Below, piece by piece: positions 1-64,000 of a stretch of DNA of 64,000 bases (positions are counted from its first letter, which is position 1; every line of letters begins with the position of its first letter). Under the pieces are notes generated by a model, which made no database searches, was not told where the DNA came from, and saw nothing but the letters and a program-made list of their open reading frames with translations. The position numbers and the translations under genes were made by a program. This stretch comes from Asparagopsis taxiformis (Eukaryota > Rhodophyta > Florideophyceae > Bonnemaisoniales > Bonnemaisoniaceae): contig JALQPE010001729.1 in NCBI GenBank assembly GCA_030407315.1, positions 1-64,000 of the forward strand. The letters are read 5' to 3'.

Positions 1-176
1 TAATTTCGTTTATTCGACTTGCGAACCCGACGGGACGCGATTGACGGAACGTCTGTGTTTTCGGAAGTGGACGCGGACGTCCAGTCTCTCTAGTACGGGT
101 CCTAGTCGGCCCGAGATTTACTAGAACAAAGAACGTCCGCGTCCGAAAAAAAAATAAAAAATTTTTTGGATGCGGA
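1..176. repeat. Left outer end of the island, GGACGTCC/CTAGTAC-type repeat
   Basis: Between about 50 and 110 this segment reads CGTCTGTGTT, then TCGGAA, then TGGACGCGGACGTCCA, then CTCTAGTAC. The same order of blocks is found on the opposite strand at about 23630-23680. The two ends of the first 23.7 kb are therefore inverted relative to each other. Further GGACGTCC-like and CTAG-containing words follow. No coding potential is visible. It may be a terminal or subterminal repeat of a large transposon; the true outer boundary is not resolved. Confidence 0.6.
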
Positions 177-612
177 CGCCACTTTCTCTAGTACATATGG
201 CGAATACTAGGGCCCGACATCCACTTTCTCTAGTACATATGGCGGAATACTAGGACCCGACATCCACTTTCTCTAGTACATATGGCGGAATACTAGGACC
301 CGACATCCACTTTCTCTAGTACATTTGGCGGAATTTACTAGGACCCGACATCCACTTTCTCTAGTACATATGGCGGAATACTAGGACCCGACATCCACTT
401 TCTCTAGTACATATGGCGGAATACTAGGACCCGACATCCACTTTCTCTAGTACGTTTGGCGGAATACTAGGACCCGACATCCACTTTCTCTAGTACATTG
501 GCGGAATACTAGGACCCGACATCCACTTTCTCTAGTACATATGGCGGAATACTAGGACCCGACATCCACTTTCTCTAGTACATATGGCGGAATACTAGGA
601 CCCGACATCCAG
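177..612. repeat. Tandem array, ~43-bp unit, about 10 copies
   Basis: A 43-bp unit (ATCCACTTTCTCTAGTAC, then ATATGGCGGAATACTAGGAC, then CCGAC) repeats head to tail about ten times with few changes. Variants include a 2-3 bp insertion near 332 and small losses near 493. Each unit holds CTAGTAC and ACTAGGAC plus the half-site GACATCCA. High copy identity implies recent amplification or homogenisation. Arrays like this near CACTA-type transposon ends serve as binding sites for an accessory DNA-binding protein; that role is inferred here. Confidence 0.9.
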
Positions 613-736
613 TATACAATATATCAGCGAAAACCGGGAGGGAAGAAATTACAGCGGATGGTAAATCAGGGCCCATATCGGACCGTATTTTATTCTCTCA
701 TTTAGAAAACTGCTCGTATACAATACGTCTCTCTAG

Positions 737-865
737 AATAGGAAATACATATCTGGTCAGAATAGGAAATAAATACCCGGTTAGAATAGGAAATAAATAC
801 CCGGCCAGAATAGGAATACGTATCCAGCCAGAATACAAAATACCTGTCAGCATATCGTCGATCAC
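737..865. repeat. Short tandem repeat, ~24-bp unit
   Basis: About five copies of a 23-24 bp unit built on AGAATAGGAAATAAATACCC, followed by GGTT or GGCC. The copies are slightly diverged and the last is degraded. A/T-rich, no coding signal. It lies between the 43-bp array and the C/A-rich zone. Confidence 0.8.
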
Positions 866-899
866 CCATCTCCCTCACTATCGCGTTCTCCCTACCATC

Positions 900-2220
900 C
901 GAACGCCATGCACCACCATCCGCACATACTGCAAGAACCCTCACGACCTAGATTACAAAAAATACGCTCCTCCCAATACCATCCCCGCTTTCCTCGACAC
1001 CACCCCAGCCCATTAAATCATCAAGACATCAAACACGAACATGGTCAGCAAAATCTTACACCACTTGAAACGCACTCTCACTTCTATCGTATGCCCAAAA
1101 ATATACACATACCAGAAACACCTCACAGCTTCATTCCCATCTTCCTACATCCCTTCTTCACTCTCCTTCAGTCCTGCCGTTCCTGCTTCACCACTCCTGC
1201 ATCACATACAAAACATCAAATCAACCACAACAGTCAGACTCAAAAGCAACGCTTACCACGACAGATATCCTAGAAACTCCCTTACTTACCTCTCATCTGA
1301 TCCCATACACAAAATACAAACCATGATCCAAAAACCTTGCAATGAATAATCAAAGTCAGCAGTCCATATCTTCGCAAAACAAGTCTTGGTGCTCAGTAAA
1401 ACTTACCTTCTGTCATCAACATTCCTGCATCATCTACACAACATCGGAATCAACCACAACAGTCAGACTCAAAACCAACCTTCCATCACAGCATACTTTC
1501 AAAACTCGCACACTTACCTTCGCTCCACACAATACACACCATGACTCAATAGGCTTCCAATGAAAAATATCGCATCAACGGAAATAGTCAGACTCAAAAC
1601 CAACCTTCCCTCGCTGCTTACTTTCAAAACTCGCACACTTACTTTACCTGTTCCATCCTGCACACAATAAAAACCATAAATCACGTAATCGTGTAGCCAA
1701 GAAAAGTAGTCAGCATTCCGCATCTTCGCACAACCGGTCTGGGCGCCCAATGTGACTTACCTTCCGTCATCACTATTCCTCCATCACCTACGCAACATCG
1801 GATTCAATCGCAACAGTCAGATTGAAAACCAACGTTTCCCTCGCTACATACCCTGAGAACTCGCAAATGTACCTCTCATCCATCCTACACACAATACAAA
1901 CCATGATCCAAAAACCTTGCAATTAACAATAATCATAGTCAGCAGTCCATATCTTCGCAAAGCACATCTTGGCACTCAATGAAACTTACCTTCCGTCATC
2001 AACATTCCTGCATCATCTACACAACATCGGAATCAACCAACAGTCAGACTCAAAATCAACCTTCCCTCACAGCATACTTACAAACTTCACGTACCTCTCT
2101 TCCATCCTCCGCTCAATACACACCATCAGTCAACAGGCTTCCCATGAAAAATATCGCATCAACGGAAATAGTCAGACTCAAAACCCACGCTTCCCTCAAC
2201 GCATACCCTCGAGGGTAGAG
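900..2220. repeat. Degenerate, interspersed tandem repeats in a C/A-rich strand
   Basis: The + strand is strikingly poor in G. Blocks recur several times: CAGTCAGACTCAAAAC near 1231, 1460, 1588, 2042 and 2170, with a diverged copy near 1820; TTCCTGCATCATCTACAC near 1420 and 2004; and a block ending CAAAAACCTTGCAAT near 1325 and 1907. Small open frames here are by-products of base skew and do not look like proteins. The zone mirrors the G-rich zone at 22380-23300, as expected if the two are inverted ends of one element. Confidence 0.7.
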
Positions 2221-2232
2221 GATGGAACGAAG

Positions 2233-2270
2233 GTACGTGCGCGAATCTTGATCAAGATTCGCGCACGTAC
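2233..2270. repeat. Perfect 38-bp palindrome
   Basis: The 19-bp arm GTACGTGCGCGAATCTTGA is followed directly by its exact reverse complement with no spacer. Pairing stops at the next base on each side. It sits where the left repeat zone ends and unique sequence before the transposase gene begins. Possible roles are a dimer-binding site, a cruciform, or a scar of joined inverted ends. Confidence 0.95.
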
Positions 2271-2871
2271 AAAGCAAAGTCGGTCAAAGAAGATCAGTCG
2301 GTGATGAGGGCGGAGTGGAGCCTGCGGCGTCGACCGGACAGCTTTCTGCGTCCGCTTAAGTCTTGCTGTGCATACTCGAAATCATCGCCGGCAGTGAGAT
2401 TGAGTATGGCCCAAGCCATGGTCTCTGATTCCCCGAACAAAGAGATCCGGATCGAGAACAACGAATATAAACATATAATCATATATATGAGAATCCATTT
2501 GCTTTCCTTACATGATCTGTGGCATATCCGCTGTAAAGCACATTCAGATTCCACGAAGTTTGGAAATAAAAAAGTTTATTATTACAAATGAATTAATTGA
2601 AAATTCATCTCCCAGGGCAGTCGTTCGTCCTTCCATGCACACGTTGCCAGCACGCAATGTGATGTAACAGTTGGAAATGATTGAACTCTCGGTTAAATTC
2701 CACCGTTGGGATGTCAGCTGGAGTGAGCACAAAACTACTACCCACAAAACTACGAACGAACACGTTACATTCCAAGTCTCGAAAGCACCACAAAAATAAA
2801 ATTGGTCGCATCTGGACGGCACAGTCTCCCCTGTTCAGCTCGCAATCCTCCCTTTTGCGTCAAAACTCGAC
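2271..2871. other. Upstream region of the transposase gene, no gene seen
   Basis: About 600 bp without a convincing frame. This is presumably the promoter and 5' leader of the gene that starts at 2872. No clear TATA box or intron signal was recognised. Confidence 0.5.
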
Positions 2872-5800
2872 ATGGAATGCAAGTATGAAGGGTGCTTCTA
2901 CTACTGCGTAGATGCTTATGCGCTCGCGCTGCATGAGCGAACGTGTCGCTACCGTTTCAACCCCTCTCCCCAACATTTCAACAACGCTCGTGTCCCTGCC
3001 GTCACCCATGAGCCTGCTCGAAACGGCGACCATGATTCCCCGCAACCCAGCTCCCCAGACCCAGAATCTGGTCGTGCTTCCTCCAGCGACTCACCCTGTG
3101 ACGCTCCACTGCCACCAACCTCAACCCCCTCCCGCGCAGACCTCCTCGTGCAATCCCTCGCCGCCAGTCTCACAACCCTCGAGTACAAGGCCGGCGCTGG
3201 CCGCGTGAGCGAAGTCATCACCATCCTACAAGACCCCGCATTCTCCCTAGAAAAGTTCAACAGCGCCGTTCGCACCGTAGAAGAATGTCGCCACGTTACC
3301 GCTTCCATGGTCGAAACACATTTCCGCACCGAAGGTTACAAGAGCCACATCATTCCAGACAAAACTGGTAAGTACTCGGCACAGCTGTACCTCCGCGACC
3401 CAGTCGACATGCTCCGCAGGCAGTTAGCACTGGCTAACGACCAAAATACTCTCTTCCACCCCTCCCCACAGACCGCCCCAGACGGCACCGCAATATTTTC
3501 TCATCCCCTACACACAGAATTCGCGAAAACGCTGCACCAGGTTACTAGACAGCGCGTGCAGCTCTCGGAAGATCCACAGGTCGTATGGGCAGAGGAAAAT
3601 GATCCCACACCTTCCTCCTTTGCCGGCCTCCTCCAAGTGTACTCCGACAAGAGCAGCACAAGCCTCAAGAGCTCCGCAATCGTCGCATACCCCATACACG
3701 TCACACTGCTCAACTTCTCCGCCCCCCTCCGTCGCCACTGCATCCGTACCGGCCTCACCATCGTCGGGTATCTTCCGTACATTGTTAACCCTTCGTCCAA
3801 CGCCTTGTTCGGTGATGAAATGCCGACAACCTCTAGTTCTGCTAGTCGCGCTCGCAAAATTGATATTCTTCATAAAGCACTCGAAAAAGTGTTTTCGTCC
3901 CTATCCACCGCGTTCTCTTCCGGGTTCCCCTGCACAGACTCCACTGCAACTGCCCGCCAATGCTTTCCCATCCTAGCCAATTATTGCTGCGACTTTCCAG
4001 AGGCCAAAGAGCTGTCATGCACTCGCAACAGCACTACCACCACACATCCCTGCCACCGCTGCTACATCCCCGCCACTCAACTTGAATCCAGCGCGCCACA
4101 CCAGCCCCGCTCCCTCGATGATACACGCTCTGCACGCCAAGAGAGCGCTCAGGAGCATACAACTGCTCCGCTCGAAGCTCTCTCCCTCCTCGAACAACAC
4201 TCTGTCCTCGAATCGACCGCTCTTTTACCCACCAACAGTCCCCTAGACCCCTACAACATTTTCTCCTTCGAGCCTCTGCACAATCTCCACCTCGGCATCT
4301 CAAAGCTCATCAAACAGTGCATTGTCCACCGCCTCAGCTCCCCAGACCTCACCACCACCACTGCCTCCCATTCCGGGACACCTCGCACCTTCAAGAAGGT
4401 GAAAAAATCCATCCTCGCCGGCTCAAACAGCATTCTGTCCGCTATCGAACGCGACTACTACATCACCGGTCTTCATGTCGACTTCTCCAAGGGTGAGAAG
4501 GGCACCAATTTGAACGGCCTCTTCACGGAGGACGGCATACGCGGCATGCTCGCAGCCAAAGACTATCACCATGTCGACATGGTGTTCCCTTTCATCGCAG
4601 CATTCATTGACACATGCTGTGACGAAGTAGATACAGCCCCCCTCACTTCCATCTGCACGCAATACTCTGACCTCGTCGCATGGGTCATGAAACGCGGTCG
4701 CATCAAGCACTGGACTGCCGCCGAACTAGAAAGCCTCCAGAACTCCATTTCCTATTTCAAACAATCAATGCTCTCCACCCTCGGCCCATTCCACACCACA
4801 GGTCTCAAAACTTTCAAGTTCCATCTTCTAGACCATCTTCCCGGTGACTTGCAGAGATATGGCGCCCTGGAACACATTGATGCAGGCCCTTACGAACACT
4901 CGCATCTTCTGTTCAAACAGAGTTATAGGAAAACCTCTCGAAGGCGCTCCACAGCCATGGAAGAGACTATTCGCCACATGGAATTCTCCTTGGCCACTCC
5001 AACTGGTCATACCCCATCGAACACATTGGGAAACGCACGCATGATATCGCCCACAGACGGTGCAGTACTCGTTCGCGACGGATTCACCGTTGCACTGCAC
5101 GACTTTGCCTCCCTGCTGCCCGATGCAACCCTCCTCGTTGCAGATATCGACGGACAGCCCGATCCTGCCACTCTTTTGCCTCTGCACAACTCCTCGTTCC
5201 CGTCTGGCACCATAACGCTATTCCAGCAACTCGGTGACACAGCTGCACAAGCGTTCCTCACCCTCGCTAGACTGCGCGCCACGGCAGAAGGCCCTCCAAT
5301 ACATGACATGGACATTTCCGTCACCGTGGTAAAGTCCGCCTACGTCATGGGAGGGTACGTCCCAGATGCCGACGACTTTGACCCGCACAGTGGCATGCTT
5401 CGCCCCACAAACGTGTCGAGGCACAAGCAGCAGCGCGTCTTTGCAACTTCATCGTTCGGCCCCGCAAAGAGATCGCAGTACTCCTTTGTCGTCATCTCCG
5501 GAACTGCCGATGACTACAGAACCATATGGGTAGGGCGCGTCCTGGCACTGGTACGCCTGCAGTCTCCAAACCTGTTTCAACCTGTAGAACTCGCTTTCGT
5601 TCAGTATATGACCTGCTTTGCCCCAAAAACCGCTGTGGAAAAATCACTTGGGTGCATTTGTTTAAAGTGGTCCACATGGGACCCGGACAACGGATCCGTT
5701 GACAGCAATGACACTGCATCCCACAGTGCAGGTGGTCCTTGGTTTGACCTCATTCCTGCATCTACTATATCTGGCACCGTGCACATCGTACGAAGTAACT

Positions 5801-5913
5801 TTCCAGTCAAGCCATTTACGAAACAAATGCACTGGTCGGACCACCGTTTCTATCTCAACCGCTTCTACACCAACACTGATTACCAATTCACAGATGATAA
5901 TGAAGAAGAATAA
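2872..5913 (+). CDS. Plavaka-like (CACTA/CMC superfamily) DNA transposase
   Basis: A 1013-residue protein in one open frame. The N-terminus carries a C2HC zinc finger (C3, C8, H21, C25), followed by a Pro/Ser/Thr-rich linker to about residue 75. Several blocks match the Plavaka transposase family in order: a YP-x-HVTLLN segment at about 273 leading to VGYLP at about 299, a FPILANYCCDFPEAKELSC-like block with a CxxC at about 360-395, LHNLHLG at 469, and a HLLDHLPGD...E.SH...K..YRKTSRRR block at about 650-700. Known family members are nuclear enzymes that cut and rejoin element ends. The frame is uninterrupted, so the gene may be functional. It converges on the coiled-coil gene, 77 bp away. A KDZ-type transposase was considered, but the block order fits Plavaka better. 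The assignment is by recalled family motifs, without alignment. Confidence 0.82.
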   Translation: MECKYEGCFYYCVDAYALALHERTCRYRFNPSPQHFNNARVPAVTHEPARNGDHDSPQPSSPDPESGRASSSDSPCDAPLPPTSTPSRADLLVQSLAASLTTLEYKAGAGRVSEVITILQDPAFSLEKFNSAVRTVEECRHVTASMVETHFRTEGYKSHIIPDKTGKYSAQLYLRDPVDMLRRQLALANDQNTLFHPSPQTAPDGTAIFSHPLHTEFAKTLHQVTRQRVQLSEDPQVVWAEENDPTPSSFAGLLQVYSDKSSTSLKSSAIVAYPIHVTLLNFSAPLRRHCIRTGLTIVGYLPYIVNPSSNALFGDEMPTTSSSASRARKIDILHKALEKVFSSLSTAFSSGFPCTDSTATARQCFPILANYCCDFPEAKELSCTRNSTTTTHPCHRCYIPATQLESSAPHQPRSLDDTRSARQESAQEHTTAPLEALSLLEQHSVLESTALLPTNSPLDPYNIFSFEPLHNLHLGISKLIKQCIVHRLSSPDLTTTTASHSGTPRTFKKVKKSILAGSNSILSAIERDYYITGLHVDFSKGEKGTNLNGLFTEDGIRGMLAAKDYHHVDMVFPFIAAFIDTCCDEVDTAPLTSICTQYSDLVAWVMKRGRIKHWTAAELESLQNSISYFKQSMLSTLGPFHTTGLKTFKFHLLDHLPGDLQRYGALEHIDAGPYEHSHLLFKQSYRKTSRRRSTAMEETIRHMEFSLATPTGHTPSNTLGNARMISPTDGAVLVRDGFTVALHDFASLLPDATLLVADIDGQPDPATLLPLHNSSFPSGTITLFQQLGDTAAQAFLTLARLRATAEGPPIHDMDISVTVVKSAYVMGGYVPDADDFDPHSGMLRPTNVSRHKQQRVFATSSFGPAKRSQYSFVVISGTADDYRTIWVGRVLALVRLQSPNLFQPVELAFVQYMTCFAPKTAVEKSLGCICLKWSTWDPDNGSVDSNDTASHSAGGPWFDLIPASTISGTVHIVRSNFPVKPFTKQMHWSDHRFYLNRFYTNTDYQFTDDNEEE

Positions 5914-5990
5914 ATCTAAATCGCAGCACTCTATTGATAATGTACTACATGATAAACCTTCTAGTCAACGTCACATTTACTGCACTAATT

Positions 5991-7874
5991 TCAACCATCC
6001 TCCATTACGCCAAAACCGTTATCAGCAGTGGCTGCATGGCGCCGCTCCATGCCCCCATACTGTGGGGCATTGATTTCGACATTCAGGTTTGCACTCAGGT
6101 GTCCAGCATATGGGTCAACGACGAAAAGTTCTGCGCCAATTAGTCCTTGCGCAATCACACAATCCATTACAGCACCGAGGTTTGACGTAATATGCGATTG
6201 AATCCAATCCTCGGACACTAGAACAAGTGATGAGCAGCGGTTTACATCATCAACGACATGAACAATTCCAGACCCCTCTCCGCTTTGCCACACTTCAACA
6301 GCCTCTCTCGTCACAGTACGGCTTGCAAACACATGCCGTGACTGTGCACTAGTCCGCTGTTCGCTCTCGACAACGTCCGTTTCTTCCCTTGCTTGCGAGC
6401 CTTGGAGACAAGACATGCAGTACACCACCATACCAACTAATTGCTGAAAAGCTACCCCCACATATTGACTGTACCGCCTTGTAAACTCCTTCTGCCGTGC
6501 ACCTCCTTTCCCCTTCGGTTCATCCAAACACTCCACAGTAGTCACTAGCCAAGCATCCAGGCGCGCCAGCGTTAGTATGCTCGTCTCTATGTCCATTACT
6601 TGTTCTGGTCGTATCGAATAACCCCTGAAGATGTCCAGCACATTCACAGCTACTCGGTTGTTAAACCATGCATCACCATTCACTTCCATTTCGAAGCTGT
6701 CAGGAACCAAGCCTTTGCTGTATCGCAGCTCTGAGAACGGTGCCGTTCGCCACCTCCCCATATCCAAATCACCGTTACTTTCCCGTTTCAAAAGCTTCTC
6801 AGACGCTTCGCGCTTTTGTTCCTCTCGCTCGTCCATCTCAGCTCGCGTCGTCAGCATCGTGCATCTAGACATTAATTTCGTGTACCCCAGCGAACCGAAC
6901 AATCTGTCCCTCGCATTACGCTTCCGTGCACTCATCACGTCGGACAGTTTCTGCGTCACCTTCACTTTCAATTCCTTGCTCCCCGCCACAGCCTCTTGAC
7001 AGCACACACGCTGCTCCTCATCGGAAAACACATCACACCACGGACTTTGACGCAGTACGTGTCGCACCAAGTCATTCAGCAGATCACTCTCGTCCCTGTA
7101 CGAAGGTGTATACCACTGCAGATTCTTGATGATATAGCCCGGAGGGGTAGCAATATATCCTACACCGTTTTCGCTCCAAAGTGCCCCTTCTACCGGCTCT
7201 ACCTCGATGGTACGTCCAGTCCAACGTCTCTGCGTTTGTTCCGCTATAGGGTCCAGCTCCATAGTCTCGTTCTTGCACCACTTTGTCAGGTTTTCCTCAA
7301 CCGCCCTAAGAACTCCAAGGTATTTCACAGGAATGGCTTTCTGTATTTTCGACTTACCGCCACCGTGATCACTGATTCTACCTGTTCTCGCAATTGCAGT
7401 AAGGCTGGCATTTTCCGCCTGCAGAGTCTTCACCTTAGCCTCCAACGCAACAATCTCCGTGGTGAGCGCCTTGTTTGCTATGTCCTGGCTAAACACTTTT
7501 TTTTCCAGCTCCGCGATCTTCTTCTTCTGCGCATTGATGCGACTCGCCATTAAATCGATGGATTCCGGCGGATGCAACCTCTCTGCCCTCACCGTCCCCC
7601 CATCTCCCACGCTATCGGGAATATGATGTCCTCCATCGCCAATAGCCTGACGTCGCGGGGGCGTTACGCGCATATTTGGCACCAATGACAGTCTGTTGTG
7701 ACGAGGCCCGCACTCCGGCTGCTCTCTCCCCTCAGTACCACCTGACCGCCGATGATAGTTGGCATCCTGTGAACGTTGCTCAGAAACAACATCCCTTGCC
7801 GCTATCCTCGGGTCCCTGACTGCATTACCTGCTGGGGCTGATGTACTCGGCATAGTTGGCGCAGTGGGGGTCAC
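5991..7874 (-). CDS. Coiled-coil protein of the transposon island, main frame
   Basis: About 620 residues; I do not recognise the family. The frame can begin at GTG (7874) or at the first ATG (7853). It remains open further upstream, overlapping the frame at 7871-8275, so the true N-terminus probably lies there. Visible parts are a Pro/Arg-rich N-terminus, a leucine-zipper coiled coil at about residues 108-162 (repeated Ile/Leu with Lys/Glu) and a mixed alpha/beta-looking remainder with scattered Cys. It converges on the transposase. CACTA-type elements often carry a second, DNA-binding protein (TnpA class) that coats subterminal repeats; by position and coiled coil this may be the equivalent. 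That role is an inference. Confidence 0.6.
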   Translation of the reverse strand: MTPTAPTMPSTSAPAGNAVRDPRIAARDVVSEQRSQDANYHRRSGGTEGREQPECGPRHNRLSLVPNMRVTPPRRQAIGDGGHHIPDSVGDGGTVRAERLHPPESIDLMASRINAQKKKIAELEKKVFSQDIANKALTTEIVALEAKVKTLQAENASLTAIARTGRISDHGGGKSKIQKAIPVKYLGVLRAVEENLTKWCKNETMELDPIAEQTQRRWTGRTIEVEPVEGALWSENGVGYIATPPGYIIKNLQWYTPSYRDESDLLNDLVRHVLRQSPWCDVFSDEEQRVCCQEAVAGSKELKVKVTQKLSDVMSARKRNARDRLFGSLGYTKLMSRCTMLTTRAEMDEREEQKREASEKLLKRESNGDLDMGRWRTAPFSELRYSKGLVPDSFEMEVNGDAWFNNRVAVNVLDIFRGYSIRPEQVMDIETSILTLARLDAWLVTTVECLDEPKGKGGARQKEFTRRYSQYVGVAFQQLVGMVVYCMSCLQGSQAREETDVVESEQRTSAQSRHVFASRTVTREAVEVWQSGEGSGIVHVVDDVNRCSSLVLVSEDWIQSHITSNLGAVMDCVIAQGLIGAELFVVDPYAGHLSANLNVEINAPQYGGMERRHAATADNGFGVMEDG

Positions 7875-8275
7875 AGCCTCCAGTGTCTCGGAACCCCCGG
7901 CTGGGACTCCGTCTGCAGCACCTCCGCATCTGCCAACCCGGGAGGAACTACCTTTGCCATAGCACTCTGCCGCAATTCCAACATGTTTTGAGCCACTATC
8001 ATGTCATCATCATGATGTTCACTGTCCCTGCGAGCACGCTTGCCTCGGTCAAGCCCCATCTCTCTCCGCGCCGTTCCTCCTTCCTCACTTTCTCGCTGCG
8101 GATCCCCAGTTCTGCGCCGGTCCGTCTTGCGACTACCGGACCGCGGTTCAATGCTGCCGGTAGGCCCAGACCGCTTCTTCGCACGGGATTGTCGGGCACT
8201 CGATACAGCAGCTGCTGACCGGGTTTTCTGGAGGCCCGGAGGCTTTGGAGCTTTCTTCGCAATACGCGGCGGCAT
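7871..8275 (-). CDS. Basic N-terminal frame of the coiled-coil protein
   Basis: 134 codons starting MPPRIAKKAPKPP, very rich in Arg, Lys, Ser and Pro, like a nuclear-localisation or DNA-contacting tail. It ends with TGA at 7871-7873, while the downstream frame is already open and shifted by -1. The two were probably one protein, joined by a short intron, a frameshift mutation or ribosomal frameshifting. No canonical X XXY YYZ slippery site was found in the overlap. The ParB-like gene at 15909 has the same -1 arrangement. Confidence 0.5.
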   Translation of the reverse strand: MPPRIAKKAPKPPGLQKTRSAAAVSSARQSRAKKRSGPTGSIEPRSGSRKTDRRRTGDPQRESEEGGTARREMGLDRGKRARRDSEHHDDDMIVAQNMLELRQSAMAKVVPPGLADAEVLQTESQPGVPRHWRL

Positions 8276-8501
8276 AATGAAGCCTTCCCGGAAGCGATGG
8301 AACGATTGAGTTGCACGAGATACAAAAAAGATTGCTGTATAGTGTCGGTAACCACAACGGTCTGCGATGAACGTTCAGGTCAAGTACCGGATAATACGCC
8401 AACAGCCAGATTGTATACGGTAGGCAGTCATCAACAGTATTTAATGAGGTACAATTACAGCTGTCGAGCTAGGCCGCGAGCACCCCTATGTCCGGAAGAC
8501 G

Positions 8502-9445
8502 TCCTGATTTGAATTAAAATTTGGGCTATTCTCAAAAACATGCACATGTGAACATGTTTTTGAGATGGGGGTGTGCCGTACGGCACAATCGACCGCCCAA
8601 ATCGATGTTTTTTGCAATATTTTTTTGTGCCCGAAATTTTAGAATTTCTGGGCTGGCCAGCAATGCAATCGAGCTGGACATCCACCGGACGTCCATTTCA
8701 GGTTGGTCGTGAGAGAGCGGGGCGGGACCATGATGGAACAAGGACCAAGACCTGTCCCTGGCGTATTGAGCCTGAAATTGACCCTTCGTCAGACGCCATT
8801 TAGCCTTACAGTTGGTGCTTACAGAAGCCAGTGATGACCCGCTCGGGGCGGCGGTCGGTTCCTGGGGCCGTTGTGGCCAAATTAGACACCCTGATTTGAA
8901 TTGAAATTTGGGCTATTCTCAAAAACATGCACATGTGAACATGTTTTTGAGATGGGGGTGTGCCGTACGGCACAATCGACCGCCCAAATCGATGTTTTTT
9001 GCAATATTTTTTGTGCCCGAAATTTTAGAATTTCTGGGCTGGCCAGCAATGCAATCGAGCTGGACATCCACCGGACGTCCATTTCAGGTTGGTCGTGAGA
9101 GAGCGGGCGGGACCATGATGGAACAAGGACCAAGACCTGTCCCTGGCGTATTGAGCCTGAAATTGACCCTTCGTCAGACGCCATTTAGCCTTACAGTTGG
9201 TGCTTACAGAAGCCAGTGATGCCCCGATCGGGGCGGCGGCGGTGCCTGGGGCCGTTGTGGCCAAATTAGACACCCTGATTTGAATTAAAATTTGGGCTAT
9301 TCTCAAAAACATGCACATGTGAACATGTTTTTGAAATGGGGGTGTGCCGTACGGCACAATCGGCCGCCCAAATCAAGGTTTTTTACAATATTTTTGCTGC
9401 CCGAAATTCTACAATTTCTGGGCTGGCCAGTAATGCATTAGCTAT
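8502..9445 (+). repeat. Array of the ~385-bp hairpin repeat, forward, 2.4 copies
   Basis: Units start at CTGATTTGAATT (8504, 8891, 9275), a period of 387 then 384 bp. Each contains a hairpin with 12-bp arms CTCAAAAACATG / CATGTTTTTGAG and a 10-base loop. About 10 bp later comes the perfect palindrome GTGCCGTACGGCAC. Then follow an A/T-rich box, CTGGCCAGC, and a GGACATCC...GGACGTCC pair. The third copy breaks off near 9445. Frames predicted inside are repeat shadows. Confidence 0.92.
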
Positions 9446-9905
9446 GTGCTCTAAACCGATTCTAACAAGCAGAAAGAATCCTCTCCTTCATGACGATGCT
9501 CTCGAATTGAGTGCAATGCAACGGACTCCCTCCAGGAGAACGACAAAGCATCGTCTTTTGCAAGACATTTTCGTACGAAAAATAATCGAAACACATATTT
9601 GACTTTAACCTAACAGCTATCGCGAGCACCGTACTCAGCTAAATTTCCTCTGTAATTTCCTTCCTCCAACCAATCAATAGCCGCTTGGTCACAGGCTTAA
9701 AAGCCTTCCACTATTTGTCCTATCCATCGAAGAGGGTTCGATCCAGGCCTTGATGGGTGTGGAACCCGAGAACTTGAAAATGGAACATATTGCGACAGAG
9801 ATGAGATGTCATTCTCTTTCGTTTACTTTTTTCTAACAAGATTCTAAACGTCTACGCAGCGGAACGAACCCAATGTCGTCCGTCCGTTTTCAGCCCGGTG
9901 AGATG
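9446..9905. other. Unique spacer, no gene seen
   Basis: About 460 bp between the hairpin array and the glycine-type minisatellite. No coding frame or known repeat was recognised. Confidence 0.5.
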
Positions 9906-9908
9906 TTT

Positions 9909-10260
9909 TTGCCATTAACGGAGGTGGAGGCGGCTATGGAGGAAGCCTGCGGTTCGGGTATTCTTTCCATTAACGGAGGTGGAGGTGGCGGCTTTGGAGG
10001 AAGCCTGGAGAACATGTGAGATGTCAGTACCCATGGATCACAAGAAAAACATGTAGAGGTCCAGTTTGGATATTGTTGCCATTAACGGAGGCGGAGGAGG
10101 CGGCTACGGTGGAAGCCTGGAGAGCATGTGAGATGTCAGTACCCATGGATCACATGAAGAACATGTTGAGGTGCGGTTCGGATATTCTTTCCATTAACGG
10201 AGGCGGAGGAGGCGGCTACGGTGGAAGCCTGGAGAAGAATAGAATAGTCCTATACCCATG
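9909..10260 (+). repeat. ~112-bp minisatellite encoding a Gly-rich motif
   Basis: Three to four copies of CCATTAACGGAGG(C/T)GGAGG, followed by a GGCGGCTACGGTGGAAGCCT core and a spacer with ATGTGAGATGTCAGTACCCATGG. One frame of the core would read INGGGGGGYGGSLE in every copy, but stop codons fall in the spacers. It may be a remnant of a repetitive coding exon or a purely DNA-level repeat. Confidence 0.75.
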
Positions 10261-10533
10261 GATCACAAGTAGACGTAGTTGGGCTCCTTTTCGAAGCCCA
10301 TTCGTCTCTTGAATAAATTTAGCACCCAAATCATATACGATTGCCGAGTTGACACCCCGTATGTCTCGTTGGTAGAAATAGCAGGGGTTCCACCACTCAG
10401 CTGGCGGGAAGTAGTTACTGATTATATGAGATATGGCTTAGCTCCCGCCAAAACCGATAGCTCTGGGCTCAGGTTCTCCAAATGTGGTTATACGAATGTG
10501 TTCTGACAATGGTAGAAGACGAATATCTGCATC

Positions 10534-10730
10534 CTGCTTTGAATTAAAATTTGGGCTATTCTCAAAAACATGCACATGTGAACATGTTTTTGAGATGGGG
10601 GTGTGCCGTACGGCACAATCGACCGCCGAAATCGATGTTTTTTGCAATATTTTTTCTGCCCGAAATTGTAGAATTTCTGGGCTGGCCAGCAATGCATCTG
10701 AGTCGGACATCCCCACGTCCAGTGGCCGTC
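10534..10730 (+). repeat. Single forward copy of the hairpin repeat, left flank of the methylase-SET gene
   Basis: One partial unit with the hairpin (from 10559), GTGCCGTACGGCAC and a degenerate GGACATCC...CGTCC end. It faces inverted copies beginning near 14465, so the gene between them is bracketed by inverted repeats of about 190 bp. Confidence 0.88.
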
Positions 10731-11047
10731 CGGATGTCGCTCACCTGGTAAGCGTGAGGCACCTGTGTCAACCTATGTGACTGGCGGCCTTGCAGTACAA
10801 CACTCAAAGGCAGGGAATCACAATCTTTTTAAAATTTTTTCTCTACCACGTATCCGTCACAACTTATTACCTACACCGGTTACGGGTTTCAAGACCTTTC
10901 CAGTGCTGTGTACCCGTATACTCTGTTCCGTTCGATATCAACCAGTGTTCCTCACGAAAGAGTGCAAACGTCACGAGATACGTCGTCAAATTTGACTGTC
11001 TCGCCGAGCGGTCGCCATCCTGTACCGAATTTTCCACTCATTCCATT

Positions 11048-14000
11048 ATGACGAATAAGCGCAGGCGCAACAGCAATCCGATCGTTGACGACGCAACCGT
11101 GCCAATTCTGCGCGAACCCGCTAGCCCTTGGGAGGATTCTAGTGACATGGGTACACGTCGAAACGTAGGTCGCGCCGCCCGCGAAACTACTCTCGCTGGC
11201 AAAGACTTCCTCCGCCTCTTGCTGGATTTATTCGCCCACTCAAGTTTCGCAGACTTGACGGACAAGCCGGGAGGTTTCACATACGCGGACCTTGGCGCTT
11301 GGGTTGCGCAGGGCACGGAAGAACAATTTGTGGCGCTGCAAGGTCGACTCAGCATGTCCTTCAGCGGTCGTTCGAAGAATGCTGGAGTCGAGGCGGATGT
11401 TGCCGAAATCGTCATGGCAGAGATGAACGTTGAGCGAGCCAAGCAGATTGTTCGTCTGGCATTACCCATTGCCGAGTTTTCAAGACAGGATGAGCGTATC
11501 GGGCAATGGGTTGAGCACTGCATCCTTTCTGGGATCGTGCCGCAGACCTTCCTTATTGGATGTAACATGCTTCCTTCGCCACTACAGGCGCCGCAGCGCG
11601 GGGAACCAAGCGCCTTCGTTCTTGCTCCACCGGAAACGTTCGAGGTATTGATGTATTTCCAAGCGTTGTCTATCATCCGAAATCACAACAAGAACCTGCC
11701 GCGTCGCCGAATAGGAGATGCGGCCGAAGAGGGGAACGAAGCCGCACGCGTCCCAGCCCATCGGAAAAGCACTAATCGAGCTTGTTACGTGGTTCAAGTT
11801 TTATACCATGCTTGGACCGATGTGGCCTACGCCGCAAAGTTTTCCAGCTTCGAAGAGTTGATGGCGCCGTACATCATTTTCGACAGCAGTGAGCATTGGT
11901 TTGACGTGCTCGATGAAGGTCTATTCGCACCGATGGAGCAGAAGCTAGATCTCTACCACAACAAAGCTCCCCTATCTCATCCTGATGGATATGGTGGAAA
12001 AGTAGAGACAAGAACCAGTGCGCAGCACAGTGCATTTAGGGACCTTGTGAGGAAGTTCTTCGACCGGTTGCAGTTTCTTATCGTCAACCCGGACCTGTAC
12101 ACCTGGCCGGAGTCCGACCGCTGGGGGGCACTGGAAATATACTTCTCAAGCGGAAATCCGGACAAGCTGCCAGCGTATTTTGACACCCTCGACGAAGACG
12201 TTATGGCTGTCCTCCGCCCGGCACCACAAGCCGCGGACGCAGAAAAGGTCCCCAAGCCGGTTGATGACACTCCCACTCGTCGCAACACAGGAGGGAGAGG
12301 TTTGGTTCCGTCGACAAGACACACAACCAGGCTTCAACTTGGACCTGGGAGGACCAGTCTTACTGCCCAAGGGCCGTCTCCCCCGTCACCGTCACCCCAT
12401 GCGACAGAAGAGCAGGAAAGTGAAGGGCAGGCTCTCGCAAAGGACTTTCTTTCGAAAATGAGTCAGTATTGCCGGGTGTACGACGTCCCTTTCGAAGATT
12501 TGGTCAGTGCCGACGAGAGCCGAGAACACGTGCCCATCACGGGCAACGTTCAGCTCATTCTGACTGATCCGCCCTACAATGTTCGTCGTAAGAGGAACGA
12601 TTCCAACTCTTCGTACGACAGGCTAACTGCAGAAGATATGCAGGCTAGCATCGAAGTGTTTGACGAGCTGTTGCGCCCCGGTGGCCACGGCATCGTGTTC
12701 TGCTCGGTTTTGCAGTTCTACGAATGGTTCCATTACTTGGAAACGTACAAAGGACCGCAGTCAGAAGGCCCAACCGATACTGCTGCCAGTGATGACGGGT
12801 CGGATGAAGAAGAGGTTACGTCCATGAATTCGGACTCCGAAGCATCGCAGCACAGTGGCGAAGAAAGTGCGGATGAGGAGGAGGACGAGGAGGAGGAGGA
12901 CGTCGTTCGGAATTCAGTTTTCTTCGTTGACGAGGTACCTCTGTTGTTTGTCCGACTACCTGGGCACCTCTATCAAATGCCGGGGCGGAAGAGGTACCAA
13001 CGCATGAACATGGCAGAGGTCGCTATCCACTTCTGGAAGCGAGGTGTTCCGTTCAAGACCGGAAGCGAGATGGTGGCCTATAGGAACCACGGATACATGG
13101 ACGGCACGTACCCGGCGTGGTGCAACGTCACCATCAATATGCCCGCCATCGATTCGAATGAGATGGTGTGGCGAACAAGGAGCACAACCGGTGCTACGGT
13201 CAGAGTTCGTGCAGAGCAGAAGAGCGTCGCTCTCATGATGGAGTTGATCAGCCAGCATTCACAGCCTGGTGATATTGTTGTCGATCCATTCTCTGGCACT
13301 TTCGCAACGGGAAAAGCAGCTATGAGCTTGCCTGAGCACCGTGTTTTCGTCGGCAGTGACATGGACAAATTGTGTGTGGTACGATCGCTTCCAAAGCTGT
13401 GTGCAGTCATGTCACGTGTAATTCTTTCAAACAACACTGACATGAGGGTCACGACAGAAGCGAAACAGAGTGCTGAGAAGTTCTTGGCGTCCCCCTCTGT
13501 CACGATGCGTACGCAGAGGGAACGCAGGATCATCGAACCCCCACCTGGCCTTCCCCTGTACCAGAGGTTCCCGAAATATATTCGGCAGTACCTCTGGCAG
13601 CTGTGCCCAGAGTCGATTGCGTCGCGCGAGCACATGGAGAAACCGGTACATTATTGGCCACCTTCCCTGCGCCGCTGGTTGCAAACTGAAAACCCTCGCG
13701 TGATGCGGGCACACGATTGTGTTGCGAAAAAATTGAGCGTTCGACCATCGCTGATTAAGCATCCAAATGCAGGAAGAGGGCTCTTCGCTGAACAGACATT
13801 TAATGTTGGTGACGAAGTATGTGCATACTACGGAACTGTTGTGTACTCTGATATGAGCAAGGAGTCGATGAGGTTCGCGTACGGAGAGGGTCACATGGCG
13901 ATAACGAAGGAAACATTCTTGATGTATGCTATCAAGCTGTATGCAACAGCGGAGGACGACGAAAACATCGAGCATCCAATTTGGATTGTTCCGGCTCCGT

Positions 14001-14245
14001 TCTGTTCGGCGCAGTTCATCAACGACCCGCGGTATTTGCGAGGTGAGGACACTCCGGCGGAAGACACCAGGCGGATGGCCAACGTCGAGTTTGTCGAGAA
14101 CTACAGCAGCGGTTCGACGGGGAAGAAGCTCAAGGCGAAGGACCTAGAAAATCCGAAGATCATTGTAGTACGTGCAATCCGCGATATCCGTCCGGGGCAG
14201 GAGCTCTACGTTCATTATGGGACAGCGTTTAGAGCATGGAATTAG
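11048..14245 (+). CDS. DNA adenine-methyltransferase (beta class) fused to SET domain
   Basis: A 1065-residue protein starting at MTNKRRR (11048). The frame opens earlier at 10790, but that part is hydrophobic and repeat-adjacent, so it is taken as leader. An N-terminal ~400 residues are unrecognised. Next comes a Pro/Ser linker, then a beta-class (CcrM/HinfI-order) N6-adenine methyltransferase: catalytic DPPYN at 507-511, an acidic insert (about 582-618) in the variable region, then motif X and the AdoMet-binding motif DPFSG at 746-750. The C-terminus is a SET domain with GRG at 909-911, FINDP at 990, ANVEF, and a terminal ELYVHYG. Expected roles, from the families, are DNA 6mA or 4mC deposition and lysine methylation of a histone or other protein. 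Both AdoMet enzymes look intact. An AATAAA lies about 30 bp after the stop codon. Inverted hairpin repeats bracket the gene. Confidence 0.85.
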   Translation: MTNKRRRNSNPIVDDATVPILREPASPWEDSSDMGTRRNVGRAARETTLAGKDFLRLLLDLFAHSSFADLTDKPGGFTYADLGAWVAQGTEEQFVALQGRLSMSFSGRSKNAGVEADVAEIVMAEMNVERAKQIVRLALPIAEFSRQDERIGQWVEHCILSGIVPQTFLIGCNMLPSPLQAPQRGEPSAFVLAPPETFEVLMYFQALSIIRNHNKNLPRRRIGDAAEEGNEAARVPAHRKSTNRACYVVQVLYHAWTDVAYAAKFSSFEELMAPYIIFDSSEHWFDVLDEGLFAPMEQKLDLYHNKAPLSHPDGYGGKVETRTSAQHSAFRDLVRKFFDRLQFLIVNPDLYTWPESDRWGALEIYFSSGNPDKLPAYFDTLDEDVMAVLRPAPQAADAEKVPKPVDDTPTRRNTGGRGLVPSTRHTTRLQLGPGRTSLTAQGPSPPSPSPHATEEQESEGQALAKDFLSKMSQYCRVYDVPFEDLVSADESREHVPITGNVQLILTDPPYNVRRKRNDSNSSYDRLTAEDMQASIEVFDELLRPGGHGIVFCSVLQFYEWFHYLETYKGPQSEGPTDTAASDDGSDEEEVTSMNSDSEASQHSGEESADEEEDEEEEDVVRNSVFFVDEVPLLFVRLPGHLYQMPGRKRYQRMNMAEVAIHFWKRGVPFKTGSEMVAYRNHGYMDGTYPAWCNVTINMPAIDSNEMVWRTRSTTGATVRVRAEQKSVALMMELISQHSQPGDIVVDPFSGTFATGKAAMSLPEHRVFVGSDMDKLCVVRSLPKLCAVMSRVILSNNTDMRVTTEAKQSAEKFLASPSVTMRTQRERRIIEPPPGLPLYQRFPKYIRQYLWQLCPESIASREHMEKPVHYWPPSLRRWLQTENPRVMRAHDCVAKKLSVRPSLIKHPNAGRGLFAEQTFNVGDEVCAYYGTVVYSDMSKESMRFAYGEGHMAITKETFLMYAIKLYATAEDDENIEHPIWIVPAPFCSAQFINDPRYLRGEDTPAEDTRRMANVEFVENYSSGSTGKKLKAKDLENPKIIVVRAIRDIRPGQELYVHYGTAFRAWN

Positions 14246-14464
14246 GGTCACGAAAGATGTTTTCATTTCGACTACAAATAAAGCTACGTTCCAGAGTTGA
14301 AGTATATCATATAATGCAGAATGTCCAGCCACCATTAGTCCAGGGTGAAACCTATTCGGCAGTACTCGCCTGTCAAAAACCAATCGTTCACACTCTAGGT
14401 GCACTTCGTCCGAGCAGTGAACCTGACTGCTTGGTTGCTGTTATGCGTGCAGATGCAAAATACA

Positions 14465-15562
14465 AGACCAAGTTGAAATGGACGCCCGGTGGATGTCCAG
14501 CTCAGTTGCATTGCTGTCCAGCCCAGAAATTCTACAATTCAGGGCAGAAAAAATATTGCAAAAAACATCGATTTCAGCGGGTCGATTGTGCCGTACGGCA
14601 CACCCCCATCTCAAAAACATGTTCACATGTGCATGTTTTTGAGAATAGCCCAAATTTTAATTCAAATCAGGGTGTCTAATTTGGCCACAACGGCCCCAGG
14701 AACCGACCGCCGCCCCGAGTGGGGTTGTCACTGGCTTCTGTAAGCACTAACTGTAAGGCTAAATGGCGTCTGACAAAGGGTCAATTTCAGGCTCAATACG
14801 CCAGGGACAGGTCTTGGTCCTTGTTCCATCATGGTCCCACCCCACTCTCTCACGACCAACCTGAAATGCACGTCCGGTGGATGTCCAGCTCGATTGCACT
14901 GCTGGCCAGCCCGGAAATTCTAAAATTTCGGGCACAAAAAAATTGTAAAAAATCAACGATTTCAGCGGGTCGTTTGTGCCGTACGGCACACCCCCATTTC
15001 AAAAACATGTTCACATGTGCATGTTTTTGAGAATAGCCCAAATTTTAATTCAAATCAGGGTGTCTAATTTGGCCACAACGGCCCCAGGAACCGGCCGCCG
15101 CCCCGAGCGGGGTCATCACTGGCTTCTGTAAGCACTAACTGTGAGGCTAAATGGCGCCGGAAGATGGGCCGATTGCAGGCTTCAAGCCTAAGTTATGCTA
15201 GGGAGAAATCTTCTTCCGTGTTTCATCATGGTCCCGCCTTACTCCCTCAACAGAAACACTACTCACCCATCACGTTACTCATATTCCGTGCACTTTATAT
15301 TAGTAGTGAACCCGCCTGCTTAGTTGCTGCAATGCGTGGATGTAGGCAGCACACGACCAACCTGAAATGGACGTCCGGTGGATGTCCATCTCAGATGCAC
15401 TGCTGGCCAGCCCAGAAATTCTAAAATTTCGGGCACAAAAAATCTTGCAAAAATCAACGATTTGGGCGGGTCGATTGTGCCGTACGGCACACCCCCATCT
15501 CAAAAACATGTTCACATGTGCATGTTTTTGAGAATAGCCCAAATTTTAACTCAAATCAGGGT
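14465..15562 (-). repeat. Array of the hairpin repeat, reverse orientation, 3 copies
   Basis: Three reverse units with hairpins at about 14610, 15000 and 15500. Two unit types alternate: the standard ~385-bp unit, and a longer one that carries an extra block (about 15145-15355, with TTCAAGCCTAAGTTATGCTA). All keep the 12-bp hairpin arms, the GTGCCGTACGGCAC palindrome and GGACGTCC/GGATGTCC, except that the copy near 14480 has GGACGCCC. Confidence 0.92.
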
Positions 15563-15908
15563 GTTCCCCGGATAAAGGGGTGCTCGCAGCCGCCCCAAAA
15601 GCCGCCTAGCTTGACAGCTGTAATTTTAACACATTACACATCAAGGACACTGCCTGCTTCACGCCACCTCGTCAGGTTTCGAGAGCCCGACTCGGGCCCG
15701 TTCTGAACGGACACTCACATCTCGATTGCCTGTCTTGCATTCCAGCGGTCACGATAGGTGTGTACCTAACAAAATTTCGGTTGTATTGTGTTATTATTTC
15801 CAGCGATTGGCGTTCACGACCATTCTTCAACTTGACGTGAAACATACCATCCACATCACTCGAATACGTCAACGTCAACCATCTCTTTTCCTTTCCAACT
15901 CAACAACC

Positions 15909-16277
15909 ATGGCGGATACGCATTTCAGCAGTTTGTTTTCAACGGTTTGCGGCGATCAAGTGAGCGCGTCAGCGGAGTCGCGCGGACTCAAGCGCGGCGT
16001 CGATGTCGACTTGTTTGCGGACGTGGACGGTGCGGCTGTGCATATTGGGACGGCTTCGGTGAGCACTGCTGGTGGCGATGTTGGCCTTCCGCGCACGCTG
16101 CACAACCACAAGCTGCCGGAAACCGACGAGGCCGACTATATCGTCGTGCGCAACATTGCGACTAAGGACAAGTTCAAGGACCTCCCGTTCCCGTACATTT
16201 TGATGGCGCCGAGGGACCGCCGGAGACGATGGGTGGAGCATACGCCGCGGCGTTTTACCCTTGGGATACTCGGATGA
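15909..16277 (+). CDS. N-terminal frame of the ParB-like/dioxygenase protein
   Basis: 122 codons starting MADTHFSSLF at the first ATG after an A/C-rich leader. It has no recognised domain and ends at TGA 16275-16277. The main frame is already open from about 16165 and lies at -1, so the two overlap by about 110 bp. They probably encode one polypeptide, through a short intron, a frameshift mutation or recoding. It could also be a separate small upstream protein. Confidence 0.5.
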   Translation: MADTHFSSLFSTVCGDQVSASAESRGLKRGVDVDLFADVDGAAVHIGTASVSTAGGDVGLPRTLHNHKLPETDEADYIVVRNIATKDKFKDLPFPYILMAPRDRRRRWVEHTPRRFTLGILG

Positions 16278-19200
16278 TGCGCCCCGCTGCGGAGGATGGC
16301 TCTAGCGACATTCGTACCCCTGCTGCAGCGTCAAACTTCAACGCAGCGACGAACCAGGCCAGCTCGGGACGGATGCCCAGTACCGGTCCAGCAGGCGAAA
16401 TCACTGGTTCGGGGGGTACGAAGCATCCAGCACGCTCCGTCCCGGTTTCGGGAGGCACGAAGCGCCCTGCTCGCTCTGCCAGAGCCTCCAGTGGAGGCAC
16501 GAAGCACCCTGCTCGCTCCAACGTCACCGAAGCTACTACGCAGGACGTAACCGAGGTGGACGACGAACCGGAGGTGGCGGAAAGCATTCGTGAGCAGCAG
16601 GGGACGCAAATTATGGTGCCCAAGTTTGTGACGTCGGATTACGTCGGAGAAGGAGCGACTGTGTTGGTGAGGCAGCTAGTGGAACCGGCCGTGACCCTTC
16701 GCGATGTCAAAGAAGACCACGTGGAGGACCTGCGCAACAATATGTTGGCGGTGGGGTATGTGAGCTCTTCGCGTATCACTGTGACGGTGCTGAGGTCGCA
16801 GAACACGCATTTGTCCGCCGACACGCGTCTGTTCCAGAATGGCAAATTCCATGCCAATGCGAACGTGACCGTGATCGACGGACTGCATCGTCTCAATGCT
16901 ATGCATAGCATTGCGGATGACTTCACGCGCCTCACCCGTATGCACAGAACCAAGCTGCCACAGGAGGCAAACCGCTTGCGCTGGGTTACTCAGCCTCTGG
17001 ATGTGTACTACCTTCGCCGCAAGGACGACAGTGATCTCCAGCCTCATGAGATCATCCACAAGAGTGCAGAGTCGAACCATACGACTGGGACGCAACTGAC
17101 GGAGCGCTCCCTGGTTCGAATCTTGTCGTCCATCCAGCAGTTCATCCGTACGATTGCTGTTGCAAACAACGTGGAAAACGCTGGCGACTTGCGTGAGTCT
17201 GATGTCATCCGAACATTGTTCGAGGCGCAGTTCATGGGGATGATGAATTCGACGAACACGGCTCGGCGGTGGACGCGTTTGGCTATAGCAACGCTGAAGC
17301 ATCCTGTTCTCGACGACGTGTTGCGTGAGCTGAACAATTCCGAGCGCCGCAACGAGATTGGGATAACGCACCTGGACCACAAGATAGTGCGCGAGTTGCT
17401 GGAAGAAAACTTTGTCTTCGTCTTGCGTGGTCTTTCGGAGTACTTGAACCCTGCTCATGGCGGACGTCCGGATGGACGCTTTGACGTGAACGACTTTTAT
17501 ACATACGTCCGTCGCGTGACTGCAATAGCAAATTCTCTGTACGCTGCGTTTGGGCGCCCAAAGAGTATTATGCGCAAGTCATTTCTGAGCACAGAGATGG
17601 CAATTGGGTCGGTTAAGCAGCCGAAGGAGTTGCAATGGCATCTCACCAATGCCATTGCAATGTATAGAGGGGACGACCGGAGCAGTGAGGTTCGAATGCG
17701 ACGGAGAACCACGCGTTTACAGGATTTGGAAACGAACTTGAAAGAGTTTTTCAATCCGACATTGAAGAAGAAGACTAAGGCTCGACGCAAACGCCGCCCT
17801 TCTGCTGCCAATGTGAGACTCACTCACAAGAAGCAGCGGAATGTCGAACATGAGCCTGCTTCGCATGGCATCCGCCGCCGTTCACAGCGACTTCGCTCGA
17901 CGGGGAGCACACGCCTCGAGGAAGAAGAGCCGGTTGTGGTACAACAATCCGCCGGGGAAGAAGAGCAGGCCGTTGTTGATAAACCCACCGATCAACAACA
18001 AGCCACTGCTTCCGGTGATGAGGTTGACGAAGACTCCGCCCGTTCCCCCGATTCTGCCGTTGAGATTGTCCCCCAAGATAACCAACGTGCTGGTGCGACT
18101 CCCTCCAACCAAGAATCTGTCCATACCGCTTCGGACGAGGAAGACAAACAGGGTGCAGACGAGGGCCAAGTCGAAAGCAAGGGGGTCCGCGAAGTGACAA
18201 TTACATTCACTGTTCCGGAAGGAGTGGAAGTCGATGAAGACGGTTACATCGTTCGTGACTCTCCTTCTGAAGACGACCTCCTCTTCGACGACCGTATGCC
18301 GTCTCTTCCTGACGATTTCGAAGACCGAGCCGAAGGGCATCATCTGGCGCAGCGTCCCGCGGATGTCATCGCATCGGTGAGGGTTGGCTGTCTGCCCCCG
18401 ATTGAGCTCAGGTTGTTATTGGAGAGTGTGGAAATCGATGAGGAGGGCAGAGAGGTGAGGTATTTGAAGCAAGTGGCGATGGACCCTGTGTTTGAGGGGC
18501 TGCATATTCCGGAAGAACATCGGGCTCGTGTGCTATTCGAAATCGATCACGTCTATCCGATGTTCTTCGCAGCGTGGAAGATGGCTGCCAAGGCGATGTG
18601 TGAGCCTACATCGACGTTTCTACCCTCGAGGCTGGACTTCGCTCAGGTTGCGCGAATGTCTACAAGCTGGAAGGATTCGTATGAGGCCGGCACTGGTATG
18701 GCGTACTTCCACAATTGCCGAACGGAAATCAACGAGCGAGGGTATACGGTGATGCACAATTTCGCGGATGTAAGCTACCTAGATGCGTCGGACAAGTTCC
18801 CATTTGACTTGGGTCTCATGGAAGAAATTCCTAACCAGGAATTGTTTCGGTACTTTTTGGGAACGTGGGAGGGGGAGCAGGTGCACAAGGACCCTGGGAA
18901 CCGGCAGCTGTGGAGTCCCATTGTCAATACGGGGGACGATGAAACAGACGAGAAGAACCGGAATGAGGGGAGGGCTCGCTTCACGTCTACGCGCCACTGC
19001 CTGGTTGACTATGCCGAGAACGATGAGACGCATATCGACCGGTTCAAGTTTGTGACGCGGCGAGCCCTGCTGGATGTGTGGTTGGGAATCCTTGTCCGGC
19101 TGACAGGGCTGGAGGAGTGCGGTTTACCGGGAGAAAAACTTGTCATGCCGGCATCTGGGGGACGGTTTTTGATAACGGGAAAGGGGTGTCCTCGGCAGGT

Positions 19201-19840
19201 CCCACACAATGATTTCCCTGTTCCTCCTCGCGACCGCAAAGATCAACTTCCGGGTTACTTTGTTATTGCCAACGGAGATGACCCATTCCCTATCTGGGTG
19301 TGTCCAGGGTCCCACAAGTACGTCTTTTCCAAAGCGCTGGAATTAGATATGTACGCCAAGACGATGAAGCTGAAGAAGGTAATCGTTCCGCCACGTTCAG
19401 TCTTCATCGGTCACGGCCATGTACAACATGCCGGGGCAGGGCATGTCGACAGAGTTGTGTCACACACGACAACGAGGTATCACACGTATTTCAGGAATGC
19501 GTCGTATCCGATTCCCGACAATGTTTCGTTTGGTTTCATCAGGCGGTTGGGATTCGAAGAAGAAGTCATCGCCAATGCTCCGCGCCGGTCTGCAAGGCAA
19601 AGTCAACCGGCACCTGTCAATGTTCGCCACAAGACAGTTGTTCCCATCCCGGTCAAGAAAGATGGTAGGCCGAAGACAGGGCAGCTCCGAATGATGCGGA
19701 TGAAGACGACAGAACCTCGCAAGGATGTAATGCACACACCGAGTGTGGCCCCGGTAGTGCCTCTTCTGCCGGGACAACCTGGATATCTAGTTCACTATCA
19801 TAGTGAGGACGAAGAGGAAGAACAGTTTTCCGACGGCTAG
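16229..19840 (+). CDS. ParB-like domain plus 2OG/Fe(II)-dioxygenase-like protein
   Basis: 1203 residues in the main frame. After a repetitive Ser/Gly/Thr segment with three HPARS/RPARS-type repeats (about 60-100), residues ~140-240 form a ParB/sulfiredoxin-fold domain with the signature VIDGLHRLNAM (215-225). An acidic, Lys/Arg- and Gln-rich linker (about 510-690) follows. The C-terminal third resembles a double-stranded beta-helix oxygenase: H993-N-D995, a distal His in GHGHVQHAG (1064 or 1067) and R1083 in TTRYHTYF. That pattern fits Fe(II) ligands HxD...H and a 2-oxoglutarate-binding Arg. ParB-like domains bind or cut DNA; such oxygenases can hydroxylate or demethylate bases or proteins. 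A role as reader or eraser for the neighbouring methylase is inferred. Hairpin arrays flank the gene on both sides, both in reverse orientation. Confidence 0.7.
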   Translation: MGGAYAAAFYPWDTRMMRPAAEDGSSDIRTPAAASNFNAATNQASSGRMPSTGPAGEITGSGGTKHPARSVPVSGGTKRPARSARASSGGTKHPARSNVTEATTQDVTEVDDEPEVAESIREQQGTQIMVPKFVTSDYVGEGATVLVRQLVEPAVTLRDVKEDHVEDLRNNMLAVGYVSSSRITVTVLRSQNTHLSADTRLFQNGKFHANANVTVIDGLHRLNAMHSIADDFTRLTRMHRTKLPQEANRLRWVTQPLDVYYLRRKDDSDLQPHEIIHKSAESNHTTGTQLTERSLVRILSSIQQFIRTIAVANNVENAGDLRESDVIRTLFEAQFMGMMNSTNTARRWTRLAIATLKHPVLDDVLRELNNSERRNEIGITHLDHKIVRELLEENFVFVLRGLSEYLNPAHGGRPDGRFDVNDFYTYVRRVTAIANSLYAAFGRPKSIMRKSFLSTEMAIGSVKQPKELQWHLTNAIAMYRGDDRSSEVRMRRRTTRLQDLETNLKEFFNPTLKKKTKARRKRRPSAANVRLTHKKQRNVEHEPASHGIRRRSQRLRSTGSTRLEEEEPVVVQQSAGEEEQAVVDKPTDQQQATASGDEVDEDSARSPDSAVEIVPQDNQRAGATPSNQESVHTASDEEDKQGADEGQVESKGVREVTITFTVPEGVEVDEDGYIVRDSPSEDDLLFDDRMPSLPDDFEDRAEGHHLAQRPADVIASVRVGCLPPIELRLLLESVEIDEEGREVRYLKQVAMDPVFEGLHIPEEHRARVLFEIDHVYPMFFAAWKMAAKAMCEPTSTFLPSRLDFAQVARMSTSWKDSYEAGTGMAYFHNCRTEINERGYTVMHNFADVSYLDASDKFPFDLGLMEEIPNQELFRYFLGTWEGEQVHKDPGNRQLWSPIVNTGDDETDEKNRNEGRARFTSTRHCLVDYAENDETHIDRFKFVTRRALLDVWLGILVRLTGLEECGLPGEKLVMPASGGRFLITGKGCPRQVPHNDFPVPPRDRKDQLPGYFVIANGDDPFPIWVCPGSHKYVFSKALELDMYAKTMKLKKVIVPPRSVFIGHGHVQHAGAGHVDRVVSHTTTRYHTYFRNASYPIPDNVSFGFIRRLGFEEEVIANAPRRSARQSQPAPVNVRHKTVVPIPVKKDGRPKTGQLRMMRMKTTEPRKDVMHTPSVAPVVPLLPGQPGYLVHYHSEDEEEEQFSDG

Positions 19841-20104
19841 ATATCTTAACAACAACTACTTTAGCAAACAATTATCGAGAATATAATCATCTCCTTTATC
19901 ACTTTCAATCTATGAACCTACTATAATGCACTTCCGTTCCATGCTTTCAAACTAGATTGTCCATTCCCTAGTGGGTTGGAGCATGATTCCAGGACGATTC
20001 CCTCACATCTCTAGACTCGATGGTCTATGCTAGAAATAGCAGAACAATTGGGTTTATACGTGCTTCATCGCCAACTTGCTTCTGGTAATGGCTGGACGTG
20101 CACG
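19841..20104. other. 3' flank of the ParB-like gene, no gene seen
   Basis: A/T-rich spacer between the stop codon and the next hairpin array. Nothing specific was recognised. Confidence 0.5.
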
Positions 20105-22030
20105 ATACACGATCACCTGAAATGGACGTCCGGTGGATGTCCAACTCAGATGCATTCCTGGCCGGCCCAGAAATTCTACAATTTCGGGCACAAAAAAATA
20201 TTGCAAAAAACATCGATTTGGGCGGTCGATTGTGCCGTACGGCACACCCCCATCTCAAAAACATGTTCACATGTGCATGTTTTTGAGAATAGCCCAAATT
20301 TTAATTCAAATCAGGGTGTCTAATTTGGCCACAACGGCCCCAGGCACCGGAACCGCCGCCCCGAGCGGGGTCATCACTGGCTTCTGTAAGCACTAACTGT
20401 AAGGCTAAATGGCGCCTAACGATGGGTCGATTCCAGGCTTCAAGCCTAAGTTATGCTAGGGTGACATCGTTTCCCCTGTTCCATCATGGTCCTGCCTTAC
20501 TCCTCCACGACAAACACTACTCACCCATCACGTTACTCGTATTCCGTGCACTTTGTATGAGTAGTGAACTCGCCTGCTTAGTTGCTGCAATGCGTGGATG
20601 TAGGCAGCACACGACCAACCTGAAATGGACGTCCGGTGGATGTCCATCTCAGATGCACTGCTGGCCAGCCCAGAAATTCTAAAATTTCGGGCACAAAAAA
20701 TCTTGCAAAAATCAACGATTTGGGCGGGTCGATTGTGCCGTACGGCACACCCCCATCTCAAAAACATGTTCACATGTGCATGTTTTTGAGAATAGCCCAA
20801 ATTTTAATTCGAATCAGGGTGTCTAATTTGGCCACAACGGCCCCAGGCACCGGCCACCGGCCCCGATCGGGGCTATCACTGGCTTCTGTAAGCACCAACT
20901 GTAAGGCTAAATGGCGTCTGACGAAGGGTCAATTTCAGGCTCAATACGCCAGGGACAGGTCTTGGTCCTTGTTCCATCATGGTCCCGCCCCGCTCTCTCA
21001 CGACCAACCTGAAATGCACGTCCGGTGGATGTCCAGCTCGATTGCATTGCTGGCCAGCCCAGAAATTCTAAAATTTCGGGCACAGAAAAATATTGCAAAA
21101 AACATCGATTTGGGCGGTCGATTGTGCCGTACGGCACACCCCCATCTCAAAAACATGTTCACATGTGCATGTTTTTGAGAATAGCCCAAATTTTAATTCA
21201 AATCAGGGTGTCTAATTTGGCCACAACGGCCCCAGGAACCGACCGCCGCCCCGAGCGGGGTCATCACTGGCTTCTGTAAGCACTAACTGTGAGGCTAAAT
21301 GGCGCCGAAAGATGGGTCGATTCCAGGCTTCAAGCCTAAGTTATGCTAGGTACGCATCTTCTTCCGTGTTTCATAATGGTCCCGCCTTACTCCCTCAACA
21401 CAAACACTACTCACCTATCACGTTACTCATATTCCGTGTACTTTGTATGAGTAGTGAACTCGCCTGCTTAGTTTCTGCAATGCGTGGATGTAGGCAGCAC
21501 ACGACCAACCTGAAATGGACGTCCGGTGGATGTCCAGCTCAGATGCACTGCTGGCCAGCCCAGAAATTCTAAAATTTCGGGCACAAAAAATCTTGCAAAA
21601 ATCAACGATTTGGGCGGTCGATTGTGCCGTACGGCACACCCCCATCTCAAAAACATGTTCACATGTGCATGTTTTTGAGAATAGCCCAAATTTTAATTCA
21701 AATCAGGGTGTCTAATTTGGCCACAACGGCCCCAGGAACCGACCGCCGGCCCCGATCGGGGGCTATCACTGGCGTCTGTAAGCACCAACTGTAAGCCGGA
21801 GCCGGCTGCCGCCCCGATCGGGGCTATCACTGGCTTCTATTAGCACCAACTGTAAGCCAAAATCGCGTCTCACGAAGGGTCGATTTCAGGCTCAACACGT
21901 CAGGGAAAGGTCTTGGTCCTTGTTTCATCATGGTCCCGCCCCACCCTCTCGCGACCAACCTGAAATGGACGTCCGGTGGATGTCCAGCTCGATTGCATTG
22001 CTGGCCAGCCCAGAAATTCTAAAATTTCCG
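20105..22030 (-). repeat. Array of the hairpin repeat, reverse orientation, 4 copies plus a fragment
   Basis: Reverse units with hairpins near 20254, 20759, 21148 and 21648, alternating the standard and long unit types as at 14465-15562. A last fragment (about 21950-22030) keeps GGACGTCC/GGATGTCC and CTGGCCAGC but lacks the hairpin. Two short 70-bp duplications of the CCCGATCGGGG-type linker occur at about 21740-21860. Unit order matches the 14.5-kb array, so a block of two units was probably duplicated as a whole. Confidence 0.92.
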
Positions 22031-22379
22031 AAAAATCAATTTGGTGGCCCAGCATCTCCTGTGCCGAAAATTCCCGCACTCAGTTCTGATATACGTCTAG
22101 ACGTGTTTCCCACTTGTACGCATCAGGGAAGGCGTCACGGAAGGTTGACACTACGCTACTTGTGTACCGCGTCGTCTGAAATAGCGAGTAGTGTTTGTTG
22201 TATAGTTGTGGAGTATGCGTCTAGTGGTTTGTAAAGCTTGCAGAACGGGATAGGGATGTGGGTGGCCCTATTTTATGAATACATGAGTACCAATATTCAG
22301 GGTTGACAAAGCGGAAAGGCATAGGCTCATACATGTTTGAGATTGCATAGTAGAGAAAATATTTTCATCGAAATTTACA
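22031..22379. other. Spacer, no gene seen
   Basis: Non-repetitive sequence between the last hairpin array and the G-rich zone. No coding frame or motif was recognised. Confidence 0.5.
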
Positions 22380-23300
22380 TGGAGCTGATGGAGGTTTTAA
22401 GGATGAGGTATGAGAGGAAGAAAATTCTTCTGTGGTATGAGGATGTGTTCTGTGGGGGGATGGAATCTTGGGATGGTACAGGGGGAGGTGGAAATGTACG
22501 GAGTGCGGGTTTAGAATGGATTGTGATTCGGAGAGGAGTGCCGACAAGCATATTATGGGGATTGGGGAGACGCTGCGGGGTGTTGGGGTAGTGAGGGCGG
22601 AGGAGGTGTTTAGGTGGGACCGTAGGAGGGTGCGGTTGAAGGCGCCGAGAGGAGGGGTTTTTAGGAAAGTGAGGAGAAAGAAGGGGAGGGGGTGGCGTCT
22701 GTTCTGGCTGTGGTGAGTGGGGATGTGATGGAGAAGAAGGGGGTTATTGTATTTGGGGAGGGAGGGGAGTGGGAGGAAGGGTGCGAAGTGGGGGGTTGAT
22801 ATGTGTTTCAGAGCGGGGAGGTTTCTGGGGATACGGCGGGGGAGCCACCCCGCAGTGCGGGAGCGTGGGCCGGTGGTGGTGGTGTATACGGTATCGAAGA
22901 TGCGGATGGCGTGGGGGCATGGAGCAGCTGAGGGAGGGAGGGGTGGAGCAGGTCGGGTACGGGATGGGGAGTGAGAGGTTTTGGAAGAGTAAGCTGCAGG
23001 GGAAGTTTGTGTAGAGGGCGAAGGAGAGGGGTTGAGGGTAGAGGAGAGAGGGTACTGAAGAACAATACGTTTCAAAGGTGATGGGGGAGAGCATGGTCGA
23101 GGAGATAGGGGGTGTTTTGCCCTATTCTGAGGTAGTATGAGGACTGGTTATACGAAATCTGTACGGTAGAGCAGAAAAGTAGGTATGGAATGGAGGTGTG
23201 CACCGTGGAAGCGGGGATAGGTATCTGAAAATGCGTGCTAGAGTGGTATTGGGGGTGTTTGAGGTACAGTACGGGGGAGGTGAGCACCAACAGGAAGGGG
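22380..23300. other. G-rich, strand-skewed zone near the right end
   Basis: The + strand is extremely rich in G and poor in C, with many runs of three or more G (for example around 22480-22720, 22750-22870 and 22930-22980). This makes long stop-free frames on the minus strand that read as Pro/Ser/His/Leu-rich low complexity. I do not call a gene. It mirrors the C/A-rich zone at 900-2220 and has G-quadruplex potential. Confidence 0.6.
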
Positions 23301-23369
23301 GTGTGAGCGAGAGGATGAAAAAATTAAAGACGAAATTGGAGTCGACCGACAAGGAAAAATAGAGTGGTC

Positions 23370-23690
23370 GCCGTGATGGATGCGGACATCCATGTCGAGC
23401 ACGGCGGCAGAAATTTCTGGGGTCGAAATTTTTGAATTTCTGAACCGGCGCCCGTCCTAGGTGGACATAGACATGGCGGAAGTCCATCCCGAGGGGGACA
23501 TCCGTGGTACTAGAAACAATGAATGTCGCCCTAGTAATACTAGACGTACTAGACCGCATGGACGTCCGGTTCTAGGCGGACATCCAAAAATACTGGAGAA
23601 CATGGACGTCCGCCTAGTAATACTAGGTGTACTAGAGGTTGTGGACGTCCGCGTCCATTTCCGAGAACACAGACGAAGGCAAAGATGAAT
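23370..23690. repeat. Right outer end of the island, GGACGTCC/CTAGTAC-type repeats
   Basis: Several diverged units contain GGACATCC or GGACGTCC, CTAGTAATACTAG and GTACTAGA. The outer ~50 bp (about 23630-23680) are an inverted, slightly diverged copy of about 50-110. The inner part (23385-23455) has GGACATCCA...TCGA...CAGAAATTTC...GAAATTT, in the same order as the hairpin repeat, so the end repeats and internal arrays appear to be distant relatives. Copia sequence starts at about 23670. Confidence 0.75.
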
Positions 23691-24004
23691 TCTTTTGACT
23701 CTCATTTTGAACCTGCTTATTATGCTGGCGAGATAATACACTCACTGAGTCTGACAGATGTTGCAGGGCCAATGCCAAGTAGCCATGATGGTCGGCAAAT
23801 ATTTCTGTACATTTACGGATCAGTATACCCGTTTTTCGCATGTGATGGCATTGCATACGAAAGGAGAAGCAAGCGAAGCCTTTGAAGCTTACAGAGAGAT
23901 GTCACATGTTTTTAAATACTTCACTCGTGGAGTACAAAGAATGCACACAGATGGAAGAGGAGAATTTGTGAATCTAGATATCAATGACCATTCGCAGACG
24001 ACAC
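23670..24004 (+). pseudogene. Ty1/copia integrase fragment, left part
   Basis: Translation begins near the end of the GAG-pre-integrase region (AKMNSFDSHF) and continues into the integrase core (EIIHS, DVAGPMP, then TDQYTRF and MHTDGRGEFVN). A +1 change of frame is needed near 23805, between the DGRQIFL and FTDQYTRF blocks. The element upstream (gag, protease) is missing; the sequence abuts the island end. The other half of the integrase resumes after the inserted LTR. Dead copy. Confidence 0.85.
24000..24004. repeat. 5-bp target site duplication, left copy (GACAC)
   Basis: GACAC immediately precedes the LTR start TGTAG and is repeated at 24666-24670 just after the LTR end CCACA. Removing the LTR and one copy restores a continuous copia integrase frame, so this is the target duplication. 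Confidence 0.93.
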
Positions 24005-24665
24005 TGTAGTATACATGGCCAATTCGAAAATGGCAAATATTTACGACTTCCGCGGAATTCGAATTTTGGCGGACACGACCGGCGACAGCAATGTACGAGC
24101 ATTGCTGGCGCATGCGCGCGCGCATTCGGCACATGTGTGCAGCGAATGAACTGGCACGCGGCCAACGGACCAACGGGTCCACACGCGCGACCCACACGTT
24201 CCTTTCCCATTCGGGGACGTTACAAAGAGTGTTTACACTGTAATGTGATGCCATCGTGACTAAATAGGTATTGGCATCGTGCCGGGAGGGAAAGGGGACA
24301 AGATTCGAACGAGCAACGAGCTCTAGTCTACGACTGACTTCTACGTTACGTTTTCGCCTAGTGAGGCTTCGTCTCCGTCGAGCTGCGCACTCCCTACCCA
24401 TCGCCACACGTGTGGCTGATCGCGTGTAGTGCCTACGGGCTTGGTTGAGATCGCCTCCGGTGACGTGCCACCTCGTTTACCGAACTTAATCCTCGCGTGG
24501 ATTGTTGCGTCGTGACGCTCGTGTCTACTCGCTAACTACTCTACCTTCTACCTTTCTACCCATACAGTCAAACACCAGCAGGTGGTACTGTTCGTTGTTT
24601 CGTTTCGTAGGACAGCGTGTCCACTGGCTCGTACCAGCTAACTTCTAACGAACCGTCGTTCCACA
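24005..24665 (+). mobile_element. Solo LTR (661 bp) of the gypsy family at 60440
   Basis: Runs from TGTAGTATAC to TTCCACA, with TG...CA ends and a 5-bp direct duplication. It aligns along its whole length with 60440-61100, the 5' LTR of the gypsy element that carries the gag at 61200, and has the same length of 661 bp. No internal sequence remains, so the full element was lost by LTR-LTR recombination. LTR plus duplication is 666 bp, so the surrounding frame phase is kept. Confidence 0.95.
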
Positions 24666-26988
24666 GACACCCAATACCCCACAGCACAACTCGTTCTCGG
24701 AACAGTTGAACAGGTCGATGCTGGATCCCGTCCGAACTATCCTGGAAGAAGCAGGGTTGAGCGCAAGATATTGGGAGTATGCATTGGACCACGTGGTCTA
24801 TATCAAAAACAGACTGCCACACTCTTCACTAAAGTGCTGCCCATTCGAAAAGTTGACGGGTAGGAAGCCTTCGCTACAACACATTCGCATATTTGGGTGC
24901 ACCGCCTTTGTTTATGATAATAATCCAATCTCTAAGGTACACGCAAGAGCTAATCCTGCAATATTTCTAGGATGCGATGACAATGGTGTGTATACTGTCG
25001 AGAGACTTGGTGACCGGAAGGTTTTCAACTCTGTACATGTCACATTCCATGATACATGCTTTCCAGGCCTTGAAAAACTTGGTTCCAGTAGCAGTGGTTC
25101 TGATGAAGAGATTGTTGCTGACACTGACACTCTAACCTCACATGAAGATGTCACATTCCTGTCATCAGAGGAAGAGACAGTCAGTGGCACTGCAGCAGAT
25201 TCAAACAGTAACAATGTAACAGACAAGATTACTTCACCTCAGGAAGAACAGCTGCCATTAGTTGGCATTAATTTAAGGCCTTCCAGGAATAGGAAAAGGC
25301 CACTATACTATGGATTCCCCGAATCAGCTGATCTACATCACGCAACTGCAGGCATTTCGGTAATGATTACTGCAAGCTACAACCCATCAGTTAGTGAGTC
25401 TATGGCTGCTTCACCAGCTGAAATTTTATTATGGAAAGAATCAATGGAGGCTGAGCTCCAAAGCATAGATGATCAAAAGACTTGGAAAGTGGCTGGAAGC
25501 ATTCAAAGACGTCACAATGGTAAAAGGATTATGACATTGCCCCATGGGAAGCGCATATTACCAACTCACATGATTCTTAAGATCAAACGTGACGAAAACG
25601 GGAAACCATCACGATTCAAAGCCCGTATTGTTGCAGGAGGCCACTTACAGGAACATGGAAAGGATTACAGTCGTGTATATTCACCAGCTCCTCAATTTAC
25701 CAATGTATTGCTTGTGCTATCTATTGCTCTTCAGCTTGGATGGAAATCCAGACATTTGGACTTCAAGACAGCATTTCTGAACGGTGACATTGACTGTGAA
25801 TTATATGTAACCCATCCAACTAGTTTGCCAACAGATATGAAAATTGACTCATATTATATATTGGAGAAGTCTCTTTATGGGTTGAGACAGGCTCCATAGC
25901 AATAGTATACAAAATTGTCGGATACAATGAATCAAATGCACTACGAACAGCCCCAAAGTGACACTGCAGTGTTTCTCAAGAAATACGAAAAGTATGGGGT
26001 TGAAGTAACAGGGATTGTTCTTGTGTATGTTGATGACTTGATCATTGTGTGCAGCGATGACAAAGATCTCACTGAACAGACAGAATGCCTTTTGAATGCA
26101 TTTGATGGAAATGATGAAGGAGCAGCTAGTTGGTATCTTGGAGTGCGCTTGAGAGCGAAAGAATCGCATTGCATTCTTTCGCAAACAGCATATATCGAAC
26201 ACATTATTGACACGTATGGTGGTAATAATATAAGACAATATACAACGCTTACGAATGCAAATTTCTATGCTGAGCTAGAGTCACACAAGGATGAAATGGT
26301 AACTGAAACAGGTGAGCTCAGAACTTTAATTGGTGCACTTCTATATCTTTCAATCAAGACTAGGCAAGATATTGCTACAGCTGTGTCTATCTTGTCAAGA
26401 TACACTGCAAAACCTACTCCATTTCTAATGAAATGTGTTTTTTGTATCTTGGGATACCTGAAACAAAATATAAACCACGGTCTTTCATATAGCAAAGACA
26501 ACAGGAATGAGCTCAAACTAGAATTTTTTGTTGATGCAGACGATGCAGGAGATAAGACAGATCGTAAGTCTAGGACAGGATGGATTGGAAGGTTGAACGG
26601 TTGTGTGTTTGCCTGGAATAGCACGAAGCAATCCTGTGTTGCACTCTCTACTACAGAGGCTGAGTATATTGCATTAAGTGATTGCTGTAGGGAGATCAAG
26701 CGTGTTCGCAATTTCCTTACAGAACTTAGCATTAATGTTCCTGTAACACCAATACTGAAAGGAGACAATATGGCAGCTATATCATGGGCTGAGAGCACAA
26801 AGAGTTTGCGAAAAGAAAAGCATATTGAGTTGCGCTACCACTTTGTCAGGGAGTGTGTAGAAAATGGAATTGTGGACTTGTAATACATTCCATCTAATGA
26901 GAATCTAGCTGACATATTCACAAAATCATTGGATCGAACCAAGTTTGAAGGGTTTAACAGAATGATTGGCTTAACCAATGTGAAATGA
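24666..26988 (+). pseudogene. Ty1/copia integrase C-terminus, reverse transcriptase and RNase H, decayed
   Basis: One frame reads the rest of integrase (TPQHNSFSEQLNR), an acidic linker, then copia RT: ARIVAGGHLQE, FKTAFLNGDI, SLYGLRQAP and the catalytic YVDD (about 26030). RNase H follows (FVDAD, STTEAEYIALSDC), and the end reads LADIFTKSLD. Nonsense codons lie at 25897-25899, 25903-25905 (both in the conserved APxxWYxKLSD region) and 26881-26883. With the upstream frameshift this copy cannot make a polyprotein. The residual frame is otherwise well preserved, so inactivation is fairly recent. Confidence 0.92.
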
Positions 26989-27008
26989 CTTTGGTACGCC
27001 AGGAGGAG

Positions 27009-27106
27009 TGTGAACGGCAATATTACGAGGATATGGAGCATAGCATTTTCTGAAATGACATTATTACAGACACCTGCATAGGTAATGATAGTACGTGTCA
27101 TACATA
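27009..27106 (+). mobile_element. Probable start of the copia 3' LTR
   Basis: The polypurine tract AGGAGGAG (27001-27008) follows the end of pol by about 12 bp and is directly followed by TGTGAACGG, a normal LTR start. The LTR is interrupted at the TA of 27105-27106 by the Tc1-type element and seems to resume at 28669. Its right end was not determined because the 5' LTR is absent. Confidence 0.65.
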
Positions 27107-28666
27107 CAGTGCGGACAGGAATTATACATCACCGTGATAATTCGACCTGTAGTGGTCATGCGGCATGCTTTTTGTAATCTGTCGGTTACAGATTGCAGCC
27201 AATAGAGAACCACGCGCTAATCGAAGTAAACGTTTAAAGAATCTCCACAGGAAGCCGTTGAAATCCAAGGAAGGTTGTTTTGGGTAGGGTAATAAATATA
27301 AACACACTTTCCTCTTGGCTGTGTTTTCAAGCCAACTGACAGCCATCGAAGGAAAATTCTGTGTGCATCACGGATGTACCTGACCACACAATATTCCACG
27401 CAAACGGCATAACTCAGAATACCTCGTGGAACCCAGCTCACTCCAATAGAAAAAGGGAAGATACTGACTCTCCGGGGGGAGGGATTATGCAAATCTGGAA
27501 TAGTAGAGAAGTTGAGAAGGAGCCACACTCTCGTTAGAAACTTCCTGAAAGACCCTGAGGGATATGGGAAGGCAAAAACAAGTGACCGGAAGCCAGCAAT
27601 ATCTTCGAGCACAAAGCGTTTGCTGCTTCGCTTAGCAAAAAAAAGAGACCTTAGTGCCAATCAAATACGACAGACATTGGATCTCCCACTATCTACGTCT
27701 CGTGTCAAACAGATTCTTCGTACGGACCCGAATCTAGTGTGGCAGAAAATGAAAAAGGTGTCCCGTATGAGTTTGGGACACATTGAAAGAAGGTTAGAAT
27801 GGGCAATGGAGAAAGTTGGATGGAGTGTAGAAAAATGGAGTGAGGTGGTGTTTACTGACGAGAAGAAATTCAACTTGGATGGTCCTGACGGATTTCGTTA
27901 CTACTGGCATGACTTGCGAAATGAGCCGAGAATATTTTCGAAGCGACAGAACGGTGGTGGTTCTTTGATGATCTGGGGTGGTTTCTCTGCAAATGGAAAG
28001 ACAAATCTTGCTGTTTGCTCCAGCAAGCAGAATTCTGCAAAGCATATTCAAGTCCCTTGGGACTATTTGATACCGTACGTAGAAAGTGAGCATCCGGAAA
28101 AGTGTATTTTGCAACAAGACGGAGCCCCCATTCATCGTTCAAGAGAAACGATGGAGTGGCTCAACGGAAATAAAATAGAGGTACTAGAATGGCCAGCGAA
28201 GAGCCCGGACTTGAATCCAATCGAGAACCTTTGGGGTGTGTTGGCGAGGAGAGTGTACCGGAATTGCCGGCAATTTAATGATGTCAAAGAGCTGGAGGAG
28301 TGTGTCATGGAAGAGTAGTTTGAAATCAAGCAAAGACTGCTCGATTCATTGATTCGTTCAATCCCGAAGCGGATAGGGGAAGTGCTGAAGGTTCGAGGAA
28401 AGGCAACAAAGTACTAAAGATTGATTAAATGTGCCTGTACACACTTGAACGGATAGAAATTCCCACGTTTGTTTATAATTATTACCACCCTTCAATACCT
28501 TTTTTACACCTTTCGTCCACTCCGCGTCCATATCATCTAAAGAAATTCTGTCCCCCCTTCTTGCTTCCCTATTGGATGCCTTCTGCCCAGACAGAATTTG
28601 AAACGCAGGTCGCAATGCTACCCAGTGCTTGAATGTTGGAGTGCTTTATAATTGTTGTCCGCACTG
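27107..28666 (+). mobile_element. Tc1-type DNA transposon, 1560 bp
   Basis: Inverted ends start CAGTGCGGACA and share an AATTATA box; the right end reads TGTCCGCACTG. The element is flanked by TA on both sides (27105-27106 and 28667-28668), the Tc1/mariner target duplication. It encodes one DD34E transposase, now broken. Inserted in the putative copia 3' LTR. Confidence 0.93.
27419..28417 (+). pseudogene. Tc1-type DD34E transposase, start lost and one nonsense codon
   Basis: The frame runs from a helix-turn-helix N-terminus (RGTQLTPIEKGKILTLRGEG) to ...RGKATKY at TAA 28415-28417, 333 codons in total, the normal Tc1 length. Catalytic residues are D in VVFTDEKKF, D in LQQDGAPIH and E in SPDLNPIENLWG, with 34 residues between the last two. 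The expected start codon is ATA at 27419 (CTCAGAATACCTCG), consistent with an ATG to ATA change. A TAG at 28316-28318 interrupts the C-terminal helix where Trp is usual. Only these two lesions are visible, so the copy is young. Confidence 0.9.
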
Positions 28667-28668
28667 TA

Positions 28669-31650
28669 CAAGTTCTACGTAACCTTCATGATACGAATTC
28701 ACTCCCGGAGTCATAATAATTACACAGCACAACCCTCCACAGAATTAGCTAGCATCAACAGTAGTATATAACACAGATGACCATGAGACTTCAACAGCAA
28801 AGAAAAAGTCAGCACAGGACTCAACATTGGCAATTGTACAGAAAAGAATCCAGACGCCTGGGTTCACTTATTCGTTTGGTCTTTCACCCACGGGAACGGA
28901 CTCGGAGACACCGGACTGGACGGGACAGGATAGGATAGGATCAGTCAGACCAGGACACAGCAGCGCGACACGTCATGATGGTGGTGACGTTTCGATGCTG
29001 CTGTGGCTTGGTCTGACCTGCTGGTGCATGTCGGGCCATCCCTGTCCTGTCCCCTCCCGTCTCATCCTTTCCCGTGGGTGTCGCTTCTTGGAGTCTTATC
29101 TCCATCATGCAGGGTCTTTTCGACCCTGCCCCTCTCTTGTTGGCGGTTCTGGGGGCGCGTCGCCTCCACCTGCGCAGCTTTCAGTTGCAGCCGGATGGGG
29201 GCGCAGGGCTCCCGGCGTGGTGGTTGGGGTACCCGGAGCAGGGGGCTCCCGGACACTGCGGGGGCGTTGTGTCCCCTCGGTGCTTGTCGGGGCTCCCAGG
29301 GCTTCCGGGAGGGCTTGGGTTTCCCGCAGCGGACAGCCGTGGCGGCCGCCGGAGCAATGGTCTCCCGCGAGCCGAGCCGAGGCGTCGGGGCTGTGGGAGT
29401 AGGGTGCTGCGTCGTGGTTCCCGAGGGCCGCCCAAAAGTGGCGGCTGGGGTTTTGGGAACTCCAGGGTGGTCACCGCGATTGGCGGCGACCGCCCTATTT
29501 TCTCGTTTCGCTCTGGCCGCGTATCGTGGCCACGGCGTCATCCTGGACGGACGGTTGCGTTGTCTGACCTTCGTCCTTTTGTCGTCCTTCTTTGGAATCT
29601 GGAATCTGGGATCTGGCCGCCCAGTTTTCATGCTGCTCGGCTCGGTTCCGTGCGGTTCCATGCGGTTCCATCCGCTTCCGTTCATTCGATTCTTTCTTCG
29701 GGGGGCCCCCCACACCGCTCGCTCTCTTCATATCTTCCTTCATGGTGTCCGGCAGGACGCTGCCGCGACCCACCGCAATCACACTACTCCACTATTGCAC
29801 TATTGCACTGTGCGCACAGCGCAAACCAAACCAAACCAAACTGACATGGGCCTCACAACGATAGTTTTGTTCCCGAGCCTAGCTAGCTCAATGGGAATGT
29901 AGAAAGTGTGTGCCGGCACACCACTCCACGTAGATAGAACGAATGGTTAAACAGCCATTATCGATTTCTGAAACAAACTCCGTTTCAATCACCGACCCAA
30001 CAATGTGGCCGCGGAAACGGAACACTTCCCGTCCGCAGCTATTGCAACTTATCGATGGAGTCGCACCACGCCTTTCTTTCTTCTCGTCATTCGCGACGAT
30101 TCGCGTCAACATCGGCAACGAACATTATGATGACGATGATGATGCTTGTGATATTACTGGCATAGATGATGATCTTGGTGTTGTCCATGGTCATGATCAT
30201 GATCATGGCGGAATTCGTCTTATTCGACCAATTTGGAAATCAATCAATGCACGCCTTTCTGCCTATTGATACCACCCAAATGCCGGAATGGGATCGGCAC
30301 ATGTGCAGAGATTCATCTCTCGCAATGGCGCATACTTTGGAGCACAAACACCGTTTCAATGGAACCGCCACATCGAATCGATCACGGCACCAACGCTCAT
30401 TTACCTGATCGTGGGAATTGATCCGCCTCAATCCCAAGCAACATCGACCACTGCAATAATGCTATTGCTTGTGTTAATGTTGATTCTTTGTTTGATAATC
30501 ACAATCTTGGCGGAAATCAATCAAGGCACGCTCCTGCCACTTGATAGCAATGAATCTGCACATCTTTCGCGATTCCTCTTGCATCGCAATCTAACATTCT
30601 AATGGTTGCACGCGCACCCCCTTGCCTGTTGATATGGGTACTTTTTTCTGTAAGTCCTCGTGACCAAGCTGACTTTGGAAATGGCCCCGACCGCCTTCCA
30701 TGCATGGATTAACTGCATTCGGATCAATGACGAAACGGCGCAGCACCCTCGGTGTTCAGAATAAACTGTTTCCTCTTACAGTAAATAAAAACTAGCTTAT
30801 AGTACTACACTATATTCCGTGCATAGAGGCTAGTTCTAAAGGTGTGTAATCAACTCAAATCCTACACTATGGTCCTCTAGAAAATGTGCGGTTGTAGAAA
30901 GTACTACAGTTAGTTGCACTTCTATTGCAAATCGTAGCTTTACTTCATAGACACTTCTTCTAGAGAAGAATTAGTTTTTATGCGGGCCAACAATAGCTGT
31001 AGACAGGTAGAAACTAATAGGAATGAGGACCATTAACTAGCTCTATGGTACCAAATTCTAACATTACACTGTCTACCTCTGTTCTAGCTCTATCTAGCGA
31101 GGTTTTTGTCTAAGGCTAGACGACTTTTTCCCTCGTCACAAAATAGATTTAAACTGGTCGATACCATCAGTTCGTAGGATTGAAAAGACCATCAACATTA
31201 AACTCTTCATCTTCACCTCAACTACTCAACCTTCTACAGTAATTTTACTGTCAGCTAAACCTACACGTGTCTGTACTGCCGATCTAGGTCAACTGCTGAC
31301 AATCTTTTTTGTTACTTTTACAACAGTCGGGTCGCCAAACCGCGCACTCTACTGTACAGAATTGAACTTTGCAAAACGAGCCGATGACACGGCAAGACAT
31401 ACCGACACAACAGACGCACGATACGTGTCGCACGCAAGCAAAGCAGGTACACGGATGGGTACACAGTGAACTGTATCTACGTGTTTCCGTTGCGGCAGCA
31501 ATGCACAAAGGAAAGCATCATCCGAGTCGATATGAACATGTGAAACCAAACTGTGCCTTTGGTGTACACATATTACAGTTCCAGTAACGGTCACCGCAAT
31601 CGCACGATACCGAGCACACCATGAAAAACGCTAATTCCAGAGCACCTTTT
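28669..31650. other. Copia LTR remainder, then GC-rich and unique sequence without a convincing gene
   Basis: About 28669-28850 is probably the rest of the copia LTR (a TATATAA occurs near 28763). About 29040-29520 is very GC-rich and open in several frames on both strands, a base-composition effect. A 10-bp-scale repeat (GGTTCCATGC-type) lies at 29644-29686. Around 30130-30600 are imperfect internal duplications (GGAAATCAATCAA... twice). From 30700 to 31650 nothing was recognised. Confidence 0.5.
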
Positions 31651-31658
31651 CTCCATCA

Positions 31659-31666
31659 TATAAAAA
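31659..31666 (+). promoter_or_regulatory. Candidate TATA box for the secreted Cys-rich gene
   Basis: TATAAAAA about 210 bp before the ATG at 31877. The following leader is C/A-rich. Position and match only; no initiator was identified. Confidence 0.4.
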
Positions 31667-31876
31667 CCAATCGCCAAACACCTCATCTCTCACCAGCCCC
31701 ATCTGTTTAATTCATCCCAGCGATACCAACAATGCCGCCTATGTTACAAACACGCAGCAATCGCCAGTTGTCGCGCCTGCCAACTACACATCTTCAACAA
31801 CTGAACATGCACGCACCGATCCGCTTCATCTCCCCACCCTAGCGCACCGCTACGCATAACAACCCTACCAAACACC

Positions 31877-33505
31877 ATGAAGCTAATCCTCTCTCTCATC
31901 TATCTCCTCTCCCTACAATCCGTCCAAACCGCGACGCTCCCGCACCTCCCCGGCGCCGAGCGCCCCCTCCCCGCGCACGCGAGACAGCAAGCCGGCACGG
32001 ACGGCTCTGTATGTCGCAGCGGAATCGAATGTCGCATCGGGCGCCAATGCATGCAGATAGGCGCGTCGTCCGCACAACAATGCACGCCATCATCCGCGGC
32101 ATGCGTGTGTGTAACGGTAATACAACAACAACTGGGCTGTTCCTGCGACGCGCCATGCGCAGACGACACGATCTGCGACGCGCAACTAGCCGTGTGCGTA
32201 CCGGCGGCGTTGCAAGTGTCGCCGCTTCCATGCGCGACGGCGGGGACGTGCGCGAGCGACGCGGACTGCGGGGCGTTCTCCGTGTGTCGCGACGGAGCGG
32301 CGCGGTGTCGCGACGGTTCTGCAGAGTGTCGCTGCGTGGCGGAAGAAGGCGGCGGCGCGTGTAATTGCGAGCAGCCGTGTCCGCTCGGGGACATATGTGC
32401 GCGGAAGAATGGAAGAAATGTTTGTCTACCCATCGAGCAAAATCCGTCGCCGATTCGATGCGCGCCTGGTGTGGGTGTGGTTTTGTCCTCGCCGATTGCA
32501 GATGATCCTAGTGTGGACCCCGTGGCAGCGGAGGAGGAGTCGGAGGTGGTGATGATGATGCCCCAGATGACTATGGAGGCGCCGCCTCCTGATGTGCCGC
32601 CGCCGGCTGGGTCGTCGCTGATCGAGTCGCCGAGCGTCCTGCCGCCGGGACAGGGGACGGGGTTGGGCGATTCGGTGGATGGTTTGCCGTCTGGCGAGGT
32701 TGATGCGGTGGATGGTAGTTTGTTTACGATGGAGTTTTGCTCGAGGACTTTGCAATGTGCCGGGGATCGGAGGTGTGTCACTTTTGGCGCGGACACGTCG
32801 TGTGGTAGTGGGGAAGTTTGTCAGTGTGTTCTTGAGGATGTGGATGATTCGAGATGTAGTTGTGAGGATTTGACATGTGCTGTTGGGGATGTGTGTTCTG
32901 TGGAAGGGGAAAGTGCAAGTGAATGTATTTCGGCTAATTTGGAGCCTACGAAATTGGAATGCGCATCGATTTCGTCTACGCAGGGGGGAGACACGGCGGA
33001 GATGGCAACGAGTGGACAAGAGACGCCGGCGGTTGGGACGATCACGCCGGAGATATCAATGGAGCCGGTTGTTGCGACACCGATGGTGCCGATTGTCGCT
33101 GAGACTGTCGAGCCGGTATTGGACGCGTCAGTGGAGCCTACCGCAGAGATAACGCGGGTTGCTACCGAGGGTGTTTGCGTGGACGCGAAGCGACTGGCGC
33201 ATTTGGACGCGGAGGATCTGGTGTTTGAAAGAGATGTGATGAGCAGAGTGCTGTGCGATGCGATGGACAGTTGTGCCACGAGTGGACACATGGTGACATA
33301 TCACGGCCAATCGATGATGATGAAGAGCTACTGCGAGCTCGTCGGCTGCCAACCGCGTATCATCGCGGTGAACAGTCCCAGATACCGACGCGGCTTGCGG
33401 GTGCAATCCGGCACGCACGGGCTCTACTTCACAGCGTTTGCCGCTCGGTATGAGACGCGCGTCGAGGAGAAACTCATGGCCAGCGCAGTGCATCTGGGGC
33501 TGTAA
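31877..33505 (+). CDS. Secreted cysteine-rich repeat protein
   Basis: 542 residues. Residues 1-19 (MKLILSLIYLLSLQSVQTA) are a signal peptide. Three cysteine-rich modules follow (about 40-110, 120-190 and 290-350), each with patterns such as C.....C.....C and CxCxxPC, the first two close together and the third after a Pro/Val/Met-rich linker (about 205-285). A Thr/Val/Pro-rich spacer (about 370-430) leads to a C-terminal domain of about 110 residues with four to six Cys. Such modules suggest disulfide-stabilised extracellular domains, perhaps in the cell wall. I do not recognise a named family. The frame has no introns and a C/A-rich leader like its neighbours. Confidence 0.75.
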   Translation: MKLILSLIYLLSLQSVQTATLPHLPGAERPLPAHARQQAGTDGSVCRSGIECRIGRQCMQIGASSAQQCTPSSAACVCVTVIQQQLGCSCDAPCADDTICDAQLAVCVPAALQVSPLPCATAGTCASDADCGAFSVCRDGAARCRDGSAECRCVAEEGGGACNCEQPCPLGDICARKNGRNVCLPIEQNPSPIRCAPGVGVVLSSPIADDPSVDPVAAEEESEVVMMMPQMTMEAPPPDVPPPAGSSLIESPSVLPPGQGTGLGDSVDGLPSGEVDAVDGSLFTMEFCSRTLQCAGDRRCVTFGADTSCGSGEVCQCVLEDVDDSRCSCEDLTCAVGDVCSVEGESASECISANLEPTKLECASISSTQGGDTAEMATSGQETPAVGTITPEISMEPVVATPMVPIVAETVEPVLDASVEPTAEITRVATEGVCVDAKRLAHLDAEDLVFERDVMSRVLCDAMDSCATSGHMVTYHGQSMMMKSYCELVGCQPRIIAVNSPRYRRGLRVQSGTHGLYFTAFAARYETRVEEKLMASAVHLGL

Positions 33506-33877
33506 CTGTAATGAACGCCATGCCACAATAGGGTCGGCCGCGGTGCTGTAGTGTATGAAATAATTTAAACCAAGCACAGCTGACTCGTCGTTGGGACCAC
33601 GTGTAAAACGCGCGTAGCTGTGTTTTACGCTGACATGTTGTCCCAGCCAAAAGTCACAGGACGCGTCATGCAAGCGAAGCATGCAAATTACGCAACGACG
33701 AGTCCAACCAATCATCGCCATCGAGTCGTACCGTATGGCTCGTATCGCGACCTACACCCAAGTATCCTCGAGCGTAGAAGCGTCGACCACGTAAAAGCGC
33801 AAAGTATCGCATCGGTGTCCACGACAAGTATCCGACCTTGATCGAGTACGGCACGTTGGATCCACCGCGCCAAAATC

Positions 33878-35347
33878 ATGCGACAGAAATCCGCATTTGG
33901 CAGATTTCTCATGCGTCGTCCCATGATTCGAGCTGTCCTACCAGCCTTTCTCTGTTTTTGCGCCATGCTTATGCTGCATACGATGTATCTCTCACGTCCC
34001 GGCGCGCCCCTTCCCGATGTGGCCGTGCCCCTCGAGCAGCAACGCCTCGTCCAATCGGACCCCGTGCAACCTCCCGATATCCCCGAGACACAGTCTGCTG
34101 AGGCCGCCGATGGTGAGCGACAGGCTATGCTGCAACACCGCGTTAGTGAGTCGGAGTATTTGGGCAAGTTGGATGCTGGAAAGACCTCTGGTGAGCGGAT
34201 GGAGGATGTTGGCGAGGAGGAGGATACCGAAGATGAGGAGGAGGATGATGATGAAGATGAAGATGAGGATGTTGTGGATCGTGAGGAGGATGTTGCGGAT
34301 TATGAGAATGGTGTTGTGGATCGTGAGGATGATGTTGCGGATTATGAGAATGGTGTCACAGCTCGTGAGAATGATGTCGCGGATTATGATCATGGTATTG
34401 TAGATCGTGAAGATGATGTTGCCGATGATGACGATGATGAGGAAGAGGCGGATGAGGATAAGTTCTTCGTCAAGGAGGATCTGCAGGGTGCTCATATTGC
34501 AGATGATGTAACTGGCGAAGATACAGGGCACGATGTGGCATTGAAACAAATGGAGGAGGATGAAGACGACGATGCAGGATGTATGCCGTACATTCTCTAC
34601 GACAAACCTATCAAGACGGGGAGTACATCAGCCATGAATGCAATCTGGGTGTATCTAAACTCTCAAAACGCCACGCAAACGCACTGCAATTTCGCGACAT
34701 GTTCCGACGTAGCGCAAGCGGTATGCGACGGCGATCTACCGCGCAACCACATGATATCGCACATCCACGGCAACGCGGTGCTACTCGACTGTCTACGTCG
34801 CAAGGGGTACTACATCGTGACATCAATTCGGGAGCCAGAAGCGCGTTGGAAATCGACATTTAAATTTGCCAAAGCTCTAAATCGCACGCACTACGGCATC
34901 CCTACCAACTCGACGTACGAACAATTCATCTCTCAGGTGCCGGCATGCGCGCTACTACACTACTACGACCGTCTCGGCTCGCGTTGCGGCGACCAGGATC
35001 GGCCGGAGAAAAAGCTATCCAACCGCGTACGCGCGATTCTAAAGCGCTTTGACGAAGTCATGGACCTGTTCGGCGGCACCGGCGGCGAGATTTACTCGCG
35101 CATGAAGCCGCATTTGCAGCCCACCAACGTGTCCCCCGAGTACACCACCACCGACGGCGTCATCGACGCGCAGAGACTGTTCGGAGAACGACTGCTCTAC
35201 GACGAGCTGTTGCATCGGTCGAAATTCGGCGTGCCCGGCGCGCGCAAGTTGTGCAAGACTATTGGCAAGGGGGATAGCTTTGAGCCGCGCGCCGGATGGG
35301 TCAGAGCGACCGACAAGGGCGGCGATACGTTTGTGCGTGCACAGTGA
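33878..35347 (+). CDS. Carbohydrate sulfotransferase, type II membrane, with acidic repeat stem
   Basis: 489 residues. A short basic N-terminus is followed by one membrane anchor (about 15-38), as in Golgi type II enzymes. The stem is strongly acidic (about 108-205) and contains four 14-residue repeats, VVDREDDVADYENG type, at residues 132-187 (34271-34438). The catalytic domain starts at CMPYILYDKPIKTGST; K246-S249 lie in the 5'-phosphosulfate loop for the donor PAPS, and R318 in SIREPEARW is the 3'-phosphate-binding block. Expected reaction: sulfate transfer from PAPS to wall galactan. It is the first of three paralogs. The long acidic stem is unique to this copy and may bind cations or hold the enzyme away from the membrane. 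Confidence 0.87.
   Translation: MRQKSAFGRFLMRRPMIRAVLPAFLCFCAMLMLHTMYLSRPGAPLPDVAVPLEQQRLVQSDPVQPPDIPETQSAEAADGERQAMLQHRVSESEYLGKLDAGKTSGERMEDVGEEEDTEDEEEDDDEDEDEDVVDREEDVADYENGVVDREDDVADYENGVTARENDVADYDHGIVDREDDVADDDDDEEEADEDKFFVKEDLQGAHIADDVTGEDTGHDVALKQMEEDEDDDAGCMPYILYDKPIKTGSTSAMNAIWVYLNSQNATQTHCNFATCSDVAQAVCDGDLPRNHMISHIHGNAVLLDCLRRKGYYIVTSIREPEARWKSTFKFAKALNRTHYGIPTNSTYEQFISQVPACALLHYYDRLGSRCGDQDRPEKKLSNRVRAILKRFDEVMDLFGGTGGEIYSRMKPHLQPTNVSPEYTTTDGVIDAQRLFGERLLYDELLHRSKFGVPGARKLCKTIGKGDSFEPRAGWVRATDKGGDTFVRAQ
34271..34438 (+). repeat. 42-bp coding repeat, 4 copies, in the sulfotransferase stem
   Basis: Four in-frame copies encode 14-residue Asp/Glu-rich units. The third and fourth have diverged (VTARENDVADYDHG, IVDREDDVADDDDD). 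Copy number is likely variable between individuals. Confidence 0.9.
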
Positions 35348-35940
35348 GCGTTCTGCGCGTGGTTTGTGCGTTTATGGCTTGCGGTTGGGCTGGGGATGTT
35401 TGAAGATATGGGTTTGTTTAAAATTGGCGCGTTGAATATGGATTGTATGGTGATGACGGCAGGAGGTGCGGGTGCGTAGCGGGTTTGGGATTATTCGTTG
35501 ACTGTATACCTCAGATGATTTGGACTTTGATGTTTGGCCCTCCTCGTCGCGCGTGTCGATATACGATTGTAGTGGTCTAGTTTATTTTGCGGTTATTCCA
35601 CTCGGGGTAAACGTTATCTGTGGTCACGCCAGACTTTTCTCGTTAATTTTCGAAGACCTCCCGTTACAGTCACATCGGGCCATAACACACGCGTAATCCA
35701 TCATGATCCGCTCCCATCGCTGCATCAGCGGCACCATCTTCTCACATACCAACCATATGCCGTTTGGCAGCGCAACCATTTGCCATTTGTCACTATCTTC
35801 GACATCTAAATCCCCGACCCAACCCACCGTCCGTCCCCAACCAAAGCCGTCGATCCACCATCTCCCATGCCTTCCCATATCCAACCCACCGTGATCCCCT
35901 AGCCACACCGCCAACCACCGCCGCCCATTTCGGTCGAAAT

Positions 35941-37008
35941 ATGCACCAATCCAAGCCCAATCAACGTGCCATGCACCTCCGTCAACGCTACATCCAGCTC
36001 CTCTCCGTCGTGCTCACCCTCATCTTCTTCAAATACTTTTTCTCCATCTCTCTCTTCCACACGCCCCAGGCCGCCTATCTGCCCCTTCGTCTCTTCCACA
36101 CCTTCTCTCCATCCGCGCCACCCGAGCCCTCCGACCTCCGCGTGCAGCTGCCGCGCGTCGCGCGTCCGCCTCCGGCGCGCAGACGCAAGGCGCGTCGCGC
36201 ACGTAAGAAGAAGCCCCGTCGCAAGAAGAAGCAGTGGAAGCCGCGTGTGCGTCCGTCCCCCCAGCCCCCAAAGACCTGGCAGGAGCGCATGCTGGAGAAA
36301 CTGCCCCCGGATCAGCCCGGATGTCTGCCGTATATTCTGTTCGATAAGCCCGTGAAGACGGGCAGCACCGCGATTACACGCTCGTTGTATCGCTATTTTA
36401 TGGGCCATTCCGCCTCGGCCGCTGTGTGCACCATGGAGACTTGCACCCAGATTGCAGACGATATTTGTGCCGGCCGACGCAATCGCACCCACATTATTAG
36501 TCATATTAAATCTAATGCAACCCTCGTGCAATGTCTGCGCGACAAGGGGTATTATGTGGTCACGTCGGTGCGCGATCCGTTGGCACGCTGGACCTCGTCG
36601 TATATGTATAACAGAATGATGAATGCTAGTCATTATGGCATCAATTCGACAGAGGGCTATTCGGCGTTTATGGGTAAAATGCCCGACTGTTCGCTGTTTG
36701 ATTATTATGATGGGTTGGGCGAGTCGTGTCCGCAGGATATGTCGATGGACGACGTGCGCAAACGAGCTGATGATATCGTGCACCGTTTTGATGAGGTTAT
36801 TGATTTGTACGGCGAAAGTAAAGGCGAGCTTTATAGTCGCATCAAGCAGTGGCTTGGGATGAAGAATGTATCGCCCCCGGCCGATACTGCTGGAGATTAT
36901 GATGCGAAGAGAATGGATCGCGAGAAAGTTTTGTATCAGCGCATTCTCGAAAGAAGTCGGGAGTTGCCCGATTCAAAACGCTTTTTATGCCATCGAATTG
37001 GCACCTGA
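35941..37008 (+). CDS. Carbohydrate sulfotransferase, type II membrane
   Basis: 355 residues from MHQSKPNQR; the frame opens at 35764, but this ATG places one membrane anchor (about 18-36) near the N-terminus. A very basic stem (Arg/Lys/Pro, about 70-105) contrasts with the acidic stem of the upstream paralog. The catalytic domain begins CLPYILFDKPVKTGST with K139 in the PAPS loop; R211 in SVRDPLARW is the 3'-phosphate block. Cys positions (CTMETC, C at about 165, CSLF, ESC) match the paralogs, implying shared disulfides. Role: sulfation of wall galactans in the Golgi. It ends 143 bp from the stop of the next, convergent, paralog. Confidence 0.88.
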   Translation: MHQSKPNQRAMHLRQRYIQLLSVVLTLIFFKYFFSISLFHTPQAAYLPLRLFHTFSPSAPPEPSDLRVQLPRVARPPPARRRKARRARKKKPRRKKKQWKPRVRPSPQPPKTWQERMLEKLPPDQPGCLPYILFDKPVKTGSTAITRSLYRYFMGHSASAAVCTMETCTQIADDICAGRRNRTHIISHIKSNATLVQCLRDKGYYVVTSVRDPLARWTSSYMYNRMMNASHYGINSTEGYSAFMGKMPDCSLFDYYDGLGESCPQDMSMDDVRKRADDIVHRFDEVIDLYGESKGELYSRIKQWLGMKNVSPPADTAGDYDAKRMDREKVLYQRILERSRELPDSKRFLCHRIGT

Positions 37009-37151
37009 ATGGTTCGGCATGTAGACTATTAAAGCTACAGAATCACTTCATCTGTACACCAACGCAGTGTGCGGCAAATCTCTTTACAAATGCCAACGCT
37101 CCAGCGACTAGTAGATACACTAACAACATCAAACTACAATACATCCTAGAG

Positions 37152-38366
37152 TTACAGCATAGCATTAAGAGTAGCTCTCACCTGTGGACACAGCTTGCGT
37201 CGGGAAAGCGGCAGTGACTTGCTCCTTCTCTTCAGTTCCTCGTATAAAAACCTCTCCGGATCCATGCGTTTCATATCAACATATCCGTCAACATTCACCT
37301 TTGGCGACACGTTCTTCCTCCCCAACCATTTTTGAATCCTGACATAAACATCACCGCCAGTATCACCATACAGATCAATAATCTCATCGAATCTGCCAAC
37401 GATATTGGCCACGCGCTGTTCCACGTCATCCGCACACACAGCACCCAAATTGTCGTAGTAATTGAGCAGGGAACAATCGGGCACCCTGGCCATAAACTGC
37501 TCATACGAAGCTGTATAATGCACGCCATAATGCGAGCGGCTCTTCTTCTTATTAAACGCATACGCGGATGTCCATCGCTCGTACGGTTCGCGAACCGACG
37601 TGACAATGTAGTATCCTTGATCCCTCAAACAATCAATCAACGAGCTATTGGACGGCAGATGATTAATCATATGCAACTTGGGCGACAGACCCAGACAAAC
37701 ATCCGACGCCATTGCCTCACATGTGCGCATATCACAACGCACATAGTCTGCATTTTGCGTTTGCAAATACTCTTTCAACGCAATAGTAATCGCAGTCGAG
37801 CCTGTCTTCACGGGCTTATCGAACAGAATATACGGCAAACACTCGTCATCACGCACGGAATGCGGATGCACAGCAAAAGCATCCGTCTTTGGCACGGACA
37901 CGGACACTGACTGATTGGACTGCATTTCATTTTGAATTTCGCGCAGCTCTTCGGCGACGTCCTGCGCAGACACCAAGGCGGGGTCGTCATCGTCCAGCGC
38001 GGGGCGTGCGAGCGCGGGCGCATCGGGTTGCGGAGGATGTGCCTCTAGAACGGGGCGTGCATTCACCGACACGATGTGCGGACGTGGTGGTGAGAGCAAT
38101 TTTTCATGTCCGTATCCGTGGTTTTGATAGTCGGCTTCATGCGCGTGTTTGAGCTGAATCTCAATGGGTCTGATGGCGTCTATCTCGAAGGCGGCGCGAT
38201 CAAGACGGAGCACGAGGAAGGAGAGGATTGCAATGGTCGGGAGTAGATTGCGCGGGGTGCAGAAGAACCGGAGTAATGAGCTGGTCTGTTTGGAAAAGGT
38301 GCGTTTCGCTTTCATGGTGGTCGATGACGGACGGGATGTGCGCGAACAACGATGGATGCGACGCAA
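37152..38366 (-). CDS. Carbohydrate sulfotransferase, type II membrane
   Basis: 404 residues; a start at MKAKRTF (38315) is equally plausible and gives a more usual short cytoplasmic tail. Anchor at about 41-54 (LLPTIAILSFLVLRL), then a stem rich in His/Pro/Asp. The catalytic domain begins CLPYILFDKPVKTGSTAI with K187, followed by the SVREPYERW block and a YDNLGAVC region, as in the two paralogs. It is inverted relative to them, so the cluster grew by duplication plus inversion. Expected PAPS-dependent sulfotransferase for wall polysaccharide. Confidence 0.88.
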   Translation of the reverse strand: MRRIHRCSRTSRPSSTTMKAKRTFSKQTSSLLRFFCTPRNLLPTIAILSFLVLRLDRAAFEIDAIRPIEIQLKHAHEADYQNHGYGHEKLLSPPRPHIVSVNARPVLEAHPPQPDAPALARPALDDDDPALVSAQDVAEELREIQNEMQSNQSVSVSVPKTDAFAVHPHSVRDDECLPYILFDKPVKTGSTAITIALKEYLQTQNADYVRCDMRTCEAMASDVCLGLSPKLHMINHLPSNSSLIDCLRDQGYYIVTSVREPYERWTSAYAFNKKKSRSHYGVHYTASYEQFMARVPDCSLLNYYDNLGAVCADDVEQRVANIVGRFDEIIDLYGDTGGDVYVRIQKWLGRKNVSPKVNVDGYVDMKRMDPERFLYEELKRRSKSLPLSRRKLCPQVRATLNAML

Positions 38367-38399
38367 GTGTGGTTAAGTTTGGATGAATCGGTGTCATGC

Positions 38400-39917
38400 A
38401 CTGATGTGCCTTGACGGCGTTGTTGAGATTTGTTACGCAACGCGTGTCATTGATTTGAGGTCAGCGGTATGGCTGCCATTGCGCGCATTGCGCTCCCAGA
38501 CGCCATGTTGCCTCCTGTCGGTCGAAGACATGACTGGTTTGCATTGTGTTGCGTGACGGGGCAGCGGGTGGGTTGACGACTTGTCAAATGGCTTTTGGTG
38601 TGTGGTCAATTGTCAGCCCGGGATCGGTGTTACATACGGTTTGTGTAATGAGGGTGTTTATGATAAATGCGGTGAAATCGCGTGGAATCACGCACAAATC
38701 AATGACGTTTCGCAAGATGATATGGATATCCCACGTGGTCCAGTCGCCATGGGTTGATAATTATTGTGCGTGTGCGTGTAATTGAAAGGTTCAACTCCAC
38801 TGGGTTTGTTCTTCCGTGTATCGTACCAGTGCGCCCGTGGTTATTTCCTGGCACAAGGTTATGAAACCCATGAAGATTTTCTGCTCCAGTTTCTCCATTC
38901 GTGAGGAAAACGTAATACCCACCTTCTAGATGTTCCGGAAATGAGCTACGGGGCGTCCGCATGGAATTGGCCAATTCAAGAAGAAAAAATCCTTCACGTC
39001 TTACAGCGTTACATCACAACAACACGTCAAAAAATTCCAAAACAAAAGTCCGCATGAATGCGTGACGTCACATAAGCTCACAACGATCATACAGTGACCC
39101 AACGTATCGTACGCGATTCAACGCAACGTGTTACAGTTGTCTGATGTGCTGTGCGGCACCGGCGCTTCTCCAAGTCTGCTGGTTGTGAGTGTGTATTCAA
39201 TTTATCTGGAAGCAATATGTTAGATCGTGAGTCATCTTTCTCAACGCCCTTTATTACATGCCGCCCCAAGCTCACAAGCCGTTGAGATTGAGATGCATGT
39301 ACCCGGAGAAACCGCCTCCACATATCTGCCGGGCTGCTTTGCTGCCTCTGTCCAACCATCCGACAAGATTGCGATGCAAGTGCGCGCTGCATATCTCGAT
39401 CTTTCAAACTTATCTTCGCCCGATGTGTTCAGCAGTGTGACATTTGCTCGCGACTCATTTCACCTTGAGTTCAATTGTGCGCATCTATAACAGTCACGCC
39501 TATACCATCTTGCCACGCCTGTACGATAACTGGTAATTTTAGCGTACATGCAACATGGTTCGCTTCACTGTTTCCTGGTCGACTACCTTCACTTGTAGTT
39601 CCATGCGGAATGGTAGAACCAATCTTGCGATCGATGTATGTTACACATCTCGATATTAACGTGGTTACGTTCAATCTTTCCCAATACCGACACTACAGTC
39701 CAGGGCCGCAGCGCAGCGAAGATACAAGCTCATTTTCGTCTTGTTAATTGCGACGTTTGACAAATGCAATACCTTCCTGTTGATATTTCTCTTCACAAAT
39801 CTCCCGGAACAAACGTCTAAATATTTCACCTCCCAGCAATACCAAGACCTCATAGACACTTAAACACCGCATCCAACACAACTACCGAGCAAATTCCAGC
39901 CCACCAACCAGCACCAT
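38400..39917. other. Intergenic region, no gene supported
   Basis: Only short frames (under 95 codons) are present and none resembles a protein. It is the divergent interval between the third sulfotransferase and the fucosyltransferase-like gene, and so presumably holds both promoters. Confidence 0.5.
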
Positions 39918-41297
39918 ATGGGAAGACCAACCACGGCCACATCACCTTGTCAAAGAGGCAGTACCGCCTGTTACGGAGTACAATTCACCCTCTTTCTAAC
40001 AATACTCTGCTCACTCTACATCCACCAAAACCGTCTAGCAATCGGCGCCTTATACTCTGCCAGTTCCAACCGCGATCATTTCCTCAATTCGCTTAAACCG
40101 TTCTCCGCGCATTCCAGCGCAGACACGCCACTCTCCACTTCTGAAGACACGCATCTGTCAGTCAGCGAGAACGATGCATTGCGCTATCTCACATCCGACT
40201 ATCTGCCATTTCACAAAGCGAATCGAGCGCGCGGTAAGCGACTTGTTTTCACGCCGCACGTGACCGGCATGGGTGATAGATTCACCGTGCTTTTATTCGC
40301 CTATTGGTCTGCCGTGGTTTCACGGCGTGTTTTTCTGTTACATTGGCATGATACTTCACCATTGCAGGAATTCCTTGTGGAAGCTGATGGGGATACGTCG
40401 TTGTTTTACAACGAGAGCTCGGATGTGCCGCGTTTGACTGTACCGCACGATGAACGCCAGTCCGATGTGGCGTTTTTGGGAAACTCGATACAGGATGTGC
40501 GTCGATATGCGCGCATATTCGTCTCGGATGTGCACACAGTTCATTTGTATACGAATAAGATTCTGACGAAAATACCGGAGGAAATGGTGGAAACGATTGG
40601 AGGTACCAATGTGACTTTGTTTGATCTATGGGCAATGCTTCATAATGACAATTTCAAACGAGCAGTTTTCCACCATGTTCTGCGTCTCAGCGACAAGATG
40701 CGGAAACATCATGTTGAAATATCAAAGAAATTGGGCTTGAAAGCTCCAGGACTTGTCTCTGAAAACAGACGTTTGACCTCATTGTTCGGAAGGATTCGGC
40801 GTCGTCGTCGACCGTACATCGCGGTGCACGCAAGACTAGGCGGTGGGGTGGGTGAGACATCAATTCGATTTGAAGGAATACTATCACAGAAAAAAACAGC
40901 GGCCAATTGTTTGGCATCACGTGCGATGCGTCTATCGTACATGTCAGGAGAGCCGCCACTGCCTATATTTCTCGCGACGGACACACCGGACTTTCGGGAG
41001 ATATTTGAACAGGTTGTCAGAACGGCGAGTCACGGGCGTGTGGATGTGGTGTACGGGAATTGGAGTGTGATACATCTGAAACATTTGATGGAGTTCGATG
41101 AAATGCCAGATGGGGCGAAGAAAGATGATGGACGGTTGAAATTGCTGGGTACTCGCATTGATTTATTGCTATTGGGCCATGCGGAACATATCGTTTCTCT
41201 CTACAGCACATTCCCCCGGCTGGCGTTGTGGCTTGGCAGCGCTCATACGCTGACTGAATTGCGGAATGACGTGTGTTTGGAGGAGGATGGTTGGTGA
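39918..41297 (+). CDS. Fucosyltransferase-like type II membrane glycosyltransferase
   Basis: 459 residues. One anchor at about 20-40 (VQFTLFLTILCSLYIH). The luminal domain begins near 105 with FTPHVTGMGDRFTVLLFAYW, resembling the Gly-rich first strand of the NodZ/FUT8/POFUT-type superfamily. A HARLGGG block at H304-R306 matches the conserved HxRxG that contacts GDP-fucose. Near the C-terminus, DLLLLGHAEHIVSLYSTFPRLALWLG corresponds to the conserved final motif. Expected role: transfer of a sugar, probably fucose from GDP-fucose, in the Golgi. The exact donor and family number are not determined. Adjacent to the sulfotransferase cluster. Confidence 0.72.
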   Translation: MGRPTTATSPCQRGSTACYGVQFTLFLTILCSLYIHQNRLAIGALYSASSNRDHFLNSLKPFSAHSSADTPLSTSEDTHLSVSENDALRYLTSDYLPFHKANRARGKRLVFTPHVTGMGDRFTVLLFAYWSAVVSRRVFLLHWHDTSPLQEFLVEADGDTSLFYNESSDVPRLTVPHDERQSDVAFLGNSIQDVRRYARIFVSDVHTVHLYTNKILTKIPEEMVETIGGTNVTLFDLWAMLHNDNFKRAVFHHVLRLSDKMRKHHVEISKKLGLKAPGLVSENRRLTSLFGRIRRRRRPYIAVHARLGGGVGETSIRFEGILSQKKTAANCLASRAMRLSYMSGEPPLPIFLATDTPDFREIFEQVVRTASHGRVDVVYGNWSVIHLKHLMEFDEMPDGAKKDDGRLKLLGTRIDLLLLGHAEHIVSLYSTFPRLALWLGSAHTLTELRNDVCLEEDGW

Positions 41298-42402
41298 GCA
41301 TACGCCTGAATTGGAATGGATTTGTGATGTTTGTTTGTCAGTAAATTGCGTGATTGAAAGATGTCGATCTCTTCCAACGTGAATGAATAGTTTTCAAGAT
41401 ATGGTAGCCAACAAGGCTGTTTTCTTACACGCCCGTCTTGTTTTGGATGCACCTTTTGATTAAGTGGGCGGTAGAGGTATCAAAATAGCGGGTAGCTCCA
41501 AATTGGATCGCTACCTTCGGCAAAGAAACAGATGGACTCGAGAAACTTACAGTAGAACCAGTCACCTGAACGGGCCCAGGCCCTGATGTCAGACTGACAC
41601 CATGGCCCGGTGATTTTCAGATATCAATTGAGGGCATGCTCGATTGTAACGACAAGAGCTGTGACTGTTTTGAAAGCAAAGCCGCACTCCAACCAGCAGT
41701 TTTGATCGTTGTCTTGCTCCCATGACAACCTCACAATATTACAGGATCTGTTTGCATAAGCCACACGTCTTCACGAATTTACCGATGACGCCATCCAATT
41801 TCGGGTTGCGCAAGATCCACCAATTTTCATTGATTTTAAGCAGCATGTTCCGATGTGTGAGTTTTTAGGATGGACAAAATCAGGTCAAGACGGAGTACAA
41901 GTGATTTGTCGATTTGCGAGTTTAGAATGGTCGAGGACTTGGACACGAAGTGTCTCAAAGACGCGGAGGAATTGAAATACGGAAAAGTTAACGAAAAGTG
42001 CTGCACGATACATGATACATGGAGTGTGCGAAATTGATTGGGCATCCGGGAAAACCCCCCCACCACGTGGAGGTAGTGTCGCTATCATAGCGAGACAGTA
42101 CAAATGTTCATGTAATGCAATTCTCGTACGCAATTCGATGGGCGGCTCGCGACCCACCGCCACCTGGCACCACGTCTCCTTTCCGGCACCAATCATATCC
42201 TCATTTCCCATATCGACAATTCGTCTCAGACGATTTGTCTGTAAACGATGTCAGATCTTGCTCTGTACATCACATGATGCCCAACCATGAGAGCTGCATC
42301 CATCCAAGGCCTGCAGGTCCCATATCGCCTGGCCATGCAATCCCATTTAGTCTCAGCGCCCATTTCAATCGCCCATCACACCTTCCGCGACCACTCGCAA
42401 CC
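41298..42402. other. Intergenic region, no gene supported
   Basis: About 1.1 kb with only short frames. The upstream extension of the next gene frame (42115-42402) lacks a signal peptide and is taken as untranslated leader. Confidence 0.5.
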
Positions 42403-43227
42403 ATGCAACGATCACTGACATCTCTCCTGTTCATTCTAACTCTCTGCAAACTATCGCTCGCGCAAGATGACGATTCCGAAACCGAAGGCTCATTACAGTC
42501 ACAATTTCCAACGATGACGTCAACACCTATGCCGTTCTTTGAAGAACTGACACCAACTCCAACCTCTGCTCCATTACAGACGCCCGATCCTCGCTTCGCA
42601 GCCACCTGCACCCGCATCAGGATTCCGCCCAAACTCTGCTCTGCCTGTCCGCTTCGCCCCTTCTCCCGCACGGGAGCATTTCAGGATGCCAACCAAATTC
42701 ATGATATCAACGTCCCGGAATGTCGCGAGCAGATAGAAGAGTATGCACGGATAAATCGCTGTGATAAGATACGTCGTGAACAGGTTGCCAATTATGAAGA
42801 TCCAAAGAATCAGATTCGAATCGGTTTCTTCATGTATGCCGTATGTGAACAATGCTGCGATTGTATTCCGCAGGGGAGACGCGCGCCGCAGTATCGCGCT
42901 CTTGTTCGAAATGGTCGAAGATTACTATCCGTTCGACGTGGTAATTGTCCCGCGCACGCAGCGTATGATGTGTGCAGGATTTGGCCGAATGTTCGTTATC
43001 TTGTCAGACCCCAGGATACGAAGAGGAGACGACCTGTGAAGGTGTGTCCGTTGTTGAGAGAATGGCTGGACAGTCCAGATAGTCGTGGCTGGCTGCGCAA
43101 TCCTCGCGCGAGAATGGATCCGAGGATTCGCAGGTTTTTGAAAAACTTTGTGGATGTTGCTGAATGTAGAAATAGAGATACGTGGAGACGTTGTGCCAGA
43201 CTCGAAGCTGCTCAAGGTTTGATCTAA
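42403..43227 (+). CDS. Secreted cysteine-rich, Arg-rich protein
   Basis: 274 residues from MQRSLTSLLFILTLCKLSLAQ, whose first 20 residues form a signal peptide, which decides the start over the upstream frame opening. A Ser/Thr/Pro segment (about 25-65) is followed by a compact domain with about 14 Cys, including CSACPLRP, CEQCCDC and CRIWPN, and a basic C-terminus. No named family is recognised. The spacing differs from the 31877 gene, but both suggest wall or extracellular proteins. Confidence 0.7.
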   Translation: MQRSLTSLLFILTLCKLSLAQDDDSETEGSLQSQFPTMTSTPMPFFEELTPTPTSAPLQTPDPRFAATCTRIRIPPKLCSACPLRPFSRTGAFQDANQIHDINVPECREQIEEYARINRCDKIRREQVANYEDPKNQIRIGFFMYAVCEQCCDCIPQGRRAPQYRALVRNGRRLLSVRRGNCPAHAAYDVCRIWPNVRYLVRPQDTKRRRPVKVCPLLREWLDSPDSRGWLRNPRARMDPRIRRFLKNFVDVAECRNRDTWRRCARLEAAQGLI

Positions 43228-43461
43228 CATTTGTGAACAGTAAGTATAGATAGTATGTTGTCGCTTTCATTGTGGGCTCGAACAATGAAGATTTGGGGAT
43301 TGGTGATGCGGTGCTCCAGTTATTCCGACCTTCCCAGGCTGCGTCTCGAAGGTGTGTGACAACTCTTCATATTGCAAATCTAAAATGCTGTAGCATCCAA
43401 CATTTTGTCTTTGTATTGAATAAATAACCTGATGGGCTTCTATTGCACCAATAGCAGATCG

Positions 43462-43535
43462 GCCTCCATAGCTCAGTTGGTTAGAGCATGGTGCTAATAA
43501 CGCCAGGGTCGCAGGTTCGAGCCCTGCTGGGGGTA
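43462..43535 (+). tRNA. tRNA-Ile(AAU)
   Basis: Cloverleaf: acceptor GCCTCCA/TGGGGGT, D-arm GCTC AGTTGGTTA GAGC, anticodon stem TGGTG/CGCCA with loop CTAATAA (anticodon AAT), T-arm GCAGG TTCGAGC CCTGC, discriminator A. Both internal promoter boxes are canonical. A TTTTT pol III terminator starts at 43538. Identical to the copy on the other strand at 43852-43925. Confidence 0.95.
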
Positions 43536-43851
43536 AATTTTTACCATTGCCTACAATTCAATTTGCGAGTTTCATTTATGTTTAAGTTCACCTGGATCGT
43601 AGAACTGATATTCTCTCTGTGCTTCCCTAGTATTTATGTTGCCCACCTACCGGAAAAATAGCTGTAGTCCGCTGAACAAATCTCTTTCTTCGAGCACGAA
43701 CTCAATTTGTAGTTCTCCCCCAATTTCCGCAATGCAGGTTTGTGCCATGCGCACTGCCAATTCCCATGGCTTAGTGATCGCCCATTGAAGTTCACGCAGT
43801 TGATACCTGGTGCCGATCTGTCAAATTGAAATGTCCCCCGCTGGAAAAATT

Positions 43852-43925
43852 TACCCCCAGCAGGGCTCGAACCTGCGACCCTGGCGTTATTAGCACCATG
43901 CTCTAACCAACTGAGCTATGGAGGC
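43852..43925 (-). tRNA. tRNA-Ile(AAU), inverted second copy
   Basis: Exact reverse complement of 43462-43535, including anticodon AAT. Immediate 3' flanks also match for about 9 bases (TAAATTTTT), so the duplication included the terminator. The two genes point toward each other, 316 bp apart. Confidence 0.95.
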
Positions 43926-44117
43926 TCGTAACTTCTTGGACAGTCACTGGTTTTCAATATGTGTTAATAATATTTTACCGTAATTATCTTGACCATTCCT
44001 GCCGAACGTGTAGAGCCTCAACAGCAGAGGCAATGTACCATACCCAAGGTCTGAACTCGGCATCCATCCCCTAAAGGATGAGAACCCTAATAATATGAAG
44101 ACTTACGAAAGGTTCGC

Positions 44118-44477
44118 ATGGGTATCCCAATGGTCATCGATAGCATTTCACCACATTATATTTCACCTATGAACGATAAGCCGGCCGTATGGTTCGGCTC
44201 GAATTCTGCCTTATTCCGAGGATATGTGAGTTTTGAGCAACGCAAATGTGCTGACGATGTCTGGAAAAGGGCCACACCTGAGCAGAAGGAACGGTTTGGG
44301 TTTTCAACAGCAACAGAATATACAGTTCGATTCGATCGTCCCAGTAGAATCTATGCGCTGGCAACGCTGACAACGACGCCAACAGGACTGTTTTGTCACA
44401 GCTGTTCACTGTATCACTCGTGCATTGACATGAACGCCAATCACGAAAGCCATGACAATCGAGTCGTACGTGATTGA
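44118..44477 (+). CDS. Hypothetical small protein
   Basis: 119 residues, no recognised family, signal peptide or anchor. Charged central part (EQRKCADDVWKRATPEQKERFGF), then a beta-rich segment and four Cys/His near the end. Codon use resembles neighbouring host genes. It may be a true small gene, an exon, or chance. Confidence 0.35.
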   Translation: MGIPMVIDSISPHYISPMNDKPAVWFGSNSALFRGYVSFEQRKCADDVWKRATPEQKERFGFSTATEYTVRFDRPSRIYALATLTTTPTGLFCHSCSLYHSCIDMNANHESHDNRVVRD

Positions 44478-44669
44478 TAAAAATAAAAAAACTTTGGTCT
44501 TTTACCTTGTCCGAATTGCACGTATCGTGTGACTTTTGGAACGCTGTGTACGCGCTGGGAGCACATACTCTGAAGTATTAAATAGGCATATGAAGCTTCA
44601 TTCGACAGCGACTAACATGCTGATAGGCACAAGCTGCTATATCATTTTGAAGAGGCGATACACAGGCAG

Positions 44670-46088
44670 ATGCACAACGGATACAACAACACAGGAAATT
44701 CGTCACAGGACATGAAGACGGCTCTTATCCTAGCAACGGGCTCACGTGGCGATACAGAGCCATTCTTCGCATTATCGCGGGAAATGGTCGAGACTGGTCT
44801 GTTCGACAGTGTGCATATATGTCTCCAAGCAACATACGTCCCGTTCTTTCCTTACGATGATCGAATTCACGCCCACACTCTACCATATGATTTTAATTCA
44901 CTCCGGATTTCCATGATGGAAGGTCTGCAAGCTGCCGCGGCACGTGACGTAACCGACGCAATGCAACTGGTGGTTCATGCATTGGCAACAGTCATGAGAA
45001 AAGATTGCGTCCCTGCACTTGAGCATATGCTGGATGTTGCACGCGATTGCAACGCAAGCATCGTGCTCGGTACAACGCTTACCATTCCGTGTATGTATAC
45101 CATTGGAGAAATGCTAAATATTCCAACAAGCATCGTGCACTTCCAACCCAACGTCCCGTCCAAATTTTTCCCCCACATGCTTTCAAGCATGGAAAACTGC
45201 CATCTTTCCGCGACAATCATGTCCGAAGGTTGCTACAGCAGAAGAGCCGCAACTGCTCATGAAGACGATTATATGAATTCAGCCTGGTTTGTATACAATA
45301 TCTGCTTTGATGAATACTCAGAATCACTCAATGTTATTCGCGAAAGGTTGGGGTTGAAACCATTACAGTCCATCGATCTTCGAGACACGCTGATGGGCGA
45401 TGCTGATCATAGCATGGTCATAAACGCCTTCCCAGAGCGCTTATGTCCACTGCCTGAAGATGTAGGGAAAAAGGTACGACAGGTACAGGCCTTCGCAGAT
45501 ACATACATTCCAAAGAACTGGAGCGCGGAGAAAGAATGCCCGGAGCTTGTTCATTACCTTTCCGAAGGCGCACCACCAATTTGTGTCACATTCGGGTCTA
45601 TGGACGCGCGACGACGACACGGAAACATATTCGCGAACATCTTTGAAGCCCTACGTGATATGAATGTAGATCGCGTATTAGTCTTGAGCAGTGCAACACC
45701 GATAGATGAAACGGAAATGGACGTTGAAATGATTCGCTGGATAGAGAAGCACGTCTTCGTGGCTGCGGAAAGCGTGCAGTACGCTTGGTTACTCCCACTA
45801 TGTCGAGCGCTGATATGTCACGGAGGCGCCGGTACAATACTGGCTTGTCTTCGTGCAGGAATTGCACCGGTGATTTTTCCGGTAGTAGCCGACCAATTCT
45901 TCTGGTCAGAGCTGATTGATCGGGCTGAACTGGGCGCTCGAATTGTCGCATCTGAAGATGTATCGCGGAAGATTCGGGAGGAATTGGAAAGAGTTTTCGA
46001 GACGAGGGTTTCCAAAAGATCAGCGAGTATAATGAGATGCACGGTGATTGTGGATGTCGCAAGGCTGCTGAGCTTCTTAGTAAGTTGA
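44670..46088 (+). CDS. UDP-glycosyltransferase, sterol-glucosyltransferase-like (GT-B)
   Basis: 472 residues; the second Met (44712, MKTALILATGSRGD) may be the real start because the fold begins there. The N-terminal domain has the ATGSRGDTEPFFAL strand-loop typical of GT28/sterol 3-beta-glucosyltransferases. The C-terminal domain has VTFGSMD at about 310 and a PSPG-like block with H384-GGAGT, ending FPVVADQFFWSE. Expected reaction: glucose transfer from UDP-glucose to a sterol or lipid acceptor at membranes. No signal peptide or membrane anchor is seen, so it is likely cytosolic or membrane-peripheral. The N-terminal PH/GRAM extension of fungal enzymes is absent. Confidence 0.83.
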   Translation: MHNGYNNTGNSSQDMKTALILATGSRGDTEPFFALSREMVETGLFDSVHICLQATYVPFFPYDDRIHAHTLPYDFNSLRISMMEGLQAAAARDVTDAMQLVVHALATVMRKDCVPALEHMLDVARDCNASIVLGTTLTIPCMYTIGEMLNIPTSIVHFQPNVPSKFFPHMLSSMENCHLSATIMSEGCYSRRAATAHEDDYMNSAWFVYNICFDEYSESLNVIRERLGLKPLQSIDLRDTLMGDADHSMVINAFPERLCPLPEDVGKKVRQVQAFADTYIPKNWSAEKECPELVHYLSEGAPPICVTFGSMDARRRHGNIFANIFEALRDMNVDRVLVLSSATPIDETEMDVEMIRWIEKHVFVAAESVQYAWLLPLCRALICHGGAGTILACLRAGIAPVIFPVVADQFFWSELIDRAELGARIVASEDVSRKIREELERVFETRVSKRSASIMRCTVIVDVARLLSFLVS

Positions 46089-47489
46089 TCGAGGAGTGTT
46101 CGCATCTGAGGTAGACGGATCTGTGAGGTTGAAGTAGTACGAACGGGAACAGGCGGAACCGGGAGGAATAACAGGCTTGAATAATTTTGAAAAAAGGAAT
46201 GCTTTCGTAGAAGCTAAGAATGGTCCGTTGCGGCGCTGAAGACATGGTAGTGATTGATTGCGAAATATCTTGGTCTGTGTTGTCTCGTTATTGCCAAACA
46301 TTGTGAAAAGACGCGCACCTAACCAGGGAGCTGGGCAATGACGCTGTTTGACTTGAAGGCTTAGTCATGCAATTCGTGGACATAGATTTCGCACGATTGT
46401 CCATTCATCTCATTTTGGTGATCGTTCATTTGCATGGTTCCAACTCCGTACATATTGCTTCTCATCTCGTGTGCATACTACTACATTTTACCGTGCCTCA
46501 CTAAACCGAATTATGTAACGCACTTTGCCAGCAATAAACTATAGTTCGTTATGCCTCGTCATGGGCTGCAGTTCCTGTTTGAAAGCGTCTTAAAGAATTA
46601 CATCTTGCTGTATTGGTGTGGGTTCAGCCATTATTTCGGGAGCTTGTTGCAGTAAGGCAAGGTAGAATGATACATGGAACCTTTTGATCAGGCACCTCCG
46701 GCCTTGTTTATGGGGTTTGAAATATACCTCTCCAGTTAACGATTGTCTGTCGAAGAAATAGAATTACAGCTCCGGAATTTGACATTTGTATGAATACTTC
46801 AAGTCGGTCTGTTTCAAAGACGGATTCATTTCAGAGGGGAAGGGATGTTCGAGAAATTCGCTTGAACGACAAGCAGATTGTTCGATTTCAAACACTGTAA
46901 ACTTGGGAATGTGCGAGTCAGGCTGGTTCCTGCTCCCTTGTATGGGAAATCTGGCATACTTGTGAACACCATCTAGCGTGTGCGTATGAAGTCCATGATA
47001 TTCGCGTTAAAACTTTTAGATTTCGGTATAGAGAGGTAAGTGTGAAGGTACGGTCGATTGTTAATTTGCAGATTAGCATGTATCCTTTAGGGTACATCAG
47101 TTCCAAATCAATTATTTTCTTTCTCTTTGGCGAGCGCTGGATGGATGGGGCGGAAACCAACGTAACATTGTTCATTATTGACGACGTGATACCAAGTTTT
47201 CATTGACTGACTAAATTCTGCTCATCCTCCAGGCGGAGCAAACAGTCCAGATTAAGGAATAAATACGGTTCCCATCTTGATGAGACCTTTTAGAAAAGCG
47301 AATGTCGAGCGCGTGTTTCATATCGTTGAATGCAAGAAATAAAATAGCTATTTGCTATATGCATTCTTCTTTCACCCCTGAAGATTGATACGTTGCACAA
47401 TGTAACACATCGCTGATCCTGGCTGAGTCACGTAGCGGAGTGCTTAACAGCGTCCTCCGGACAAGGGATGACTTCCCGCCACTGACCTA
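46089..47489. other. Intergenic region, no gene supported
   Basis: About 1.4 kb of A/T-rich sequence with only short frames. It may include the left end of the degraded gypsy element, but no LTR partner is present for comparison. Confidence 0.45.
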
Positions 47490-47507
47490 CACGTATCATG
47501 ATACGTG
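47490..47507. repeat. 18-bp perfect palindrome upstream of the degraded gypsy element
   Basis: CACGTATCATGATACGTG equals its own reverse complement. It lies 14 bp before a TATAAAAT (47521-47528), so it may be part of a retroelement promoter. Confidence 0.8.
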
Positions 47508-47884
47508 AACAATCTCCACATATAAAATATGATGGAAGACACCCAGCTACTTGTTATATCTTATTAGGCTATGTAATGATTGGGTAGCGCTGCTACCCAC
47601 GTTGTGGACATTCACTGGACTCGCTGCAGCACAGCAGCTAGCTATACTACCCTATTATGGCCGAATACAGCTACGCAACTGCATAGAAAGGGATTCCGGG
47701 TTGCACTACCCAGAAGGCGGCAATTACGGTCAGTATTGCCCACTCAAGTAGTATTAAAGGCATCCTCTCCTCAGTAGACAACAGAGGCAGAGCGACATCG
47801 CCGATCTTTCGAGCCTTCCCACTCCTCTCCAGTCCAGCTAGAAAACGTGCAAGAGTCTACAGTAATTACTGTCGCGACAGACCA

Positions 47885-50800
47885 TTGCAGGAATTCTTGA
47901 CCTGGACACAACAAATCATGCCACCAAAGATCCGCAAGCACGCCGAAACACGGGTACCACAGACAATAGTGGAAACGCTGGAAGCTCCACGCTTAACTGG
48001 AATATTGACTGAGCATTTCGTTACTTTCAGACATAAACGACTCGTGTACGAACGACGTGTACGAGAGAAAAGTCAGGAACAGGGTGTAGCAATCCCAACT
48101 ACTTATTTCAATTCTATCGAAAAGTCGGTTCTGGGCATCTTCGTCACTGCACAATGGGTACCGGTGGACTCTGTTGATGATATTACCGAAGAGCATCTCC
48201 AACGCTGTGTCACAGAAAGAGCAGAAATACACCGGAAGACTACGATATGGCGCAAATAGAACGAGGAATTTCCAGTATCACTATGGATGGATCTGAGAGA
48301 TCGCTCGAAATCCAGGTTTGGGACTTGGGGCTGCGCTACTCCAAGAAGCTGGAATCGCTAGGATATTCTACATTTATATCAACGCAACCAGAGCTAGCAA
48401 TTGGACATATTATGCGGCGTATCTCACACCCAAGACTTCACAATCGCATGGCACTCACTTTCAAATTGCGCAAAGAGGCGTTCAAAAAGGACTATGAACT
48501 CTTCCTTCACGAGACTGCGAAAGAGGCTGCAGCCATCGATCGACACGATGCAGCTAACAGATCAACAAATGAAAAATACGATTCAGATGAAGAAATCACT
48601 ATTGTATTGCCAGCCTCTCAATTACAATCAACTAGGCAAAGACGCCCTAATAACCAGTACAAGTTTAGATCAAACTCGAAACGTTCGTTGGACAGAAGAA
48701 AGAATGAAGCTGTCGAAGTGGCGGATGATAGGGCTACTGAAGCTCCTAAGAAGCGAAAGGAGAAGCCGGATTGTTTAAACCCAAAATTTGATAAGAAGAA
48801 ATTCCTGATGGACTGTAGTATGACCTCCGCTGAAGAAAAGAATCAGTTATTGAAGAATTACAGGGAGTCTAAAAAGAGGAGAATGTCTTCTGGACACGTG
48901 GGAATGCTGGATAACACCGATACAAACACAAGAGATCATTCTTCTCTATTTACCGCTTCGTTTTGTCATGGAGCAGTCGAAGCTACTGTGCTCGCTGATC
49001 AAGGATCACACGCTTGTATTCTGCCCCCATCTATCCCAAAAGAGATGGTGAAGGCTGATCCAGACTTGACAGTGACAAAATTACGAAGAACTCTTTACTA
49101 CAAGAGCATGGATAAATCCGTCCCGTCTCTTCCATGTAGTAAGGTTGTCAAAGCTGACGTTCTACTCCGTATTCGACACGGCACTAAACTTTCATTACGA
49201 AATGTTGAGTGGAGTGTCGGAGACAATCCTGTAAGCCATGACATACTTAGCAGGCATGTGCTGCAGAGCCTAGGGCTGGACAATAAAATGCTGCTGGAAG
49301 CCGCCTGCGACAGATTCAATGGAGTTTTCGACATCGAGAATAATTTGCACTCAGATGGAAAGGGCGAAACAGAAAATGGGGCTATTTTCGGTTTGCTGAA
49401 GAGCCGCGAGTTCGAGTTCGGAAGTACATTCTATTCTGCATCTACCGCTCAGGATGAAAAGGCGGAAGATGCAGACATTTACATTGATCTAGGGGAAGAT
49501 GAACCTTCTTCATTATCAAAAGCGCTAGAAAATTTAGTGAAGGAGGCAAAAGAAAATGGAATGTTATCGGAAGGGTGTAGCAGACTCACCAAATTACTGC
49601 TGCAGTATTCATGCAGCATGAATATCGCTCTGTGTTCCGCATCCGTCTGGGATTCTCAAAACCTGCTGCTGTCGAGCCAATGCGAGTACGAATTCTGTCG
49701 GATAGCAAGCCAGTCAAGGTGAAGGCTCGTCGGTACTCACCTGAGAAACGTAAGTTTATGGAACGATACGCTGCAAAACTAGTTCAGATGGATTTTGCAA
49801 CTATAATGCCCACGGCCACAGGCAAGCAGCACCCCTCATTGTTCCAAAATCTGGCTCCAAGTCAAAATACCGAATGGCTATTGACCTCAGGCCAATAAAT
49901 GCGACCACAGTCAAAGAGGCATGGCCAATGCCCAACCTTGACGCAGAGATGTTTGATTTCGCCGGCAGCGTCTGCTTCGCCAGCTTAGATTTCGTGTCTG
50001 CCTACTGGCAGCTTCCGTTGCATCCTGAATCATACGATTCATGTGGAATATTAACACCGAAGTGTGTGATTGCCTCCAAAATAATACTACCAGGACTTGC
50101 CAACGCAACCGCGCATTTCCAGAGTACTGTGGAGCCATTGTTCGAAGACTTGAGGGGACATTTAAAAGCTTGGCTAGATGATTTTAACTTTCACGCCACA
50201 TGCGAACAGCAACTACTATCTCTTTTGAAAAGATTCTTTCACACATGCCATGCTCACAGGTTATATCTTTCAGCATGCAAGTCAGTACTATTCTCAAACA
50301 GTCTGAAATGGTGTGGTCGAATCATCTCAAAGGAAGGATATCGAATGGATCCTGCAAGAGTTGCAGCACTTCAAACAATGACTATTCCGCAAACCGCGGA
50401 CGAGCTCAGTGAATTTGTTTATTGCTGTAGGTGGATGGCACTATGCATACCAAACTTTTCCGCCAGAATCGCACCGCTCAATTCAGTTCTGGAGGAAGCC
50501 TACGCAAAAACTGGAAAGCGTACAAAGAAATCAATCAGAAACATATGGCTGTATGCATCCACACCGATACGTCTGATCAGTTCTGGTCCGCAGTCGTAAC
50601 TCAGACTAATCCAAGGAGTCTCAAACTCGCATCCGGCGAACAGAAACACAATCCGCTAGCTTTCCTGGGCGCACAATTCAGAGGTTCACAACAAGGCTGG
50701 ACAACTTTCGAAAAAGAAGAGTATGCAATTTTTAAAACCTTCGAGAAGCTGGACTACTTACTACTGGCCGTTAACAACATCCACGTATACACCGACCACC

Positions 50801-50935
50801 GAAACCTCCTGTTTGTATTTGCACCTTTGGCACTGGAGCCAGCTCCTGGAAAACACATCGTTTTTAAAGTGCAACGCTGGGCGCTTTACCTGTCTCGGTT
50901 CCCGTACGTTATCGAACATGTTGTGGTGCAATTTA
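47885..50935 (+). pseudogene. Ty3/gypsy-type gag-protease-pol, multiply frameshifted
   Basis: Gag begins about 47885 and continues in a second frame from 48247; the shift fits loss of one C near 48233. That frame runs through a Lys/Arg-rich segment to an aspartic-protease-like motif (ADQGSHACIL, about 48990). Further frame changes occur near 49640, 49825 and 50510. Reverse transcriptase blocks are MAIDLRPIN, FASLDFVSAYWQLPL and the catalytic AWLDDF (about 50170-50185). RNase H follows (HTDTSDQFWSAVVTQ, VYTDHRNLLFVF) and breaks off at YVIEHV, where the LTR of the next element starts. Clearly dead. Confidence 0.88.
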
Positions 50936-51702
50936 TGCCGCTAACGCGAACGCGGGTTGAAGCGATATCGACGAGTTGAGTCCGCGTGCATCCGCGCTGA
51001 GTTAGTTAGTAAGCGAGCGTACGCGTGGCGAACCGATTACGTGTCACGGTGCACCTGCGCGAACGCGTGCGATTGCGAACCCGGCGCCACGTGTAGCGAT
51101 TTCGACGAATTTCCCCTTTTTGGGATTTTTATGACGAAAGTCTTTTCCCCAAATATTTCCCTTTTTGCGTGCGAGCGAGCGGCCGCCGGCCGGCCACGGT
51201 AGGACAGTCTGTCCTTTAGTAGCTAGCTATTAATGGTCGTTCAGCTTCGCACCTTACCAATAAACAGCCAGCATCTTCGCAGCTACGAGTTAAGCGTTTA
51301 GCGAATCGCGAGGACCGATTGCGTTACAACGTTGCGTGCGGGTTGCTCACGATCGCCGACGTTCGCGTGCGCGCTGCGCATAAGCCGATCGTCGAACCGC
51401 GTCGCACCGCGATAGCGCGCGTTGCGTCGCACGCCACTAGGCCAGGGATTTACGACCCCTGTGTGGATCGCGTTGTGCTCGAGTTTACTCGGTGATCTCG
51501 CCCTGAGATCACGGCTTGCGCCGGCCCGCGAATCCCGTGTTGCGATCGTTCCCTACGCGTTCCGCCGTTGTACCACCCGTTCGCCAGCGCGACCGAGCGA
51601 CGCGCGAACGCAAGTTCAACCAGCGCTTTACGGTTCACCTCGCCCTGACACGGCTGCAATTCTAGAACTCCCTTAGCGATCGCCACCCCGGCTGGTCCTA
51701 CA
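50936..51702 (+). mobile_element. 5' LTR of the chromovirus (boundaries approximate)
   Basis: The right end CTACA at 51702 is set by the primer-binding site that follows. The left end is placed at TGCCGC (50936), where the older RNase H frame is lost; a start a few bases earlier cannot be excluded because no second LTR was found in the window. An AATAAA lies at 51259-51264. Very rich in CGCG and GCGC, unlike the host flank. Confidence 0.65.
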
Positions 51703-51704
51703 AC

Positions 51705-51720
51705 TGGTCTCTCGACCTAG
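51705..51720 (+). other. Primer-binding site of the chromovirus
   Basis: TGGTCTCTCGACCTAG two bases after the LTR end. It is identical to the site at 61102-61117 in the other gypsy element and starts with TGG, which pairs with a tRNA CCA end. Confidence 0.8.
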
Positions 51721-52279
51721 AATTGCGCGAACCGACGTGCGAACTCAGCGAAGCACAGAAACTCCGCCCGGAGAAAACACGGGACGCCAAACTTATCGCT
51801 TACTCTAATTCTTCTTTTATCCGTTCGTCGTGCGCGACAGCGAGGGCGATTGACGCGTGCGCGCGTATCGCTATCCTGGAAGCGGTGCTATAGCCTCTCT
51901 GGTTTGTATAACTACCCTACCTCTACTACGACGATTCGCCGCGCGGAACGACGCGATCGAAGACGCAGCGCGTGCGCGCGCTAGTTCGGAACCCTAACGC
52001 GGGTTCGGCGGTGCCGAAAATATTGGGTTCGCGAGCGATCGAGACCCGTCTTCGCGCGTTCCGAGCGAGGAAGAAGCACTCCTGCGAGCGAACTCGTCCC
52101 CCTCACCCTTACTACGCGCGCCCGATACGCAGACAATTTTCGGGAAGCGCTTCCCTTTTTACTTGCCAATTTTTCGACGCGCCGACGCGAGATTTTGACG
52201 CGCGTCGAATTCCCCTTTCTCCTTCCCCATCATCCCTTTTTCCCTTTTCCCTAGGCGACGATCGAACGCAACCGCGCCG

Positions 52280-54250
52280 ATGGATCCATCCGCGCCCGAG
52301 CGATCGAACGCGCCGACCGAACCGCCGCCAGTCGCGTCGCAAACGCACGCAGTCGACGCGCTGGTCGCTTCACATATCCCTGACCCTACCGCTTCTCCGT
52401 GGCCGCCGTTGCCGACGAAAGCGCTCGCGAGCATCGACGACGACGCGCAAACGTCCGACGACGGCGCCGCAACGAAGCGCGAGGCCGAGTTCCGCGTTTC
52501 CGACGTGCACGCCACGCCGTCCGCAACGCTTCCGAGCTTGGTTCGACAAGTAGTGGACGACCCTACGTTCCAATGCATGCTCCAGGCTGAAGTACGAGCT
52601 GCAGTGGACCGCGCTATCAAGGGCCAATCACGAGGATTGACGGCTCAGATGAGGGCGCAAGTCCACAACCTAATCGTCACTACGATGGACTCCCGCGAGG
52701 AGCACAACATTGAACGCGCGAACGTCGCTGCGCGCGAAAACCGAACGCGAACCGCAGCGCGCGCGACCCCTACGAACTACGCGCGCAACGCGGACCCCGA
52801 AGGATGGCTGGAACTGGCGCGCCAGGACCTGTCATTCGACGACCACCCGCCTTCGGACAGCGACAATGGACCCGCGCATCCTGGGCTGGTAGAGATCCAG
52901 CCGTTAAACGAGCTGTTCACGCGCGCGCTTTCGTATCGCACGTACCGCTTGCGTAATACGGACCGCGCGTTTAACCGAGCAATTGCGAGCGAATTGGCTA
53001 GCACCGCGAAGATGGTGCGCCATTCGATGCAAGGAGAGAATTTCACGGGCGCTGACGGAATCGCCGTGCTATCGTTCCTGAAGTATTTCAAGAGCGCATG
53101 CGACGACACCGGCGTATCCGAAGGCGCAGCATTGCCGATTCTCAAGTATTTCCTCTCCGACGAGGCGCGCGACACGTTCCAAACGTACGTGGGACGAACG
53201 TTCCGAGGAGCGCGCGCGGGCATCGATTCGATTACGTGCTACGCGGAAGCCGTTCAGTGGCTCCTGCTGACCTATGCGCGCGAAGGCGACGTCGCGCAAG
53301 CGTATCGTGACGTGGCGCAACAAACGCAAGACCCGAAGGAAACCGAAACGCAATTCGCTACGAGACTTCGACGCCGCGCGCTGCGCTGCGGCGATGCGTT
53401 TAGCGAGCGAACGCTTGTTTCTATTTTCGTCGATGGTCTACGACCCTATGCGCAACACCTCGTACGGGACGCGCTGTCTCGCGACCCGCGTCGATACACC
53501 TTTCGAGAGCTAGTCTCTATGGCGCAGAGCCACGGGGACACGCACCGAGCGATGACGCCGACGACGAGCGCGCGACCGCTATTACGGCGAACTCCTGCGC
53601 TCTACGTGGAAGAAGACGAGACACCGACGCTGCAAGCACTGACCGTGGGGCACACCCCGCCATCAGGCTTCTCATCGCCAAACGTCTCAACCTCCGCCGC
53701 GACGCTGCACGCTCCGCGCGAACGGAAGTTCTCGACACCGAGCCCCATGCGAAGTCCAACCTCGCTTGGCACCCCTTCGTCGAATTATCGCACGCCACGC
53801 TCTCGCGACGCATCGCCCGCCGACCGCTCGCGACGCTTTGCGCATAACGACGACCGAGAACGCGAACGCGCGGGACCGTACACGGCGCACATACCGCGCG
53901 CCACTTACCCACCGCCTATCGTGAGGCAGACGGCACCGGCCGACACGTCTCGTACAGCGGCGTTCCGCTGTCTGATATGCCGGAAGTTTGGGCACCCCAT
54001 GGTAAGCTGCCCGCTGCTCTCATCCGAGCAACAGGCCGCGATTCGCGAGATGCATAGCCACGCGCGTCTGACGCCCGAAGAGCTGAACCTGCAGCGTAAC
54101 GTTCAGGTTTTCGAAGTTTCCGCGGACGATGACGCACGCGAGCGAGAAAGCGAACGCACGCGCGAAGACGACGCGCACGACGGCGAGCAGCTCACGCCCC
54201 ACTCGGTTCGCTTCGCAGAAGACCCGGGAAACGCCTACGAGGAGTCGTAG
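52280..54250 (+). CDS. Chromovirus Gag
   Basis: 656 residues, intact. The central region (about 270-420) has the retrotransposon Gag fold pattern: ILKYFLSDEARDTF, a conserved Trp/Leu segment around AVQWLLLTYAREGD, and ETQFATRLRRRALRC. One CCHC zinc knuckle (C-x2-C-x4-H-x4-C, CLICRKFGHPMVSC) lies near residue 560. Pol starts 45 bp downstream in a different frame. Codon choice strongly favours CGCG/GCGC contexts. Gag forms the particle and packages RNA. Confidence 0.88.
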   Translation: MDPSAPERSNAPTEPPPVASQTHAVDALVASHIPDPTASPWPPLPTKALASIDDDAQTSDDGAATKREAEFRVSDVHATPSATLPSLVRQVVDDPTFQCMLQAEVRAAVDRAIKGQSRGLTAQMRAQVHNLIVTTMDSREEHNIERANVAARENRTRTAARATPTNYARNADPEGWLELARQDLSFDDHPPSDSDNGPAHPGLVEIQPLNELFTRALSYRTYRLRNTDRAFNRAIASELASTAKMVRHSMQGENFTGADGIAVLSFLKYFKSACDDTGVSEGAALPILKYFLSDEARDTFQTYVGRTFRGARAGIDSITCYAEAVQWLLLTYAREGDVAQAYRDVAQQTQDPKETETQFATRLRRRALRCGDAFSERTLVSIFVDGLRPYAQHLVRDALSRDPRRYTFRELVSMAQSHGDTHRAMTPTTSARPLLRRTPALYVEEDETPTLQALTVGHTPPSGFSSPNVSTSAATLHAPRERKFSTPSPMRSPTSLGTPSSNYRTPRSRDASPADRSRRFAHNDDRERERAGPYTAHIPRATYPPPIVRQTAPADTSRTAAFRCLICRKFGHPMVSCPLLSSEQQAAIREMHSHARLTPEELNLQRNVQVFEVSADDDARERESERTREDDAHDGEQLTPHSVRFAEDPGNAYEES

Positions 54251-54294
54251 CGGGTGGGCCGACTCCTCTCCACTCAACGGACACGCGACGCGCG

Positions 54295-57200
54295 ATGACG
54301 CAACCGCCGCGCGAAAGACCGCCTCCGTTACCACCCGAAACAGTGGTCCTGTTTCAGACCCCTACCGCGAACTACAAACTCGAGGTACGCGTCGGATATA
54401 ATCTACGTACGGTCACCGCGGTGACCGCTGTGCTTGATACCGGCGCGGGCCCGAGCCTCATTCGCGAGAACGTATTAGGCGCTGATTGGAAGCGCCACGC
54501 TACGCCGCCAACGCTGCGCTGCGCTGCGCAATTATCGACGCGAATGGACGACGCCTCGCGCCGAACGCGTCGTTACGACTTAGCGTTCTTCTAGGTGCCC
54601 GCGCGCACCTTCAAAATTTCCTGGTGATGCCGCGCTTATCCGTCCCTTGCATTCTGGGAGCAGACTTCATCGACCGCGTGGTTCGGATGATCTATACTGG
54701 GCCGCAGCGCGCGTTGCGAACCCGCTATGGAGACCACGTTCCGATGCTCCCACGCACGCCGACGAAACCGCGCCGCGCACCGACCCCCAAGACTACCCGA
54801 CTAACAGATTTCGCACCAATCCGCGTTGCGCGCCGCACGTCGATTCCGCCGCACGCGACGCAGGCTATCGAAGTCACCACGGGCGCTCACGGACGCTGCA
54901 TCACGATACCCGCGACTGACCTCTACGGGCAGAAGTTGCTTCGTCTAGCCAACGGTGAAACGCTGGTTAAAAGGAACGTGCCCTTCAGCGTGCACGTGCA
55001 CAACGCCGGCACCCGCCTCCAGGTATTGCCCAAAGGCATGAAGGTGGGCGCCGCAGTGCCCAACCCCGTAGGTTGCCTACAAGTTGCACAAGAAGCGCCG
55101 ACTCCGCAAGACCGACCGCCCGACGATGCGACGCCACGCAACGCGACGAACCCGCCGGACCCGCGCGAAACCGACGGGATTGCGAACGCGACGCCGCACT
55201 GGGAAGACCTCCTACGCGCGACGCTACGCGATGAGCGAGTAGACGACGACCTACACGCGCGAATTATCGAGATGCTGCGAAAGCACGAGCGAATGTGGAA
55301 TGGCACGCTTGGAGCCATCCACGCGACAGAACACCGCATCGAACTGGTTCCGGGGGCGACCCCCGTCAACCAACCGCCGTACCGCGCCGGACACGCGTCG
55401 CGCGAAATTATCCGTACGCAAGTGGATAAGATGCTCCGCGCTGGAGTGATCGAACCTGCTACATCGGAATGGGCGAGCCCGGTCGTAGTCGTGCCTAAGA
55501 AGGACGGGACTTCCCGCTTCTGCATTGACTACCGCCGCTTAAACGCCGCCACCGTCAAGGACGCGTATGCGATTCCGCGCATGGACGATTGCGTCGATTC
55601 GCTCGGTAACGCGACGGTTTTCACCACGCTGGACTGCAACTCGGGATACTGGCAGATCCCGGTAGCGCACGCCGACCGCGACAAGACTACGTTTACGTCG
55701 CACGTTGGTACGTATCGCTTCCGCCGTATGCCCTTCGGACTCTCGAACGCGCCCGCGACGTTTCAGCGCGCGCTCGATATCTTGCTCGCGAACGTGAAAT
55801 GGCAGCACTGCCTAGTCTACCTGGATGACGTAATCATCTTCTCCGCCGACGTAAACGCGCACGTGCATCATGTCGACGAGATACTGGGAATCCTCGGACG
55901 CGCTGGCGTTTCGCTTAAATTCGCGAAGACTGAGTTCTTCAAGCGCTCGGTAGACTACCTGGGACATACTATTTCGCCTGGAAAGCTATCCGTGCCGACG
56001 ACGAAATGCGACGCGCTGCGCGATGCGACGTATCCGACGACGAAAACGCAGCTGCGCAGCTTTCTGGGAACGTGCAACGTATACCGCCGATTCGTCGAGA
56101 AATTCGCGTTCATAGCCGCGCCGCTCACGCAGCTGTTGAAAAAGGACCAAGGAGATAACCTACCCGCGCCGACGCCAGAGCAAACGCGCGCGTTCGAATC
56201 ATTGCGACGAGCGATGCTATCTCCGCCTATTCTTCGCCTACCGCGCGAGGGACACCCATACGTGCTCGATACCGACGCGTCGCAAGGACAAATCGGATGC
56301 GCATTATTACAGCTAGACGCGGACGAAGACACATTACATCCAGTCGGATACTGGTCGCGCACGCTTAACGACGCGGAGCGAAATTATTCGACGACGGAAC
56401 GCGAATGCCTCGCGGTAGTATGGGCAGTGCTACTACTACGCGCGTATCTAGAAGGACGGAAGTTCACGGTTCGCACGGACCACAATTCGCTGCGCTGGAT
56501 TCTAAACATGACCTCTGCGGAAGGACGACTTGCGCGCTGGCGATTGCCACTCGCCGAGTTCGAGTTCGACGTCGAATATAAAAAGGGTAAACGCCATGTC
56601 ATCGCCGACGCGCTCTCGCGAATGGCCACGCGAAGCGGCGACGAGACGGAAATACCGGACGAGATACCCTGCTTCGACGCCGCGAACATCGTTGAACCGC
56701 CCGCGGACGCTTATGCACGAACCGATACCGCGCTATTATGCGATTACGCAGAATACTACCCGAGTTTGGACTGCCTACTGGCAACTCGGTCGTGCATCGA
56801 ACCGCCCGTGTCCACTGACGAGTGGATTCGCGAGCAAGCGACGGACGAATTCTGCCAAAACGCGAAACGCGATGTCGAAACCACGCCGCAGTCGCGCTTT
56901 CACCTGTCCCCCGATGGGATACTTATGAGGACCGCGCCGCTCGACGACGCCACGCAGATAGTCGTGCCCGAAGCGATTAAGGGGCGCATTTTGCGAGCTA
57001 ACCATTACGCGGTAACCGCAGGAAATCCGGGCGCGCGACGCATGTATGACGCAATCCGACGCGCGTACTACTGGCCGATGATGAGCGTAGACGTCTACAC
57101 CACGGTGAGACAGTGCGACGCGTGCGCACGTAACCGCGTTACGCAATATCGCCACACGAACGCCCTGAAGCTATTCCCCGCGACGCGCCCGCTCGAAGAC

Positions 57201-58528
57201 GTCGCTATCGATATCCTTGGGCCGCTGCCCGAGACTCCGCGCCAACGCCGCTTCGTACTCGTAATCGCAGACCGCTATAGCAAACTCTGCCGACTCATCG
57301 CGCTCGGACGCGTATCCGCGCTCGCCGTTGCGAAGGCATTTTGCCGAGATTGGGTGTTCGTCTATGGACCGCCGCGAACGCTACTTTCGACAATGGGCCG
57401 CAATTCCGCTCGAAGCTGTTTCAGGAGACTTGCGCGCTGATGGGTACGCGGAACATATTCACAACGACGTACCATCCGCAATCGAACGGACAAGTCGAGC
57501 GCATGAACCGCACCATCGTCGCGACGCTGCGTCATTATGTAGATGAAGAGCGCAGAGATTGGGACGAGCATTTAGACGCGCTAGCGTACGCTTACAACCG
57601 CGCGATACACCGCTCGACGAATACGTCGCCGTTCGAACTTACGCTCACACGCTACCCCGTATCGCTGGGAACGGAACAAGTGGACACGATTCGCAGCACG
57701 CCGTTTCTCCGCATGGAATTTCTAGCGCGATTATCGGACGCCTACGTGCGCGCAGCAAACGCGCTGAAGAAGGCGCAAGCGCGGTATAAACGGGATTTCG
57801 ACCGCGGCGTACGCGCAGTGAACAAGGAAATCAAGGTGGGTGACCAAGTATACTTGGATACCCGCGCGGGAGCGACGACTCAAGCGCAGCGAGACGAAGG
57901 AGCGCGTGCGTCGAAATTGGACTACCCCGTCTCCGGCCCTTTCCCTGTAATAGGCTGTCGCGGCCATACCTACGAAATCGCAATAGATGGCGTGCCCGAG
58001 CTCGTTAGTTCCGACCGCATCCGTGTCGCACCGCGTATTGCGACGCCCGCGCCTTCCCCGCTAGACGACGAGGAAGATGCTACCGCAACGGAAGCCGCTA
58101 ACGACGCTACGCAACGCAGCGAACGCGACCTCGAAGCTTCGCGCAAAGTTAGCCCAGAGTCTGGGTACGGAACGCGCGAATTTATGATTGACAAACTCAT
58201 GGCCGAAGGCATTGACGATGCTGGGGAAGCCGTTTTCCGAGTGCGCTGGAAAGGATATTCGCCGCGCGATGATACCTGGGAACCCGTGGGCTCACTACCC
58301 GCACCTATTGTCGCACGTTTTCGCAGGGACCTAAAGCGAACTGCTTCGAGCGCCGCCGGACGCGACACCGAGCCCGGCCGCGCTACGTCACGCAACCGCC
58401 GGGGACCCCTGCCGAAGAGGCGCACTCCGGAAGCGACAAGCGTCACCAGGCCGCGCCGGACGCCACCCAGTCGCTCAAGTTTGCGGCTAGCGGACAAGAG
58501 GACGCGCCACCGCCCGCCACGAAACTAA
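54295..58528 (+). pseudogene. Chromovirus Pol: protease, RT, RNase H, integrase, chromodomain, two frameshifts
   Basis: Domains in order: aspartic protease (LDTGAGPSLI), reverse transcriptase (LDCNSGYWQIPV, YLDD), RNase H (DTDASQGQIGC, TDHNSLRWI, ADALSR), integrase zinc domain (C-x2-C present; the second His is Asn in AGNPGARR), integrase core and C-terminal domain, then a chromodomain (FRVRWKGYSPRDDTWEP). The frame shifts -1 inside a (GCTGC)n run at about 54513-54530 in the protease. It shifts again at about 57386-57391, where one base is missing in TCG-AC beside the second catalytic Asp of integrase. All else is open over 4.2 kb, so it died recently. The chromodomain identifies it as a chromovirus that targets heterochromatin. 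Confidence 0.9.
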
Positions 58529-60439
58529 CGTGCAGAACCGCCGAGCCAAGAGCGGCATACGAGCCAAGGAGGGCGCCTGCAGAGCTCATGGAGAAAACGG
58601 GCCAGGACCATGAGGCTCGCTCCGACGCGTATGCGAAAAAGCGCGCCGACATATCATCCTTGCCGTCTATTTCGTGTGCCGGCAGCGCCCAGCATTCTCG
58701 AACCGGTTCAGTCGATAACGTGACTTCGCACGAAAACGTCAGCCGCGACGTCAGACGAAGTTTCACCGCGCCCTGCGCAATTGACGTTCTATCGCTGAAT
58801 GACTTGGAACGGTCGCCGCACGCAATGGAGCGACGCCGCTCGCGAGCCGCTGACGCACCCGTCCGACAGGCCGCACAGGATTCGTCGCTTGCGCGTCGCG
58901 TTACTACTCGCGTCAGCTATCCGCACGGAGGCAATCCACATTGGGCTAGACTAGCTGGGAGTTGAACGCTTGCGCGAGCCTACAAACGAACGTTTTGTAC
59001 TACTGGTGCTAACACGCGTCGCGCAGAACGCCGTCGATGCGTGGGAATCGAACCCACTCGCTTACGCCCTAGACGCCGCCCGCTGACCACCTGTGCGAGG
59101 TTCGGGAACCGCTGCGCAAGTCGCGCCAAGACCGCCAGGAGACACCATGTATCACTCCTCGCCCGCGCTTCGACCACTCCTCGTTCGCCACGCAACTACT
59201 CTTCGTTCGCCCTGCAGCTACTCGTCGCCCACGCTATGCAACCCTCAATAACCGCCTACCGCCACGCAGAGGTCGCGCCATGTCACGGACTGAGAGTCTC
59301 GCTCACGTATGTCGGCGCACAACCTGGAAAATGCGTGCAAGCCCGGCACCGTCTAACTCCCTGACTGACTCTAGGAGATGTGCGATGCGCTGGAACCAGC
59401 GATGGGTTTCGCGCGAAAATAGGGGAGCGGCTCCGAAATTGGGTGCGCAGTCTGGCCCGGCGGAATAGCAATTTGACCGTCCCGCAAAAATTGTCCCACG
59501 AGAAAATTGTTGGCGAAGGGGCACCTGGATTGCGCCGCCGCCACACTGACCCCCACGTCGTGACAAGCCGTCCCTCACTGCCGTCATTTGATTGGACGAC
59601 AACACGCGCAGACTCCAGCGAGCATCTCGAACTCGGTGGAAAGACGCAGTCACCTGGACGTACGCCGGTCTCCACCGATAATATAGTGGCATTCACACGC
59701 GCATCTCCCCCTCAGCGAAAGCGCGGAGAATGAGGCCTAGTCTACAAAAAGAAAGAGGCGACCCACACGGGAGCCCACGAATAAGGCCCTTTCGCCCCGC
59801 TCTAGCCATGGAACAGCGGATGCGGTAGTGAGACACGAACGTAGGTAGCAAGCGAGGCGACGCGAAGTCGAAAAACGAAGGCGCGTAGCAACGAACCGAT
59901 GACGCGACCGCGAGCGAACGCGCGATGGAATTAACCCGCGGCGGCGAGAACCACGCGCGACGAACCGACGAAGCGAACGCATTACGACGATCGCGCTCCG
60001 GCGTACCGGCCGCCCCAACTCACCCCGTTCACCCCCCTCTCAAGCTCCACAACACACGCAACCCAACGCATGCTGGAAATATCGGCGCGTGTTGATGGCC
60101 GACTTCATCCGGTTGTCCCCCGAACGGCGACGTGGACAACGGGCACATACGGCTTTGAGCCACGACACGCGCGTCCTTACCGAAGGCACACCGACGCTTG
60201 CGTGCCTCATGATCTGGCACGCCGCGTACCGGCCGGCCCCCAGCGTCACACTACAGCGCGTGTACCAAGTGGAGGAACCAAGAGGTGGGAAGGGCGACAC
60301 ATAGATACCAACAAGACAAGTTTATTGCAAAGAGAATGTAATGCGTGCTAACTGAATGGAGCAAGAATCAGGACGGAGGTGCGCGCGTGTCATCGTCTCG
60401 ACGCGTGTGACGGCTCGACGAACTACCCGCCGTATTGCG
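58529..60439. other. Region between the chromovirus coding part and the next LTR
   Basis: About 1.9 kb of GC-rich sequence, with no second copy of the 50936-51702 LTR. It may be a long 3' untranslated region of the chromovirus, with the 3' LTR beyond the next insertion. At 59043-59089, minus strand, an A-box-like and B-box-like pair (TGGTCAGCGGG and GGTTCGATTCC) suggests a degenerate tRNA-derived fragment. No gene is called. Confidence 0.45.
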
Positions 60440-61100
60440 TGTAGTATACGTGGCAATTCCGAAATTGCAAATATTTACGTTTTTCCGCGGAATTCGAATC
60501 TCGGCGGACACGACCGGCGACAGCAATGCACGAACATTGCTGGCGCATGCGCGCGCGCAACCGGCACACGTGTGCAACGAACGTACTGGCAACGGCCAAC
60601 GGACCAACGGGTCCCTACGTGTGACCCACAAGGTCCTTTCCCATTCGGGGACGTTACGCGCAGTGTTTACACTGTAAAGCGATGCCATCGTGGCCATATA
60701 GGTATTGGCATCGTGCCGGGAGGGAAAGGGGACAAGACAACGATCGAGCAACGGCTCTAGTCTACGATTGACTTCTACGTTTTACGTTTACGTTCTGCCT
60801 AACGAGGCTTCGTCTCCGTCGAGCTGCGTACTCCCTACCCATCGCCGCACGTAAGGCTGATTGCGTGTAGTGCCTCCGGGCTTGGTCGAGAGCGCCTCCG
60901 GTGACGTACCACCTCGTGTGCTAACGTAATCCTCGCGTGGATTGTTGCGTCGTGACGCTCGTGTCTACTCGCTAACCACTCTACCTTCCTACCTAACAAT
61001 ACAGTCAAAACACCAGCGGGTGGACTGCTCGTTTCGTTTCGTTAAGGACAGCGTGTCCGTGGCTCGTACCAGCTACTTCTAGAACTAACGTGGTTCCACA
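60440..61100 (+). mobile_element. 5' LTR (661 bp) of the third gypsy element
   Basis: TGTAGTATAC to TTCCACA, 661 bp, matching the solo LTR at 24005-24665 over its whole length. That match fixes both ends. It is followed by one base and the primer-binding site. Unusually rich in ACGT. Confidence 0.95.
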
Positions 61101-61101
61101 C

Positions 61102-61117
61102 TGGTCTCTCGACCTAG
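61102..61117 (+). other. Primer-binding site of the third gypsy element
   Basis: TGGTCTCTCGACCTAG one base after the LTR, identical to 51705-51720. Both families therefore use the same primer RNA despite unrelated LTRs. Confidence 0.85.
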
Positions 61118-61199
61118 AAGTTGCTACGAGCATAACGACAACCAACGAGGTTGAGCTCTTTTACGTTAACGAAAAGCTACGTGCTACAGACGACGGTCT

Positions 61200-63602
61200 A
61201 TGAATTACGCTGTGTCGAATTCCAGCGCGTCGCCCAGGCAACCGTTGCCAACGTCAGCGGACGCCGAAGCCGACGTGGCCTTGTCAGCAGAAGCGATCTT
61301 CGCGACTGATCGATCTATCCCGCCGGATATCGAGGCGATCGGCCAGCTACCACGTACGGTAAGCCCGTTTGAGTCCGTGAGTATGGACCCCGCAACGCGC
61401 GGTCAGCTCAACGAAGGGAACGTGACTCCCACGGCACTACGTGTAGTGTACGAAGACCTTCGAGGTCACATCGAAAGGGCGAGCGACGCGGCCGTCGACG
61501 AAGCCGTAAGGCAGAGACTCGGAGTCTCGGAGCGCGAAGCTCGTGCGTTACGTGAACGCTCAGCGACCCTCGAACGGGAAAACGAAGGTTTACGAAACCG
61601 CCTCTCCGCCGTGGAGGGAAGACTCGACTCGTTTGTCGTAGTATTCAACGAAATCGTCGCCGGACGTTCCGCTCCGCCGAGCGGAAGCGATCCGAATTAC
61701 GAAGGCTCGCGCGCCTATAACTCGCAATCCTCCCCGGCCGTTCCGGGAGGATACCCACCAACACCCGGTCCGACGACCCCGACAACGTACGGAAGGGGGG
61801 CGACAGTGCAACGAGCCATCGCCCACCCCGACGAGACGCCACGAAGGCAATTACGTTTTAACGATACGCCAGACCACGCGCGGTCGGCGGACGCAGCACG
61901 TGCTGCGCAACTCGATACGAGAGCTCCCCCGCCACGTGAAACGTACATTCCGTGGCTGGGTACTTTCGGCACGACGGACACGCGAGTCCACGAAAACGAA
62001 CGTGCCGACGCGGTACGCTTACCAGGGAACGCCCTCGGACCCGTTTGCCACGCGTTGGCAGAGCACACGACAATGCTCGACGCATTTGCGAACGTGGTGT
62101 CGTACCGCATGTACCGACTCAACGATGTACGTGAACATCTCTACGTGAACGAGAGTCAAAGCGTACATAAGCTCAAACGTGAGCTGGAGGGACTTTTCCC
62201 TACGTTAAAGCCGTTCTCCGGCCGGAATCCGATTACGTTACTCGGATTCCTCGCCCAAATACGTGATGGGTTCAGCACACTCGGAGTGTGCGAGGGAGTG
62301 GCAGTACGTGCGCTGCACTTCTTCCTCGAAGGGGACGCCCGACGGTTCTACGATTCCCAGTGTACGACTGGTGTGATCACGACTGATCCGACGAAGAGGT
62401 TCTCGTGGCCTCACGTAATCAACGCGTTGATCAAACGATATCTGCAAGACGACGTGCTGCAGGAGGCCTACGAAAAGGTCACGATGATCACGCAGAGTCC
62501 TAACGAGGACGAGAATCAGTACGCTGATAGACTCGACACCGCCACGCGGGCGTGTAACTACGTGTTTACGGATCGACTCCTCGTTCACCACTACGTACGT
62601 GGTTTGCTGCCCTCGACGCGGGCAGCAGTGACGGAACGACTCCGGTCACTCCCCGAACGAGAGAGGAACGACCTCACCGTTGTGAGACGATTGGCGACGG
62701 CCGAAGGAACGACCTTCCGTGCACGTACGGCAGCTGTCGCGTCAGCCGCGAAACCGAAAGTGCGGTTTCCGGTGAAGCCTACGTTGGCTATTTCCGACCA
62801 CGAGTCGAGGAAGTTCGCGGACTACGATGAGTCCGTGTACTTACGTAATGAACGGGCTAACGAGCCCAGTTACCACGATGGTAACCTGAACATCCCCGCG
62901 AGGGACGACGACGACGTGTCGCTCGCTGCGGTTCACGTTGCCGAGAATTTGGAGGCGATCCTCTTCACGAACGGGCCGCCGCCCAACGATACGAAAACGG
63001 CAAACGAAAAGCCGGACGAGCTCGAAGCTCGATTGAACCGTCCATGCGAGGACGTGCCGAAGCTCACGAGCGAGCAGACGCAATTGGCGCACTCCGTAAT
63101 CCCGAATGATTACTGGACGCTGTCGTGTTGGTCATGCCGCGAAGATGGCCACTCGACGTTTACGTGTCCGCGTCTGACGCCAGATCAACGGATCTTTTTC
63201 GCGTACAAGTACTACCTCTTCCACGTGAAGAGCAACCCACGTCAGGCTGAGTACTTCCGCCAACGAATGGCTAAACGTAACCAGGAACGACCTGGCGAGC
63301 GAGGGAACGTGACCCCGCGGAGGTACGGCACGCCGCCTACGATACTCCGAAACCCCAATCGTGACGGGGGAAGGCCCTTCGACAGGCGCCGCGGCGATTT
63401 TCGTAATGACCGACGTGACCCCCGCCCGTGGGCGAACGAACGGAATGGCCAGCGTAATGGCCGCAGCGGAGTCTACGTGACGACCTCCGCTGACGAAACG
63501 CCACTCGAGGCGGAAACGAGTCACGATGACGAACGAGCTTCGTGGGCTCACGACGACAACGTGTCGAGCGGCCCCGCGCCGGGAAACGACCAGGCGATGT
63601 AG
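61200..63602 (+). CDS. Gypsy Gag, intact
   Basis: 800 residues. A coiled coil at about 95-150 (Arg/Glu/Leu heptads around REARALRERSATLERENEGL) precedes a disordered Pro/Thr segment. The Gag core (about 300-500) carries LTEHTTMLDAF-like and FFLEGDARRFYD blocks and ends with VRGLLPSTRAAV. A CCHC zinc knuckle (CWSCREDGHSTFTC) is at about 643, and an Arg/Asn-rich tail follows. It has the same order as the chromovirus Gag but a longer N-terminus with the coiled coil. No stops or frameshifts, so this copy may be active. Sequence contexts strongly favour ACGT. Confidence 0.88.
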   Translation: MNYAVSNSSASPRQPLPTSADAEADVALSAEAIFATDRSIPPDIEAIGQLPRTVSPFESVSMDPATRGQLNEGNVTPTALRVVYEDLRGHIERASDAAVDEAVRQRLGVSEREARALRERSATLERENEGLRNRLSAVEGRLDSFVVVFNEIVAGRSAPPSGSDPNYEGSRAYNSQSSPAVPGGYPPTPGPTTPTTYGRGATVQRAIAHPDETPRRQLRFNDTPDHARSADAARAAQLDTRAPPPRETYIPWLGTFGTTDTRVHENERADAVRLPGNALGPVCHALAEHTTMLDAFANVVSYRMYRLNDVREHLYVNESQSVHKLKRELEGLFPTLKPFSGRNPITLLGFLAQIRDGFSTLGVCEGVAVRALHFFLEGDARRFYDSQCTTGVITTDPTKRFSWPHVINALIKRYLQDDVLQEAYEKVTMITQSPNEDENQYADRLDTATRACNYVFTDRLLVHHYVRGLLPSTRAAVTERLRSLPERERNDLTVVRRLATAEGTTFRARTAAVASAAKPKVRFPVKPTLAISDHESRKFADYDESVYLRNERANEPSYHDGNLNIPARDDDDVSLAAVHVAENLEAILFTNGPPPNDTKTANEKPDELEARLNRPCEDVPKLTSEQTQLAHSVIPNDYWTLSCWSCREDGHSTFTCPRLTPDQRIFFAYKYYLFHVKSNPRQAEYFRQRMAKRNQERPGERGNVTPRRYGTPPTILRNPNRDGGRPFDRRRGDFRNDRRDPRPWANERNGQRNGRSGVYVTTSADETPLEAETSHDDERASWAHDDNVSSGPAPGNDQAM

Positions 63603-63685
63603 GTCACGAGCCACCCACATCGCCTGAACCCTTACGTAAAAGGGGGACGACCGACGTCGATGATTGGTCCTCCGCAGGCTCACCG

Positions 63686-64000
63686 ATGAACGAGAGCTAC
63701 GTAAAGCTCACGGCCGCGAAGGCCAACTCGAGTCACACGACACCCGACGTGGGGGAAGAAACGAAGTCCGACGGGACGAACGAACCTCACACGAAGAGGA
63801 AGCCTCGCAGACGAGCGAGACGCGCTACCCGGAAGCACGACGCTTCCGAGCGCGAGAAAGCCAAACACGCGGCTTATACGAAGCGTGTCGACGCAAAAGA
63901 AGCCATACGGGCTCACACGATGAAGCGACGAACCGCTAGCGAAGACGTAGACCGCGCGCCGGTCAGGACCGAACCGTTGGTCCTCGACGGGCATACGTGC
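63686..64000 (+). CDS. Start of gypsy pol (protease N-terminus), cut by window end
   Basis: Starting MNESYVKLTAAK at 63686, one frame stays open for 105 codons to the last base. It is Lys/Arg/Thr-rich, then reads RTEPLVLDGHT at the end, the place where a gypsy protease begins before its DTG. It begins 84 bp after the gag stop, like the gag-pol spacing of the chromovirus. The rest lies outside the window. Confidence 0.6.
   Translation, partial: MNESYVKLTAAKANSSHTTPDVGEETKSDGTNEPHTKRKPRRRARRATRKHDASEREKAKHAAYTKRVDAKEAIRAHTMKRRTASEDVDRAPVRTEPLVLDGHTC

Follow-up and report, generated by a model that had tools for sequence, protein, structure and literature searches.

Does the first part of this contig of the red alga Asparagopsis taxiformis hold one mobile element, and, if it does, what are the genes for DNA and chromatin modification doing on it? 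The window analysed, 64,000 nucleotides in all, had been given a preliminary description in which positions 1..23690 were read as perhaps one giant Plavaka-type transposon. The 23.6-kb island is a single transposon (Table 1), and the whole is best explained, in our view, as a giant Plavaka/CACTA-type DNA transposon that is autonomous (probability roughly 0.8).

Borders, copies and target sites

Comparison with other copies assigns bases 1–49 and everything from 23,676 onward to the flank, so that the single unit of the preliminary description stands with its borders moved to 50–23,675. The inverted, related repeats reported at its outer ends are borne out by self-alignment, which gives 47 bp of imperfect inverted repeat (87%); 2 positions distinguish the left outer 34-mer from the right one. 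The termini are CGTCTGTG..CACAGACG, and the flanks directly outside them vary between copies. Among 20 left regions (BLAST rows > 150 bases), 17 are the same over the first 45 bases, with an identical start base and different flanks; those of C1799 and C135 have one base different, and C1717 lacks a left end at the expected place. The right end is intact in 9 of the 16 right regions retrieved and absent from its expected place in 7. Nested insertions are common, with other element sequence in the flank of 4 of the 20 left regions (L019, L022, L028, L033).

In the 141-Mb genome the exact 34-base left end has 1,214 matches and the right end 1,177 (backward-pattern controls, 0). Probes for the transposase, methylase-SET and ParB-dioxygenase genes (36 bases, ≤ 3 mismatches, whole genome) gave 1,000, 974 and 913 matches respectively. 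Judged by these end and gene probes, there are roughly a thousand copies, and the best 40 copies of each region are ∼100% identical. Further copies with the same outer ends thus exist in different flanks, each exact end occurring more than 1000 times; gene copies with unrelated neighbours and no common ends were not found. The element is a DNA transposon of > 20 kb that has multiplied to a very high copy number while retaining its cargo.

Target duplications and empty sites, both named as checks in the preliminary description, are present. Paired flanks have exactly 2 bp in common in 15 of 21 cases (chance ∼3e-14 at 1/16 each) and 3 bp in one; neither was seen in the other five. Of nine full-length copies, the window's included, two share 2 bp, which is not significant (p = 0.10), and one shares 3 bp. 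Joined flanks matched other sequence of the analysis across the joint in 7 of 29 pairs. A separate listing of flank hits covered those of at least 120 bases that reached the border. Five copies gave clean empty sites, with 2 bp for C12a, C20, C138 and C192b and 3 bp for C102; these are counterparts in other repeat copies, not alleles. The joint was also matched for C164, where ∼22 unmatched bases remain, and for C117, where there is no overlap, and both were rejected as clean sites. C192b is a 21.4-kb copy in which the transposase, methylase and ParB probes are all present. Copies of 10–12 kb without gene probes also show target duplications and empty sites. Ectopic recombination or misassembly does happen, since in two of the full-length copies checked, C1778 and C135, the two flanks derive from different target sites.

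Copy architecture was sampled on contigs C1–C198 among the exact probe matches listed (90 left ends, 100 right ends, 77 transposase, 50 methylase and 70 ParB). Left end and transposase were in the expected orientation in 46/46 pairs, ParB and right end in 55/57, and the methylase-SET module was inverted in 19/25 transposase–methylase pairs. Order and strand of the unit therefore hold for its transposase and ParB ends, and the orientation of methylase-SET is not fixed; the opposite orientations may be biology or in part assembly. Fourteen of the 25 complete spans in this sample are 10–12 kb without gene probes, and the ParB or methylase probe is missing from some copies (C12:302749, C113:26453, C52:39208).

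A chance cluster of unrelated repeats, which frequent nested insertion would favour, retains next to no probability in the face of common borders, target duplications and empty sites; it is ruled out by C192b, a copy that bears the genes and has an empty site. Common ends, duplications, empty sites and gene order uphold the proposal of one Plavaka-type transposon; that it is mobile as one unit is almost certain.

Table 1. Coordinates of the element, its parts and two empty counterparts in the window.
Feature	Position	Strand	Basis or remark
Complete giant transposon	50..23675	.	23,626 bp; borders common to other copies, end counts, empty sites of other copies
Possible 2-bp target duplication AA	left 48..49, right 23676-23677	.	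sequence reading; contig begins 49 bp outside element
Left terminal inverted repeat	50..96	+	outermost 34 bases CGTCTGTGTTTTCGGAAGTGGACGCGGACGTCCA
Left subterminal array	179..611	+	43-bp unit, 10.1 copies, CTAGTA motifs; length varies between copies
C-rich subterminal zone	850..2200	+	461 C, 137 G
Plavaka transposase	2872..5913 (ORF 2800-5913)	+	PF18759; CHRC and HLLDH motifs
Partner gene, probable coiled coil	5991..8374 (ORFs 5991-8003, 7871-8374)	-	convergent to transposase
Internal repeat block A	8497..9438	+	∼384-bp units with GGACGTCC
Partial repeat unit	10530..10712	+	repeat comparison
DNA methylase-SET fusion, 1065 aa	11048..14245	+	DPPY, DPFSGT and SET motifs, profile matches
Internal repeat block B	14395..15591	-	inverted relative to block A
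ParB-like and dioxygenase-like protein	15630..19840	+	main ORF 16166-19840
Internal repeat block C	20107..22028	-	inverted relative to block A
G-rich zone mirroring C-rich zone	22380-23350		91 C, 444 G
Right subterminal cluster	23380..23650	-	CTAGTA and GGAC[AG]TCC motifs
Right terminal inverted repeat	23629..23675	-	alignment and end matches
Empty counterpart, joined flanks of 11.7-kb copy C138:36868-48593	61041..61845	+	2-bp duplication TA
Empty counterpart, joined flanks of 11.1-kb copy C12:264414-275483	61771..62570	+	2-bp duplication AA

Transposase, partner gene and repeats

The transposase, called Plavaka-like from the start, matches PF18759 at E = 3e-24 (86.3 bits against a cut-off of 26.3; profile search), and its ORF carries CHRC at aa 418 and, at aa 675, HLLDH. 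Loss of its putative second catalytic aspartate was considered and dropped; the suspect residue is not that expected from the motif order. In a scan of six ORF stretches from the element no tyrosine recombinase (Starship captain) was matched; its mobility gene is of the Plavaka type. In the eight loci compared, the window's included, the transposase part is open to its terminal stop in seven (L007 has 10 stops) and the partner frame in all eight. In the relative P0003 the partner is a spliced 761-aa protein that joins both ORFs; the coiled coil ascribed to it comes from sub-threshold matches to coiled-coil families in the profile search. TnpA/TnpD of CACTA/En-Spm are the comparison for a transposase with a second protein, and the partner is predicted to be a second DNA-binding protein.

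The repeat motifs are concentrated in the element, much as had been noticed. All 12 exact GGACGTCC sites lie within it (1.19 expected over the whole window), a count reached in 0 of 100 shuffles; GGAC[AG]TCC occurs 26 times in the element against 1.4 expected and once in the other 40.3 kb of the window. The C14 copy without genes has 16 GGACGTCC sites against 0.23 expected. Rows > 250 bases were kept for the repeat blocks and > 300 for the self-comparison of C14. The mirrored skew zones are real in composition (GC skew −0.52 at 1001–2000, +0.51 at 22001–23000). As homologous inverted arms they were rejected: alignment is limited to the 47-bp terminal repeat, and the symmetry outside it is therefore of composition only.

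The transposase domain, its C(2)C and H(3-4)H motifs and the 2- or 3-bp target duplications are like those of Plavaka, but the termini match neither the 5'-TGT..ACA-3' of PlavakaA nor the 5'-CATCA..TGATG-3' of PlavakaB in the cited part of that work (Kojima 2025, PMC12730594). In its size class, in having subterminal repeats and in having a second protein beside the transposase, the element resembles large CACTA/En-Spm elements, for which the portions cited here give 16–20 kb in Chondrus crispus (PMC6431247) and 20.5 kb in soybean (PMC2613891); the Plavaka-type transposase and putative epigenetic cargo set our element apart. Of a CACTA-like two-component system it has the subterminal repeats and a conserved partner gene, whose product would bind them. 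A Plavaka transposase also adjoins a large repeated gene cluster in the giant Plavaka-flanked repeats of Amoebidium, but those are tandem clusters that reach 50 kb and contain numerous tyrosine recombinase genes, and the part of their description cited here does not mention methylase-SET cargo (PMC11244446).

The methylase-SET and ParB-like genes

The reported methylase-SET fusion is upheld: one ORF matches N6_N4 methylase at E = 4e-15 and SET at E = 1e-6 (profile search), PF00856 being covered over 1–105 of 105. An LTDPPY stretch from nt 12560 is followed by DPFSGT at 13283 (PF01555), and SET begins at about 13772. Beta-class amino-methylases have DPPY ahead of the SAM-binding motif. The nearest solved relatives are DpnA and CcrM, and by its sequence the enzyme is classed as a bacterial-type, beta-class amino-methylase (PF01555). 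The same genome holds a second, multi-copy methylase gene in which ParB-like, methylase and SET regions are fused, its score recurring in 79 of 150 scored hits. This fused gene elsewhere in the genome points to a functional link between the cargo parts.

The ParB-like/dioxygenase protein of the preliminary description owes its name to motifs and to its relative P0001; the ORF has no profile match, including none to Pfam Tet_JBP up to E = 10. Identity with P0001 is 33% over 33% of the query; taken across the full alignment it is 26%. DGLHRLNAM of the window protein aligns with DGAHRCMAI of the fused relative (E = 0.038), which itself matches a ParB phage family (E = 0.003). The upstream ORF 15630–16277 is probably the first exon. 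AlphaFold models built on two-sequence alignments had a mean pLDDT of 28.3 (1051 residues) and 31.4 (305 residues), and neither the whole ORF nor a 2-row domain alignment retrieved anything useful in PDB sequence searches. This cargo is a putative ParB-like protein whose tail resembles a dioxygenase, known by motif only. A Tet_JBP search of the genome gave 0 matches while detecting 0 of 14 controls. Viral contigs held no relative of methylase-SET, and none of the 22 pattern matches to ParB-dioxygenase in them was confirmed.

Some published Plavaka families have a dioxygenase gene aboard; the tail here has HxD, unlike the HxE of the PE-type TET of PlavakaB, and the cited Plavaka description does not mention methylase-SET or ParB cargo (Kojima 2025, PMC12730594). 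Oomycete HarbingerS and MuDR are likewise DNA transposons with a SET gene, but belong to other transposase superfamilies, and the same part of that source mentions no fused DNA methylase (PMC12730594). In the literature searched we found no transposon with methylase-SET and ParB-like/dioxygenase cargo.

Possible roles of the cargo

In the mechanism that we propose, the transposase, probably with its coiled-coil partner, would recognise both the terminal repeats and the subterminal arrays of CTAGTA and GGAC[AG]TCC, and would shift the whole 20–24-kb unit, duplicating 2 (sometimes 3) bases of target; gene-less copies would be mobilised in trans. Methylase-SET would modify bases of element DNA (6mA or 4mC) and add a histone mark there; binding to the repeats would fall to the ParB-like protein, its dioxygenase-like tail altering or removing a mark. 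The cargo may thereby keep copies expressible or tune transposition. We think it probable that the cargo has some role in the element's own life cycle; the split into a writing methylase-SET and an erasing ParB-dioxygenase, both activities being predicted, falls somewhat short of even odds.

Methylase and ParB genes that were captured and merely hitch-hike would account for the movement of copies without gene probes and for those lacking a ParB or methylase probe. This is quite improbable given the near-equal probe counts, the recurrence of the distant fused relative and the low share of non-synonymous changes in the ParB gene (4/13, p = 0.003). Partner and ParB genes pooled gave 10/27 non-synonymous changes against ∼71% expected (p = 2e-4), a test that rests on few changes and excludes the C164 rows, the only transposase rows. 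C164 totals 4 synonymous and 12 non-synonymous changes, split between its two sides as 1 and 2 against 3 and 10, the latter side being poorly aligned with 874 gap columns; with it included the figure is 22/43. Differences near position 590, an insertion/deletion shift of the comparison, were excluded.

The cargo might instead serve anti-silencing only, methylase-SET adding an activating mark and ParB-dioxygenase stripping a host silencing mark, with no self-limitation. TET/JBP dioxygenases on fungal transposons are read as silencing escape in the published passages drawn on here, and the copy number and near identity of the best copies suggest effective escape. The lack of a TET/JBP profile match in the tail speaks against it, as does the failure to detect the C5-methylase family, and with it an obvious mark to erase, in the genome by a by-exon search that may miss split genes (10/14 controls and PF01555 were detected). 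We regard this reading as possible but doubtful.

Conversely, methylase-SET could compact element DNA and limit transposition and damage. The model is bdelloid N4CMT, also a bacterial-type PF01555 amino-methylase in a eukaryote, which the cited portion of its description ties to histone methylation and to SETDB1, with 4mC and H3K9 methylation acting in transposon silencing (PMC8885841). N4CMT is, however, a host gene with a chromodomain fusion, whereas the methylase here is transposon-borne and fused to SET within one protein (PMC8885841). So many nearly identical copies do not suggest strong self-restraint, and such dosage control is unlikely.

Returning to the mechanism proposed above, its most elaborate form is speculative: a self-contained, C5-independent system in which the ParB-like protein would read GGAC[AG]TCC, the methylase write 6mA/4mC, SET add the matching histone mark and the dioxygenase erase or convert it. 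ParB-methylase-SET and ParB-methylase-finger fusions would then be variants of this module carried by competing mobile families, and the methylase cassette would change its setting by inverting. This genome parasite seems equipped with an epigenetic toolkit of its own, the methylase fused to SET could be an example of a single protein writing both chromatin layers, and the element offers a natural setting in which to ask whether silencing is something that transposons escape or impose. With ∼1000 copies, any mark left should be easily visible in ordinary long-read data.

The element moves between common ends

The element moves as a unit between common ends, as the preliminary description had proposed for the island, and makes 2-3-bp target duplications. 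Its suggestion of aligning copies for a shared outer boundary was followed with 36 of 40 end regions obtained from 20 copies. All identical left ends (17 of 20) share the same start base, equivalent to window position 50, and their first 45 bases, and their flanks differ. The left ends on contigs C1799 and C135 differ from the others by one base, and in C1717 the left end was absent at the expected place. An intact right end (equivalent to window position 23,675) was found in 9 of 16 right regions and was absent at the expected place in the remaining seven, because element copies vary in length. The two ends pair as an imperfect inverted repeat of 47 bp. Exact copies of the 34-base left end number 609 and 605 on the two strands of the genome and those of the 34-base right end 587 and 590; the same sequences read backwards gave 0 matches.

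Target duplications, which had also been proposed as a check, were sought in 21 copies whose left and right ends lie on the same contig. Exactly two bases were shared in 15 of the 21 flank pairs (chance probability of at least 15, ~3e-14), three bases in one, one base in one and none in four. The two-base match was present in 4/7 pairs with gene probes and 11/14 without. We also joined the flanks of these 21 copies and of eight full-length ones and aligned them to the retrieved sequences, which gave a match across the joint in 7 of 29 cases, five of them clean; such empty counterparts are sites in other repeat copies, not alleles. The counterpart of copy C12a lies inside a gag-like ORF of the window, and that of C138 mostly inside it. 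Empty counterparts of C192b, which is 21.4 kb long and matches the probes for transposase, methylase and ParB, lie in extracted regions L032 and L034. The insertion sites of C20 and C102 (the latter with a 3-base duplication) resemble the partner and ParB genes and lie inside other element copies. Among the nine full-length copies, the window's included, two bases are shared in two and three bases in one, and in C1778 and C135 the left and right flanks derive from separate target sites. We read these poorer duplications as probable recombination or misassembly among similar copies.

Diverged partner and ParB gene pieces flanking two nested insertions were used to assess selection. Non-synonymous changes made up 10 of 27, versus about 71% expected (p=2e-4). 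A transposase piece from C164, one side of which aligned poorly, was excluded from this test; its inclusion brings the total to 22 non-synonymous changes of 43.

Copy forms and the two orientations of the methylase-SET module

The further copies that the preliminary description suggested looking for are abundant in the assembly (141,494,207 bases in 3,156 contigs; the window begins at the first base of C1608). The gene content suggested to us a fungal host, probably a basidiomycete. With 36-base probes and ≤3 mismatches we found 1,000 matches for the transposase, 974 for the methylase and 913 for the ParB-dioxygenase. Searches with the transposase region (3 kb), the methylase-SET region and the ParB-dioxygenase region each returned at least 40 matches, with 100% identity among the matches listed. 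Assuming roughly 20 kb per copy, the family would take up an estimated ~19 Mb, or about 13% of all assembled sequence.

On contigs C1-C198, a right end in the same orientation lay within 30 kb for 25 of 90 left ends. Fourteen of these spans measure 10.0-12.0 kb and contain none of the three gene probes, eight (14.2-22.5 kb) carry two or three, and the other three (26-29 kb) may contain nested copies. One short gene-less copy, on C14, is 11,129 bp long, and its right and left ends are 94% and 85-92% like those of the window element; a scan of its ORFs found none as long as 160 aa. Its inner inverted arms (2.1 kb, 98.7% identical) flank a 2.6-kb spacer. The exact sequence GGACGTCC occurs in it 16 times (0.23 expected), and GGAC[AG]TCC occurs 26 times in the window element (1.4 expected) versus once in the other 40.3 kb. 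Because it is retained and multiplied in a mobile gene-less copy, GGACGTCC is best read as a putative site acting in cis. CTAGTA is present 30 times in the element, 22 of them within the first 700 bases and seven within the last 400. The transposase and its partner likely recognise the subterminal arrays, and gene-less copies were likely moved in trans.

The methylase-SET gene is flanked by inverted repeat blocks A and B. Among 25 transposase-methylase pairs on C1-C198, the methylase is oriented as in the window in six, at a median spacing of 7,910, and is reversed in 19, at a median of 6,317; inversion between matching repeats of A and B predicts 6,312 or 6,309 for a copy assumed to have one repeat unit less than the window. 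Methylase-ParB pairs on these contigs (n=28) are divided evenly, 14 oriented as in the window and 14 opposite, and where all three probes could be traced on one contig (n=11), the methylase was inverted in eight copies and in window order in three. Recombination between the inverted repeats would explain both orientations.

Coordinates of features in the window and in related regions
Feature	Location	Remark
Inversion register	window 8838-8981 / 14580-14723	
Copia-type reverse transcriptase (RVT_2) ORF	window 24649-25896	~1 kb past the element's right end
Reverse transcriptase/RNase H/integrase ORF	window 54486-57437	
Empty counterparts of C12a and C138	window 61041-62570	
gag-like ORF	window 61170-63599	overlaps region of the two empty counterparts
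Inner inverted arms of C14 copy	L112 2856-4965 / L113 = C14 7584-9693	
C116 fusion gene	L114 1-3531 (C116:37500-41030)	
C609 methylase gene	L115 2-3064	
C197 methylase gene	L116 987-3818	

Genes of the element and the putative role of the cargo

The transposase matches positions 24-318 of the 325 in the Plavaka profile. Genome-wide, 123 of 1,208 Plavaka candidates were scored; all 123 exceeded the cut-off, with no internal stops among the matches listed. In a check of eight copies, the transposase of L007 was apparently frame-broken in the part examined. The partner corresponds to a 761-aa spliced protein, P0003 (99% identity over 95%), and has a further relative, P0004 (30% identical). In the methylase-SET protein DPPY precedes DPFSGT, the order of beta-class amino-methylases; its nearest solved relatives are DpnA and CcrM, and a 1065-aa protein in the protein collection is 98% identical to it. 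Profile searches with the ParB-dioxygenase ORF gave no match. Its relative P0001 retains the DG.HR motif and the residues HNDFPV...GHVQHAG...RYHTYF, which we take to be typical of iron/2-oxoglutarate enzymes, and the dioxygenase-like tails of the two are 41% identical.

For the amino-methylase family PF01555, 150 of 2,605 first-look candidates in the genome were scored, versus no match for the C5 cytosine methylase family, perhaps because the latter family is truly missing or because its exons are split. Apart from the family of the window gene, a single score of 65.6 bits recurs in 79 of the 150 rows, with open frames of up to 1,189 aa, although equal scores do not prove equal sequences. One of these 79, on C116 and a distant relative of the window's cargo, joins a ParB-like N-terminus, a methylase and a SET domain in a single open frame of 1,176 aa (start missing from the extracted region), and is 23% identical to the window methylase-SET over 882 aligned columns (E=5e-47). 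The strongest argument for a joint action of ParB, methylase and SET comes from this fused gene. We favour a model in which the cargo directs marking of the element's own DNA and chromatin. Such marking might give escape from host silencing, which we place slightly ahead, or self-restraint through silencing and dosage control, slightly behind. In the literature searched, with subscription journals mostly outside its coverage, neither methylase-SET nor ParB cargo was found described for a Plavaka element.

Genes on C609 and C197 combine a methylase with a Cys-rich finger-like tail, without SET. Their ParB-like region is recognized by motif only (DGEHR, DGHHR), a profile search giving no match, and the two genes are 35% identical to each other.
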